A stretch of 64,000 nt of DNA, taken from contig MSJI02000529.1 in NCBI GenBank assembly GCA_001931905.2, forward strand, positions 6,323 through 70,322, given 5' to 3'. The notes below the pieces were generated by a model. It was not told where the DNA came from and did no database searches. It was given only the letters and a program-made list of their open reading frames with translations. Below are positions 1-64,000 of the stretch, in pieces (positions within the stretch are counted from its first letter, which is position 1; the number at the start of each line of letters is the position of its first letter). The position numbers were made by a program, and so were the translations under genes. Source of the stretch: Cladosporium sp. IMV 00045. Taxonomy: Eukaryota; Ascomycota; Dothideomycetes; Cladosporiales; Cladosporiaceae.

Positions 1-89
1 GTTCAACAATAAACACCACGCGCGCACGTTGCACTAACAATCGCCTTGTTTGAGCCCGACCAGCCACTAACTCCCGCCCGTTCCTTCAG

Positions 90-2800
90 AACAACCCCAA
101 TCCTCACCAGCAGGGTCTCCCTCCACCACAACAGCCCCTCCAGCATCCCCGCCAGGCAGGCCTGATCCAACAACACCGTCCAAACTCGCCTCTCCAGCCG
201 CACTCCATCCACCACTCCACCTCCCAGGCTCCCTACCTGTCGCCGCATTCGTCCACCCACAGCGTCCCGCAGCATCATTCGCCTTACGTGCCCTCGGTCC
301 CCAGCTTGCCTTCGCAGCACTCCACCGAGCCGGCCTACTTCACTGCCAATCCTAGTCCCTACAGCACAAACAGTGCCACCGGCTCCTACGCTTCATCAGG
401 TACGCCTTTTCCCTCGTGTCGTTTTTCTGTGTAACCGTTGCTTTGTTTTTTGTTGTCGTCGTTCTGTTTCTTCCTTGCCTGCATGCATATGTATGGTTTC
501 CATTCGACAGCTCTGACAAATCCGACAGAGCCCAACGCCAACGATAACATGGCCACCCAAGCGGCCATGAGCCGCCAGCAGTACCCTCCCATCTCAAGTT
601 ATCAGACGCCACAGTCCAACTCGCCAGCATCGATTCACTCGCCCCAGCACGATGCTCAGGGTCGCCCGTTGTACGCCTTTCCGCCCATGGCCCAGTCGAT
701 GTACTATGGCCAACCCTACCAGATGCCGCAAGCACCGCAGTATGCCCAGCATCCCCAGGCACCCTCGCACCACCAACCGATGACATCTGCGCCTGTCTTG
801 ATGTCTCACCAGCAGCCTCAACATCAACAATCGATGCAGCAAACTCCGCAGTCAGTCCACTCGCAGCCCAGCATGATGGACTCGAAGCCGCCACCCCAGC
901 AGTCTATTCAGCGTCCACCTTCAGTGATCCCTCCTCCTCAGGGAACGCCTCACACGCCATCGGGGTCGACGATGGCAAGCATGCCCCCCGGATCCGCTGG
1001 TTCTGGCCCAAATTCAAGCGCTGCACCAGGGCCAATCCCTGCTACCACGCCACTGGTCGTACGCCAAGACCAAAGTGGTGTGCAGTGGATCGCTTTCGAA
1101 TATTCCAGAGATCGCGTGAAGATGGAGTACACCATCCGCTGCGATGTCGAGTCTGTCAACATCGACGAACTTTCCGCGGAATTCAAGCAAGCAAACTGTG
1201 TTTATCCTCGAGCCTGCTGCCAGAAGGATCAATACAAAGGCAACCGTCTGCACTACGAAAGCGAGTGCAATGCTGTCGGTTGGGCATTGGCGCAGCTTAA
1301 TCCTAACCTCAGAGAGAAGCGTGGATTGATTCAACGCGCAGTCGACAGCTGGAGGAACAGCAACCAAGACCCGCGGCTACGCAGCCGACGAGTACGAAGG
1401 CAAGCGAAGATTCACACAAGAAAGGCGACCGGGCCGAGCGCCGTCAGTCACCCTCAAGGTCCGCCAGTGCTGCCACCACACGGTCTGCCTCATGCCGGAA
1501 GCAGGCCTCCCGTGATGGGTCCCGGAGCATCTCAAATGCACCATCATGGCGCCGGAAGCGACGCCAGTGACGACGTTAGTGGTATGTTTCATCCGATGTG
1601 ACGAATGCTGTACTTTTACTGCATGCACATAATATTTTCACCTTTCATTTTTACGAGGACACATACATAGAGGCAGGGTTACCCTCATGCTTCGAGGGTG
1701 TACATTATGGAGTTTTAAGGCTTCTGTTTACATGGAGCCCATGCAAAAAAGATTATCGCGCATACACTTCCCTGTCGCTTTTTGTTTTTAGTCGTTGTTT
1801 TGCACCTACTCCCTCCCCCTTGTCGCTTCGCTTCGTCATACCCCTGTCGAAGATCGACCGCTAACTCGATGTGTTAATATAGGCGGAAATGAATACATCG
1901 CTGGCCCTCCGAGCCAACAACCTCAGTCTCAGCACTCGAGCTCACAAGCAGACCTATCATCACCGGCCAATGTTCGCTATTCGCAACAATTCTACCCAAC
2001 CTACCCCAGCCAACCCACCGCCGGCGGCGCCCACATGCCCGCCGTCCCAGACGCAATGGACACGAGCATGCACTCCCACGCCTCCACCCTAGCAACCCCC
2101 ATCGCGGCCTCCTCCTCCGCCAAGGAGGAAGACGAGGACCAAAAGCGCCACTTGTTCGGCGACGTGCCCGAATCCAAACGGAGAAAATTCATCCTCGTCG
2201 ATGACAACCAGCGCGGAACCCGCGTGCGAGTCCGCGTCATGCTCGACCAAGTCAACATGGACGAAATGCCCGATGCCCATCTGCGCACCAACGCCGTCTA
2301 CCCGAGATCGTACTACCCGCGTCAAATGCGTTCGCCGCCCGGCTCGCCGCGCGCACGCGGGCATTGGGATGATGAAGACGACACGACCGAAGGCTCGGGC
2401 GGAGCGAAGGGAACGACGCTCGTCCCCGTCTCTCTCATGGACGGGAGTGAAACGAAGCTGCCCGTCCCCAGAATGACGAAGAGCAGGCGAGGCAAGGAAT
2501 CGGCTCTCAACGAGCTGGGCTACCGCATGAGCTGGAGTCAGGCTAGGCAGTTCAATGGTCGGACTTTGTTCTTGCAGCGATCTCGTAAGTGGATCTGTCG
2601 ATGCCTCGTGTTGAGTTACCAAGAAGGTGTTGTTGCTAACACGAAATACAGTCGACGCCTACCGCAACAAAATGCGCAGCACCATGGTCGCCGGCGGGCA
2701 GGACGTCGCTTCCATCGCGCCGCACTTCGAGACGCGCGCTGGTAAGAGGAAGTGGCTGGATAGGACGAAGCGGGATAGGAGGGGTGGTGATTCGCCTTGA
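90..2800 (+). CDS. Glutamine/proline-rich protein with two DUF8032-like domains (5' partial)
   Basis: Exons read 90-399, 511-1581, 1883-2584 and 2652-2800, all in one frame across GT-AG introns. An acceptor at 88-89 means the first exon lies before the window. The N-terminal part is rich in Gln, Pro, Ser and His, like many fungal transcriptional co-regulators. Two related domains follow. The first (about 1050-1410) has WIAFEYSRDRVKMEY, a Cys-containing ANCVYPR step and a tryptophan-rich tail. The second (about 2180-2745) has RRKFILVDD, a TNAVYPRSYYPR step and ends in a basic GKRKWLDRTKRDRR tail that could be nuclear. The repeated pattern matches the uncharacterised fungal DUF8032 family, named from memory. 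Its function is unknown; a nuclear role is inferred from composition only. The intron at 1582-1882 is long (301 bases) for this genome. Confidence 0.8.
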
Positions 2801-4066
2801 TCGCCCGAAAAATCTCAATATTTTTTGGGAACAAAGAAGAGAATTCATGAAATCGACAGCAACGTTTTTCGGCCAAGGCAATGAAGCGAAAAGGCGAGCG
2901 GGAAGCGGCGCCACACAAAACGAAAGAAACTCGCGCGCCAACGAAGACACGACCAATTTCGACAAGGGTTCTACCTACAATTGCTGCAGTGCGTGTAGCG
3001 GCAGCAGCGCAGTCCCACCTCGGCTCCTTCCAACGCTCCATCGGTACAAGGTCTTGTGGGCAGAGAAGTCGGAAGAGCAGATCGAAGCTCTCCGCGCAAC
3101 ATAAACTGCCGGCCTCGACTCCTCCAAGACCTGACGAAACACGACAGCAATTACTGGCGTGGGCGCTTGGGCGAATCTGACCGGGGTTGGAGGGTAAACG
3201 GGTCTTCTTTTCTTTTTGTTCGATGTCTGTAATTCATGGGCTTGGTCGCCCTGGATTACTGGCGGTGTATGCGAATGTGAAGACGAAAGACAAGAGGCAG
3301 ACACGAAGAGGGAGAATGAGGATATGGTGCAATGATGTTGACGATAGGGGTAGGAAAGGAAGGGAGGAGTTATTGGTGATTATTACTAGACGGGCTGGGA
3401 TGGGGATAGGATAGGTAAAGGGAAGCGGGTTTGGGCAAGGAAGGAAGGGGTAGGGTAGAGAAGAAGTAATACGCGTCTTGAGAACAGGGAAATTCTTTTA
3501 ATGGTCAAACGATATTGGATTCAAAAGGCATTCTGCCTTATCATTCCTGTTTTCTCTTACATAGGCAGGCAGGACTGCTCTGCCTCTGCCTCTGCCTCAG
3601 CTTCTCGCCCCCGCCAGCACCACCTACTCATCAATCCGTTCCCCTCAGCGACCATGAATGAATCCAAGCATTTTCGCCACTTGGAGAGATCTGTCTCCTT
3701 GCTCCCTCGTTGACAATCGCGCTTTTTCCATGTGACACGCCTGCTGTGGTGCTTGCTGTGGCAACAAAGGGCAGGCCGGGTCGGCTTAAATCCTCTCCCC
3801 TTCCACGCATGAGCGCAGTGGGGACTGAAGCGCATCTTCGTGGCCGTGAGTCCTCCTCCGTCCGTCATGTTCCTCTTCGAGGGGGAGCAAGTTTACTCTA
3901 CGCGCTGGGAAGAATCTCAACGCCGGCGCGGGCATTGGAAGATCGCTGCTCTCCCGCATTTCGCGTTCAATCCCCCCCCAAGAGACTCTTTCGAAAGAGA
4001 GAAATCTTCCCCTTCTCTCCACTCATCTCGAAACCCTCACACCGAACACACAGCCTTTCATCATCA
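2801..4066. other. Intergenic, convergent 3' flanks
   Basis: This lies between the 3' ends of the DUF8032-like gene (+) and the F-box gene (-). It holds a short CTCTGC microsatellite near 3578-3598 and otherwise only short, unsupported frames. The copy 2 counterpart, 20370-21648, aligns only in patches, so it evolves as untranslated or spacer DNA. Confidence 0.6.
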
Positions 4067-4879
4067 TCACCGCACCCCCTCTCCCACAACCCCCTCAAAG
4101 TGCCAATCGCGATCACTCCCGACGAAGCCCTCGCTCCAAACGCCCGTGCTCGCAGCGCCTTTCGTCGCCTCGAACACGAAATCTCCCATCGTGATCCCCT
4201 CCTCGCGCTGGATCGCCGGCTCGCGACTCCGCCGCCACCTGCGCACCAGATGCAGCGCCGTGCACGGCGGTTGGCTGAGGTACATGCGGCGCCAGGAGGC
4301 GGTGGGGTGGGATGTTGCTTTGCTGGCTGTGGGTGGGAGGAGGAGGTTGAGGGATTCGTCGTCTTGGGGATCGGGTGAGGAGTCGGAGTGGGGTTGGGAT
4401 TGGTTCGCACTGTTTGCTCCGCCGACTGTGGACGAGCGAGTCCGACACGCCGCCGCGGCCGGGAAGGAAATGCATACGTCCCAACTCCACACTTCGGCGC
4501 CGGGTCTGCCGACGACGAGATCCTCGCGCGACGGTGGTAGGTTGACCAGCACGGGGGACACAGTGGGGTAGACGCCTGGGAAGGCGCGGAGGAGCAGGCG
4601 ATTATTCTGAGGACGGGTGTGGGCGGACGTGGCACCTGTGGCGGGGTTGAGGTAGGTGATGGGGGAGGAAGGAAGGTGCGGGTCGGGGGCGAAGAAGAGG
4701 GCGCGTTGCAGTTTGGGCGAGGCGACGATGGTGGACTGGAAGGCTTTGGAGACGCGCTGGGCGAGGAGCAGGTCGCGTTGGGGGAGGTGGATGAGGATTT
4801 GTTCGAGGATTTCGGGGAGGTGGATGGTGCGTGTTGTTGCTGAGGTGGGGTCTATTATTGGTGGTGTTGATGGTTCCAT
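4067..4879 (-). CDS. F-box protein, copy 1
   Basis: A single-exon gene of 270 residues. An F-box-like segment lies at about residues 19-60 (IHLPEILEQILIHLPQRDLL, then a conserved VSKAFQ and LQRALFF), the pattern that binds Skp1 in SCF ubiquitin ligases. The rest has no repeat (WD40, LRR) that would name a substrate. I chose the ATG at 4879 because the open frame upstream has only a TTG, and because copy 2 starts at the equivalent ATG and has the same length of 270. The middle (about residues 150-190) is Ser/Pro-rich and varies between copies, while the F-box and C-terminus are kept. It is convergent with the DUF8032-like gene. Confidence 0.75.
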   Translation of the reverse strand: MEPSTPPIIDPTSATTRTIHLPEILEQILIHLPQRDLLLAQRVSKAFQSTIVASPKLQRALFFAPDPHLPSSPITYLNPATGATSAHTRPQNNRLLLRAFPGVYPTVSPVLVNLPPSREDLVVGRPGAEVWSWDVCISFPAAAACRTRSSTVGGANSANQSQPHSDSSPDPQDDESLNLLLPPTASKATSHPTASWRRMYLSQPPCTALHLVRRWRRSREPAIQREEGITMGDFVFEATKGAASTGVWSEGFVGSDRDWHFEGVVGEGVR

Positions 4880-5842
4880 TGTTTCTTGCTGTAGCACGTC
4901 TACTCCAGTCAAGTTTGAAGTGATCGTCTTAAGTCCAGATGAATGAAGACGAGCTCAAGCAAGCATGCAGAAAGAAATAAGGAAACAGTAAAGCCAGACG
5001 AAGAACAAAAAGCAAAACCAACATACCTGACCTACCTTATCTCATTCCCCTTCGCAAGCATTGACGACGATGACACACGTGAGCATCTCATTGTTTACCC
5101 ATCCGCTCCAGCGGAAGGTTCAGACAAAAACGCAGAAGCTACCAAACAAAGCAAGAATGAAAGGATTGCCCATGACACGCGGGCGGTCCAGGATAAGGTA
5201 GAGGAAAACAAGGTAAAAGTACGGAATGTGAAATGTGATCATCGATCGTCCTTCGGCAGAAAGGAACATGAAGCTCTGGTGGTGGATGCTGGCCGGATGA
5301 GGGCGGAGGGGGATGGGCTTGGATGGATCGTATTTTTTTTCTTTTGCATTTTGGCGTGATAAGAACCTTGATTCTCTGTGATTTTAGCAGGTCTGCTTTG
5401 ATGGTTTTTGGCACTCAGGGCTGGAACATGACGGATGCAGAAGGATGATGATGTGCAGTGCATGTGAGGAGAGGGATGTGACGTTTGGCTGGCTGAGACA
5501 GTGACAGCTGATTGAGTTTGGGCTTGCGGGGCAGCAGCTTCTCCAGCGGGGGTTGACGGATCTCCATCTGTGAGGCCACGCTCGGCCACGCCATTTCTTG
5601 CATGTCTCGCGTGAAGTTCGCATTCAGTGAGGAACGTGGCATGATCGGATGTGGTTCTTCATCTTATCGTGGCATCGCTTCAAACTCTGCTCGAAAATTC
5701 AATCAGTTTCCTTCATCTCTGTCGTCACACCTTCCAAGCTGCGTCATCCTAGTTTTGTGGTTGAGCACGCAGAAATGATGCGATTGAACGAGATAGCAGC
5801 AGTGAGGAATCAACGGCGATCATTCATTACCCCCATTCATTA
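4880..5842. other. Intergenic: F-box promoter and lipase 3' flank
   Basis: Nearly 1 kb between the F-box start (-) and the lipase stop (-). It should contain the F-box promoter and lipase terminator. No coding pattern or RNA gene is visible. The counterpart 22462-23422 is similar but carries many small indels. Confidence 0.55.
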
Positions 5843-7951
5843 TCATCGTGATCTAGAATTCGCCCTTGACCCTCTCCCCGGCGACCCCTGAGCGTCAACA
5901 ACAATCGGTCCACTGTGCCTGACACCCACCGTAGCCTCCCTCTCACCCAACGGCGTAGCAAGAACAGCAGCCCTCGTAGAACCCACCTCCTCATCCTCCT
6001 CCTCCTCCGCCGCCGAATCCGTCGAGCTCCACCACCCCTCAGGTCTCGTCGGCCGCTCGACGCCGCGTTCCGTGCGCTCCGAAAGCGCCTCGGCCGTCAG
6101 CGGCGAGCTGGGCATGGCGAGCTCATGCTCCCTCTCGCCGCTCTGTCGGTGCGTTTGCTGCGAGTCGCGCGCGCGTGGCGATAGGATCCTGCGCGTCGAC
6201 TTAGCTATCACTGTTCCTTCTTGGGAGCTCGCGTCGCTGCGGACCGACGCTGACGTGGGCGCACGTACATGACCTGTGGCGCGAGCGGTGCCGGGGGGAG
6301 GATTCCTGCCGCTTCGCGCGGGCAGAGGCGATGGGCCGACTTGTGGGGTGAGAGCGAATCGCTCCGGGGCGCTGTCCTCGTCTTCTTCGCTTTCGTCGAG
6401 GTTTTCTTCGGCTGCTGTTGCGTCTTCTACGCCCCATTCGTACGCCTCGGTGCGGCGACGCTCTTCGACGTCTTGTCTTCTGTGGCGTTCGGAGTCGGAG
6501 TAGTTGGGTGGTAGGGATCCGTTGGGACTGTTCAGGTTTGATCGTTCGAGGATGCCGCGCTCGATGCCTTTCCACCCAGATCTCTCGGGCTTGGTCTTTG
6601 ATGGTAGGGCGTAGTTCTCAAGCGCTTCTAAGACGTGAGGGAAGACGAGCTTGTCAACATCACTAGCCCATAGAAGATCCAAGTGCTCGTACTTCTGAAT
6701 GCCCTTCGCTACGGTGTGCTTAGGCAATTCTTTGAGCATGAGCTTGATATCAACAAGGCTGTCGCTGCCGCCATAGACAAGCACGATCGGCGTCTTGATA
6801 TTTCTCGTGGGGAATTTGGCGACCTTGTAGTATTTGTTCCCGTTGCTCATGGCCAGAGGCTTCGCCACCTCATCATCGAACATCTGAAACGTTCCATTTC
6901 GGATGATCTGGAACCAATGCACAACAGTCTTGACGCTGGAGAAGCTGTACAAGTGCGGGTACGCCGCGAGTTTCTGGTGCGCGGTGATGTTCTTCGTACT
7001 CCAGTTGAAGAGGAATTTGAGGCTCTTGTCAATGAAGTAAGTGAAGATGCCCGGATAGAGCAACGCTTGCCACATTGTCGCCGAGCCGAGGATAGCGCGC
7101 CGGCCAAAGGCAAGGAAGAGAACTTCAGGACTGGATTTGACGAAACTGGCGACGATGCCTGATGCGAGGCCTGGAGGAGCCATGGCGGGCGCGAGGGCGA
7201 CGAAGACGTCGACTTTGTCGTTCAGCGTTGGGTGGATGGAAAGAGTAGCGAAGGCTTGCGCGGTTCCTTGACTGAAACCAACATAGCTCAAGCTGGGTTG
7301 TTTGGTGGTCGTGAGAATGTAGTCAATGGTATCTGGGATATCATGGAAAGCGAATTGATCCATGCTGAAGTTCCAGAAAGGGATGTCGGCAGGGCTGTGA
7401 TGGAGGCTTTTCTTGCTGTACTTGTTGCCTCTGTTGTTGCCCAGCCAGACATCGAAGCCTTGCTCCACCAGCACAAACGGCAGACAGCGCTCTTGCTCCG
7501 TAAGGCAGACCCACACCTCGCTGTTCATCATGAGTCCGTGGTGCAAGTAGACGACCTTCTTCTCGACACTACCAGGGCCGGCGTTAACGCGCTGGTCCTC
7601 CTCTCCCCTGCGCCAGCCCAGCCGGTGGACGCCCAGCAGATATCCATCGCCTGTCTGTACAATGTGCTCCTCCGCGTAGTATCCGTACAGCTCGCATAGC
7701 TCCACGAAATCACTCGCTTGGGCGATGGGGCTCGAGACCGACTTCTTCTTGTTACGACTCCGTCGTGAGTGTGGCGATGAGAGGCTGTTGAACGCATTTC
7801 GCGAAATGCGGTAAAGAAGGCGCACGATCGGACCGGGTAGTAGGAGTGTTACCGTCCGGGCTATAACTTCCAGTATGAGGAACGCGAAAGAGGCGATGAG
7901 GGCCAGGTACTCGGACAGAAAGAGTCGGCCAATGAAGGGGACTCGCGGCAT
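5843..7951 (-). CDS. Membrane-anchored acid/sterol-ester-type lipase, copy 1
   Basis: The 702-residue product belongs to the alpha/beta-hydrolase lipases related to yeast Tgl1/Yeh1/Yeh2 (steryl ester hydrolases). A hydrophobic stretch at about residues 9-48 should anchor it in the ER or lipid-droplet membrane. The lipase-associated segment (GYYAEEHIVQTGDGYLLGVHR) is at about 89-110, the oxyanion HHGL at 137-140, the nucleophile serine in GFSQG near 227, the acid in GGSDSLVD near 397 and the histidine in YEHLDLLW near 423. A long, acidic and Ser/Arg-rich C-terminal tail (about 455-702) is poorly conserved in general yet 95% shared with copy 2. I chose the ATG at 7951; the longer frame starts with a non-ATG codon. 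Exact substrate is inferred from family membership. Confidence 0.85.
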   Translation of the reverse strand: MPRVPFIGRLFLSEYLALIASFAFLILEVIARTVTLLLPGPIVRLLYRISRNAFNSLSSPHSRRSRNKKKSVSSPIAQASDFVELCELYGYYAEEHIVQTGDGYLLGVHRLGWRRGEEDQRVNAGPGSVEKKVVYLHHGLMMNSEVWVCLTEQERCLPFVLVEQGFDVWLGNNRGNKYSKKSLHHSPADIPFWNFSMDQFAFHDIPDTIDYILTTTKQPSLSYVGFSQGTAQAFATLSIHPTLNDKVDVFVALAPAMAPPGLASGIVASFVKSSPEVLFLAFGRRAILGSATMWQALLYPGIFTYFIDKSLKFLFNWSTKNITAHQKLAAYPHLYSFSSVKTVVHWFQIIRNGTFQMFDDEVAKPLAMSNGNKYYKVAKFPTRNIKTPIVLVYGGSDSLVDIKLMLKELPKHTVAKGIQKYEHLDLLWASDVDKLVFPHVLEALENYALPSKTKPERSGWKGIERGILERSNLNSPNGSLPPNYSDSERHRRQDVEERRRTEAYEWGVEDATAAEENLDESEEDEDSAPERFALTPQVGPSPLPARSGRNPPPGTARATGHVRAPTSASVRSDASSQEGTVIAKSTRRILSPRARDSQQTHRQSGEREHELAMPSSPLTAEALSERTERGVERPTRPEGWWSSTDSAAEEEEDEEVGSTRAAVLATPLGEREATVGVRHSGPIVVDAQGSPGRGSRANSRSR

Positions 7952-8403
7952 GGCGAAGGGCGTACGAATGTTCGAATGGTAGGTGCGCAATAGATTAACA
8001 ATACATTAGGTGTATGGAGTTCAGATCATCATTCGAAAAACAAAGTACATGTACGTGTAGGAGTTCGGTTGTCGGTGAGATGCACGTATGTGCATGGCTG
8101 GGGGAAGAGGGAGATTGGCAGTTCAAGCATGACGATGGCTGCATTATTGTCCGCTCGAGCATGTGATAGTGGCCCGGGCTTCTTTCAATCCACCCAATTG
8201 GTTCTAGTTCAGAGGTAAACCAGCCGATGCCTTGCAAGCCGCATTTGATGGTCCATTTCATTGATGCGTTCAATCAAACATCGCGATTCGTTTATACAGC
8301 CTCGGACGCCTGCCACGCTCGGTATCGCATTACCGTCTGAGCTTCTAAACAAAAACAAGACGATTACGAAAGCTTGCACGCGCGCAAGCCTCCCCGGCGC
8401 AAA
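7952..8403. promoter_or_regulatory. Divergent promoter region, lipase / PET191 (copy 1)
   Basis: About 450 bases separate the divergent starts of the lipase (-) and PET191 (+), so both promoters must lie here. No named site is evident. The copy 2 equivalent is 25550-25992. Confidence 0.5.
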
Positions 8404-8846
8404 ATGCCGTCCTCATGCAAAGACATCCGTACGTCCCTCAGCGCACGCACACAACACCCACCGAACCCCTCCTCCTCTGACCAAGAACCCCCACAGGCGC
8501 CGCCCTGGCAACCTGCCTCCAAGAATCCGACTGCGTGATGGTACATCGTAACACGCCCGCCGACTGCCTGCGCCCGCCTCTCAAAGACACTCTCCCCACG
8601 CAATGCCTGCAACTGATCCGCGGCTACGGCGAATGCAAGCGAGGGCTCGTCGACATGCGCAAGCGCTTCAGAGGAAACAAGCCTATTTCTACTAGCAAAG
8701 AGTTGGAGGGCGAGTCCGGTGGGCAGCTTTATGCTGGTAAGAGCGCGTATGAGGGGACGGGGCCGAAGGGCAGCGATGGCAGGGAGGATGCGGAGTTTGA
8801 GAAGTATGTGAGGAATGACGGTATTGAGGATGTTAGGAAGAAGTAG
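8404..8846 (+). CDS. PET191: PET191-like cytochrome c oxidase assembly protein, copy 1
   Basis: Two exons, 8404-8428 and 8497-8846, give 124 residues. The N-terminus MPSSCKDIR is followed after the intron by cysteines at 15, 21 and 32, the block TPADCLRPPLKDTLPTQC, and GYGECKRGLVDMRKRFRGN, which is diagnostic for Pet191/COA5, a twin-Cys mitochondrial intermembrane-space factor needed for assembly of complex IV. The very short first exon was missed by simple frame reading; both copies have the same donor and acceptor. The C-terminal 50 residues are charged and contain a YAGKSAYEGTGP segment. It is divergent from the lipase and convergent with the dehydrogenase gene. Confidence 0.93.
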
Positions 8847-9545
8847 GCGTGATGATGGCAGAAGGGTTTGCGAATGTATTAGTCAGGAGGGGGGTTTCTT
8901 TTCAAAAAGTGGCATTGGGTGGCGTTTATGGATTTATACAAGGATCATCGCATCTCAGAGTGGGGAGATACCACATTGTACAGATATGTACGGGCAATGT
9001 ATGATACAGGTCATTGAACATTTAACCTTGCGGCTTCGTCTCATCTCAGTAGCCTTGTTGGCTCGCGAGACGGGACGAAATGGGTGAATATTGAAGAGCC
9101 TAGGACTCACGAGGTCTTTCATGCAATAGGCGAGGTCAGATTCGGTGTGAATCCATGGGCTTGATGGTCCAGAAGTCCAAACAAACAATCGTTCTATGTA
9201 TCTACGACAGCATTGACGCCAGCAGCTTGCCCAAAACGACACTTACATCTCTGGATTTGAGGCTCTGCGCTCGACACCGTATCTGCTAAGCCTTTCATCG
9301 TGAACAGCATACCGACATCGTCTTTCACATTTATCACTTCGCCATTGAGAGTGGCAATTGCCTGCTTGTGGCAATATTCTGGCTCCGCTAACAACTTTCA
9401 TACAACAAAGCTGGCAACAACGTCGAATCATATCTTCATTTTCATATCAAGCTCGATACAACGTCACCACGCAGCCAAGATGATTGACATCTAACCAACT
9501 TTTTCATCCTAGCAACATGAACTAATCTCCTTTACCACGCTCGAC
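8847..9545. other. Conserved convergent spacer (copy 1)
   Basis: The spacer lies between the 3' ends of PET191 (+) and the dehydrogenase (-). Part of it (about 9097-9385) differs from copy 2 at only about 15 of 288 positions, as little as coding DNA. No frame has a convincing start or is kept open in both copies. Copy 2 equivalent: 26437-27139. Confidence 0.55.
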
Positions 9546-10349
9546 CTAATGGCCCTGCGACTTCATAGCCTGGACCATCTTCTGGAAAGTCTTCTGGCGC
9601 TCCTGCTCCCACCCATCGAAGCCCATGAAACTCTTCACGGCCTGAACAGGCACCTGCTCATTGCTCTCGGAGCAAAGACCGGCAAAAGCCTCCTCGGTGA
9701 ACTCGTCTAGCGGCATGCCGACTTCCTTGCCCTTGTCACCCATCTCCGCATCGTGCAGCTCAGTCTGCACAGCCGGCGGGTAGAGCTCGATGATCTTGAC
9801 ATTGCTACCTGCGTCTTGCAGCTGCTGCCGCATGGCCAGGATCATGTGGTGCATTGCGGCTTTCGTCGCGCAGTAGTTCGGACAGTGAAGGATCGGGATC
9901 AAAGCCAGACCTGACGTGGTGTAGATGATGGAGGTCTCCTGCGGCGCTTTCTTCTGAAGATACGGCAGGAAGGCTTTGGTCAAATGCATATTGGCGGTGT
10001 AATTGGTGTCCATCTCCAAGTCCATCTTGTCGAGGTCCACGGTCTCGGGTTTCGCCCAGTTCACGGCTCTCTGCAGGCCGGAGTTCATCCAGATGCAATC
10101 CAGGTCTGGGTGCTTGGAGAACATGTCGGCGGCGAAACCGGGGATTGCTTTGTGGTCAGTGATGTCGAAGACTGCGGAGTCGACGGTGCCTTTTGAACCG
10201 TATTGTTGGACGAACTTGTCGAGATTCTCTTTTCTGCGGCCGCTGACGATTACACTCGTGCCTGTTTCGACCAATTTGGCGGCGAGGGCCCAGCCGATTC
10301 CTGAGGTGGCGCCCAGAACCAGGACTTTCTTGTATTGCAGCGAAGGCAT
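9546..10349 (-). CDS. Short-chain dehydrogenase/reductase, copy 1
   Basis: A single-exon 267-residue classical SDR. The cofactor loop GATSGIG is at 13-19, followed by SGRR near 36-39, which favours NADP(H). An NSG variant of the NAG motif is near 89-91. The catalytic serine is in TTSGLAL (Ser146) and the YCATK signature gives Tyr159 and Lys163. It resembles the DltE/YdfG-like cytosolic oxidoreductases; the substrate cannot be named. A start ATG with no upstream alternative is present in both copies, and the two proteins differ at only about five residues. It is divergent from the MFS transporter gene. Confidence 0.88.
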   Translation of the reverse strand: MPSLQYKKVLVLGATSGIGWALAAKLVETGTSVIVSGRRKENLDKFVQQYGSKGTVDSAVFDITDHKAIPGFAADMFSKHPDLDCIWMNSGLQRAVNWAKPETVDLDKMDLEMDTNYTANMHLTKAFLPYLQKKAPQETSIIYTTSGLALIPILHCPNYCATKAAMHHMILAMRQQLQDAGSNVKIIELYPPAVQTELHDAEMGDKGKEVGMPLDEFTEEAFAGLCSESNEQVPVQAVKSFMGFDGWEQERQKTFQKMVQAMKSQGH

Positions 10350-11141
10350 TATGCTTGATGAGTTAGATGAAGAGGTGAATGTTGAGTCTTAGATTGGACG
10401 AAATGATCAATGCTGTTTCTCACAGTCTAATGGGATGGGAAACCAGGACGACGTGTGAGATAGATGCACTCAATACTTTCGAGAGCTCTAGCTGTCGACC
10501 GACCAGTGAGTGCTATTCACGATACATACATCATGATGTAATCGCTGGAAAGAGCGGCAACGGCTTACCGATACCTTCATTTAGAGACATGCCGTCTGTG
10601 TGTACCAGGGAACAAGGTAATCAGCTTGAGGTTGCCGGCCCAACAGCCTTCAGTCGACGGCAAATCATACACTTGTTCACCGGCAGTGCCTTCACCTGAG
10701 TTCTATCCCGTACCGGCAAAGCAAACTGCGCGTAAGGCACGAAGGAAGAAGTGTTTAATAGTCTCATGGCTAAGCTTCGTATCGACAAAAGTCTCCACTG
10801 CTACACAAATAGATGCCCCCGCAGATATATGCTTTATTAAACCTGGCGAAACTATGTCGGGAGTGGACAGCAAAAACTCTGTCTTGAAAACTAGATTTCA
10901 TCGACATACTTGATGCAGCTCACTGTGGATAAGACATTTGCCGATCGTCCTCAATGTCTCTGACTCCGATAACGGTTTTTCTCTCACTCGGCCCTACTAT
11001 CTCGATGTCGCAATATTAATATCGTACGGGTCTGCCCCCCATGGGTTAGGGGGCGATCACTCCACCAGCAGCGAAAGCGATCGTCTCGACGGTCAAGCTG
11101 CATTGGCAGCATTACAGACGACCTTATACATCAATACAATA
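10350..11141. promoter_or_regulatory. Divergent promoter region, SDR / MFS transporter (copy 1)
   Basis: About 790 bases between divergent starts. The 150 bases just before the transporter ATG (about 10930-11060) are almost unchanged in copy 2 (28527-28660), stronger conservation than the rest of the spacer, which suggests a leader or promoter core. No specific operator recognised. Confidence 0.5.
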
Positions 11142-12866
11142 ATGTCTAATACTTGGGACGCGAAACACCGGCCCGTTTCAGAATCAGGCGCTATGCCCAA
11201 CCAGGGAGACTCGGAGCCTGTCGAGTTGAACAAGAAATCTAGCGACGAAAGTTTGGATGCTCGTGGGGATGTTGTGGTCGACCATGGGAGAGATTCCAAA
11301 GAAGCATCAAGTCATACCAATGCACAGGACAAGAATTACGACCCCGAGAAGGCGGCCAGCGATTGTCCGATCGAACGGACGACCAGTACCGCCTCTCAAC
11401 TTCCAATGTCAAGAGCTCGCGCCATCGCTCTTGTAATCACTTTGACTGGAGCTGCGTTTCTGAACACAATGTCCAACCAAGCCGTGGTCATCATCCTACC
11501 CACCATCGGCCGCGATCTCGATATCCCTGCCGCTCGCCAACAATGGATCGTCTCGGCTTACTCGCTCACCTTCGGCTGCTTCCTGTTGCTTTGGGGCCGT
11601 CTGGCAGACGTGTGCGGCAAGAGGAAAGTCTTCATTGGGGGTTCTGTTTGGGTTTGTGCTACGACTCTTTTGTGCCCTTTCGTTGACAATGAGATCGGCT
11701 TCGATATCTTCCGCGGCTTGCAAGGTCTCGGAGCCGCAGCCAATGTGCCAACGGCGATTGGAATTCTTGGAGTCACGTTCGGTCCCGGAAAGGCAAAGAA
11801 CTATGCTTTCGCCACCTATTCGTCAGGAGCGCCTCTGGGGAGCGTGATCGGAAACATTCTGGGTGGTGTTGTCGGACAGTACGCAAGCTGGAGATGGGTT
11901 CTGTGGATTTTGGCCATCCTTGCCGCGATGGTCACCGTTGCTGGCCATTTCGTAATTCCAATGCCTAAAGCTCAAACACAGCCCTTGGACCTCAAGAACG
12001 CCGTCGATTGGGCTGGAGGCGCAACTGTGACTGTGGCAATCCTCGTACTCCTCTTCGCTCTCACGGAAGGAAACGTGGTGGGTTGGGCAACTCCCTGGAT
12101 CCCCGTATTGATTGTCCTCGCCGCGCTCCTCCTCACAGCCTTCGTTTTCTGGCAGCTTTACCTCGAAAAGAAAACCACACGCCGCCCATTGATGAAAATC
12201 TCAATCTTCAAAGACATGAAAGTCTCCGCGGCCATGTTCACCATGATGGCGTTCTTCGGTGCTTTCAGCAACTTCCTCGTCTTCGCCACCTTCTACTACC
12301 AGGACTACCAAGGTCTCAACGCGATCCAGACCACGCTGCGATTCCTCCCCACCGGCGTCGTGGGGATCATCGCCATCTTCATCGTTTCGCAGATTCTGTC
12401 TCGCGTCAAGGTCTACTACATTCTCATGTGGGGCATGTTGTGCTGCGCCGTGGCTTGCCTTCTCTTCGCCGTGCCCATTCCGCCGAGCACGACTTATTGG
12501 GCATTCGGGTTTCCGGCAATGTGTCTCTCTGTACTTGGTGCGGACGCGCTGTTCCCTTCTCTGCTGTTGTTCACGGCACAGAGCTTGCCCAAGGAAGACC
12601 AGGCACTTGGTGGAGCAACTATCAACTGCGTTGGTCAAGTGGGCCGCGCCATTGGTTTGGCGATCTGTACTGCGATTCAGGTTGCTGTTCAGGAGTCGAA
12701 GGAGTCGTCGAGCTCGTCATCTGCTGTCTCTGGCGCAGGCAGTGAGGGAAATCCGGCTTATTTGAGTGGTTTGCGAGGTGCGCTGTGGTTTAATTTTGGT
12801 ACTGCCATGGCGGGTTTCTTGGTGGTTGCGCTTGCCTTCAGAGGTACGGGGAAAGTTGGGAAGTAG
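11142..12866 (+). CDS. MFS drug-type transporter (DHA2-like), copy 1
   Basis: The 574-residue product has an acidic, Ser-rich cytosolic N-terminus of about 95 residues followed by 14-TM-type major facilitator helices. LPTIGRDLDIP after helix 1 and GRLADVCGKRKVF (motif A) are typical of the DHA2 group that includes Atr1-like aminotriazole/boron exporters, so proton-coupled export of a small toxic compound at the plasma membrane is the best guess. The open frame extends upstream, but copy 2 is in another frame there, so the shared ATG at 11142 is chosen. A Ser-rich loop near the C-terminus varies by one or two residues between copies. Confidence 0.87.
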   Translation: MSNTWDAKHRPVSESGAMPNQGDSEPVELNKKSSDESLDARGDVVVDHGRDSKEASSHTNAQDKNYDPEKAASDCPIERTTSTASQLPMSRARAIALVITLTGAAFLNTMSNQAVVIILPTIGRDLDIPAARQQWIVSAYSLTFGCFLLLWGRLADVCGKRKVFIGGSVWVCATTLLCPFVDNEIGFDIFRGLQGLGAAANVPTAIGILGVTFGPGKAKNYAFATYSSGAPLGSVIGNILGGVVGQYASWRWVLWILAILAAMVTVAGHFVIPMPKAQTQPLDLKNAVDWAGGATVTVAILVLLFALTEGNVVGWATPWIPVLIVLAALLLTAFVFWQLYLEKKTTRRPLMKISIFKDMKVSAAMFTMMAFFGAFSNFLVFATFYYQDYQGLNAIQTTLRFLPTGVVGIIAIFIVSQILSRVKVYYILMWGMLCCAVACLLFAVPIPPSTTYWAFGFPAMCLSVLGADALFPSLLLFTAQSLPKEDQALGGATINCVGQVGRAIGLAICTAIQVAVQESKESSSSSSAVSGAGSEGNPAYLSGLRGALWFNFGTAMAGFLVVALAFRGTGKVGK

Positions 12867-12909
12867 ATAATGCGATGTTAAGATTTAATGATTAATACGA
12901 TGCAAGCAC

Positions 12910-14535
12910 TTACAGACGAGCCTTGCCGCTGTCCCCATTGACCACGTTCCAAACCTCAAGACCCTGTTCCCACCTGTCGTCTTCCCAGACGTCTGTTTCG
13001 CCATCGCTTCTCCATCTTCTCATCTCCTTCGGCTTCGTAGGTCCCCAGTTTGCGGGCTCGCCTTTCACGAAAGCAGCAAATCCTTCATTCCATCCCTTCA
13101 GCCACTTCTTCTCCTGTTCTGTCAACCCTTCAGCAAAGTCCGTACCCCAGAACCAGATGGGCGTGTCTGTAGAGTGCGTGACTTCCCAGTCAACAGGCAC
13201 CGTGTCGTCAACGCACTTCAGCCGTCTATCGAAGCGATACCGCAGCACATCTTCACCCGGCTGCAGACCCGCTTTGAAAAGTGTGTTCTGAAATCCGCGC
13301 TCGAGGTGGTGGACTTGGACATCGGCGTAGATATGCCCAAAGAGATTCGGCCAATCCTTATAGCCCGACGGCAGAGACTGGGCGCCGCCGCAGTAGTGAT
13401 GCATGAGTTTGGACACCACTCTCTTCGGATAATCGCCGCAGAGGCGCTTGTACACGGCTTCGTAGGAATTTTCCGGGATGCGCCAGTTGCGGTACAAATT
13501 GTGTTCGTCTCTGCATTCTCCGTTGAGGAGCTTGATGCCGCGGCGCTTCATTCGGTTGGCGAAGTCGCCGCTGTTGATTTGGTGAATGATGTCCTCGGAG
13601 ATGAAAACACCATCCGATGTCGCGCGGAATTCGCTAATTTCCATCTCGCTTTGGATCTCGACGAGTTTCTGGTGAGGGATGGATCGCAGTTTGGCGAGCT
13701 TGTCTTCGCCTGATAAGTGAGAGGAGATGCCGAGCCTTGACGTGAATTCGTCGAACTGCTTTTGCTGTTCTTCCAGTGTCTTTGGTTGCACACCAGGGCT
13801 GTTCGAGAGCATGACTGCTCTTTTGATAATAGCTTTCTCATCAGGGACATGGTACAGCTCGTACGCCAATTGCTGGTACGTAGAGTGCGAGCCAGCAGAG
13901 TAGCCACCCACGGTGATATTGGATGGGTTGCCTCCGAAGAGTGAGATGTTCTTGTAAGTCCATTCCAAAGCCGCTCTCTGATCCCAGAAGCCCGCGTTGC
14001 CAACAGGCTCTCCGCCGTTCTTTCTCGCCTCGTCTGCGAGTTCTTTACTTGCGAGGAAGCCGAAAGCATTCAATCTGTACGAGGGCAATACAACAATAGC
14101 CTTGAACGCAGAATCCAACAACCTACCCAAAGCAGCCGGCTTCCAATTGGCGTTTCCCCATTGAAGAAACCCTCCATGAATGTAGAAGAAGACCGGCCAG
14201 CCTTCCTTAGGCGCCTCTTCTGCCGGAATCCAGATATTCAGCTGCAGACAATTCTCTTCCAGCAAAGAAGCATCAGGCGGATGGCGGCTTTTAGGCTGGG
14301 GACAAATGCCAGTGCCGCCGGTGAAACGGCCTGGGTTCACTCTCGTGCCATATCTATAGCATGGCGGCAACTTTCGAGGCGCGCGGAACCTGTACGGGCC
14401 CAGTGGAGGTAGAGCGTAGGGGAGGCCGCCGAAGTATCGAAGAGTTGGTTTGCCGTTGTCACTGCTCACGGTGAGACCTTCCAGGTGTCCGAGCGCTCCG
14501 GCATCGAATCGGTAGGTTTCTTGTTTGTACGACAT
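12910..14535 (-). CDS. Type-B carboxylesterase with C-terminal ARL, copy 1
   Basis: A single-exon, 541-residue alpha/beta hydrolase of the carboxylesterase/cholinesterase type. The oxyanion HGG is at about 120-122, the CLQLNIW motif at about 96-102, and the nucleophile serine in GYSAGS at about 213. The histidine probably lies in the HSTDTP segment, and an acidic residue in GECRDEHN is the likely third member. There is no signal peptide. The last three residues, ARL, fit the peroxisomal targeting pattern [SAC]-[KRH]-[LM] and are kept in copy 2. The gene is tail-to-tail with the transporter, with only 43 bases between stops in this copy. Confidence 0.87.
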   Translation of the reverse strand: MSYKQETYRFDAGALGHLEGLTVSSDNGKPTLRYFGGLPYALPPLGPYRFRAPRKLPPCYRYGTRVNPGRFTGGTGICPQPKSRHPPDASLLEENCLQLNIWIPAEEAPKEGWPVFFYIHGGFLQWGNANWKPAALGRLLDSAFKAIVVLPSYRLNAFGFLASKELADEARKNGGEPVGNAGFWDQRAALEWTYKNISLFGGNPSNITVGGYSAGSHSTYQQLAYELYHVPDEKAIIKRAVMLSNSPGVQPKTLEEQQKQFDEFTSRLGISSHLSGEDKLAKLRSIPHQKLVEIQSEMEISEFRATSDGVFISEDIIHQINSGDFANRMKRRGIKLLNGECRDEHNLYRNWRIPENSYEAVYKRLCGDYPKRVVSKLMHHYCGGAQSLPSGYKDWPNLFGHIYADVQVHHLERGFQNTLFKAGLQPGEDVLRYRFDRRLKCVDDTVPVDWEVTHSTDTPIWFWGTDFAEGLTEQEKKWLKGWNEGFAAFVKGEPANWGPTKPKEMRRWRSDGETDVWEDDRWEQGLEVWNVVNGDSGKARL

Positions 14536-15009
14536 GGTGATATCACATCAATTGGTAATGCAGGAACAGATTCAATGAACCTACACGTGGAAGGCGAGAT
14601 ACATACATCTCTCACCTTATCTCTCAGACCCGAGAATCGGTATCTGACTCCACTGTGAGCTTGCGTGCTTGTAGAGGTCGGAAGATAGAGCGCCGTCCTC
14701 TAGCCTCGGTACATGTAGTACAAGCCTCTCTCCCCATTTCCCAGTGAAGCAACTTTCTCACAGATGGGGATCGCCGTCAGACGTCTGGTCCTGGTAACTG
14801 TAAGCCCTTGTACCTGCAGGGCTGTGACGATGATGTAGTTGGGTGGCCGTAGCTTTCTAGACTTCAACAATGCCCGGTTTCGCGAAACGCCATGTGCGCA
14901 GCGCGAGGGGATACGTCAGGATGGTACGACCTGCTCTTGTAGGAATTTCACGGTAACACTTCTTGTCTCCTTTTCTTGTGTCACAGAATAAGCGCACCAT
15001 CTCACCGCC
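14536..15009. promoter_or_regulatory. Divergent promoter region, esterase / H-lectin-like gene (copy 1)
   Basis: About 470 bases between divergent starts; counterpart 32583-33065. Blocks around 14850-14900 are well conserved between copies. No specific site recognised. Confidence 0.5.
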
Positions 15010-16143
15010 ATGACATCTTGGATCCCAGGCTTCGGAGGAGGCAGCTCTGGTGTCAGCTGGGAGCAGAAGCAGGCGGACGAGGCAAAGGCCTGGCACGAGT
15101 CACATTTAGGAACAGGAGATGAATATTTTACCCATTCACGCTCCGCCGTCGAGGATCAAGGTAGCTTCAAGGTCACAGAAGTGCGCGAGCGACCCAAGGA
15201 AGCCGACAGAGGAGGTGCTCGGCTGGTCAAGATCCCGAAAGGGAAGTATGATGAACCACCTCAGGTAAGACGCTGCAGACAACCCACTTGCACTGGATGA
15301 CCGCTGAGATGAAGTATGACAGATAGCCAAGGGCCTCAAGTCTTGCGACCTGTCGCATACAGCAAAAGACCACTTTCAGAAACAAGCGATCGATCTCGAG
15401 CTGCACGTCTTCGCGGATACTCCCACCGTGTTATCGCCCTTGATCCAAGCCTGGAGATCCGATGAGAAGACCAAGATGATATACGATGCTGAGATGCAAT
15501 GGATCGAAGCCAAGCAAGGCGCGAAGGACTGCTTGTTCCTAAGCACGGCCTTCGATCTAGCCAACGGAGAGACGGAGAAACAGGTGGATTTCCCTCAAGC
15601 TTTCCCCAAAGGCACGGAAGTTGAGGTTGTCGGTTGGATACAAAGCTTCAGATTCGGCACGGAGAAGGGTGAAGACTACGTTTGCGATTTCTGGCCGAAG
15701 AAAGTCAACAATAAGGGTTTCGTTGCGCATGCTGAGTGCGGTGGGAACACTGAGAGGTTGACTGTCACTTGGGTTGTGATGAAGAAGGGCAAGCAGAATG
15801 TCGCTACTGGAAACTTCAGCACGAGCAATGAGGGCGATGAGGAGGGAAGTGGCTTCCAGGAAGCGAGAGGGAGCGTGAATTTCGAGGAAGGTGCTTTCGA
15901 CAAGGCACCGACAGTGTTGGTGGCTCTCAGTCAGTTCGACCTGGAAGGTGGCAAGGATTTGAGAGTTGGTGTCGAAGTTGAGGATGTGTCGGAAGAGGGA
16001 TTCTCGTGGACTTTGCGTGAGTGCTCCTTTGAGGTTGGACTCTCTCGAGTGCCTTTACTGACATTTCTATAGGTACTTGGGGTGACGATGCTCCGGAGGC
16101 GCTTCGTAGCGCAGAAGCCTCGTTCATCGCTCTTGGATACTAA
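15010..16143 (+). CDS. Protein with two H-type lectin-like repeats, copy 1
   Basis: Three exons (15010-15264, 15323-16016, 16073-16143) encode 339 residues. After a Gly-rich N-terminus, two related beta-rich segments are visible. The first (about residues 165-250) reads VDFPQAF, then VEVVGW, then NNKGFVAHA, then LTVTWVV. The second (about 270-339) reads VNFEEGAF, VLVALSQFD, LRVGVEVED, EEGFSWTL, TWGDDAPEALRSAEASFIAL. The second closely follows the H-type lectin (Helix agglutinin/discoidin C-terminal) pattern, which binds GalNAc-type sugars. The last intron splits the TWGDD motif, and including the final exon completes the domain. No signal peptide, so intracellular or non-classically secreted. 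Sugar binding is inferred. Confidence 0.75.
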
Positions 16144-16523
16144 AATTAATGATATGCGGTTTTGAACCCCTTCGTTTGCTGAATTAGTGGCGAGCCAATG
16201 AGAATGATTGTAATTGGTAAAGATTGATGCGACTTTTCTCACGAGCTAAAGGGTGTAAACCCGGATAATCGGTCAGTCAAATGGTCTAGAGCGACAAAGC
16301 CAAAGATGAAAGAGCTGTGAAGTCATGGCCTCACGGCAGCCAGCTCGCACATTCACTTACAACTGCTGCCGCCTAGACCCTCTTTCCTGTTCGCGCTTTT
16401 TCACCGGTCTAGATTTGTTCTCAATTCTACGAGCAATCTGGGCAAGTTTCGCTGCCTTGACACTCGATCCGAATCCCTGCTTCCAAACACCGCGCACCTT
16501 TCGGCAAATCGCATCGCAGCACC
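16144..16523. promoter_or_regulatory. Spacer and BTB gene leader (copy 1)
   Basis: About 380 bases between the lectin-like gene stop and the BTB start. Pyrimidine-rich DNA (about 16370-16520) probably is the BTB leader. It differs from the copy 2 equivalent (34201-34596) far more than other spacers do. Confidence 0.45.
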
Positions 16524-17302
16524 ATGGCCGAACCGCCACCGCATCTTCTTGACCGGTTCCAGGTGTGAGTACATCACATTTGAGAAATGGCAGAACCCTT
16601 GGCTAATGAAGCAAGGTCATACGATGACGAGACATCGTGCTGCGATGTTCTTATCATGGGGCCTGGAGTCAACCGTTCGCTCAAGGTAATGAAGGCGCAC
16701 CGTGTCGTGCTCAGTGCTGGCTCGAGCGCGTTTCGTCGTCACTTTGAGGTAGCCACTTCACTTTGCTTCCCTGAATCCCTCAAAGGCATACATAGCTGAT
16801 AATTTCCTGACAGGAACACGGCGGGGTGAAGGTCATCGACATTGAGGACATTCTTGGTAGCGATTTCCAAGGCCCTGAGAAGAGGAGGAACTTCGAGATT
16901 GTGCTCAAATATCTCTATGGCATGCCGGTTTTTGGCGACGACGAGAAGTGCAATCGCGTACTGCTCGACGAACTGCTCGACGTTGCCAGTCAACTTGGAG
17001 TTCCAAGCCTGAGCGAGCACACGATCATCTCGTTCGAACGTTCCCTCGAAGCGTACATTGTCGATCCCCTAACCGGCCTCGTCAACGACGAGCCGGATAT
17101 TCTGGGCTTTCTTCAGCACGTCAAGCTCGTCAGCAACCCCGATCTCAAATCTCTTGACGAAGTCGTCGTCAAGCTTTGCTGCAAGCACTACAGCTTGATC
17201 CACATGCATGAGGAGTTTGGGGGGTTGGTGAGTGAATATCCGGAACTGCCGAAGCTCATGCTACAATACGCCGCTCGCCAGCGCGACGGTTCTCTGCTCT
17301 GA
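16524..17302 (+). CDS. BTB/POZ-domain protein, copy 1 (highly diverged pair)
   Basis: Exons 16524-16564, 16616-16748 and 16814-17302 encode 220 residues. A BTB fold is suggested by CDVLI, then a basic stretch and MKAHRVVLSAGSSAFRRHFE (about 24-58), then VLKYLYGMPVF and LLDVASQLGVPSLSEHTI. Such short fungal BTB proteins may act as Cul3 adaptors or dimerisation modules; no second domain is seen. I set the splice sites by comparing with copy 2, where the same pattern gives an open frame. The product is only about half identical to its partner, while all other pairs are above 95%. Segments kept are the LSAGSSAFRR loop, LKYLYGMP, PSLSEHTI..FERSLEA.IVD and CKHYSLI. Confidence 0.78.
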
Positions 17303-18400
17303 GTGTTCAGTGAGATCTTTGGCCAAATGCTTCCTAAGCGAGGAATCACACGGAGGAAGACATTGCTGCGAGAAACCTGACGAAGGGAAACTTGGGTGGA
17401 GGAAAGTGTGACTGCGAAGCAAACCTGGAAAAGGGAGACCTGGTCTTCGATTGTTTCAATGCACTAGAAGCAGATCGATGAGAAAACGAATCACCTCAGG
17501 CGTTCCTTGTCCGTCCTTCTCGATACCAGAGTTATCTCTCCTGTCCTTTTTGTACAGTCCACTTACATACATGCAGTGCTGCATAGACCGACGTGCCATT
17601 TGCACTCTGAGCAAACAGCAGCGTTGCTTTGGTTTTGCCAATCGCCGACCGATCTTAAACAATGCTTCCGTTGGAATGATGTTGAAATATGCCTACAGCT
17701 TCCCTATTAAGTCTCACGTATCAAGGCACATGCTCAGAAGTCACTCGCTCGGTTCCGGAGTTCCAAGGTACATGTACACGTAACTTTGAATAAGTAGATG
17801 TACATTCACATGACAATCGAATCTGGAAACTCTCATACCAAGACTGACAAATGTTCTTGTCAGGCATAAAGAAAGTGATAGACCCGCACATGGCATGAAG
17901 TTGCTGATTCGTATGCACATGCACGCAGGACAGCTCTAAAGAAAGAGACAAAAAAACGAAAACGAAAACCCTAACGGCGGAAGAGCGCATAAACTTCCGG
18001 CGAGTAGACGCACGACGTGCATCCACGCGCGTTTTAGCGGACGGGAAGTAAGTGAGACGACGAGCAAAGCGAATTATTGAGCACATAATCACGGACTCGA
18101 CGGGACGATTCGCAATGCAAAGTGCAAGCCTCATGTGTGTGAAGTGTCGGTGGCAGCAAGCGCAAGAAGGGCGGTGGCTGGATTTGTGGATGCAGGTAAG
18201 ACGGGGATTGGCAGGCGAGAGGCCCAATTGCTGCTGACCGCGCAACGTTGCTCGGTGGAGAGAGGTGGCAGGGTCTGGGAGGCCTGGAAGAGACTAAGGT
18301 TGGCCTAGGGAGATGGATCATGAATGATGATTGACCGAGGTAGAGATGGATGTGTCTGTAGCATTGACCACAGGAAGACGTTGCTCTGGAGAGATGGAAG
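17303..18400. other. Intergenic between BTB and hexA leader (copy 1)
   Basis: About 1.1 kb with no coding pattern. The first 500 bases align weakly with copy 2; from about 17940 on the match improves towards the hexA promoter. Confidence 0.5.
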
Positions 18401-18960
18401 TGGACGATTCACTAACAACGACGAGCATCCGAGGAGGTTGGGATGGGGAAACAAAAGCTGCACATACAGTATGGGCATAGCTCTCGGCCATAGCTGATTA
18501 CTGCATTGAGCAAGATCGCACGGGATTTCCGGTTGCTGTGGCGGGAGATGGCCCTCGACTTGGTTTGAGACTAAGAGGGAAGCTTCGACCCCCTGTTGAC
18601 CTCGCCGCCAACACAATCCCCAGCCGCCCGCCCCTCTTCTGTTCCCTCCATGCCCCATGCCCAAACAACACATCATCTCCTTCTGACACTCACTCACTCG
18701 CCGCCTCTCCGTCCCGACTCGACTCGTAAACCACTAAACTGTAGCTTGCTTTTGCTCGCCTGCAGCCATCTCTCTCTGACCGCCCACTCTACTCTCTCCA
18801 CCCGCACGTCAGCTCTCTGTGCTGTCGCTGTTAAAAGCCCTCATCACCTTCTGCCTCTAGTCAGGCTTGTTTGCTCTGCAAGTCGCGTTGCTGTCTTGCA
18901 GAGTGTTCAGGTCACTGCAAAGTCGCCAGGCTGGATTTCGACGCCAGAGTCCCGTGAGTA
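18401..18960 (+). promoter_or_regulatory. hexA: hexA promoter and 5' leader, truncated copy
   Basis: This pyrimidine-rich DNA is nearly identical to 37140-37685, which leads into the complete hexA. The leader ends in a donor-like GTGAGT at 18954 just before the gap. The coding exons of this hexA copy are missing from the assembly here. Confidence 0.75.
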
Positions 18961-18980
18961 NNNNNNNNNNNNNNNNNNNN
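18961..18980. other. Assembly gap of 20 N between the two copies
   Basis: Exactly 20 unknown bases separate the cut hexA leader of copy 1 from the interior of the DUF8032-like gene of copy 2. A round fixed number suggests a placeholder rather than a measured distance. Reading frames that cross it are meaningless. Confidence 0.99.
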
Positions 18981-20369
18981 AAGATTCACACAAGAAAGGC
19001 GACCGGGCCGAGCGCCGTCAGTCACCCTCAAGGTCCGCCAGTGCTGCCACCACACGGTCTGCCTCATGCCGGAAGCAGGCCTCCTGTGATGGGTCCCGGA
19101 GCATCTCAAATGCACCATCATGGCGCCGGAAGCGACGCCAGTGACGACGTTAGTGGTATGTTTCATCCGATGTGACGAATGCTGTACTTTTACTGCATGC
19201 AGATAATATTTTCACCTTTCATTTTTACGAGAACACATATATGGAGGCAGGGTTACCCTCATGCTTCGAGGGTGTACATTATGGAGTTTTAAGGCTTCTG
19301 TTTACATGGAGCCCATGCAAAAAAGATTATCGCGCATACACTTCCCTGTCGCTTTTTGTTTTTAGTCGTTGTTTGCACTTACTGCTTCCCCCTTGTCGCT
19401 TCGCTCCGTCATACCCCTGTCGAAGATCGACCGCTAACTCTATGTATTAATATAGGCGGAAATGAATACATCGCTGGCCCTCCCAGCCAACAACCTCAGT
19501 CCCAGCACTCGAGCTCACAAGCAGACCTATCCTCACCGGCCAATGTTCGCTACTCGCAACAATTCTACCCAACCTACCCCAGCCAACCCACCGCCGGCGG
19601 CGCCCACATACCCGCCGTCCCAGACGCAATGGACACGAGCATGCATTCCCACGCCTCCACCCTGGCAACGCCCATCGCGGCCTCCTCCGCCAAGGAAGAA
19701 GACGAGGACCAAAAGCGCCACCTGTTCGGCGACGTCCCCGAGTCCAAACGAAGAAAATTCATCCTCGTCGACGACAACCAGCGCGGAACCCGCGTGCGAG
19801 TCCGCGTCATGCTCGACCAAGTCAACATGGACGAAATGCCCGACGCGCATCTGCGCACCAACGCCGTCTACCCGAGATCGTATTACCCGCGACAGATGCG
19901 TTCGCCGCCCGGCTCGCCGCGTGCGCGCGGACATTGGGACGACGAAGACGACACGACCGAAGGCTTGGGCGGGGCGAAAGGAACGACGCTCGTCCCCGTC
20001 TCTCTAATGGACGGGAGTGAAACGAAGCTGCCCGTTCCTAGAATGACGAAGAGCAGACGAGGCAAGGAATCGGCTCTCAACGAGTTGGGCTACCGTATGA
20101 GCTGGAGTCAGGCTAGGCAGTTTAACGGGCGGACCTTGTTCTTGCAGCGATCTCGTAAGTGGATTTGTCGATCCCCTTGTTGATTCTTAAGAAGATGTTG
20201 GAGCTAACAATAATCGGCAGTCGACGCTTACCGCAACAAAATGCGCAGCACCATGGTCGCCGGCGGGCAGGACGTCGCTTCCATCGCGCCGCACTTCGAG
20301 ACTCGCGCCGGTAAGAGGAAGTGGCTTGATAGGACGAAGCGGGATAGGAGGGGTGGTGATTCGCCTTGA
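18981..20369 (+). CDS. DUF8032-like protein, copy 2 (5' truncated by the gap)
   Basis: Exons 18981-19155, 19456-20154 and 20221-20369 match the last part of the copy 1 gene with the same splice sites and phases. The first DUF8032-like domain and the Gln-rich region are lost into the gap; the second domain and the basic tail are intact and almost identical. The first intron differs from copy 1 at only about 2%, less than other introns and spacers. The truncation is an assembly boundary, not an in-sequence mutation. Confidence 0.8.
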
Positions 20370-21648
20370 TCGCGGTCTGAGCATCGACGTTCTGTTCGAG
20401 AACAAAAATAGCCATCACGATCTAACAGCGAGATGTTGGCGAAGACAAGGCAAAGATAATGGGAAGGAAGCAACGGCACGCAATGAAACGAAACAATGTT
20501 TTGTCAACGAAGAGATGACACTTCGGCGGAGATTCGACAAGAGTCGGCTGTGGAGCGTGTATCAACGGTCCCTCGGCTCCTTTTCAAACGGTCTGTACAG
20601 GTCCAAGGCCTTGTGGCAAGAAGTCGGAAGGATAAATCAGAGCTCTGCAAACACAGCTTTTGGTCGCGACTCTCCAGGTCTTTTTGGGTGTCGACGCTAG
20701 ACGAAGCCTTTGGAGACGTTCGCCAAGAGGGTCGAAACGAACACGATGGCAACCCTTGGGGGTTAAACGGCCTGGGGAAATGTGAAGTCCGAGGGTAACC
20801 GATTTTCTTTTGTTCGATGTCTGTAATTATGGGCTCGGTTGCCGTGGATTGCTGGCGGTGTACGCGGATATGAAGACGAAGATGATGTCAAGAGGCAGCG
20901 AGGAAAGAGACGGAAGGGACGAGGATATGCTGTAATGATGTTGACGGTAGGGATAAGAAGGGAGGAGTTACTGGTGATTATTACTAGACGGGTACGGATA
21001 CGGGTACGGGTATGGAGGGGGGTTTGGGAACAGGGGATAGGATTGAGGGTAGAGAGGTAATAATACGATATGAAAAAGTGCAATGCAATGCATGGTCAAA
21101 ACGATATTGGCTCAAAAAGGTATTCTGCCTTGCCATTTCTCTTAATCTCGCGACATAAGTACCTACTTGGGCAGGCAAGACCGCTCTGCCTCTGCCTCAG
21201 CTTCTCGCCTCGGTCAGCACCACCTACCTGGGCAATAAGTACGGACGCCACCCATCCATCCGTCCATCCACCCCAAGGACCATCGATGAATCCACGCCTT
21301 TTTCGCCACTCGAAGGAATCCGTCTCCTTTCTCCCTCGTTGGATAGCGCGGATTTCTCTTGTTTTGCCCCCAATGTGGTATACCTCCTGTGAAGCTTACC
21401 ATGAAAACAAAGGCAGGCCGGGTTGCCTCACAATCTCTCTCTTCCACGCATGAGCGCGTGGGGACTGAAATGCATCTCGTGGTGCGTGAGGCCTCCTTCG
21501 TCAAGCTCATATTCGAGGGTAGGCGAAGTTCACCTCTGGGGAGAATCTCAATGCCGGCACGGCATTGGAAGACCGCCACTCTCCCGCATTCACGTTCCAT
21601 CCCTCAGAGACTTTCGAAAGAGAGAAATCCTCCCCTTCTCTCCCCTCA
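20370..21648. other. Intergenic, convergent 3' flanks (copy 2)
   Basis: Counterpart of 2801-4066. The first 500 bases are strongly rearranged relative to copy 1, with only short matching patches. No gene seen. Confidence 0.5.
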
Positions 21649-22461
21649 TTACCGCACCCCCTCCCCCACAACCCCCTCAAAGTGCCAATCGCGATCACTC
21701 CCGACGAACCCCTCGCTCCAAACGCCCTTGCTCGCAGCGCCTTTCGTAGCTTCAAAAACGAAATCTCCCATCGTGATCCCCTCCTCGCGCTCTATCGCCG
21801 GCTCGCGACTCCGCCGCCACCTGCGCACGAGGTGCAGAGCCGTGCACGGCGGCTGGCTGAGGTACATGCGCCGCCAGGAGGCGGTGGGGTGCGATGTTGC
21901 TGGGGAGGCGGTGGGTGGGAGGAGGGGGTTGATGGCTTCGTCTTCTTGGGAGGCGGGGGAGGTTTGGGATTGGTTTGTGCTCTGGGTTTCTTTGTTTGCT
22001 TCGCCGACTGTGGAAGATCGGGTGCGACACGCCGCCGCGGCCGGGAAGGAAATGCACACGTCCCAACTCCACACTTCGGCGCCGGGTCTGCCGATTACGA
22101 GATCCTCGCGTGAGGGTGGCAGGTTGACCAGCACTGGCGAAACGGTCGGATAAACTCCCGGGAATGCGCGGAGGAGCAAGCGATTATTTTGAGGACGGGT
22201 GTGAGCGGACGTGGTGCCGGTGGCGGGGTTGAGGTAGGTGATGGGGGAGGAAGGGAGGTGGGGGTCTGGGGCGAAGAAGAGGGCGCGTTGCAGTTTGGGC
22301 GAGGCGACAATGGTGTTTTGGAAGGCTTTGGAGACGCGCTGGGCGAGGAGCAGGTCGCGTTGGGGGAGGTGCGTGAGGATTTGTTCGAGGATTTCGGGGA
22401 GGTGGATGGTGCGTGTTGTTGCTGAGGTGGGGTCCATTGTTGTTGGTGTTGATTGTTCCAT
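21649..22461 (-). CDS. F-box protein, copy 2
   Basis: A 270-residue single-exon gene, same length as copy 1, starting at a true ATG that fixes the start of both. The F-box-like segment near the N-terminus is unchanged except for one Ile/Thr swap. Differences cluster in the acidic, Ser/Pro-rich middle (about 150-185). A role in an SCF ubiquitin ligase is inferred from the F-box alone. Confidence 0.75.
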   Translation of the reverse strand: MEQSTPTTMDPTSATTRTIHLPEILEQILTHLPQRDLLLAQRVSKAFQNTIVASPKLQRALFFAPDPHLPSSPITYLNPATGTTSAHTRPQNNRLLLRAFPGVYPTVSPVLVNLPPSREDLVIGRPGAEVWSWDVCISFPAAAACRTRSSTVGEANKETQSTNQSQTSPASQEDEAINPLLPPTASPATSHPTASWRRMYLSQPPCTALHLVRRWRRSREPAIEREEGITMGDFVFEATKGAASKGVWSEGFVGSDRDWHFEGVVGEGVR

Positions 22462-23422
22462 GATTTCTTGCTGAGGTGTGTCTATTCCAGTCCAGTTTGA
22501 AGCGATCGTCTCAAGCTCGGATGGAAGAGAATGAGATCAAGCAAGCACTCAAAGAGAAACTGGCAAACAGTAAAGCCAGACGAAAAACAAAAAGCAGGAC
22601 CAACATACCTAACCTACCTTATCTCATTCCGCCCTGGTAAGCATTGACGACAACACACGTGAGCATCTCAATATTTTCCCATCCGCTCCAGCGGAAGGTT
22701 CAGACAAAACGCAGAAGCTACCAAACAAAACAAGAATGAAAGGATTGCCCATGACACGCGGGCGGTGCAGGATAGGGAGAAACAAGGTAAAAGTACGGAA
22801 TGTAAACGTGATCATCGATCGCCCTCGGCAGAAAGGAACATGTAGCTCTGGTGGTGGATGCTGGCCGGATGAGGGCGGAGTGGGGTGGGTTGGATCGATC
22901 GTGATTTTTCTTTTCTGCATCATTTCTTGCGTGATGGGATTCTTGATTTTCTGTGATTTTAGTCGGTATGTTTTGAAAGGTTTTGACACTCAGGGCTGGA
23001 ACATGACGGATGCAGAAGGATGATGTGCAGTGCATGTGAGGAGAGGGATGTGACGTTTGGCTGGCTGACAGCTCTCATTGAGTTTGGCTTGCGGGGCGAG
23101 CTTCTCCAGCGGGGTTGACGAATTGGTGTGATGAAGCATCTCCATCTGTGAGGCCACGCTCGGCCACGCCGTTTCTTGCATGTCTCGCGTGAAGTTCGCA
23201 TTTCCGAGTGAGGAACGTGGCATGATTGGTTGCGTTTCTTGATCTCATCGTGGCATTGCTTCAAACTTTGCTGCGAAAACTCGGTCGGTTTTCTTCATCG
23301 CTGTCGTCACACCTTCCAAGCTGCGTCATTTTGATCTTCTGGTTGAGCACGCAAAAATGATGCGATTGAACGGGATAGCAGTAGTGAGGAATCCATGGCG
23401 ATCATTCATTACCCCATCATTA
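22462..23422. other. Intergenic: F-box promoter and lipase 3' flank (copy 2)
   Basis: Counterpart of 4880-5842 with scattered small indels. No gene or RNA seen. Confidence 0.5.
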
Positions 23423-25549
23423 TCATCGTGATCTAGAATTCGCCCTCGACCCTCTCCCCGGCGACCCCTGAGCATCCACAACAATCGGCCCACTGTGCCT
23501 GACTCCCACCGTAGCCTCCCTCTCACCCAACGGCGTAGCAAGAACAGCAGCCCTCGTAGAACCCACCTTCGCATCCTCCTCCTCCTCCTCCTCCTCAGCC
23601 GCCGAATCCGTCGAGCTCCACCACCCCTCAGGTCTGGTCGGCCGCTCGACGCCGCGTTCCGTGCGCTCCGAAAGCGCCTCGGCCGTCAGCGGCGAGCTGG
23701 GAAAGGCGAGCTCATACTCCCCCCTCTCGCCGCTGTGTCGGTGCGTTTGCTGCTGCTGCGAGTCGCGCGCGCGGGGCGATAGGATCCTGCGCGTCGACTT
23801 AGCTATCACTGTTCCTTCTTGAGAGCTTGCGTCGCTGCGGACCGACGCTGACGTGGGCGCACGTACATGACCTGTGGCGCGAGCGGTGCCGGGGGGAGGA
23901 TTCCTGCCGCTTCGCGCGGGCAGAGGCGATGGGCCGACTTGGGGGGTGAGAGCGAAGCGCTCCGGCGCGCTGTCTTCGTCTTCTTCGCTCTCGTCTAGGT
24001 TCTCTTCTGCTGCTGTTGCGTCTTCAACGCCCCATTCGTAGGCCTCGGTGCGGCGACGCTCTTCGACATCTTGTCTTCGGTGGCGTTCGGAGTCGGAGTA
24101 GTTGGGTGGTAGGGAGCCGTTGGGACTGTTCAGGTGTGACCGTTCGAGGATGCCGCGTTCGATGCCTTTCCACCCAGATCTCTCAGGCTTGGTCTTTGAT
24201 GGTAGGGCGTAATTCTCAAGCGCTTCTAAGACGTGAGGGAAGACAAGCTTGTCAACATCGCTAGCCCAAAGCAGATCCAAATGCTCATATTTTTGAATGC
24301 CCTTCGCCACAGTGTGCTTAGGTAGTTCTTTGAGCATGAGTTTGATGTCAACCAGACTGTCGCTGCCGCCATAGACAAGCACGATCGGCGTCTTGATATT
24401 TCTTGTCGGGAACTTGGCGACCTTGTAGTATTTGTTCCCGTTGCTCATAGCCAGAGGCTTCGCCACCTCATCGTCGAACATCTGAAACGTTCCATTTCTG
24501 ATGATCTGGAACCAATGCACGACAGTCTTGACGCTGGAGAAGCTGTACAAGTGCGGGTAGGCTGCGAGTTTCTGGTGCGCGGTGATGTTCTTCGTGCTCC
24601 AGTTGAAGAGGAATTTGAGGCTCTTGTCAATGAAGTAAGTGAAAATGCCCGGATAGAGCAACGCTTGCCACATTGTCGCCGAACCGAGGATAGCGCGACG
24701 GCCAAAGGCAAGGAAGAGGACTTCAGGACTGGATTTGACGAAACTGGCGACGATTCCTGATGCGAGGCCCGGAGGAGCCATGGCTGGCGCGAGGGCGACG
24801 AAGACGTCGACTTTGTCGTTCAGCGTTGGGTGGATGGAAAGAGTTGCGAAGGCTTGCGCGGTTCCTTGACTGAATCCGATATAGCTCAGGCTTGGTTGTT
24901 TGGTGGTAGTGAGAATGTAGTCGATGGTATCCGGGATATCATGGAAAGCGAATTGATCCATGCTGAAGTTCCAGAACGGGATGTCGGCCGGGCTGTGATG
25001 GAGGCTTTTCTTGCTGTATTTGTTGCCTCTGTTGTTGCCCAGCCAGACATCGAAGCCCTGCTCCACCAGCACAAAAGGCAGACAGCGCTCTTGCTCCGTA
25101 AGGCAGACCCACACCTCACTATTCATCATGAGTCCATGGTGCAGGTAGACGACTTTCTTCTCGACACTACCAGGGCCGGCGTTAACGCGCTGGTCCTCCT
25201 CTCCCCTGCGCCAGCCCAGCCGATGGACGCCCAGCAGATATCCATCACCCGTTTGTACAATGTGCTCTTCCGCATAGTACCCGTACAGCTCGCATATCTC
25301 CACGAAATCGCTCGCTTGGGCGATGGGGCTCGAGACCGACTTCTTCTTGTTACGACTCCGTCGTGAATGTGGCGAGGATAGACTATTGAACGCGTTTCTC
25401 GAAATGCGGTAAAGAAGGCGGACGATCGGACCAGGTAGCAGTAGTGTTACAGTCCGAGCTATGACTTCCAGTATGAGGAATGCGAAAGAGGCGATGAGGG
25501 CCAGGTACTCGGACAGAAAGAGTCGGCCAATGAAGGGGACCCGCGGCAT
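23423..25549 (-). CDS. Membrane-anchored acid/sterol-ester-type lipase, copy 2
   Basis: A 708-residue homologue of the copy 1 lipase, with the same N-terminal membrane segment, HHGL, GFSQG nucleophile, GGSDSLVD acid and YEHLDLLW histidine. About 98% identical; the six extra residues are in a Gln run and a Glu run of the C-terminal tail, consistent with triplet-repeat slippage. The catalytic region has only conservative Leu/Ile and Val/Ile changes, showing purifying selection on both copies. Confidence 0.85.
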   Translation of the reverse strand: MPRVPFIGRLFLSEYLALIASFAFLILEVIARTVTLLLPGPIVRLLYRISRNAFNSLSSPHSRRSRNKKKSVSSPIAQASDFVEICELYGYYAEEHIVQTGDGYLLGVHRLGWRRGEEDQRVNAGPGSVEKKVVYLHHGLMMNSEVWVCLTEQERCLPFVLVEQGFDVWLGNNRGNKYSKKSLHHSPADIPFWNFSMDQFAFHDIPDTIDYILTTTKQPSLSYIGFSQGTAQAFATLSIHPTLNDKVDVFVALAPAMAPPGLASGIVASFVKSSPEVLFLAFGRRAILGSATMWQALLYPGIFTYFIDKSLKFLFNWSTKNITAHQKLAAYPHLYSFSSVKTVVHWFQIIRNGTFQMFDDEVAKPLAMSNGNKYYKVAKFPTRNIKTPIVLVYGGSDSLVDIKLMLKELPKHTVAKGIQKYEHLDLLWASDVDKLVFPHVLEALENYALPSKTKPERSGWKGIERGILERSHLNSPNGSLPPNYSDSERHRRQDVEERRRTEAYEWGVEDATAAEENLDESEEDEDSAPERFALTPQVGPSPLPARSGRNPPPGTARATGHVRAPTSASVRSDASSQEGTVIAKSTRRILSPRARDSQQQQTHRHSGERGEYELAFPSSPLTAEALSERTERGVERPTRPEGWWSSTDSAAEEEEEEEDAKVGSTRAAVLATPLGEREATVGVRHSGPIVVDAQGSPGRGSRANSRSR

Positions 25550-25992
25550 GGCGAAGGGCGTACTGGTATTCGAACGGTAGGTGCGCAATAGATTAACAAT
25601 ACATTAGGTGTATGGACTTCAGATCATCGTTCGAAAAACAAAGTACGTTTAGGAGTTCGATTGTCGGTGAGATGGACGTATGTGCATGGCTGGGGGGAGA
25701 GGGAGATTGGCAGTTCAACCATGACGATGGCTGCATTGTCCGCTCGAGCATGTGATAGTGGTCCGGGCTTCTTTCAATCCACCCAATTGGTTCTAGTTCA
25801 GAGGTAAACCAGCCGAAGCCTTGCAGGCCGCATTTGATGGTCCATTTCATTGATACGTTCAATCAAACATCGCGATTTGATTATACAACCTCGGACGCCC
25901 GCCACGCTTGGTATCGCATTATCGTCTAAGCTTCAAAAAAGCAACAAGACGATCACGAAAGCTTGCATCGACGCAAGCGTCCCCGGCGCAAA
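25550..25992. promoter_or_regulatory. Divergent promoter region, lipase / PET191 (copy 2)
   Basis: Counterpart of 7952-8403; similar length, several small indels, no named site. Confidence 0.5.
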
Positions 25993-26436
25993 ATGCCGTC
26001 CTCATGCAAAGACATCCGTACGTCGCACAGCACATCCATCTGCACCCACCAAACCCCTCCTCCTCTGACCAAGAAACCCCCCACAGGCGCCGCCCTGGCA
26101 ACCTGCCTGCAAGAATCCGACTGCGTAATGGTACATCGCAACACGCCCGCCGACTGCCTGCGCCCGCCCCTCAAAGACACCCTGCCCACGCAATGCCTGC
26201 AACTGATCCGCGGCTACGGCGAATGCAAGCGTGGACTCGTCGACATGCGCAAGCGCTTCAGAGGAAACAAGCCTATTTCTACGAGTAAGGAGTTGGAGGG
26301 CGAGTCGGGAGGGCAGCTTTATGCTGGTAAGAGCGCGTATGAGGGGACTGGGCCGAAGGGTAGCGATGGCAGGGAGGATGCGGAGTTTGAGAAGTATGTC
26401 AGGAATGATGGTATTGAGGATGTTAGGAAGAAGTAG
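25993..26436 (+). CDS. PET191: PET191-like cytochrome c oxidase assembly protein, copy 2
   Basis: Exons 25993-26017 and 26087-26436 encode 124 residues with the same cysteine pattern as copy 1 (Cys5, 15, 21, 32 and the later CLQL..GEC pair). Essentially all changes are silent. The splice junction is at the same codon position, with a one-base longer intron. Expected in the mitochondrial intermembrane space, acting in complex IV assembly. Confidence 0.93.
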   Translation: MPSSCKDIRTSHSTSICTHQTPPPLTKKPPTGAALATCLQESDCVMVHRNTPADCLRPPLKDTLPTQCLQLIRGYGECKRGLVDMRKRFRGNKPISTSKELEGESGGQLYAGKSAYEGTGPKGSDGREDAEFEKYVRNDGIEDVRKK

Positions 26437-27139
26437 GCGTCGCGCCTGATGGGCGTTTGTATGTGTATGACTTGGGAAGGGGGTTTCTTTTCGAAAAGCG
26501 GCATTGGGTGGCGTTTTTTTGGGATTTATACAAGGATCATCGCATCTCAAGGTGGGAAGATACCACGTTGTACAGATATGTACGGGCAATGTATGATACG
26601 GGTCATTGAATCGTGAACCTGACGGCGTTGTCTCATCTCAGTAGCCTTGTTGTTGGCTTGCGAGACGGGACGAAATGGGTGATTATTGAAGAGCATAGGA
26701 CTCACGAGGTCTTTCATGCAATAGGCGAAGTCAGATTCGGTATGAATCCATGGGTTTGAAGGTCCAGAAGTCCAAACAAACAATCGTTCTTTGTATCTAT
26801 GGCAGCATTGATGCCAGCAGCTTGCCCGACACGACACTTACATCTCTGGATTTGAGGCTCTGCGCTCGACACCGTATCTGCTAAGCCTTTCGTCGTGAAC
26901 AGCATACCGGCATCGTCTTTCACGTTTATCACTTCGCCATTGAGAGTGGCAATTGTCTGCTTGTGGCAATATTCTGGCTTCGTAAACAGCTTTCACACAA
27001 CAAAGTGGCAACAACGTCGAATCATATCTGCATTTTCATATCAAGCTCGATACAACGTCACCACGCAGCTAAGATGATTGACATCCAACCGACTTATTCG
27101 TTCCAGCAACTTGAACAAATTTCCTTTACCACGCTCGAC
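26437..27139. other. Conserved convergent spacer (copy 2)
   Basis: Counterpart of 8847-9545. On the minus strand a frame from about 26932 to 26714 is open here but carries a stop in copy 1, so I do not call a gene. Confidence 0.5.
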
Positions 27140-27943
27140 CTAATGCCCCTTCGACTTCATAGCCTGGACCATCTTCTGGAAAGTCTTCTGACGCTCCTGC
27201 TCCCACCCATTAAAGCCCATGAAACTCTTCACAGCCTGAACGGGCACCTGCTCATTGCTTTCGGAGCAAAGGCCGGCGAACGCCTCCTCAGTAAACTCGT
27301 CCAGAGGCATTCCGACCTCCTTGCCCTTGTCGCCCATCTCCGCATCGTGCAGCTCAGTCTGCACAGCGGGCGGGTAGAGCTCGATGATCTTGACGTTACT
27401 ACCGGCGTCTTGCAGTTGCTGTCGCATGGCCAGGATCATATGGTGCATCGCGGCTTTCGTCGCGCAGTAGTTCGGACAGTGAAGGATTGGAATCAAAGCC
27501 AGGCCTGACGTTGTGTAGATGATGGAGGTTTCCTGAGGTGCTTTCTTCTGCAGGTACGGCAGGAAAGCTTTGGTCAAGTGCATGTTGGCGGTGTAATTCG
27601 TGTTCATCTCGAGATCCATCTTGTCGAGGTCCACGGTCTCGGGTTTCGCCCAGTTCACGGCTCTCTGCAGGCCGGAGTTCATCCAGATGCAATCCAGGTC
27701 TGGGTGCTTAGAGAACATGTCGGCGGCGAAACCGGGGATTGCATTGTGGTCGGTGATGTCGAAGACTGCGGAGTCGACGGTGCCTTTTGAACCGTATTGT
27801 TGGACGAACTTGTCGAGATTCTCTTTTCTGCGGCCGCTGACGATTACACTCGTGCCTGTTTCGACCAGTTTGGCGGCGAGGGCCCAGCCGATTCCTGAGG
27901 TGGCGCCCAGAACCAGGACTTTCTTGTATTGCAGCGAAGGCAT
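27140..27943 (-). CDS. Short-chain dehydrogenase/reductase, copy 2
   Basis: The 267-residue partner of the copy 1 SDR, with GATSGIG, SGRR, the TTSG serine and YCATK unchanged. Differences are few and conservative (for example Lys/Asn at 67 and Asp/Asn in the EMNTNY segment). The C-terminal KSKGH versus KSQGH is not a recognised signal. Same divergent layout with the transporter. Confidence 0.88.
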   Translation of the reverse strand: MPSLQYKKVLVLGATSGIGWALAAKLVETGTSVIVSGRRKENLDKFVQQYGSKGTVDSAVFDITDHNAIPGFAADMFSKHPDLDCIWMNSGLQRAVNWAKPETVDLDKMDLEMNTNYTANMHLTKAFLPYLQKKAPQETSIIYTTSGLALIPILHCPNYCATKAAMHHMILAMRQQLQDAGSNVKIIELYPPAVQTELHDAEMGDKGKEVGMPLDEFTEEAFAGLCSESNEQVPVQAVKSFMGFNGWEQERQKTFQKMVQAMKSKGH

Positions 27944-28740
27944 TGTGCTTGATGATTTAGATGAAGAGGTGAATATTGAGTCTCAGATTGGACGAAATGA
28001 TCAATGCTGTTTCTCACACTCTAATGGGATGGGAAACCAGGACGACGTGTGAGATAGATGCACTCAATACTTTCGAGAGCTCTAGCTGTCGACCGACCCT
28101 TGAGTGCTATTCAAGATACATACATCATGATGTAATCGCTGGAAAGAGCGGCAACGGCTTACCGATACCTCCATTCAGAGACATGCCGTCTATGTGTACC
28201 AGGGAACATGGTATTCAGCTTGAGGTTGCCGGTCCAACAGCCTTCATTCGACGGCAAATTGTATACACTTCCATCGACAGTGCTTTCATCTGAGTTCTAC
28301 CCCCTATACCGGCAATGCAAGATGCGCATAAGTCACGAAGGAAGAAGCGTTCAAATAGTCTCGTGTGGCTAAGCTTCGTATCGACAAAAATCTCCACTGT
28401 CACGCAAATAGATGCCCCCCGCAGATATATACTTTGTTATACTCAGGAAACTATGTCGGGACTTGACCGCGGAGAGCTTCTCTCACACACCAGATTTATC
28501 GACATACTTGATGCGGCTGACTGTGGATAAGACATTTGCCGATCGTCCTCAATGTCTCTGATTCCGATAACGGTTTTTCTCTCACTCGGCCCTACTATCT
28601 CGATGTCGCAATATTAATATCGTACGGGTCCGCCCCCATGGGTTTGGGTGCGATCACACCACCAGCAACCAAAGCGATCGTCTCGACGGTCAAGCTGCAT
28701 TGGCAGCCTTACAGACGACCTTATATACATCCATACAATA
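27944..28740. promoter_or_regulatory. Divergent promoter region, SDR / MFS transporter (copy 2)
   Basis: Counterpart of 10350-11141. The block 28527-28660 is nearly identical to copy 1 and is the best candidate for a conserved core promoter or leader. Confidence 0.5.
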
Positions 28741-30462
28741 ATGTCTAATACTTGGGACGCGAAACACCGGGCCGTTTCAGAATCAGGCGCTATGCCCAAC
28801 CAGGGAGAATCGGAGCCTGTCGAGTTGAGCAAGAAATCTAGCGACGACAGTCTGGATGCTCGTGGTGATGTTGTGGTCGACTATGGAAGAGATTCCAAAG
28901 AAGCACAAAGTCACGCCAATGCACATGAACAAGATTATGACCCCGAGAAGGCGGCCAGCGATTGTCCGATCGAACGGACGACCAGTACCGCCTCTCAACT
29001 TCCAATGTCAAGAGCTCGCGCCATCGCTCTTGTAATGACTTTGACTGGTGCCGCCTTCCTGAACACAATGTCCAATCAAGCCGTGGTCATCATCCTACCA
29101 ACCATCGGCCGCGATCTTGACATCCCCGCCGCTCGCCAACAATGGATCGTTTCGGCCTACTCGCTCACCTTCGGTTGTTTCTTGTTGCTCTGGGGTCGTC
29201 TGGCAGACGTGTGCGGCAAGAGGAAGGTGTTCATTTGGGGTTCGGCTTGGGTATGTGCAACGACACTGATATGTCCTTTCGTTCCTAATGAGATCGGCTT
29301 CGATATCTTCCGCGGCTTGCAAGGTCTTGGAGCCGCCGCCAACGTGCCAACCGCGATTGGAATTCTTGGAGTCACATTCGGTCCTGGAAAGGCGAAGAAC
29401 TATGCCTTCGCGACCTATTCGTCAGGAGCGCCTCTGGGAAGCGTGATCGGAAACATTCTGGGTGGTGTTGTCGGACAGTACGCAAGCTGGAGATGGGTTC
29501 TTTGGATTCTTGCCATCCTCGCAGCGATGGTCACCGTTGCTGGCCATTTCGTGATTCCAATGCCAAAAGCTCAAACGCAACCCTTGGACCTCAAGAACGC
29601 CGTCGACTGGGCTGGAGGCGCAACGGTAACCGTGGCAATCCTCGTACTCCTTTTCGCACTCACGGAAGGAAACGTCGTGGGCTGGGCAACACCCTGGATC
29701 CCCGTCCTGATCGTTCTCGCCGCGCTCCTCCTCACGGCCTTCGTGTTCTGGCAGCTCTACCTCGAGAAGAAAACCACACGCCGCCCATTGATGAAAATCT
29801 CAATCTTCAAAGACGTGAAAGTCTCCGCGGCCATGTTCACCATGATGGCCTTCTTCGGTGCTTTCAGCAACTTCCTCGTCTTCGCCACGTTCTACTACCA
29901 GGACTACCAAGGCCTGAACGCGATCCAGACCACGCTGCGATTCTTGCCCACCGGCGTCGTGGGAATCATCGCCATCTTCATCGTTTCGCAGATTCTGTCT
30001 CGCGTCAAGGTCTACTACATTCTGATGTGGGGCATGTTGTGCTGCGCCGTGGCTTGCCTTCTCTTCGCCGTCCCCATCCCGCCGAGCACGACTTATTGGG
30101 CATTTGGGTTTCCGGCCATGTGTCTCTCTGTACTCGGCGCGGATGCGCTGTTCCCTTCCCTGCTGTTGTTCACGGCTCAGAGCTTGCCCAAGGAAGACCA
30201 GGCACTCGGTGGAGCAACTATCAACTGCGTCGGTCAGGTGGGCCGCGCCATTGGGTTGGCGATCTGTACTGCGATTCAGGTCGCTGTGCAGGAGTCGAAG
30301 GAGTCGAGCTCGTCTTCTGCCGTCTCTGGTGCAGGTAGTGAGGGCAACCCGGCTTATTTGAGCGGTTTGCGAGGTGCGCTGTGGTTTAATTTTGGTACTG
30401 CCATGGCGGGTTTCCTTGTGGTTGCACTCACTTTCAGAGGCACTGGGAAAGTTGGGAAGTAG
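28741..30462 (+). CDS. MFS drug-type transporter (DHA2-like), copy 2
   Basis: The 573-residue partner, one Ser shorter in the C-terminal Ser run. The membrane core is nearly identical, including the motif A region. Most changes fall in the N-terminal cytosolic tail and the loop after motif A (VFIWGSAWVC versus VFIGGSVWVC). Upstream, the frames of the two copies disagree, which supports the MSNTW start in both. Confidence 0.87.
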   Translation: MSNTWDAKHRAVSESGAMPNQGESEPVELSKKSSDDSLDARGDVVVDYGRDSKEAQSHANAHEQDYDPEKAASDCPIERTTSTASQLPMSRARAIALVMTLTGAAFLNTMSNQAVVIILPTIGRDLDIPAARQQWIVSAYSLTFGCFLLLWGRLADVCGKRKVFIWGSAWVCATTLICPFVPNEIGFDIFRGLQGLGAAANVPTAIGILGVTFGPGKAKNYAFATYSSGAPLGSVIGNILGGVVGQYASWRWVLWILAILAAMVTVAGHFVIPMPKAQTQPLDLKNAVDWAGGATVTVAILVLLFALTEGNVVGWATPWIPVLIVLAALLLTAFVFWQLYLEKKTTRRPLMKISIFKDVKVSAAMFTMMAFFGAFSNFLVFATFYYQDYQGLNAIQTTLRFLPTGVVGIIAIFIVSQILSRVKVYYILMWGMLCCAVACLLFAVPIPPSTTYWAFGFPAMCLSVLGADALFPSLLLFTAQSLPKEDQALGGATINCVGQVGRAIGLAICTAIQVAVQESKESSSSSAVSGAGSEGNPAYLSGLRGALWFNFGTAMAGFLVVALTFRGTGKVGK

Positions 30463-30499
30463 ATAATGCGATGTTTAGACGATTTAATGATTGATACGA

Positions 30500-30947
30500 A
30501 ACAACTTCAGAATCTCATAAAGATGACTTAACCGCTGAGATACCTGTGCTCAGTATTGTGCATCTCCGTGACATCTATGCTGGTACCAGCAGCTTCACTA
30601 TGTCATGAGAAGGGCTTAACCATTGAGATAGGTGAAATATCTTCAAGCTGCGGCTTCAAGCTATCATTAGGTTTGTAGGGTTAAGTCATAAGACAAAGCT
30701 ACGATATTTTCCAATCGTCACTTCATCATACAACTTTGAATAATTATATGATACGAAATAGGCGCGATGATCGCGCACGTCAAGGCGTGACCCTCCATCA
30801 AATGAGAGAGGATTAGAATCTCATGAGAAGTATCTCAAGATGATCTCAATTGTCGTATGGATCGACGACCCTTTAACCAGCCTGGTAGACACCAAGAGCA
30901 ACAACGTGGGGGTTGATCTTGCTCAGGTTGAAGGGAGTGAGGTAAGG
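30500..30947. other. About 450 bases present only in copy 2, between convergent genes
   Basis: Copy 1 goes from the transporter stop to the esterase stop in 43 bases; here there are 494. The extra DNA lies between shared TGATACGA and TGCAAACAC. It contains imperfect internal repeats of CTTAACC..TGAGATA (about 30529 and 30616) and of AGAATCTCAT (about 30510 and 30816). No long terminal inverted repeats or clear target duplication were found, so it may be an insertion here or a deletion in copy 1. Confidence 0.7.
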
Positions 30948-30956
30948 TGCAAACAC

Positions 30957-32582
30957 CTACAGACGAGCCTTGCCGCTATCGCCGTTGACGACGTTCCAGA
31001 CTTCAAGGCCTTGCTCCCACCTATCGTCTTCCCAAATGTCTGTTTCGCCATCACTTCTCCACCTCCTCATCTCCTTCGGCTTGGTAGGGCCCCAGTTTGC
31101 GGGCTCACCTTTCACGAAAGCAGCGAATCCTTCATTCCACCCCTTCAGCCACTTCTTCTCCTGTTCCGTCAACCCTTCAGCAAAATCCGTACCCCAGAAC
31201 CAGATAGGCGTGTCCGTGGAGTGCGTGACTTCCCAGTCAACAGGCACGGTGTCGTCAACGCACTTGAGCCTTCTATCAAACCGATACCGCATCACATCTT
31301 TGCCCGGCTGCAGACCCGCCTTGAACAGTGTGTTTTGAAATCCGCGCTCGAGGTGGTGGACTTGGACATCGGCGTAGATATGCCCAAAGAGATCCGGCCA
31401 ATCCTTACAGCCCGACGGCAGAGATTGGGCGCCGCCGCAGTAGTGATGCATGAGTTTGGATACCACTCTCTCCGGGTAGTCGCCGCAAAGGCGCTTGTAC
31501 ACCGCTTCGTAGGAATTTTCCGGGATGCGCCAGTTGCGGTACAAATTGTGTTCGTCTCTGCACTCTCCGTTGAGGAGCTTGATGCCGCGGCGCTTCATTC
31601 TGTTGGCGAAGTCGCCGCTGTTGATTTTGTGGATGATGTCCTCGGAGATGAAGACGCCGTCTGATGTCGCGCGGAACTCGCTGATTTCCATCTCGCTTTG
31701 GATCTCGACGAGTTTCTGGTGAGGAATGGATCGCAATTTAGCGAGCTTTTCTTCTCCTGACAAGCGAGAGGAGATTCCGAGCCTTGACGAGAATTCGTCG
31801 AACTGCTTTTGCTGTTCGTCTAGAGTCTTGGGTTGGACACCAGGGCTGTTTGAGAGCATGACTGCTCTTTTGATGATAGCTTTCTCGTCAGGGATATGGT
31901 ACAGTTCGTACGCCAATTGCTGGTACGTAGAGTGCGAGCCAGCAGAGTAGCCACCGACGGTGATATTGGATGGGTTCCCTCCGAAGAGTGAGATGTTCTT
32001 GTAAGTCCATTCCAAAGCAGCTCTCTGATCCCAGAAGCCCATATTGCCAACAGGCTCTCCGCCATTCTTCTTTGCCTCATCTGCGAGTTCTTTACTTGCG
32101 AGGAAGCCGAAAGCATTCAATCTGTACGAGGGCAATACAACGATAGCTTTGAATGCAGAATCCATCAGCCTACCCAAAGCAGCTGGCTTCCAATTGGCGT
32201 TACCCCATTGCAGAAAACCGCCATGGATGTAGAAGAAGACCGGCCAGCCTCCTTGAGGCGCCTCTTCCGCCGGGATCCAGATATTCAATTGCAAACAGTT
32301 CTCATCCAAGAGGGAAGCATCAGGCGGATGGCGATTTTTAGGCTGGGGGCAAATGCCAGTGCCGCCGGTGAAACGGCCTGGGTTCACTCTTGTGCCATAT
32401 CTATAGCATGGCGGCAACTTGCGAGGCGCGCGAAACCTATAAGGTCCCAATGGAGGTAGAGCATAGGGAAGCCCGCCGAAGTATCGAAGAGTCGGTTTGC
32501 CGTCGTCACTGCTCACGGTGAGGCCCTCCAGGTGTCCGAGCGCTCCGGCATCGAATCGGTAGGTTTCTTGTTTGTACGACAT
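30957..32582 (-). CDS. Type-B carboxylesterase with C-terminal ARL, copy 2
   Basis: The 541-residue partner of the copy 1 esterase, with GYSAGS, HGG and CLQLNIW unchanged. About 10% of bases differ in a sample of the 3' end, but nearly all are silent. The ARL C-terminus is conserved although nearby codons changed, consistent with selection on a peroxisomal signal. After the TAG stop the same frame continues open for 27 codons in this copy only. Confidence 0.87.
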   Translation of the reverse strand: MSYKQETYRFDAGALGHLEGLTVSSDDGKPTLRYFGGLPYALPPLGPYRFRAPRKLPPCYRYGTRVNPGRFTGGTGICPQPKNRHPPDASLLDENCLQLNIWIPAEEAPQGGWPVFFYIHGGFLQWGNANWKPAALGRLMDSAFKAIVVLPSYRLNAFGFLASKELADEAKKNGGEPVGNMGFWDQRAALEWTYKNISLFGGNPSNITVGGYSAGSHSTYQQLAYELYHIPDEKAIIKRAVMLSNSPGVQPKTLDEQQKQFDEFSSRLGISSRLSGEEKLAKLRSIPHQKLVEIQSEMEISEFRATSDGVFISEDIIHKINSGDFANRMKRRGIKLLNGECRDEHNLYRNWRIPENSYEAVYKRLCGDYPERVVSKLMHHYCGGAQSLPSGCKDWPDLFGHIYADVQVHHLERGFQNTLFKAGLQPGKDVMRYRFDRRLKCVDDTVPVDWEVTHSTDTPIWFWGTDFAEGLTEQEKKWLKGWNEGFAAFVKGEPANWGPTKPKEMRRWRSDGETDIWEDDRWEQGLEVWNVVNGDSGKARL

Positions 32583-33065
32583 GGTGGGTTCACGTCAATT
32601 GATCGATAGTATAGCAAAAAGGATTCAATGAAACTACACGCGGAAGGCGAGATACATATATTTCTCATCTTATCTCTTAGACCCGAGAATCGGTATCTGA
32701 CTCCACTTGATTGTGAGCTTGCGTGCTTGTAGAGGTCGGAAGATAGAGCGCCGCCCTCTGAGTAGCCTCGGTAGTTCAAGTCTCTCTCCCCATTTTCCAG
32801 TGAAGCAACTTTCCCAAGGATGGGGATCGCTGTCAGAAATCTCGTCCTGGTAACTGTAAGCCCTTGTACCTGCAGGGCTGCGACGATGATGTAGTGGGTG
32901 GCCGTAGCTTTCTAGACTTCAACAATGCCCGGTTTCGCGAGACGCCATGTGCGCAACGCCAGAGCATACGTCAGGATGGTACGACCTGCTCTCGTAGAAA
33001 TTTCACGGTAACACTTCTTGTTCCCCCCTTCTTGTGTCACCAAATAAGCACATCATTTCACCGCC
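32583..33065. promoter_or_regulatory. Divergent promoter region, esterase / H-lectin-like gene (copy 2)
   Basis: Counterpart of 14536-15009; no specific site recognised. Confidence 0.5.
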
Positions 33066-34200
33066 ATGACATCTTGGATCCCAGGCTTTGGAGGAGGCAG
33101 CTCTGGCGTTAGCTGGGAGCAGAAGCAGGCGGACGAGGCAAAGGCCTGGCACGAAAGCCATTTGGGAACGGGAGATGAATATTTTACGCATTCTCGCTCT
33201 GCCGTTGAGGATAAAGGTAGCTTCAAGATCACAGAAGTGCGTGAGCGCCCCAAGGAAGCCGACAGAGGAGGTGCTCGGCTGGTCAAGATCCCGAAAGGGA
33301 AGTATGATGAACCACCTCAGGTAATACGCTGCAGACAACCTCCTTGCACTGGATGACCGCTGAGATGAAGTATGACAGGTAGCCAAAGGTCTCAAGTCCT
33401 GCGACCTGTCGCATACAGCCAAAGACCATTTCCAGAAACAAGCGATCGATCTCGAGCTGCACGTCTTCGCGGATACCCCCACCGTTTTGTCGCCTTTAAT
33501 CCAGGCATGGAGGTCCGACGAGAAAACCAAGATGATATACGATGCCGAGATGCAATGGATCGAAGCCAAGCAAGGCGCGAAAGACTGCTTGTTCCTCAGT
33601 ACAGCCTTCGATCTAGCCAACGGAGAGACGGAGAAACAGGTGGATTTCCCTCAAGCTTTCCCCAAAGGCACCGACGTTGAGGTTGTAGGCTGGGTACAAA
33701 GCTTCAGATTCGGCACGGAGAAGGGTGAGGACTATGTTTGCGATTTCTGGCCGAAGAAAGTCAACAACAAGGGTTTCGTCGCGCATGCTGAGTGTGGTGG
33801 GAATACCGAGAGGTTGACAGTCACTTGGGTCGTGATGAAGAAGGGGAAGCAGAATGTCGCTACTGGAAATTTCAGCACGAGCAATGAGGGCGATAAGGAG
33901 GGAAGTGGCTTCCAGGAAGCGAGCGGGAGCGTGAATTTCGAGGAAGGTGCTTTCGACAAGGCCCCTACAGTGCTCGTGGCTCTCAGTCAGTTCGACTTGG
34001 AGGGTGGCAAGGATTTGAGAGTTGGTGTCGAAGTCGAGGATGTGTCGGAAGAGGGATTCTCGTGGACTTTACGTGAGTGCTCCTTTGAGGTTGGACTTTC
34101 TCGAGTGCCTGTGCTGACAATTTCTATAGGTACTTGGGGTGACGATGCTCCGGAGGCGCTTCGTAGTGCAGAAGCCTCGTTCATCGCTCTTGGATACTAA
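33066..34200 (+). CDS. Protein with two H-type lectin-like repeats, copy 2
   Basis: Exons 33066-33320, 33379-34072 and 34130-34200 encode 339 residues, the same length and splice phases as copy 1. Both lectin-like repeats are unchanged in their key aromatic and glycine positions (GFVAHA, GFSWTL, TWGDD, SAEASFIAL). The few replacements are conservative. A sugar-binding role is inferred. Confidence 0.75.
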
Positions 34201-34596
34201 TAATAATGATATGCGCTTTTAAATCGCTCGGTTTGCTGAGTTGTTTAGTGGCGAGACAATGTAGACGACTGTAATTGATGAGGATTGGTGCGACTTCTCT
34301 GCATCAAGAACCGACAGCATCGAACATGAACCGTCAGTTGGTCACATGCGAAGCCTCTCATCCACCCAGTACACGGAAAGAGGTGTGAAGTCCTAGCCAC
34401 GTGCGAGCCAAGTCGCAGACTTCACTTACAAGCGCTGCTGCCTAGACCCGCTTTTCTGTTTGCGTCTTTCACCAGTCTAGACTTGTTCTCAACTCGACCA
34501 GCTAGCTGGGCAAGCTTCTCTACTTTGACGCTCCACCAACTTCCTACTTTAATCTTGTGAAAAACACCCGCCTTCAGCAAATCGCATCGCAACACC
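34201..34596. promoter_or_regulatory. Spacer and BTB gene leader (copy 2)
   Basis: Counterpart of 16144-16523, visibly more diverged than the spacers on its left. No site recognised. Confidence 0.45.
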
Positions 34597-35413
34597 ATGG
34601 TCGAACCGCCACCGGTTGCGCCTGGTAGATTCCAATCGTGAGTACACGACAGTTCTAAAACGCCAGGGTCTCGGGCTAATGTGGTTAGATTCTACAACAA
34701 TGCGGCTTTCGCCGATGTTGTTATCTCTTGGACTGATTTTTTTTCGCCCAAGAAATTGAAGCCTGGGTTCACATATCCTCAGCGCATCACCATGAACGCA
34801 CATCGCATTGTGCTTGGCGCTGGCTCGAGTGCGTTTCGCCGTTACTTTGAGGTAGCCACTTCACTTTTCCCACCTGAGTTACTTGATGCTCGGGCATAGC
34901 ATGCTGATCTGTTTCTGTCAGGAACACCCGGATGACAAGGACATCGATATCGGCGAGGTTGTTGGTAGCAAAACTTGGATGGGTATGCAGCAGGGGGCGG
35001 CCTACGAAATGGTGCTCAAATACCTGTACGGCATGCCCATTTTCACCGATGGTGAAGAGATTCAACCAGACTTACTCCTCATGCTACACGACCTTGCAAA
35101 GGTATTTGAAATGCCTAGCCTAAGCGAGCACACAATCGTCTTGTTTGAACGCTCCCTCGAAGCGTGCATTGTCGATCTCAAAACCGGGCTCGTCAAGGAC
35201 AAGCCGCAAGTCGAGAAGTTCATCCAGCACATCGAGACCCTCAACAAGGAAGACTTCAAACTCCTCGAAAAAGTTGTCATCAAGGCTTTCTGCAAGCACT
35301 ACAGCTTGATTTGCAAGCATAAGTACTATCCATATCTCCTCGGCAAACATCCGCAACTGCCGAATCTCATGCTGGAGTACATTTCTCGCGAGCGCGACGG
35401 CCTTTTACTCTAG
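34597..35413 (+). CDS. BTB/POZ-domain protein, copy 2 (highly diverged pair)
   Basis: Exons 34597-34637, 34689-34851 and 34922-35413 encode 231 residues. BTB features: FADVVI, a basic loop, NAHRIVLGAGSSAFRRYFE, VLKYLYGMPIF, PSLSEHTI and CKHYSLI. It is 11 residues longer than copy 1 because of an insert in the first beta strands (about residues 25-40) and length changes before VLKYLYGMP. The protein is about 50% identical to its partner, in a block where neighbours are above 95%. Both frames and all splice sites are intact, so this is divergence of working genes, not decay. Confidence 0.78.
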
Positions 35414-37139
35414 AAACCTGACGAGATCTTTGGCAAAGGGCTTTCAGGGGAAGTACTTGCACGGAGGATATTGTGACTGCGAAAACCCCAAGAAGGGTAA
35501 AGTTCTTTGGACTTTTGATTGTTTCATTCTACTAGAACCAGATTGATCAGAAAACAAGCCACGTCAAGAGTCACTTGTTCAGGCATCTCGATCCGAGTTT
35601 CACATCTCTTGTGTTTTCTGTACAGCTCACTTGACAAGCACCGCTGTATGCACCCACTTGTCGTTTGCACTCATGCCACACTCTAGTGCTGTTTTGAACA
35701 TCATATTGAGCACTTCATTCAACCTCTGAGAACAACATTCACGTTCGTTTTGAGCTATGTGACCCTCGCGATACCTCCTCTTGTCATCATCAATGACCGG
35801 CTTTCAAACATCTTCATGAAGTTCTAATCACAGACGATAGTGTACCCCCTGCTGTCCATCATTGACCACAAGGATGTATGCCTGCAGATCACTTGGGAAC
35901 TTCCACTTGCACAAAACACACAGAAACGGCCGAGAGCGATCTTGAGCAATCAACCCAAAAAGGCGACCGCCAAATTGAACCCTTGTCCACCCTTCCAATC
36001 GAACGTCGTCAAGATTTTGTAGACCGGCAACGAGGCTGCTCTTCGGAGCATGACCGGAAATTACTACAAACATTACAGCGAGAGATCGAGATTTCGTAGA
36101 CCTTGGTTACAGGGAAAACTGAATCTCTGGAGAACATAAGAGCGGATATAAGGTTCTGTGGCCATGTAAGTAACTACATGGCGAGCTGGTGAAATGGCCA
36201 ATTGCTTTCGAGTTGTTGACAAAAGGCGTGGACCTGAGTGTGCCGTTTGTCGTTCTGTATCAATGGCATTGAGAACGTTTTCATTCTTCGTTGGGAAAAA
36301 AAAAGTCAAAGTAGACAATGCAACAAGACCCTGGTCAGTCGGTCAGTGGTCAATCTGGGTACTTACCTAGACAGTAGTGCCATGTCGTTCCTATTCCAGA
36401 CGTCAGCAGAGGCTCATACGCGAAGTCCCTACATGTATCTTCTATCATGTAGGTACCTACATTATTCAACGCATCGAGGTAACATGTTCAGAAGTCACTC
36501 GCTCGGTTCGGAGTTCAAGGTACATTCACAAGCAGTTTTATCATGTAGATTCACGTTCAGACGACAATTAAATCTAAAACCCTCATACCAAGACTGACAA
36601 ATGTTTTTGTCACGGCAGTAAAACAGTGATAGACTCGCACATAGCATGAGCATGCTGATTCGGATGCATGAAAGGACGGTGCAGGCTTGCAGAATAGCTT
36701 TTAAAGAAAGAGAAAAAGCGAAACCCTAAGAGCGGAAGAGTGCATAAACTTCCAGCGAGTAGACGCACGACGTGCATCCACGCGCGTTTTAGCGGACGGG
36801 GGGTAGTGAGACGCCGACAAAAGCGAATCGAGCACATAATCACGGACTCGACGGGACGATTCGCAATGCAAAGTGCAAGCCTCATGTGTGAAGTGTCGGT
36901 GGCAGCAAGCAAAGAAGGGCGGTGGCTGGATTTGTGGATGCAGGTAAGACGGGGATTGGAGGGAAGAGGGCCCAATTGCTGCTGACCACGCAACGTTGTC
37001 GGTGGAGAGAGGTGGCAGGGTTTGGGAGGCCTGGAAGAGACTAAGGCTGGCCTAGGGAGATCGATCATGAATGGAGTGACCGAGGTAGAGATGGATGTTC
37101 TTGTAGCATTGGCCACAGGGAGACGTTGCTCTGGAGAGA
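35414..37139. other. Intergenic between BTB and hexA promoter (copy 2)
   Basis: About 600 bases longer than in copy 1. The stretch 35550-36300 has no clear match in copy 1. No coding pattern, RNA gene or transposon ends seen; a poly-A run is at about 36296. Confidence 0.5.
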
Positions 37140-37678
37140 TAGAAGTGGACGATTCACTAACAACGACGACAATGCGAGGAGGCTGGGATTGGGAGAGAAG
37201 CCAGAGCTCTCTCTGGCAGGATACGCCAAAGTGAGCTGATTACCCGATTGAGGAAGATGGTACGGGATTTCCGGTTGCTGTGGCGGGAGAGATGGTTTGA
37301 GACTAAAGGGAAGCTTCGACCCCCTGTTGACCTCGCCGCCAACACAATCCCCAGCCGCCCGCCCCTCTTCTGTTCCCTCCATGCCCCATGCCCAAACAAC
37401 ACATCATCTCCTTCTGACACTCACTCGCCGCCTCTCGTCCCGACTCGACTCGTAAACCACTAAACTGTAGCTTGCTTTTGCTCGCCTGCAGCCATCTCTC
37501 TCTGACCGCCCACTCTCCTCACTCCACCCGCACGTCAGCTCCTGTGCTGTCGCTGTTAAAAGCCCTCATCACCTTCTGCCTCTAGTCAGGCTTGTTTGCT
37601 CTGCAAGTCGCGTTGCTGTCTTGCAGAGTGTTCAGGTCACTGCAAAGTCGCCAGGCTGGATTTCGACGCCAGAGTCCC
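37140..37678 (+). promoter_or_regulatory. hexA: hexA promoter and non-coding leader exon
   Basis: CT-rich promoter DNA (37330-37560) leads into a leader that ends at a strong donor, GTGAGT at 37679. The frame that would continue into the HEX-1 exon has a TAA at 37557 and no ATG, so the leader is non-coding for HEX-1. The same DNA occurs before the gap in copy 1. Confidence 0.65.
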
Positions 37679-37919
37679 GTGAGTATTCCCTTGTTCACGC
37701 ATGTCATATCAACGAACATTGGAAGAGGAAGACGAGGAAGAAGAGGAACGGCGACCTCGCGACGGCCTGCTTGACTATCAGTCGATCATTGCGACACCGA
37801 CATTGTCAACCCTAGCAGCAGTCGCGCGCGCGCACAGTCGGCGCAATCATACCGCTTTTCCCCAACCAACAACACGAACAACAACATCTTCTAGACCACC
37901 AATGCTAACCACACTACAG

Positions 37920-39629
37920 AGTCCCGTTCAGCGTCTTTCCGTCGGCCTACAAAAACACCGAGCAGACCGAAGAGGTCAAGACTGAAGAGCAAATCACGGT
38001 CCAAGGCGCTGGACGGGAAGGTCAACAACCACCAGCTGCTCCCCAAGAACCCGCCCCTTCCCGTCACGAAGAACGCTTCCGCGAAGACATCCGCATCCCC
38101 GAGGACGACCGCCGTCGCCCTGAGCCCGTACGCGTGACCAAGGAAGAGGACATCCGTGTCTACGAGAACGACCGTCGCGACACCCGTTTCCAGGACCGCC
38201 GTGAAGAGCAGCGTTTCGATCCGCGTTTCGACACCGCCAGCCGCTACGACAACCGCGTAGACATCGACGTTCGCCGCGAGGAGAAGTAAGTCGTTTCCCA
38301 AAATTTCCCATCCCAGTCTATACTATCCTTCTGTTATGCTCTCCCGGACCACCGTTTGGGCATGGACAAGGGCAATGCACTTCCGCCCGGCCACGTACGC
38401 GTCCGAGCGCCCGATGCACACCGCATCATCCGAAAACAACACAGATCCACCCCTGAGACGCTTGGCAAACACACTATCACGGCTAGCGGCCGTTTAGTGT
38501 GTTGTCCCAAGCAACAGAGCCTCACCTTCTCCCCCAATCCTCCATGCTTGACCCGCTCTCATTCGGTCCATGTACCTTGCCTGGTACCAAACGTTACACG
38601 ACTCAATAGTGCTAACGACCTCACCTCAGCTACCGTGAACCCTACCAACGCTACTCCGACCACCAAATCAACGTCGAGGACCGCTCCTACGACCGCGAGT
38701 ACCAGAACCGCCAAGACCTCGACAGCCGTATCGACGCAGCTGAAAGGCAATACCGTGACCGCACCACTCCCTACGCCGAGGAGTACAACAGAGAAACCCG
38801 TCAGTGGGAAAGCAAGAGCACCAACCCGCGTCAGTACCCGAATCAAGGGTACTCCGAGCGTGAGCCCGTCTCCTTCGAGGAAAAGGTTCGCGTGAGCGGC
38901 ACTACTGTCGACCAGCCTCGTCAGCACAAGCGTGACATGGGATATTACGACGAAGACGGCCACTACCACTCCTTCCGCCACGGACTTCACCGCGCCGCGG
39001 ACAAGATTCTTCACCCCATCCACGGCGGCTCCCACCACGAGCACCACCACCAGCAGCCTCCCGTCGAGCGCGTCGAAGAGGACGTCGTCGTCAGTGACCG
39101 CGAAGTCACCACCTCCGCTCCCCGCCACGAGGCCGAGTTCCACCGCCACACCACCGTCCGTCCTTCCCGCGGCAACATGATTCCCAACACCATCACCATC
39201 CCCTGCCACCACATCAGGATCGGCGACCTGCTGATCCTGCAGGGCCGTCCTTGCCAGGTCATCCGCATCACCACCTCGGCTCAGACCGGTCAGCACCGTT
39301 ACCTCGGTGTTGACCTCTTCACCAAGCAGCTGCACGAGGAGTCTTCCTTCGTCAGTAACCCCAGCCCGTCCGTTGTTGTCCAGAACATGCTCGGCCCTGT
39401 CTTCAAGCAGTACCGTGTCCTCGACATCCGTGACGATGGCCGTGTCGTAGCCATGACTGAGACCGGTGATGTCAAGCAGGGCCTGCCCGTCCTTGACCAG
39501 AGCAGCCTCCTTGGCCGTCTCACCGAGAGCTTCAACAACGGCCGTGGCTCCGTCCGTGTCCTCGTCATCAACGACGATGGCCGCGAGATGGCCGTCGACT
39601 ACAAGGTCGTTCACGGCAGCCGCTTGTAG
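37920..39629 (+). CDS. hexA: HEX-1, Woronin-body major protein, with long charged N-terminal extension
   Basis: The last exon (38630-39629) carries the whole HEX-1 core: MGYYDEDGHYHSF (ATG at 38937), CHHIRIGD, GRPCQVIRI, GQHRYLGVDLFTKQLHEESSF, KQYRVLD and the C-terminal SRL, a peroxisomal signal. HEX-1 self-assembles inside peroxisomes into Woronin bodies that plug septal pores after wounding. From 38937 it gives 230 residues, close to the short form known in other fungi. Upstream, exon 37920-38285 and the start of the last exon are open in the same frame for about 220 Arg/Asp/Glu-rich codons across a good GT-AG intron (38286-38629), but contain no ATG. A first coding exon was not found. An ATG at 37701 is in another frame. 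I give 37920 as the extent of the extended reading frame. Confidence 0.9.
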
Positions 39630-40144
39630 ATGTCTCTGTCGTCCTTGCACGACGAGACGTTGCTACCTCTGACCACGACCGACAATAGATCACGACAATT
39701 TCATTCAAAGGGTGCACTACAGGGCGTGGTGCAATTTTTAATGGTTGAGCTTCACTCGGGGGAATGTACCTTATGTTTGTCTTTGTTCCAAAACCATCAT
39801 CAGTATGCAATAGGAGGACAGTTGTTAAGAATGTGAGATAGTGGTTTTTGTGGATAGTTGTTGAGAAAAGAAACTTCGGTGTTTTGTCGATTCATCGTCT
39901 TGTCATTACTTGCTCACAGTGTGTTTTCAGTCTCGTTATCATTATCGTCCGTAATCCGATGCTGGGACTGTGCCCACTTCACCTCGGCGTCAAGACTTCC
40001 CCTGGCCCAATCTCGCCTTGAGCCCATTTCAAGAGCACCTTTTTTCTCCCATGCCACTGCAACCCATCTCTCCCCTCATGAGACAAACAGAGAAGTACGA
40101 TCTAAAGAATAAAATTGAGAATCCATCCGTAAACCATCAATAAA
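39630..40144. other. Intergenic, convergent 3' flanks of hexA and the oxygenase
   Basis: AT-richer than its flanks; holds both 3' untranslated regions. No gene seen. Confidence 0.55.
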
Positions 40145-41934
40145 TCAAACCCTCCCCCCCTCCGTCCCCTCACTCCCCCCAAAATCCCCACCGACCCTCC
40201 TACCCAGCGCCCTTCTCAGAATCCACTCTTTGGCCGTTTCTACCTTCTCCTCCCCCTCCTGCCCACCCCCCTTCCCATCACCACCCTTCTCACCCTCCCC
40301 CTCTCCCTTCCCCTTCTCACCTCCCTCTTCCTTTTTTTCCGCAACAGCAGAATCAACAACCCCACTCCCTCCCACCACCCTCATCTCAACCTCATCCTCC
40401 GGCCTCGCGAAGTAAACAAGACTCATCCTCTCGCACTTCCCCTGTTCGCCCGGCGGGCTCACCACGCGGTGCAGGTTGCTGCGCAGAACGGAGGAGGTGA
40501 AGCGCACGAGGGCGTCGCCGAGGTTTACGATTAGGTGGTTAGGCAGGGGGTGGATGTATTGCCATTTTGGTTGCGGTGTTGAGGGTGTGGCAGGGGGCAG
40601 GATTTGGAGACCCCCGAGGCGGTTGGAGAGGAGGGTTAGGGTGCCGAAATCTAGTTGGCGTTAGTTTGTTGGTCTTTGGGTGTGGTACGATTTTGGGGGT
40701 CGATGCTGCTGCTGATTGAAGGATTTCACTCACCGGTATGTTCCCCCAACGCCCTCCTCCCTTCATCTTCCGGCTGCTCTGATGGCGGCGACTTCACCCA
40801 CCTAACCTGATCCCTACTCCTCTCCCCCAACCGATGCAAACCCTGCAACGTCCCCTCCGGATAGCCCAAGCGATCATTCAACACTCCCAACAAAAGCGTA
40901 ACGATCGCATGACACTTCCTCACATAACCCGCCAACAGTCCCCTCGCCTCCTCGCCTCTCAGACACTCCGGCGCGGGCAACGCCGGCTGCGAAATGCCCA
41001 GCACATCGTCCTTGCTGACGTTGTAGAATTCATTCCTGTCCCGCGTGCCTTGCGCGTCGAGAACGCCGGCGCCGAGCCCTTTGTAGCCGAAATAGGATCC
41101 TTGCGCGGCGAAGTCGTATTTCTGTTTTTCGGATGTGGGGAGGGAGAAGAGGTTTTCCCCCAGAGTGAAGAGGGCGTCGATGTCTCTTTCGAGGGCTGAG
41201 CCGGAGATGTCTGAGCTGGGGGAGGTGGCGGCGCGCAGGTCGAGGTAGAAGAATCCCAATTCCTGGCTGGCGGTGAGGAGTTTGGCTTGTTCGCGCGGGT
41301 TGATTTGGAGGAGTTTGAGCAGGCTGATGCGTGTGAGGGGCGCGGTGGGGATGTCTTTTGGGAATGGGGGGAGGGAGGGGAAGGTTAGGTTTGAGGTGTT
41401 TTCTTCTTCTTCTCCTTCTTGTTGATCTCCGTCTTCGTCTTGCCACGGGTTGGAGTAGAGTTCTGCTGGAGGTGCGATGGCTGGTTGGCCCAGTTGGGTT
41501 TCGTGCGTGTGCTCGTCTCTGATGTGGTGGAGGGCTGGTGCTGGGGTCGGGAGGGTTTCGATTCCTGAGGGGGCGGCGATGGCGGAGGCGCCGAGTTGGC
41601 TTTGGGTGGTGTGTTTGTCGTTGGGGTCTGGGGCGGAAGAGAGTGGGGGTTGGTTGGATGGTTCGTTGGTGTGATTGAATGGTTTGACGGGATGTTTGGC
41701 TGAAGGTTGATCGTTGTCCAAATGGTGTTGCTCAGGAAGTTGATCCGGATGTGCTGCGAGACCGTTCGGTGGCGCGATGGCTGATGGTCCGACTTGTGAT
41801 TCGAAGGTGTGATCGTCGCCTAGATGATGCAGAGCCGGTGCAGCAGGAGGTAGTCCGTCTAGGCCGACGGGGTGTGCTACAGCCGTAGAACCAAGCTGGC
41901 TTTCATGGTGGTGTCGTTCTGATGTTTGAGCCAT
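40145..41934 (-). CDS. 2-oxoglutarate/Fe(II) oxygenase with N-terminal repeat array
   Basis: Two exons (41934-40734 and 40650-40145) give 568 residues. The C-terminal half is an isopenicillin-N-synthase-like dioxygenase: a DIOX_N region (about 205-310, with LGFFYLDL and YFGYKGLGAG), then the iron ligands HTD (His399, Asp401) and His461 in SNLHRVV, and the 2-oxoglutarate arginine in RMS (Arg475). The intron splits the HTD motif. The first 190 residues hold four degenerate copies of a unit like ESQLG.SAIAPP.GL..LP.PAPALHH, separated by His/Asp-rich linkers. The C-terminal 70 residues are Lys/Glu/Gly low complexity. The longer frame above 41934 starts with GTG, so the ATG at 41934 is used. Substrate unknown. 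Confidence 0.83.
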
Positions 41935-42826
41935 TCTTATAGCTAGTTCCTGTTTTTCTTGAGGTATGTTCTTTCCAATTTCCAACACGTAAAGTGAGTG
42001 TTAAAACAAACGAGAGGGGAGACAGACAAGAAGGGACAGAGAGCTAGACCCTACGGTTATAAGTACATCTACTCCTACCCGTGTTTATCCCGAGGCACAG
42101 GGAACATGTAGCTTCAGAACCGCTCCTTTGTGGTAAGAAGCTTGTCATAGGTATCGGCAGAGGGGAGATCTGCTTTCGGCATTGACTTTGTGAGTTGTGG
42201 GACTTCTGGACGGAGGGATGCTCTCACGTCGAGCTACAGTAGATGCCCCGCAACATGAAGCCGTGTTTGAAGATGACGTGGTTTCTTAATAAAAGTGTAC
42301 TGCGATCAGCAGAATTGATCATTGCATTTTCAGATTCGTATGACGAAATGAGAGTTCTTGTGATCCTGTTGAGACGTTGAGTTCGCGGAGTAAAAGTTGT
42401 AATCGCAAGTCAACATAGTGGACCGCTGGAGAAAGCGGTGGCATCAACTGTACGCATCATCAATGCCAAACCAGATCCACATAGGACTTGGGAGCATATG
42501 AGGTAACAAAAGGTTCATGCAGGCGTTCTTGGTTTGCCCGTATGCTTCTAGGATGGCTTTTAAGTGGTAGTGGACTAGCATTTGTCGCAAGCAGTGGCAT
42601 ACCAGTACCTAGGTGGTGTGGATAGCATGTGAGAATTGAGGATGCATCATCGCCGAGGCTAGGTCTACTATACACGAGTTATCGACATTGTGACTCGAAC
42701 AGATTGCGCTGCTTGGACGAGCCTTTCAATTATGCTACGGAATCTGCATGCTCTATCATCAGACCAGTGCTCTAATGAAGGCGCCTTCACACTTCTGCAG
42801 CCTATCAGCTTGTAGCTTGCAGTCCA
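41935..42826. other. Intergenic upstream of the oxygenase
   Basis: Nearly 900 bases between the oxygenase start and the dynein chain stop. Holds the oxygenase promoter. No coding pattern or tRNA recognised. Confidence 0.5.
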
Positions 42827-44677
42827 TCAAGGCCGGCTAGGAGTCCCCGATCTACTATCTCCAGCACCCGCTTTCTTCGCCAGACTAGCGAAATACTTCT
42901 CTAAATCCTCACTCGGGAAATCACTCTTCCCACTAGTCGGTGTCGAAGACTGTTCTCTATCCTCACGCCTTGGCTGCCTAGGAGTACCGGAACGGGGAGA
43001 GTTTGAAGCCGCACCTTCCGTGGCTTGCTGCTGCGAAGGCCGCTTGAGTCGCTCGATTGCCGCCTCAGCAGATACAGTGTTGTAGCTCACACCTCCGACG
43101 TTGAAGCTAACATCGCCGAGGTCGTTCAAGGCTCCTGTGGACTCGCCAGAGGGAACACCGACGCCTGCCGCCCGAGAGGTAGTGCCGCTGGTGGATCGGT
43201 TGTTATCGCCTCGTTCACGGTCTTTGGAGGCGAGGTTGTCGAGCTCGACCTTCATTTCACGGAGGAACTCCTGGTTTCCGCGAGTGACGACTGTGACCGC
43301 TGGTGGCTTTGGTCGTTTGTGCGCATTAGGATCTTGGATTTGTGTTTCGAACGAACGGATCGCCGATGGTGGAAGTTTAGAAGGTGACACTGGCGGTGAG
43401 TCTCCGTCTCCATCGATGGGCGACACGGCAGAGGCGTAGACTTCCTGTTCCTCTGATGGGTCCTTTGCTTCATCTGTTACTTGAGTTTCGTCTGCTGGTT
43501 TTGTTTCCTTTGCATTTGGGTCCGTGAATGTAATGACGGGATGTGAGAGATCTTGTTGCCATGCTGTCAAAACCTCCTCTGGTGAGAAGTTCTCTGAGAG
43601 TAGGCGGATCTTGCCTACACTGTCCCAGCCTTGAGGCACAACGATGTTCATACGGTCAACGACATTGTGCTTGGGTAACAGGTCTTCAGCCTTAGCAGGC
43701 GCACCGCCAGCGGTGGCTCTGGGTCCAAGAGTTGCAAGGTCGAGATCGAGAGATTGGTAGAGCGTCTTCTGCGCTTCAGTCAGGTTGGCACCAGGCTGTT
43801 GCGGAGGCGCAGAGCTTGATGTGAATAGTAGTGTAGTGAGAGGGTGAAGCGGCAGGATCGAAGTCCGCAGAATCTGTGCAACATAGTCGAAAGTCTCCTC
43901 TTGCCAACCGTCGCGCTCAAGGTCCTGCTGTGCTTCAACGTGTTGAATGACAATATTGATACCGATCTTCGACTCCTTCAAGAGCTCCAGAATATCTTCC
44001 TCAGGTCTGGCATTTGGTACAATTGCCTTAGCCAGTAACTGCAGCCAAACTCTCAGCTTCGAGAGAAAGCTCCAAGGTTCTCTCCAGGACAGCAGAATCG
44101 CAACTGCAGGCCTTCGGCCTTCTTCAGTCTGTCCGTCCGATCCGAGCATGTCCTGATCATCCTCTTCCTGCTCCACAGTTGCATCCTCAGTTCTAGGTGC
44201 TAGCAGCCGGCGCAACACAGGCTCGTATGCTGCTTCTGGCTCTGCGATCGTATGTGCCTCCAGTTTGGCGGCTTCCTCTGCCTCTTGCGCAAAGCTCGCT
44301 CCGCCAGTACCGACCTGCGTTGAGGAGTACAATACCATGTGGCCATATCCATAAGCATATCGGTTCGAGAGGTTGAGCTGGCCCTTTTGCTTTTGATCTC
44401 TCTGATCGCGGTTCCTGCTTGGAGGTGCTGGCGGAGGTGGACGAGAAATAGTGCTCAAGAATTCTCTTTGGTCATCCGGCGAGCCTCCGCATACTACAAT
44501 TTGTCGATTGGCGACAGCATTGTTGCGGTTGCGGGCCTGTGCTTGTCGAGTTTGGCGCAATAAGGAGGTCCAGATATCGGATCGCTTTTCCTTGCGTTTC
44601 GCGGGTCGATCGTTGGTGCGTTTACTCGGGCTGCCGATTTGCATGGAGCTAGGCCGGGAGAGTGATGTTGTTGCCAT
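42827..44677 (-). CDS. Cytoplasmic dynein light intermediate chain
   Basis: A single-exon 616-residue protein. After a basic N-terminus (about 1-40, with DIWTSLLRQ), a degenerate P-loop VVCGGSPDDQREF at about 61-73 begins the Ras-like fold typical of dynein LIC. Later blocks such as RYAYGYGHMVLY, ILLSWREPWSFLSKLRVWLQLL and NFSPEEVLTAWQQDL match fungal LICs. The C-terminal 200 residues are Ser/Pro-rich with short conserved adaptor-binding-like helices, for example SFNVGGVSYNTVSAEAAIERLK. It links dynein heavy chain to cargo adaptors in nuclear and endosome transport. It shares a 268-base divergent promoter with the mitochondrial ribosomal gene. Confidence 0.85.
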   Translation of the reverse strand: MATTSLSRPSSMQIGSPSKRTNDRPAKRKEKRSDIWTSLLRQTRQAQARNRNNAVANRQIVVCGGSPDDQREFLSTISRPPPPAPPSRNRDQRDQKQKGQLNLSNRYAYGYGHMVLYSSTQVGTGGASFAQEAEEAAKLEAHTIAEPEAAYEPVLRRLLAPRTEDATVEQEEDDQDMLGSDGQTEEGRRPAVAILLSWREPWSFLSKLRVWLQLLAKAIVPNARPEEDILELLKESKIGINIVIQHVEAQQDLERDGWQEETFDYVAQILRTSILPLHPLTTLLFTSSSAPPQQPGANLTEAQKTLYQSLDLDLATLGPRATAGGAPAKAEDLLPKHNVVDRMNIVVPQGWDSVGKIRLLSENFSPEEVLTAWQQDLSHPVITFTDPNAKETKPADETQVTDEAKDPSEEQEVYASAVSPIDGDGDSPPVSPSKLPPSAIRSFETQIQDPNAHKRPKPPAVTVVTRGNQEFLREMKVELDNLASKDRERGDNNRSTSGTTSRAAGVGVPSGESTGALNDLGDVSFNVGGVSYNTVSAEAAIERLKRPSQQQATEGAASNSPRSGTPRQPRREDREQSSTPTSGKSDFPSEDLEKYFASLAKKAGAGDSRSGTPSRP

Positions 44678-44945
44678 TATGATTAATTATCGATCTGTCC
44701 AAGGTGGAAGGACATGTATTTGTTTAGTATGTTTCCCTGGCTGGCTGCATAATCCCATACCCAAGTTGGGGTGACGCGACTGGGGAAGCGATGTGCGCGA
44801 GTGAGTGCCAAAAGTCGAGGCACTGCCGATTTTGCCGCAGATTGAAGGAGCAGCCAGAAAGGGTAGTTCTACTACCATTCGATCGCTACATCTTGAATAT
44901 CACAGACGAAACATATATTTAATTCTTACTACACCGATCAACACA
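44678..44945. promoter_or_regulatory. Short bidirectional promoter, dynein LIC / bS16m
   Basis: Only 268 bases separate two divergent ATGs, so both core promoters overlap here. No TATA box is obvious. Confidence 0.6.
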
Positions 44946-45543
44946 ATGGTTCTCAAACTCCGCCTCGCACGAATTGCCACTCCCGGTGGCAGTCACAGAC
45001 ACGCACCTAAATACAACATCGTCCTCGCCCATGCCCGGTATGCAAGCCAAAAGGCCACTCACGACAATCAATCACTAATGCGACATACAGCACCGCGCGC
45101 GACTCTAAACCCCTCGAAGTCCTTGGAACCTACGACCCGATCCCTCAGACACCCGTGGGCGCAGAGCCCGGCGACAGGAAACAGAAGGACATCAAGCTGG
45201 ATGTGAGCAGAGCGAAGTACTGGCTGGGTGTTGGCGCACAACCGAGTGACACTGTCTGGAGATTATTGGCTATGGTATGATGCGGGAAGAATGTGGAAGT
45301 GAGAGCGCAGAGTCGCTGACAGGAGAACAGATTGGCCTTCTGGAACCCAAATACCTCCCCTCCGGCGAACAGACCGAGAATGCGCTCAAGGCTGTCCGCT
45401 TCCCTACGCAGAAGTCGAGTGTTACCGATGCAGTGCGCCAGCACAGACAGCAGGGTCAATTGCCCCCGGCGGCCACGGCAGAAGGTGCGACCAGCGGCTC
45501 CGTCGCTGGAACGACTAGCCCCAGCAACCCCAATGCCGCGTAA
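44946..45543 (+). CDS. Mitochondrial ribosomal protein bS16m
   Basis: Exons 44946-45037, 45091-45274 and 45331-45543 encode 162 residues. MVLKLRLARIATPGG, YNIVLAHAR, the RDSKPLEVLGTYDP block and YWLGVGAQPSDTVWRLL are the bS16 signature. The protein belongs to the small mitochondrial subunit. The C-terminal 50 residues are an Ala/Ser/Gly/Pro-rich extension not found in bacterial S16. Splice sites were set so that the conserved VLGTYDP and SDTVWRLLAM blocks join in frame; a naive reading of the first exon frame gives nonsense. Confidence 0.92.
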
Positions 45544-46162
45544 TTACATCGACGAAGGTGGAGGACGAGATGAAAAAATAATTGCCGCGCCGCGCCACGG
45601 TTTTGCGCAGGAAGAAGCGGCGCGGCGTGTATACCCCAGGAAGGCGTATTGGCTCAAGGATGGGCCAAGGGCCTCGCGCTGGACCTGCGATGATCCTATG
45701 CAGTGTTTGATCTGCGAATCATTTGACCCAGGAAAAGTCTGTACGGGAGGTACAGGGAGCCGCGCAATGAGCACATTTGAGGATACTCGCGTACAGATAC
45801 GGGACTCGCAGGCGGCTCAGCTTGTATGTATATGTGACCCTGCCAGTCAGCGGCACGAAATTGTACAAATATCACACAAGAAAACCTCACAATGCTGTCG
45901 ATGTCACATTCATGGTCTGAATCATGAATCTCTCATTTTCTGGGGTCTACATTTACTCCGTGTCGTCATGCAAAACGATATGCCTAAGAGGCGTGAGATG
46001 CTCACAGAACGTGACGCGAAGCGCGTTGCGCTTGCCTTCACTTCACATCTCCCAGTGCTTTGCCACCCCATTTCCACCCCCAAGCAAGGCCAGCAACATA
46101 CTGATCGTTGATGAAGCCGTTTGCTCCGTAATCTGCGGATAAGCGAAATTGAGAAGTCAGCT
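45544..46162. other. Intergenic, convergent 3' flanks of bS16m and Nudix gene
   Basis: A GC-rich inverted repeat (GCCGCGCCGCGC near 45582 with GCGGCGCGGCG near 45618) could form a hairpin just after the bS16m stop. No gene seen; a long open frame here overlaps bS16m in the wrong frame. Confidence 0.5.
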
Positions 46163-47218
46163 TTATAGAAGACGCTGGCTCCAGTGCAAACCAAGTGCCC
46201 AGTGGAAAAGCCTGAGGATAATTAGCGCAAAGTTACATGCAAAGAACGTGCAGAATGTGCTTACCTGGCATCCACAATCTTGCCGGGCTCCTCGGAGATA
46301 GCTAGAAAGTTATGTTACCACCTCTTTCTGCATCGTAACAAATGACACTCGAAAATACGGGATGACTTACCTTTGAGCTTCTCGTACAGCTCGCTAATCG
46401 GAACAACGACACGCTCAATGTGCTCGCCATCGTCCAGGTGCTGCTCGGGCTCCTCGTCGCCTTCTTTGAGGTCGACTTCCACGGTGACCATCTGGATGAC
46501 GTGTTAGCCCTTCAGTTCTCCCACCCCTTCCCTTAATCCCATGGAGAAAGAAAGCCGATGCATACCTGCATATTGGCGTTGGTCAACCCCGGATCGCTGA
46601 CAATCGTCGGACTACAGTCGACGACCTATGAGACACGTACCACCATGTTAGCGCTGGTCATGCCAGGCTGGCTGCTCAGAGCAGGACTGCTACTGCTCAC
46701 CTGTCGGGGCACGTTAGCTGTCTACGCTCTCTCATTATACATGCATCAAGCCTGAACGAACCTTGCCAGAGTACCCCGTCTCCTCCTTCAACTCCCTAAC
46801 TGCGGCCTGCTCAGGCGTTTCGCCCTCGTCAATCAGACCAGCCGGGAACTCGACGCAGAACGCCTCTACGGGAGGGCGGTATTGCACGATGATCATCGTG
46901 CTGACCGGCTGGCTGGGGTGCTTGAGAATGGGCACGATGGCGACGGCATCGATACCAGTTGATTTGCGGGTCTTGCGAGCCGCGGCTTCCCAGACGCGTG
47001 ATTTGCCATCCTATAGCAATGAAGTGTGAGATTCATCGGGCTCGGGAATACTAGAGACCATTTGAACACACCTGATCGGTCCACTGTTTCTATTTTAGCT
47101 TCAAAGCACGGCAAAAATTTCACCAAATGTTATTTACCTCGATCTTCCTTAGCTCTGTCCATTTGGCCTCGTCTGCACTGAGAGGGCCAACGCGGTTGAT
47201 CTTAGGCGCTTGAGGCAT
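46163..47218 (-). CDS. ADP-ribose pyrophosphatase-type Nudix hydrolase
   Basis: Seven exons (47218-47138, 47089-47072, 47010-46762, 46625-46566, 46491-46371, 46301-46265, 46211-46163) give 204 residues in frame. The Nudix box GLIDEGETPEQAAVRELKEETGY matches the consensus exactly, with the catalytic EELxEExG-type glutamates. Upstream KSRVWEAAARKTR and VAIVPIL, and downstream SDPGLTNANMQMVTVEVDL and GEHIERVVVP, fit yeast Ysa1-like ADP-ribose/ADP-sugar pyrophosphatases. Exon 2 is a micro-exon of 18 bases, or 12 if the acceptor just inside it is used; the 12-base form gives KIEWTDQ, nearer to homologues. The last exon is the least certain. Confidence 0.88.
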
Positions 47219-47849
47219 GGTGAGGGTGCTAGCAGGACGTCGCAGTCCAGCGATTGTTCGATTCAGAAGATTAGTCCGGCGGAGAAGACTCATAGATTGG
47301 TTTATTTGTTCGATGGGTTGGGCGTTATGTACTCAGCCAACGCATCATTGAATGGCTTGCTGCACGACATGCATGACGTTCGTCCACCAGGAATGCCAAG
47401 CAGTGGTGCAAGAAACAGTGGGACTTTGACTGTCACTTTGTTTGTGTCCTGCACCTCACATCCTTAGCAATACAGTTGTTTGCCAATTAGCAAAGTATCC
47501 TACAATAATCCAGCAAACAAATAAACAGTCATCATGCTTTGCTGATGGCAACATGACTATCGCGACCATCAATCGCCAACGAGGTCGTATTAAGTAGGTA
47601 CAGCCGAGGTTGCATGAGGTGCTAGAACCACAAGGTTTATATTGCTATCGACTCCTTCGATCCACCTGTCGGCCGTACTACAAGCAGTGTGACCATGCTG
47701 AGTCACATGCATGACCTACCTAGCTAAGGATCGTACGACCTCACGTTGAAATATAAGGTAACCATCTTCACTTCGAAACAGGATCTTGCCAACTCCCCCA
47801 ACACCACAAACAGGCAGAGACCACTATTCAAGGCAGAAACATAGCAACC
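47219..47849. promoter_or_regulatory. Divergent promoter region, Nudix / GNAT
   Basis: About 630 bases between divergent starts. No gene or named site seen. Confidence 0.5.
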
Positions 47850-48311
47850 ATGTCTCCAACATCATCCGTCGAAATCCGCCCAATCCAGCCGTCCGATAAG
47901 GAGACCTGGATCGAACTCTGGCAAGGCTACAACACATTCTACAAGCGAACAATTTCACCAACCGTCACCGAAGCGAACTTCAACCGATTCCTCGACCCTC
48001 ACAACCCAATCTGCTGTGCAGTCGCCACTGTCGGTGATGGCAAGCCCGTTGGTTTCGCCAACTACTATCCTCACCCCTCCACTGCTTCCACCGAGCCAAA
48101 CTTCTACCTGCACGACCTCTTCGTCGATCCAGCGTGCCGGGCTGGCGGCATTGGACAGAAGTTGATTGACTACGTGGCTGAGAGGGCGAAGGAGGCTGGT
48201 GCCTATCAGCTGTATTGGCATACCCAGTATTTCAACTATCGCGCGCAGGGGCTTTACTCTAAAGTTGGTGAGAGGTCGGATCTTGTTCTGTGGAAAAAGG
48301 TTCTGGAATGA
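47850..48311 (+). CDS. GNAT-family N-acetyltransferase
   Basis: A single-exon 153-residue protein. Motif A with the acetyl-CoA loop is LHDLFVDPACRAGGIGQKLIDYV (the R-x-x-G-I-G pattern) at about 90-112, followed by YQLYWHTQYFNYRAQGLYSKVG, a motif B ending typical of small GNATs. It resembles yeast Hpa3-type D-amino-acid/polyamine acetyltransferases, but the substrate cannot be assigned. The start has an A at -3 and no upstream in-frame ATG in the leader. Confidence 0.87.
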   Translation: MSPTSSVEIRPIQPSDKETWIELWQGYNTFYKRTISPTVTEANFNRFLDPHNPICCAVATVGDGKPVGFANYYPHPSTASTEPNFYLHDLFVDPACRAGGIGQKLIDYVAERAKEAGAYQLYWHTQYFNYRAQGLYSKVGERSDLVLWKKVLE

Positions 48312-48533
48312 ACGGGGCTTTGCTAAAAGAGTGTACGTTTGAGGATAAGCTGCCAAATCCCTAACAATTGTAGTAGACCAAGTATCAATGGCTATTTGAC
48401 AAGTTCTAGTTTATTTGCCATTGCGACGAAATGTTACGGGTCGCCTAAATCCTCAGATGTACAATTCTAAAGCCAGTCGCGGATTCTATGACTGAAGAGG
48501 CCCCGATTCGACATCCAATTCTACGGCGTATTG
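48312..48533. other. Short intergenic, convergent
   Basis: About 220 bases between the GNAT stop (+) and the regulator stop (-). Nothing else seen. Confidence 0.5.
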
Positions 48534-51163
48534 TCACATCCCTTCTGCAGCTTCAATTGCTGGATTGAAGAAGCCCTTGTCCCATTCCACATTATCCAGC
48601 CACTGCAAGAATTCAGCGTCATTGGCCGTAGGCATGTAAAAGCTCATATCCTCAAACGGCCTCTCCGCATCACCTTGTCCACGAACACTAACAGCAGCCG
48701 GTGCACTAGGGCTAAGAATCTTATCCAAAGCGCCCTTCAGCGCCCTACATCCTTGCTGGCAGATGTGGTGATTGGCATCGCCAGTCCTGACATCCGCCAG
48801 CAGAGACGTGAAAACGCTGATGTCTTGAATGGTCTCAGACCGAGGCAGGATGTCCTGGGTGATTTGCGGCGACTGCTCCTGCTTCAGCAACTCCACCGCG
48901 AGAACGCCTGCGGTCGAAACACCTGCTTCGGCCATGAGACACGCCACGTCTCCTTGGAAGTCGCGGAAGAAATCTCGCCGCGATTGCGCCAGGAGCACGA
49001 GTTTGAGCATGCGGCGGGAGATGGGAATGAGCGATTCCGTGTTCGTTTTCATCCTGTTCACCTGTGCTCTGCGCAACAGGAACTCCGTTTGCATGATCCC
49101 CACATGCACGAAGATGGCCGACAACACGGTGTCAGACATGGTGCCGTGCTTGTCTCTTCGCCCGCCGTTGGCCACAAACTCCTCAATGCCTTCCTCGGGC
49201 GACAGCCTCACGAAAGAAGGCAGCGTAGCGTCCAAGTTCCTCATCTTCTGCCAGATCTCGGCGATGCGCATTTCGACGTCTTCGTCCGTCGATCCGAGCG
49301 AGACTTCAAGGATCTCTTCGCGAATGCGGCTGTAGAGGTACCACACCCTGCTCCATGTCACTCTGTACAGGCTTCCGCACGTGTTCCAGCCATTTCGGTC
49401 AAGATTGGCTATCGCTTGTTGCAATTCGGCTCCTTGCAGCATTAGTTGAGCACCGGATAGATCTAGTGGCATCTCTAGCTTGCAGTAACGGTATGACAGT
49501 CTTGGTGGTCTGCCTACAAATAGTGAGATTGACTTGTCGTGGGTGTAGACTTTGGCGAATATCTTCTTTCGTTGCTGGGAGAGGAAGAATGGCATGTCTG
49601 GATTCTCGTGGTTACCCTGGTGCAAGCCCATGGCGACCATGGCGTCGCAGAGCTCGCCATTGCGCTGCCATGCCACGTAATCTACGCCGGAGTTAGTGCT
49701 TACTTTATTGTATTTCGAGAATGAACATACGTGTATCGCCCTTCAGAAGCTCTATCAACATCAAGCCTTCATACATAAAGCAAATATAGTGGTCGTTGAG
49801 ACATTCACACTCATAACAGAAGCAGAGCACAAGCTCGCTAGCTTTACGCATCCTTTCTGCGAAAGTTGCACGATCAACGACCGTATCGCGAATATCGTCG
49901 AAGATGGAGTCCCAGTCACTCAAGTTGACCGCCACAAGACCGACCAGGGAAAGAATGAGACCTATGATCTCCCACCTCAGATTCTTCCCAGTTGCTGTTC
50001 TCGCCCAGTCTTCTGGCGTCATGTTTCCGTGGACCTCGATCGACGTTCTCGTATTGCGCCAGACCATCTCAGATAGAGCATACAATTGCTCCGGTTTAGG
50101 GTCATTCCATATGTGCTCAAAGTCGCTCCACATATCGTCGAACCATATGCGAAAGACTGGCTGCAGGACGATGGAGCTTTCGCTGAGGTCAAGCCATCGT
50201 TGGGTAAATCGACGATACCGTGGCATATCTTGAAACAGAGCAAGAACCTCTGCCCCTCGTTTAATTAGGTCAGGGTGGATTGGCGGAAGGTTGTCGTTGG
50301 GTTCATCGACATCCTCCGGTTCTGGTACGCTCAAGCTGCCTATCGCTACGTTAGCACACTAGCTACAATTCCTTTGCCGTTTGAACAAAGGTGGCGGGCA
50401 AGCACGTTCGCAGCGATTGTATAGATGCTGTTTTACGGCTTCGTCAATCACATCGGAGATCTAGTAAGAGTGATGTTTGATCATGGAAGATGTAGAACTT
50501 ACCAGAGTTTTCGGTATAGACGGCAGAGTACGCAGTGGGCCCAAGAAAGCCAGTCCTATTTTTCCTGGAATATGCAGAAGTGGCAGCAGCCCATGTTTGA
50601 GGCGTTGACGAAGACATCTGTCTGCCATGTGCTGCCATTGAAGCCATTGGCAATATCGGTGAAGGCAGAAAGGAATCCACAGGTGGAGCACTCTTTCCAG
50701 TCGATCCGTCCATCATGCTACTGCTAGTGTCTTGATTTTCAGTAGGGCTGATTGGGATGACTTCTCGTGAAGCTCTTGCATGGGCAGTAAAAGGTGAAGT
50801 CCGTGGTGATACAGAATATTGTGTAAGTGCATTGTCTGCCGGTGCTCGAGGTGAGATCTTGGGCCTCGTCAATGGAGCAGGATGGTAAACACATTGGCTG
50901 TCATCGAGATTAGTCAGAACTATGGACTTAATCAGAGCAAGATTCTAGCACACCTGTGTTTATTACGCCTTGCACATCTCCCACATACCGGGCTGTTGTG
51001 ATCACAGCGTAGCTTTCCTTTGCGACACTATAGAATGTCAGAAACTGATGGCAAACGCAAGATATGATGGCTTCCAACTCACAGGCTCGCAACTGAAAAG
51101 CTTGCCGTTTCGCCGGTATGACACCACGCCAGCATCTGAGATTCTGCGATGTGAGACGTTCAT
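48534..51163 (-). CDS. Zn2Cys6 transcription factor of the galactoside cluster
   Basis: Five exons (51163-51083, 51027-50954, 50897-50503, 50339-49731, 49681-48534) give 768 residues. The zinc cluster is spread over the first three exons: Cys25, 28, 35, 42, 45 and 54 (C-x2-C-x6-C-x6-C-x2-C-x8-C, with basic CRKGKLRC). A Ser/Pro-rich linker follows, then GPTAYSAVYTENSG, common at the start of the fungal-specific regulatory domain, which runs to about residue 600 (WQRNGELCDAMVAMGLHQ, RRKIFAKVYTHDKSISLFVGRPP). The C-terminus has acidic, aromatic residues (FLQWLDNVEWDKGFF) like an activation domain. It lies in the same orientation as the permease gene. Regulation of the cluster is inferred from position. 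Confidence 0.85.
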
Positions 51164-51180
51164 CTTTCTGTGACTGCTTT

Positions 51181-51203
51181 AGCCGGACGATGTTTGTCCG
51201 GCT
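51181..51203. promoter_or_regulatory. CGG-N11-CCG palindrome upstream of the regulator
   Basis: Arms AGCCGGAC and GTCCGGCT are perfect inverted repeats around seven bases, placing CGG (51184-51186) exactly 11 bases from CCG (51198-51200). This is the spacing bound by Gal4/Lac9-type Zn2Cys6 dimers. It sits about 20 bases upstream of the regulator ATG, so autoregulation is possible. Confidence 0.6.
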
Positions 51204-51852
51204 TTTAGATTAGGCTTTGCGCCCTATCTCGCACTCGCAGTGAGTCAGAGCGATCGCAATGGGCGTAATGAAGAGCACTTTCCAGCACGAATAAGATCTG
51301 GGAAATCGCTCCAAGATTGAGTGTCAATCAGTCAGCGAGTTCGAGCCGTTGCCCTCGCATTTAGGCTGCCGGGTATCTGTCCTCGTTCGGAGTTGTCGAG
51401 CTTCGCAGCTGCAAGCGTGTATAACTCTACGACCGCCCACGTATCGGTCTCGTAGTAACAGATTCAAGTCAACCAAGAGTTCAAAGTGAATCAGCTGATA
51501 GATGCCTTCTAGATGAAGAGAGTTGAAGAAACAATGCGGTGCCATTACAGGAGAAAGGTGGAGTTGCGGCTGGAGATAAAGTCTACGGAATTCGCGATGA
51601 AGTGAAGTGGGGCGCTCTCAAAATCGTGAATAGCCCAAGGGGTTCCCTGCTGAAAGGAGCAGCACAACTATATAGTATGTAGTCAACGAATCAGTTGACG
51701 GAAAAAAAGGAATGTGTAAATTGCGATGCGGTCAGAATAGGCGTGGCGTCATTGATCTACCAATTGTCCAGAGCAGCATTGCTCTTCAAAGGCCTGGTTA
51801 TGTTGCCCGCATATCAGCTTTTATGAGGTTGCATCGGAGTTCGGTGCTCACC

Positions 51853-51918
51853 GCTTATCGAAGTCGGCGTTCATGCTTATCAAAGTCGGCATTCACGACT
51901 ATCAGAGTCGGCGTTCGC
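51853..51918. repeat. Three tandem 22-base units with GTCGGCGTTC core
   Basis: Units at 51853-51874, 51875-51896 and 51897-51918 share the frame xCTTATCxxAGTCGGCGTTC; the middle unit has CATTC for CGTTC. A weaker fourth unit may precede them. The core also occurs at 55761-55770 in the permease/beta-galactosidase promoter. Confidence 0.7.
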
Positions 51919-52148
51919 TTAGTGAGCATGGATCCCGTGAGAGCGCTCGGTCACACTCAGACTACGACGCGTTGAGAGCATCACATTATTCAGTAAATCG
52001 TTATATTTGGTTTGCATGGAGATATCAATACAAGTCGAACCCCCGGGCACAGTAAAGGAGGGCACAAGGATGCAACATCATCGAATAAATCCATTTACAT
52101 CTGCAATCTAGGTATCGTTCCCCACCAAGCCATTGAATACAGGTCTAC

Positions 52149-54277
52149 TCAAGCCTGTACGACCTGACCAGATTCGGTCAAAGCCACCTTGACTTTCCTA
52201 GTCGAGGCTTTCCTGGGATTCGGTGCCTCGAACACCTCACTGAGCTCTTCGAGAGTCTTGCCTTTGGTTTCGACGAAGAGGAAGTAGACCTACGGTTCCC
52301 ATTGTTAGCATCGAATGTGCAACATCATCGCGTTTGTACGACACTGCGAAGAGGTTTGCGTGATCCAGAAAAGCAAAATGACATCGATGAAGATGACAAC
52401 TTACCGTTACAATCTCAACGCAGATCCAGCCAATGTACACCAGGTACAGCTTCCATCCAATTTCGGCGATGCCAACGCTGATACCGTACGTGTTGACGAT
52501 CATGGCGATGTTGAGGAACAAAAAGTTGAGACCACTGCCCTTGGCACGAGTGCGGTTCTCCAGGCACTCTACAGCGTAGAGGGTTTGCAGAGGCGTCCAA
52601 CCCCATCTGTAGACCTGTCAGCATGTGATAGGCAAAGTCCCAGATATCCACGTATCGATGCATGCTCTCGGAAGCCGAAGAATCATGATAAGTCTTCGCG
52701 GAACGATCGTGAGCAGGTAAACTTACGCAAAGAAGATACCGAACAGGTAAATGCTGACGATCGTGCCGTAAGCCAGATCTGGATTGGTGGGTGTTGACGC
52801 CGTGAAAGCAGTTAAAAGCACGTAGGATCCAAGCGAGCCCGCGAGACCAGCCAAGAGCATCGTACGTCTTCCGAGCTTGTCCAGCAGAGTAGCTCCGTAG
52901 ATCGCAGCGATCAGACTGAAAATCGGATTGATGGCGTTAATAAGGAGCTGAGTGCTGCTATTGGTGATGCCCGCGGCCTCAATCATCATCGGCATGAAAT
53001 AACTAATAACATTGTTGCCGCTCCATTGACCAAAAAATGACATCAGAATTACCATATATAGACGATAGCGAGCAGCGGCGGTGTTGACGAGCTCACGGAA
53101 GTCCCACCACGGGTTGTCGTTACGGGCGGCTGCCATATCTTCGACGATTTCGCGGATCTGCAACTCGACGATCGGGGCCTGAGGGTCGCCATCACCATGA
53201 TATTTGGCGAGGACAGCGATTGCTTCTTCGCGTCTGTCCTTCATAACAAGCCAACGCGGTGTTTCTTGTTGTGTTAGTGATTGTTTACTCTCTGAGTCAA
53301 AGAGAAAAAAAAAACCTACCTGGGAAAAACAAGACCATTGACATGACGACGGCCGGTAAAACGCATTGGACGACGGTTGGGGTACGCCATGCCCAGGACG
53401 AGCCAGGGAAATTCTTATCGGTACCATAGGTGGTCCAGCCAGCGATAATGTTTCCTAGCCACCAAACTAACGAAGAATCAGTAGCTTTTTCGGACAAGTA
53501 ACATGCCTCAAATAACTTACAGTTATTGTACATGCCCGCCATGGTGCCACGGTAGCAAGGATGCGCCAATTCAACAGTATAAGCAGGTCCAGCAGCACTT
53601 GCAATGCTTGCTATCGTTATGGTTAGAAACAGGATCGTAGAGTTGATTTTGATCTGCTTACCACCGAACCCAAGGATGAAACGTCCACCGATGAATTGAC
53701 CGAGTTCATGCGCGGTCGTTTGGACAGCGGTACCTTGCGGGTTACGTCAGCAAATTCGCTCATCATCTGGTATTTGCCGTTGGATGAACAAAAGACATAC
53801 CGACTAAAACGAGCAAACAGCCCACGAAGATACAGATACGGCGACCATATCCATCTGCAAGGAAGCCGCAGAATGGGAAGGCCGCGATCTGGCCACAATT
53901 GTAGATGATGAAGATGATGCCGGTACTGGAGCCAGCTCCACTCAAATTGAAGGTATTCTGATAGCTTGGCATGGCATTGATGGCACCCATCAAAGAAGAG
54001 TCGTAACCGTTAAGTGTTGAAACCAAATAACCGATACCTAGAGAATCTTAGAACCGTTGTCCCGGCTTTGATGTTGGGCGTGAATCTTACCCATGATGAA
54101 GTAGAGCTTCATCATGCTTTTCGACCATGGCGAAGGCTTTTGGGCAAGCACGGCCTCTGCGAGAGCTACTGAGTGAACATTTTCTTCCTGAACGACGTTT
54201 CCCAAGTGCTTCTCGTCACGGACGTCTGTGCCTTCATTATGGTATGCCGGCGGCACGTCCTCCTTTTGGCCATCCAT
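52149..54277 (-). CDS. Sugar-porter MFS permease, lactose-permease type
   Basis: Eight exons (54277-54091, 54037-53801, 53733-53662, 53610-53521, 53466-53320, 53264-52727, 52606-52405, 52289-52149) give 537 residues in frame. Sugar-porter signatures: [28 protein letters not shown], the R-x-G-R-R repeat as [18 protein letters not shown] after helix 6, and [15 protein letters not shown] at the end. It resembles the fungal lactose/cellobiose transporters (Lac12, LacpA, CDT-like). An acidic N-terminal tail of about 60 residues precedes helix 1. Proton-coupled uptake of a beta-galactoside is inferred from its divergent pairing with the beta-galactosidase gene. Splice sites were chosen to keep [14 protein letters not shown] and [11 protein letters not shown] intact. 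Confidence 0.87.
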
Positions 54278-56119
54278 GGCGATCTACGAAGATGTCAGCT
54301 ACGTGAAGCTTTAGGGCAAGACCGTGGAAGCTTTATGGTATCATCCATCAGAAAGACACAACCAAGCGAGCAGGCGCGGAAGCTCGATGGGTATACATAA
54401 ATTGTATGCTTCCTTTGGAAATGTCGTTTGATTCTAGGGCTGTCATACCTTTCGTGTCTGCAATAAATTGGATCAAGAGCGTATGGGTCCCTCTCCCTGC
54501 AAGGTGCAGAGCAAGTGTGGTGGGATCGAAGAGCTTTTGAATATTTCCGCTATCCGCTTCGGTATCGCCCTGCTGATGGGCGATACATAGCGGCCCTCGC
54601 CACACGTTACCGGGTCCTCCACACCCCGCACCACAAGAAAATGCTTAGGTCGAAAGTGAACATTGGAATACCAAGGCCGGGTATAGTTAAGCCTCGATGA
54701 AGCGTGCGGCGAGCTTCCACGCCGGGAAGTGACACCGAGGTTTAGGATTGTAGCTGTGCCATCCTTGTATTTGGAGCATGTTGACAAGCGGCACATTCCA
54801 AGGCATTGAGGCTGCCATATACAAATCGCTTAGCCTGAGGATGCTCACGGATCATGTGAATACCTCCCAGGGGCTCGGGTCAACGTCTTGGTATCAGAGC
54901 TGAAGGTGACAACATTACACAGGAGAGTCGCTGCAGAGATAGCGGAACACTCGAGGAATATTGTAGCAGATAGCACCTAGCCTTCCCTCTAGACTTGAAT
55001 CAGGTGGCCAGTTATTTGCACGCTTGTCGACTCTGGAGGCGACTTCTCACACCGCGGCCGAGGCATTGCTTGGGCCGATCAAGGTTCTCATTCCTCCACA
55101 TGGGCTAGCAGAGCCGTTGCTGAAGGCAATTTGATCGTTTAGAAAGACGCCTCTTCTTGGCTGGTAAGCCATAGACCGAGGAGGCGCGCTAGCCTGGCGA
55201 GCCTGGCGAGGTCTGGTGTTTGCCACAGTCGTCAGCAGCGTGGATGGGGCGCTGTCAGCCTACGACCTGCAACTTGGATTGTGCCGCAATATATCCCAAA
55301 AGAACCTGGCTACGTTGGTATTGGTCGATTTGAATGAACTACATCGAATCTTTCGATCAGTGTGCCAATAGAACATGTTCATGTACTTTCCCGGTGTTCC
55401 ATCAAAGGCCGAGAACAAGTTCACCTTTGCGTATCTCGAGTCAGGATTTTTCGTATGCTTCCTGGGCATGCATATCAATGGCGCCACGTGAGGTTAGAGA
55501 TCTGCAGGGGCCCTCACTCCTCGCTTCACCCGGACCTTGATAGGCCGACGGCAACATCTTGCTTGCGTGCATTTTTCCGCACCAAACAGCGTCTCAACTG
55601 GGTGTGAATGAGTGTTCTGCGTCTCCACACCTTTCTTGTCACGCTGCAACGTAACGTGATGTGGAGGCGTTTGAGTACACTTAGAACAAGGTCTGATCGT
55701 AGAATGAGATGGTGTCGTTGAAGAAGCCACAAAAGATGTCTGTGGGCGACGGCGTCTGGTGTCGGCGTTCGTTCGGAAGCGAGAGCCGAGGTTCAACTCC
55801 ACTCCTCCAGCGCAAACACGAGGGAGATGCATGGATGCATGAGGAACACTTCACCAAGCGTCTGGGCAATTTGGAGGAGATGCCATGATTTGCATGTTTT
55901 CATGGTGCCCCATGGGACCCCACGAGAGCCCCTCAAACTATCAGGCCAGAGGCCCACCTATGCTACCACACATGCGGGATGTGGAGGTTGCTCCTCTCGT
56001 CTTACCCACCCACGTGTGACCTCTCCATGCCATTCAAAACCAGATAGGCGAAAGCCATCGTTCCAGACCAAGCCCACGTCTGTACAGTACAGTCTTTTCT
56101 TTCTTCCACAGACGACACT
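54278..56119. promoter_or_regulatory. Divergent promoter, permease / beta-galactosidase
   Basis: A long (1.84 kb) spacer between divergent starts. It contains a CGG-N11-CCG at 55531-55547, CGG-N9-CCG sites at 54723-54737 and about 55775-55789, and the GTCGGCGTTC core at 55761-55770. No gene is supported; the open frames here are short and not spliced sensibly. Confidence 0.6.
55531..55547. promoter_or_regulatory. CGG-N11-CCG site upstream of beta-galactosidase
   Basis: CGG at 55531-55533 and CCG at 55545-55547, 11 bases apart, about 570 bases before the beta-galactosidase ATG. The inner bases are only weakly symmetric, so this is weaker than the site near the regulator. Confidence 0.4.
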
Positions 56120-59425
<3,306 letters not shown>

Positions 59426-59743
59426 ACGATGCGAAAAGGCTGCGCGCTGTTGTCAGATTGCTTTGGTATAGACCGTCATAGAATTTTTCTTGATCCTCAA
59501 TTGATAGATTCCTTCGAGAGTAGTCTCGGATTGACACAAGTGTGGAGAACAGGCGAAGTCCATTAGGTATTAGGAAGCCTCTATCATCTAGCCCAATGAG
59601 TAGGTCAAAGGTTTGCGTTTAGTTCTAAAAAGTAAGCCAATGCTAACAAGACAGAAAAAAAAATCGTAGGTCAATTGATCCATCCACCATCGCAGCAACC
59701 ATCAGGAACACGCGCAGAGAAACATTGATGGGAGAGATCCACC
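59426..59743. other. Intergenic, convergent
   Basis: About 320 bases between the beta-galactosidase stop and the LURP-one-like gene. Nothing else seen. Confidence 0.5.
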
Positions 59744-60785
59744 TCAAATCACACCGCAAACACAACGACTCCTCCCAGTCCAAGTCCTCGCAACAAGCGC
59801 CAAAGCAACCACTGTAAGCTGGCCCATATTCCCAGCAACACGCAGAGTGCCGCCTTTCTGTGCTTGCGCGGCGAGAGGTCCGGTGCCGAGAGTGCCGAGG
59901 TAGACGTTACCGTCATTGCGCCAGAAGATCTTGGCCGGGGCGGCACTGTAGGCGTTAATGAAGGAGCTCTCGAAGGAGTCGTCGCGGAGACGTTTGATCT
60001 TGAAGAGAGGTTGCTTGGTGGCGGCTGCCATGGAGGAGTCCGCTGGTGCGACGCCGTACTAAGATGTCATGCCGCATTTGCGACGGAGAGTGAAGATGGT
60101 CGCGCCGGTGGCCGCGTCCGTGATGTCGTTGCCGATGATCTGCGGAATGAATTAGCCGTGGGCTCAGGAGGCGTTTTCAGAACGAGGAGCTTACCTTGAA
60201 AATGGTCTTTCCAGTGGAGTCGGTGACGAGGTCTTTGTTGAGAGAAAGCGTGACGGGAAGCGGCGAGTTGTACTTGGTGCTCATACCGACTTGCTTGCTT
60301 ACGATGAAGGTCTCCACGACAGCAGGAGGAGGCGGAAATTTTTTCTCTTCGACGACAGTCGTGGTCGTTGTCTCCGGTGGGTCGGCGGGCTTGGGAGGAT
60401 CGGCTGCCTTCTTCTCTTCGACAACAGTGGTGGTCGATTTAGGCGGATCGGCAGGCTTCGGTGGATCAGCCGGTTTCTTCTCCTCGACGACGACGACCGT
60501 CTTCTCTTCAGCCTTCTTCTCTTCCGGTTTCTTCTCCTCAGTGACCAGTCTCTTCTCTTCAGTCTTCTTCTCCTCGACCTTTTTCTCCTCAGGCTTCTTC
60601 TCCTCAGGCTTCTTCTCCTCGACTTTCTTCTCCTCAACCTTCTTCTCTTCCACCTTCTTCTCCTCAGGAGGAGGCGACGGCGGAGCGGAGGGAGGCTGCA
60701 CGACAGTTACTGGCTGACCGTCATGATCGGTGAAAGTCCGATGACGTACCGGAGAAGACTGCTGCGGAGGCGGCGAGGAAGACAT
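59744..60785 (-). CDS. LURP-one/tubby-like protein with in-frame TAG
   Basis: Exon 1 (60785-60195, 197 codons) begins with a Pro-rich leader and then about 16 Glu-Glu-Lys-Lys-X units, followed by Pro/Asp-Pro-Lys repeats. It ends in LSLNKDLVTDSTGKTIFK, which continues in exon 2 (from 60139) as IIGNDITDAATGATIFTLRRK, the two characteristic strands of the LURP-one-related (tubby C-terminal) fold. A TAG at 60061-60059 then interrupts the frame, but the same frame stays open for another 104 codons and carries the rest of the domain (PLFKIKRL, SAAPAKIFWRNDGNVYLG, GGTLRVAGNMGQLTVVALALVA) to a TGA at 59744. No intron removes the TAG. It may be read through, recently mutated or a base error. Product without readthrough: 223 residues. 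Confidence 0.65.
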
Positions 60786-61035
60786 TGCCGGTTTCGCCGA
60801 GGAAGATGATGATCCAGACGACGGCGGAGGAGCTGTTGCGATGTGTGGTGGTTATTATTGACTGTCTGACGGAATGGAGAGAGCGGTGGATGGTGAAGCG
60901 ATTATGAATGCCGTCGTCCCGGAGGTTTGGAATGATAGACGGATGGATGGAGATGCTCGAGTGGCGTGATGGGTGTTTTTATTGCTGCGTGGAGGGGGAT
61001 GATGCTGTTGGGCAATGGAGGGAAAGGGGAGGGTT
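60786..61035. other. Short spacer
   Basis: About 250 bases with the promoter of the LURP-one-like gene and the 3' flank of the next minus-strand gene. Nothing else seen. Confidence 0.45.
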
Positions 61036-61510
61036 CTACTGACCAACCGCTGGATGGCCTCCTGCGGCAGGGGCGGGTTTGTGGTGTTTCTTGTGAGGGT
61101 GCTTTCCGGCTGCTGGGACGAGAGAGAAATTGTTAGCCATCAAGTTCTTGCCGCCAGTAAAAGGTGAAGTGAAGTCAGGCAAGCTCACCTGCATCCCCTT
61201 TCGGCTTGCCGTCAGCTCCCATCGAGGCACTACCCCCTGGCGCAGAGCCTTTTGCACCGCCAGCACCCCCTGCACCGCCGCCTGCACCTCCAGCAGCAGC
61301 GCCACCACCAGCTCCATGAGCCGAAGCATCACCACCGCTAGCCTCACCCTCCTTTGCCTCTTTCTCCTTCTCCTCAGGCTCCTCGGGCTCCTTGTCATCA
61401 CCACCGGAGTCTTCAGCCTCCTCGGGCTCCTTGGCCTCGGGAGAGGCAGGAGGCTCTTTCTCCTTGTTCTCGGCAGGTGGGGGAGAGGCGGGAGGAGCAG
61501 AGTCGGACAT
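61036..61510 (-). CDS. Small low-complexity acidic/Gly-Ala-rich protein, unknown function
   Basis: Two exons (61510-61189 and 61112-61036) give 132 residues. The first 50 residues are Glu/Pro/Lys-rich, then a Gly-Ala run (about 62-88), and a basic His/Lys tail (GKHPHKKHHKPAPAAGGHP). There is no known domain. The intron has a good GTGAGC donor and CAG acceptor and joins two frames. The reading of exon 1 is supported by its start and composition only, so it could be a transcribed but poorly conserved gene. Confidence 0.5.
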
Positions 61511-62172
61511 GGTTGCAGAGAGGAAGCGAGGTAGGTGGGTAGTCGGTGGTCGGGTATGGCGTGATGGTGTTCGGGATGCCGAAGGGAAGGGTCGGGCTCG
61601 TCAGGTCAGGTGAGCGAAGGCGCAGTGAGAAAGAGATGCTTTCTTTCTGATATTGATGAAATCGAGACGGGATGAAACGGGGAAAATGAGTGATGGTGAT
61701 GGATGAGATGATAATGGTGATGATGATGGGATGGACGTGTTGATACGAGCAGTACTCCAAGTGGGAGAAGGCGATAGTAGGCATTTTGGGGCGGTAGCCA
61801 GGTGGACCAGAACCGACTGATTCTTTCCTTGCATTTGGTTGTTCTTGACGAACTGTCTGCTGTACGGAAAGGCGGCAAGATCACCTCAGAGCTCACATGT
61901 GGCAGGCGGTAATCGTGGATAGATTCACATAGAGCCGAGATGCGGTAGTGTTGTCGATTGCAAGTGTACGTACCTTACGCACATTATACATGTAATGAAA
62001 TGTCACCCAGGTGGTATCCAAAGAAAATAATGTCACAGTCCTTGTTCAGGAATATTCGTTCTTCCATTCCCGCCTCCTCTTCAATTTTCTCCGTAGAGCT
62101 GTTTCTGATGCCGTCATGCGAGTTCCCAGCAGGGAATATTGGCAAGTGCAACTTCTCACTCAACAGCATCGC
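61511..62172. other. Intergenic, no gene seen
   Basis: About 660 bases with a TGATGG/ATGATG-rich stretch near 61685-61725. It holds the promoter of the low-complexity gene. Confidence 0.5.
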
Positions 62173-62994
62173 TCAAGAGACGACCTGCATATTGCCAAAC
62201 TGCTGCACACCACCATTCCCAGTGGCACTCGCACTCTCCCCACCAGCACCGCCATTCCCGTTACCACCACCACCTGTGCTCCGCCTCCTCCTCCCGCCCG
62301 AAGACTTCTTAATTCCCACGCCCTCCATAGCGGACGAGACCAAATCCCTCATCTCATCCTCGACATTCACCGCGCCATTGCCATTCTCCCTCCTCTCGTC
62401 GACCGTCTGCATCACGCGCGTCATGGGCGCGAGCAGCACCGAGCCCAGCAGGCACATCATGGTGGACGAATACTGCATCATGTGCGAGGCGAACTCGCCC
62501 AGGCCCCAGGGCATGAAGAAGCGGATCAGCTGGTCGTTCTGGTACAGGTCGTTCTGCGCCGCGATGTAGTATTTGCGGCTGCTGGGCGGGCGCACGAGTT
62601 GCAGCTCCGTCGTCAGCGTCACGTTGGCGTGGTGGAAGGGGATCATCCAGAGGGAGAAGATTTGGGAGATGTTGAGGTAGAGGATTAGGTTGGTTTCATC
62701 GTAGGCTGGGAGTGCGGAGGGTTGTTAGTTGGAGCCAGTTGCGTGAATGGAAGATGAAGGGTGCGTACCAATGCTGTTGACATTGAGCTCAATTTTCGGG
62801 CTCAAGATTTTATACCAGCGGTAGATGGCGTGGATCAAGTTCCGGCTGCCCTCCCAGCTGCCGGTGCGGCACAACGGGTGAGTGAAAGAGGCATTGGGCG
62901 TGAAGTAGGTGTTGATGGTTTGCTCTTGTTCGGAGGGCGAACCCTGAGTGAGCTTGTGAACGACGCCGCTGATTTCCTGGACGGGGTTGTCCAT
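62173..62994 (-). CDS. SigF-like NTF2-fold protein
   Basis: Two exons (62994-62769 and 62705-62173) give 252 residues. MDNPVQEISGVVHKLTQ, YFTPNASFTHPLCRTGSWEGSRN, IYRWYKILSPKIELNVNSI, DETNLILYLNISQIFSLWMIPFHHANVTL and KYYIAAQNDLYQNDQLIRFF match a conserved fungal family with an NTF2/SigF-like fold (naming from memory). A hydrophobic stretch at about 155-180 may be a membrane helix. The C-terminal 60 residues are Gly/Asn/Ser-rich with a basic GGRRRRS. Biochemical role unknown. Confidence 0.75.
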
Positions 62995-64000
62995 AATTGA
63001 TACAAATGCGAATGAATATATGAATATAAGATGAGAGATTAGACAAATAGACAAGGGTATGCTGTAGGCAATCTGCCGTTTATAGGAGAAAGCCCCAGCT
63101 CGGACTCGAGTGGAGACTTTCACATGCATCGATCTCACTGCATGACGTAGTGTGACGATGCGGATTCAACGGCCTCGTGTTCGTGGCATTCATTAAGATA
63201 CATGTACCTGACTGATGGTTTGGTTCCAACAAGCACTGGGATTCTTGTGTTATGTTGTACGCACATGCACGTTCACGTGGCTCGAAACACGTCGTTTTCA
63301 AGTGCATCACAGAGTCTTTACTTGCTTCACGTGGATTTCCATGACCTTCGGCACATGTTGCAGGATCGAAAAGAAAGCCAATGGCATGGATATCTCTGAT
63401 CTGCACATTGGCAGTGTGCAACATTCATCAAGCACAGCATGACAGACAATCCCATTGCATCGCAGTACCCTGGTGTTCATCTCCGATGCTGTGGTGCAAC
63501 CAATCTCAAGAAGAGCATGCTCAAAATACTTACAACATATACCTTGCGCTGCTCGTTTGAATTGCGACGGCCATGAGCTATAATTCCAAGTTCCTTTGAG
63601 AGTGATTTCACATTCTATTCGGTGTTCGATCGATTGCCACAACACATAGGCGGTTGATACCTAGAACGTCTTTTCCCTCTCTCCAAAAAGCGAGTTTTCA
63701 AGCATTACTTGGGCATTCGATGAAGGTTCAAAAAGGAAATGCAGATGGCGCGGAATGAGAATGAGCCGGGATTGCCACTGAGGCAGATATTTGTGATGGG
63801 ATGAGCACTGGCTCGACTCTCGACCTCTCTAAGCGACACGGCCAAGAATTTCCTCGCCCGCAAAGCGAAGAGAGCCCTGGAAAAGAGAATTCAACCGGGT
63901 TTGATGATGTGCAGTGTCGCCAGACCATTGGACATTTACGACGTGTGGGGGGAAGTTGACGCAAGAACTCTTCCTGGGAATGTTTCTCTATCACACGCGA
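62995..64000. other. Terminal kilobase, no gene recognised
   Basis: Holds the promoter of the SigF-like gene. Open frames beyond 63100 are short, overlap one another on both strands and have no recognisable composition or splice pattern. Confidence 0.5.

What the first reader, a model, noticed from the sequence alone, without database searches (positions are those of the whole stretch)
1407..37685. Two diverged copies of an 18-kb gene block joined head to tail across a 20-N gap: homeologues mis-joined, or a real tandem duplication
Nine shared genes keep order and strand. Coding samples differ by about 4-10%, mostly silently, so both copies have been under purifying selection for a long time. 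The gap cuts one gene at each side (hexA on the left, the DUF8032-like gene on the right), and these are the opposite ends of the same block. Both contig ends lie in tracts identical between copies (144 bases before the gap, 104 after). That is where an assembler collapses two subgenomes or haplotypes, so an artefact is likely. Either way it shows a duplicated or hybrid genome.
Basis: partly seen in the sequence, partly recalled or inferred. Interest (0 to 1): 0.75.

Follow-up and report, generated by a model that had tools for sequence, protein, structure and literature searches.

The report
Two parental gene copies falsely joined
The apparent 18-kb tandem duplication is almost certainly an assembly mistake in which the two parental versions of one chromosome region, in a Cladosporium-like fungus carrying two diverged genome sets, were strung end to end; it matters because such joins appear to recur in this assembly, even at the mating-type locus, where one would imitate a self-fertile arrangement.

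Summary
In detail: 1407-18960 and 18981-37685 are collinear copies (88.7% ungapped identity) across a 20-N gap, with identical tracts of 144 and 104 bp beside it. The tandem is almost certainly false. Copy 2's right flank is collinear at about 90% for 48 kb with the start of contig C495, which begins 1.2 kb past the homologue of copy 1's end and carries the 3' part of a second hexA. A lipase probe from the block finds two places genome-wide. Silent divergence of block and flank pairs is similar. Three more same-scaffold, same-strand pairs turned up: two across 20-N gaps (C546, C761), one not inspected for a gap (C713). Of 18 Cpn60-family places, 16 form 8 pairs at 93-98%. C713 holds the mating-type region twice, with an HMG box in one copy and an alpha box in the other. 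Nearest named proteins are from Cladosporium fusiforme and C. halotolerans; assembly statistics resemble C. sphaerospermum IMV 00045 (50.2 Mb, MaSuRCA), nearly twice the 26.6-Mb UM 843 assembly. Best reading: a heterozygous diploid or hybrid of two lineages of opposite mating type, its overlapping homeologous contigs laid in tandem. A mixed culture is not excluded.

The parts
1..283 (+). Stretch 100% identical to the last 283 bp of contig C748 (C748:47678-47960), the likely left-hand partner of copy 2
   Evidence: C526 left of the window is withheld, so the full length of the identity could not be seen
438..1601 (+).
   Evidence: no Pfam match
1407..18960 (+). Copy 1 of the block (homeologue A, end of the left contig)
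18961..18980 (.). 20-N scaffold gap between two contigs that overlap by about 18 kb
   Evidence: similar 20-N gaps at C546:102573-102592 and C761:51987-52006
18981..37685 (+). Copy 2 of the block (homeologue B, start of the right contig)
4070..4879 (-). F-box protein, copy 1 (90.4% protein identity to its copy 2 counterpart)
   Evidence: (given as 4067-4912)
5846..7951 (-). Lipase/cholesterol esterase-like gene, copy 1; two places found in the genome (this and copy 2)
   Evidence: (given as 5843-7990)
23423..25588 (-). Lipase-like gene, copy 2 (98.2% protein identity to copy 1)
9549..10349 (-). Short-chain dehydrogenase, copy 1 (98.5% protein identity to copy 2, 27140-27943)
11142..12863 (+). 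MFS transporter, copy 1 (96.7% protein identity to copy 2)
   Evidence: (given as 10938-12866)
12913..14535 (-). Carboxylesterase, copy 1 (96.3% protein identity to copy 2, 30957-32582)
15476..16069 (+). H-type lectin gene part, copy 1 (97.0% protein identity to copy 2)
   Evidence: (given as 15428-16072)
30500..30947 (.). 448-bp insertion in copy 2, or deletion in copy 1, between the MFS and carboxylesterase genes
38937..39626 (+). hexA (Woronin body major protein), 3' coding part, copy 2; its homeologue is at the start of C495 (230 of 230 residues identical, dS 0.058)
38922..64000 (+). Right flank of copy 2, collinear with C495 from base 1 (88.7-92.1% in segments over 1 kb; collinearity runs on to the C526 end, C495:47532)

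Best explanation
The window comes from a filamentous ascomycete close to Cladosporium whose assembly holds two diverged genome sets (about 9-11% nucleotide difference here, dS about 0.26-0.29). The left part of scaffold C526 (window 1-18960) belongs to set A and continues, after about 1.2 kb not assembled twice, into contig C495. The right part (18981 onward) belongs to set B and is most likely preceded by contig C748, after about 1.1 kb not assembled twice. The two contigs therefore overlap by about 18 kb on homologous chromosomes. Shown: the copies, the partner contigs, the copy number by two probes, similar same-scaffold pairs, two more 20-N gaps between such pairs, and opposite mating-type domains. 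Inferred: the phase; that the assembler broke contigs in tracts identical between sets; that read pairs from near-identical regions linked both contigs; and that their overlap (negative gap) was written as a fixed 20-N gap because divergence prevented merging. The likeliest biology is a heterozygous diploid or hybrid made from two lineages of opposite mating type. The confidence given is for the mis-join of two diverged sets; given that, I put a diploid or hybrid (against a mixture or self-doubling) at about 0.7.
For: (1) Copy 2's right flank matches the start of C495 at 91%, collinear over C526:45244-93168 = C495:1-47532. (2) The 3' part of a second hexA lies at the start of C495. (3) A 2.1-kb lipase probe finds 2 places genome-wide, both on C526; a 261-bp hexA-side probe also 2. 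(4) Divergence of copies is close to that of homeologous flanks: 88.7% v 91.2% ungapped identity; ORF pairs of 400 codons or more, median dS 0.29 (3 in the block) v 0.26 (8 in the flank), medians by hand. (5) Left side: C748 ends on window 1-283 at 100% identity, and its interior has an 86% partner on another contig, C559. (6) 7 of 7 examined contig ends lie in identical tracts of 95-434 bp (104, 144, 283, 434, 95, 191, 179), though only 7.8% (block) and 10.5% (flank) of aligned columns lie in identical runs of 70 bp or more. (7) Doubling is not local: 16 of 18 Cpn60-family places form 8 pairs at 93.0-97.7%. (8) Similar joins: C546 (second copy starts right after a 20-N gap, collinear again 5 kb further on) and C761 (copies on both sides of a 20-N gap); C713 holds two same-strand copies of the mating-type region 14 kb apart. 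(9) On C713 one copy has an HMG box (20027-20281) and the other an alpha box (34640-34945), each inside the interval where the copies do not match. (10) A published assembly of closely similar size, contig number and G+C, made with MaSuRCA, exists: C. sphaerospermum IMV 00045 (PMC5391430).
Against: No reads or coverage were available. Which contig belongs to which set (phase) is inferred; an unnamed third lineage in the protein database is about equally close to both copies, so it does not phase them. C526:1-6322 is withheld, so the C748 join rests on 283 bp. 2 of 18 Cpn60 places (C520, C917) have no partner among the 18, and only one COX3 and one alpha box were found, so doubling is incomplete or partly collapsed. 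Gene-tag spacing in relatives (lipase to dynein chain: 13 tags in C. fusiforme, 22 in C. halotolerans) neither supports nor excludes a tandem. (a 10-kb block probe) did not report even the window's own place, so it cannot serve as a copy count, and the tool's counts are lower bounds for repeats and large families. dS of all 21 flank ORF pairs scatters widely (0.06-0.35).
Confidence: 0.93

Rival explanations
1. A true tandem duplication lies in one set (whole C526), and the other set (C748 then C495) lost, or failed to assemble, its copy of the block. This fits the fact that C748 ends just before the block and C495 begins just after it.
For: C748 ends at the homologue of window 283 and C495 starts at that of 38922, bracketing the block; a scaffold links the copies.
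Against: Copy divergence would be close to homeologue divergence by coincidence. Three other same-scaffold pairs exist, two with 20-N gaps. The block edges coincide exactly with contig ends in identical tracts. The rDNA suggests that RIP has acted in this genome (33 of 33 substitutions C-to-T or G-to-A), yet the copies differ symmetrically (305/277 and 299/283) and keep long ORFs.
Confidence: 0.04
2. Mixed culture: the DNA came from two Cladosporium strains or species of opposite mating type, not from one hybrid or diploid organism. The scaffold join is still false (this rival concerns the biology, not the mis-join).
For: The assembly evidence (pairs, mating-type domains) is also expected from a mixture; no ploidy data.
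Against: Only one COX3 place and one 5.8S locus without RIP-like changes were found, but closely related mitochondria or rDNA would collapse in assembly, so this is weak.
Confidence: 0.22
3. Genome doubling within one lineage (autopolyploidy), the two sets having diverged after doubling. The scaffold join is still false.
For: Pairs at broadly similar divergence in several places.
Against: Different mating-type domains at homologous sites point to two parents; self-doubling of a haploid of one mating type gives the same type twice. Pair retention is high in the sample (8 of 10 Cpn60-family genes).
Confidence: 0.06

Closest known systems
False segmental duplication from separated haplotypes ('duplicated overlapping contigs', Kelley and Salzberg 2010, PMC2864568; passages read)
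   Same: Two contigs overlapping at their ends, from two haplotypes of one place, laid side by side as an apparent duplication.
   Different: Their haplotypes were close (for unplaced contigs they asked 96% identity); here the sets differ by about 10%, and the overlap is about 18 kb. Their test, mate pairs, was not available here.
Hortaea werneckii hybrid diploids (PMC7325687, PMC3744574; passages read)
   Same: A black ascomycete with two diverged gene sets, first read as genome duplication, later as hybridization; first assembly 51.6 Mb.
   Different: Different organism: the closest H. werneckii proteins listed are 61% and 53% identical. In the first sequenced H. werneckii strain both mating-type copies were MAT1-1 (PMC3744574); here the two copies differ in type.
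Cladosporium sphaerospermum IMV 00045 assembly (PMC5391430, part 1 of 2 of the text read)
   Same: 50,156,125 bp, 959 contigs, 53.05% G+C, MaSuRCA with k-mer 70; this genome: 49,867,185 bp, 954 contigs, about 53% G+C over C526 and C495 with Ns removed (by hand).
   Different: Size and contig number do not match exactly; identity of the strain is likely, not proven.
Cladosporium sphaerospermum UM 843 (PMC4886633; passages read)
   Same: Its mating-type gene lies beside Apn2 and Cox13; the exonuclease-domain ORF near the alpha box here fits Apn2 (domain, gene name recalled).
   Different: 26.6 Mb assembly, 55.3% G+C, a predicted MAT1-2 gene, said to be possibly heterothallic; here almost twice the size and both mating-type domains.

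Membership tests
False segmental duplication (overlapping haplotype contigs) | Two adjacent contigs of one scaffold whose facing ends overlap by sequence | tested here: met
   copy 1 is the right end of the left contig, copy 2 the left end of the right contig
False segmental duplication (overlapping haplotype contigs) | Two copies in total, one per haplotype, with haplotype partners in the flanks | tested here: met
   (two probes; left side partly inferred)
False segmental duplication (overlapping haplotype contigs) | Mate pairs more consistent when the contigs are overlaid | not testable with these tools
   no reads held
True tandem duplication | Sequenced junction between the copies | tested here: not met
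   only 20 N at the junction
Hybrid or heterozygous diploid fungal genome | Genome-wide collinear pairs of similar divergence | tested here: met
   in a sample only: 8 of 10 Cpn60-family genes paired; 48-kb collinear flank; C748/C559
Hybrid or heterozygous diploid fungal genome | Two parents, for example opposite mating types | tested here: met
   at the level of domains and their position
Hybrid or heterozygous diploid fungal genome | Both sets in one nucleus or clone | not testable with these tools
   needs ploidy or single-spore data
Homothallic fungus with linked MAT1-1 and MAT1-2 | Both mating-type genes truly linked on one chromosome | tested here: inconclusive

The most novel reading that the evidence does not exclude
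The organism is a nearly complete allodiploid (or stable heterozygous diploid) Cladosporium formed by fusion of two lineages of opposite mating type about 10% apart, plausibly the radiotropic Chernobyl reactor-wall strain IMV 00045; its deposited assembly hides this by stringing homeologues in tandem, including a false homothallic mating-type locus.
Probability: 0.55. Interest if true: 0.6.

Novelty: new member of a known kind. Interest (0 to 1): 0.42.

Why it matters
Anyone counting genes, looking for tandem duplications or reading mating type from this assembly would be misled: the false joins create apparent gene-cluster duplications and, probably, an apparent self-fertile mating locus. If one organism holds both sets, a Cladosporium had a hybrid or diploid phase between opposite mating types. 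No listed title or abstract start in our searches reports a hybrid or diploid Cladosporium genome, but the lists were capped (20 of 60 papers; 13 of 13; 2 of 2; 2 of 2; 12 of 19; 10 of 3,820, a poor query). The later paper on IMV 00045 (PMC6529585) has no occurrence of 'diploid' or 'hybrid'. If this is that strain, its stress tolerance was measured on an unrecognised diploid or on a mixture.

Tried and rejected
First guess Hortaea werneckii (about 50-Mb hybrid; from memory, then) was rejected: best listed H. werneckii proteins are 61% (carboxylesterase) and 53% (dynein light intermediate chain), while for the latter C. fusiforme gives 88% and C. halotolerans 79%.

One-sided RIP or decay of one copy: rejected, differences are symmetric and long ORFs are kept.

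The first-named gene as a repeat that drives the join: the ORF at 438-1601 has paralogous stretches at 6 places, 74-85%; two of these (C690, C166) are about 96% alike over 3.5 kb and may be a homeologue pair. In one search all six matches stop by window 1604, so these places do not share the rest of the block and do not explain it.

Third-lineage proteins as a phasing aid: about equidistant, no phase. Gene-tag spacing in relatives: inconclusive. The 448-bp indel: no terminal inverted repeats found, left unexplained. A literature search for the assembler's 20-N convention gave no usable passage (listing only); that negative gaps are written as 20 N in this assembler family is recalled, not shown. 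One search gave no ORF pairs for C748 v C559.
Full report
WHAT IS THERE. The window is G000:C526:6323-70322, in an assembly of 49,867,185 bases and 954 contigs. It has one N run, 20 bases at 18961-18980, and two collinear copies at 1407-18960 and 18981-37685. In 500-column windows identity falls to 64-76% in two stretches (about 2905-3780 and 16250-18000) and is 83-98% elsewhere. Eight ORF pairs have dS 0.24-0.37; seven have dN at or below 0.063 and one mechanical antisense ORF has 0.20. The cut genes are the ORF at 438-1601 and hexA, identified by its match to Woronin body major proteins.

BOTH BLOCK EDGES ARE CONTIG ENDS. Copy 1 is everything up to the gap and copy 2 everything after it, so 1407 and 37685 are set by the gap, not by a biological boundary. 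A probe from the right of copy 2 (37686-47000) finds one other place, C495:1-8010, 91% identical, starting at window 38922. C526:45244-93168 is collinear with C495:1-47532, with BLAST segments over 1 kb at 88.7-92.1%. So homeologue A of the right flank starts 1.2 kb beyond the homologue of copy 1's end, and it contains the 3' part of a second hexA (230 of 230 residues identical, dS 0.058). On the left, C748 ends on window 1-283 with 283 identical bases, and 5.3 kb inside C748 has an 86% partner on C559. The simplest chain is A: C559, C526 left, C495; B: C748, C526 right. The left joins are inferred, since C526:1-6322 is withheld.

COPY NUMBER AND AGE. A 2.1-kb lipase probe finds two places, 100% and 94%, both on C526; a 261-bp probe from copy 1's end also finds two. 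A 10-kb block probe was uninformative: it did not report its own place. Ungapped identity is 88.7% between copies and 91.2% between flank homeologues. ORF pairs of at least 400 codons have dS 0.24, 0.29 and 0.37 in the block and 0.17-0.30 in the flank (8 pairs); all 21 flank ORF pairs, short and overlapping ones included, span 0.06-0.35.

THE DOUBLING IS NOT LOCAL. The Cpn60/TCP1 family gives 18 places. Pieces of 561-801 bp of all 18 form 8 pairs at 93.0-97.7%; C520 and C917 stay single. Six pairs lie on different contigs. Two lie on one contig. On C546 the second copy begins at 102593, directly after a 20-N gap (102573-102592), with 191 identical bases, and is still collinear 5 kb further on at 95%. 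On C761 copies lie on both sides of a 20-N gap (51987-52006), with 179 identical bases before it. This is the window's pattern again.

CONTIG ENDS SIT IN IDENTICAL TRACTS. Seven of seven examined ends lie in identical runs of 95 bp or more (104, 144, 283, 434, 95, 191, 179). The ends of C546 left of its gap, of C761 right of its gap and any in C713 were not examined. Only 7.8% (block) and 10.5% (flank) of aligned columns lie in identical runs of 70 bp or more. The published IMV 00045 assembly used a k-mer of 70, so breaks in longer identical tracts are what one expects; this alone would not separate tandem copies from homeologues.

MATING TYPE. One alpha-box place was found, C713:34640-34945. 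Eight kb around it match, on the same contig and strand, C713:17081-19016 (93%) and 21101-24279 (87%), leaving 19017-21100 unmatched; two further matches on C460 and C827 are short (about 150 bp, 75-76%). The unmatched interval holds an HMG box in two pieces 48 bp apart, as an intron would leave, C713:20027-20281. An ORF in the matching flank has an exonuclease domain and a weak GRF zinc-finger match, which fits APN2, a usual neighbour (recalled; also reported for UM 843). So the two sets appear to carry opposite mating types, and scaffold C713 lines them up in a way that imitates a homothallic locus.

ORGANISM. Nearest named proteins are from Cladosporium fusiforme (88% dynein chain, 91% lipase) and C. 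halotolerans (78% carboxylesterase, 79% dynein chain, 88% lipase); unnamed sequences are closer, at 95-98%. That these species belong to the C. sphaerospermum complex is recalled. The genome announcement on fungi chosen for the ISS lists C. sphaerospermum IMV 00045, from a Chernobyl reactor wall: 50,156,125 bp, 959 contigs, 53.05% G+C, MaSuRCA. C. sphaerospermum UM 843 is 26.6 Mb, with a predicted MAT1-2 gene; twice that is 53.3 Mb, so 49.9 Mb is about 94% of a doubled genome (arithmetic). The strain match is likely but not exact.

READING. The join is an assembly artefact of the known 'overlapping haplotype contigs' type (PMC2864568, passages). What it reveals is an assembly with two diverged sets and both mating-type domains. 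A hybrid or heterozygous diploid is favoured; a mixed culture is the main rival and cannot be excluded without reads or re-isolation. A real tandem needs similar ages, bracketing contig ends and recurrent 20-N pairs all to be coincidence.

Noticed in passing
G000:C713:17081-39000 (L067 = 31001-39000): Mating-type region present twice in the same orientation on one scaffold, HMG box in the first copy, alpha box in the second; a likely false homothallic locus.
   Followed up: partly
G000:C220:35679-36170 (L065) v C517:19766-20258 (L066): A second 5.8S/ITS copy differs from the first at 33 substitutions, all G-to-A or C-to-T, plus one gap: it looks like a RIP-mutated rDNA pseudogene.
   Followed up: yes
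window 1-1604; C690, C166, C756, C739, C713, C394: The gene called DUF8032-like has related stretches at six places, 74-85% DNA identity, in several reaching into the part upstream of the ORF; some lie on short contigs.
   Followed up: partly
window 30500-30947: 448-bp indel between homeologues, without terminal inverted repeats.
   Followed up: partly
G000:C889:54571-54795(-) and 87710-87934(+): Two HMG-box genes with equal ORF length (733 aa) on one contig in opposite orientation, 33 kb apart; perhaps another, inverted mis-join.
   Followed up: no
G000:C737:10183-10953: Only one COX3 place was found, reported with 13 stop codons inside; mitochondrial copy or nuclear relic not checked.
   Followed up: no
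window 60470-60668: Degenerate short repeat within the right flank.
   Followed up: no
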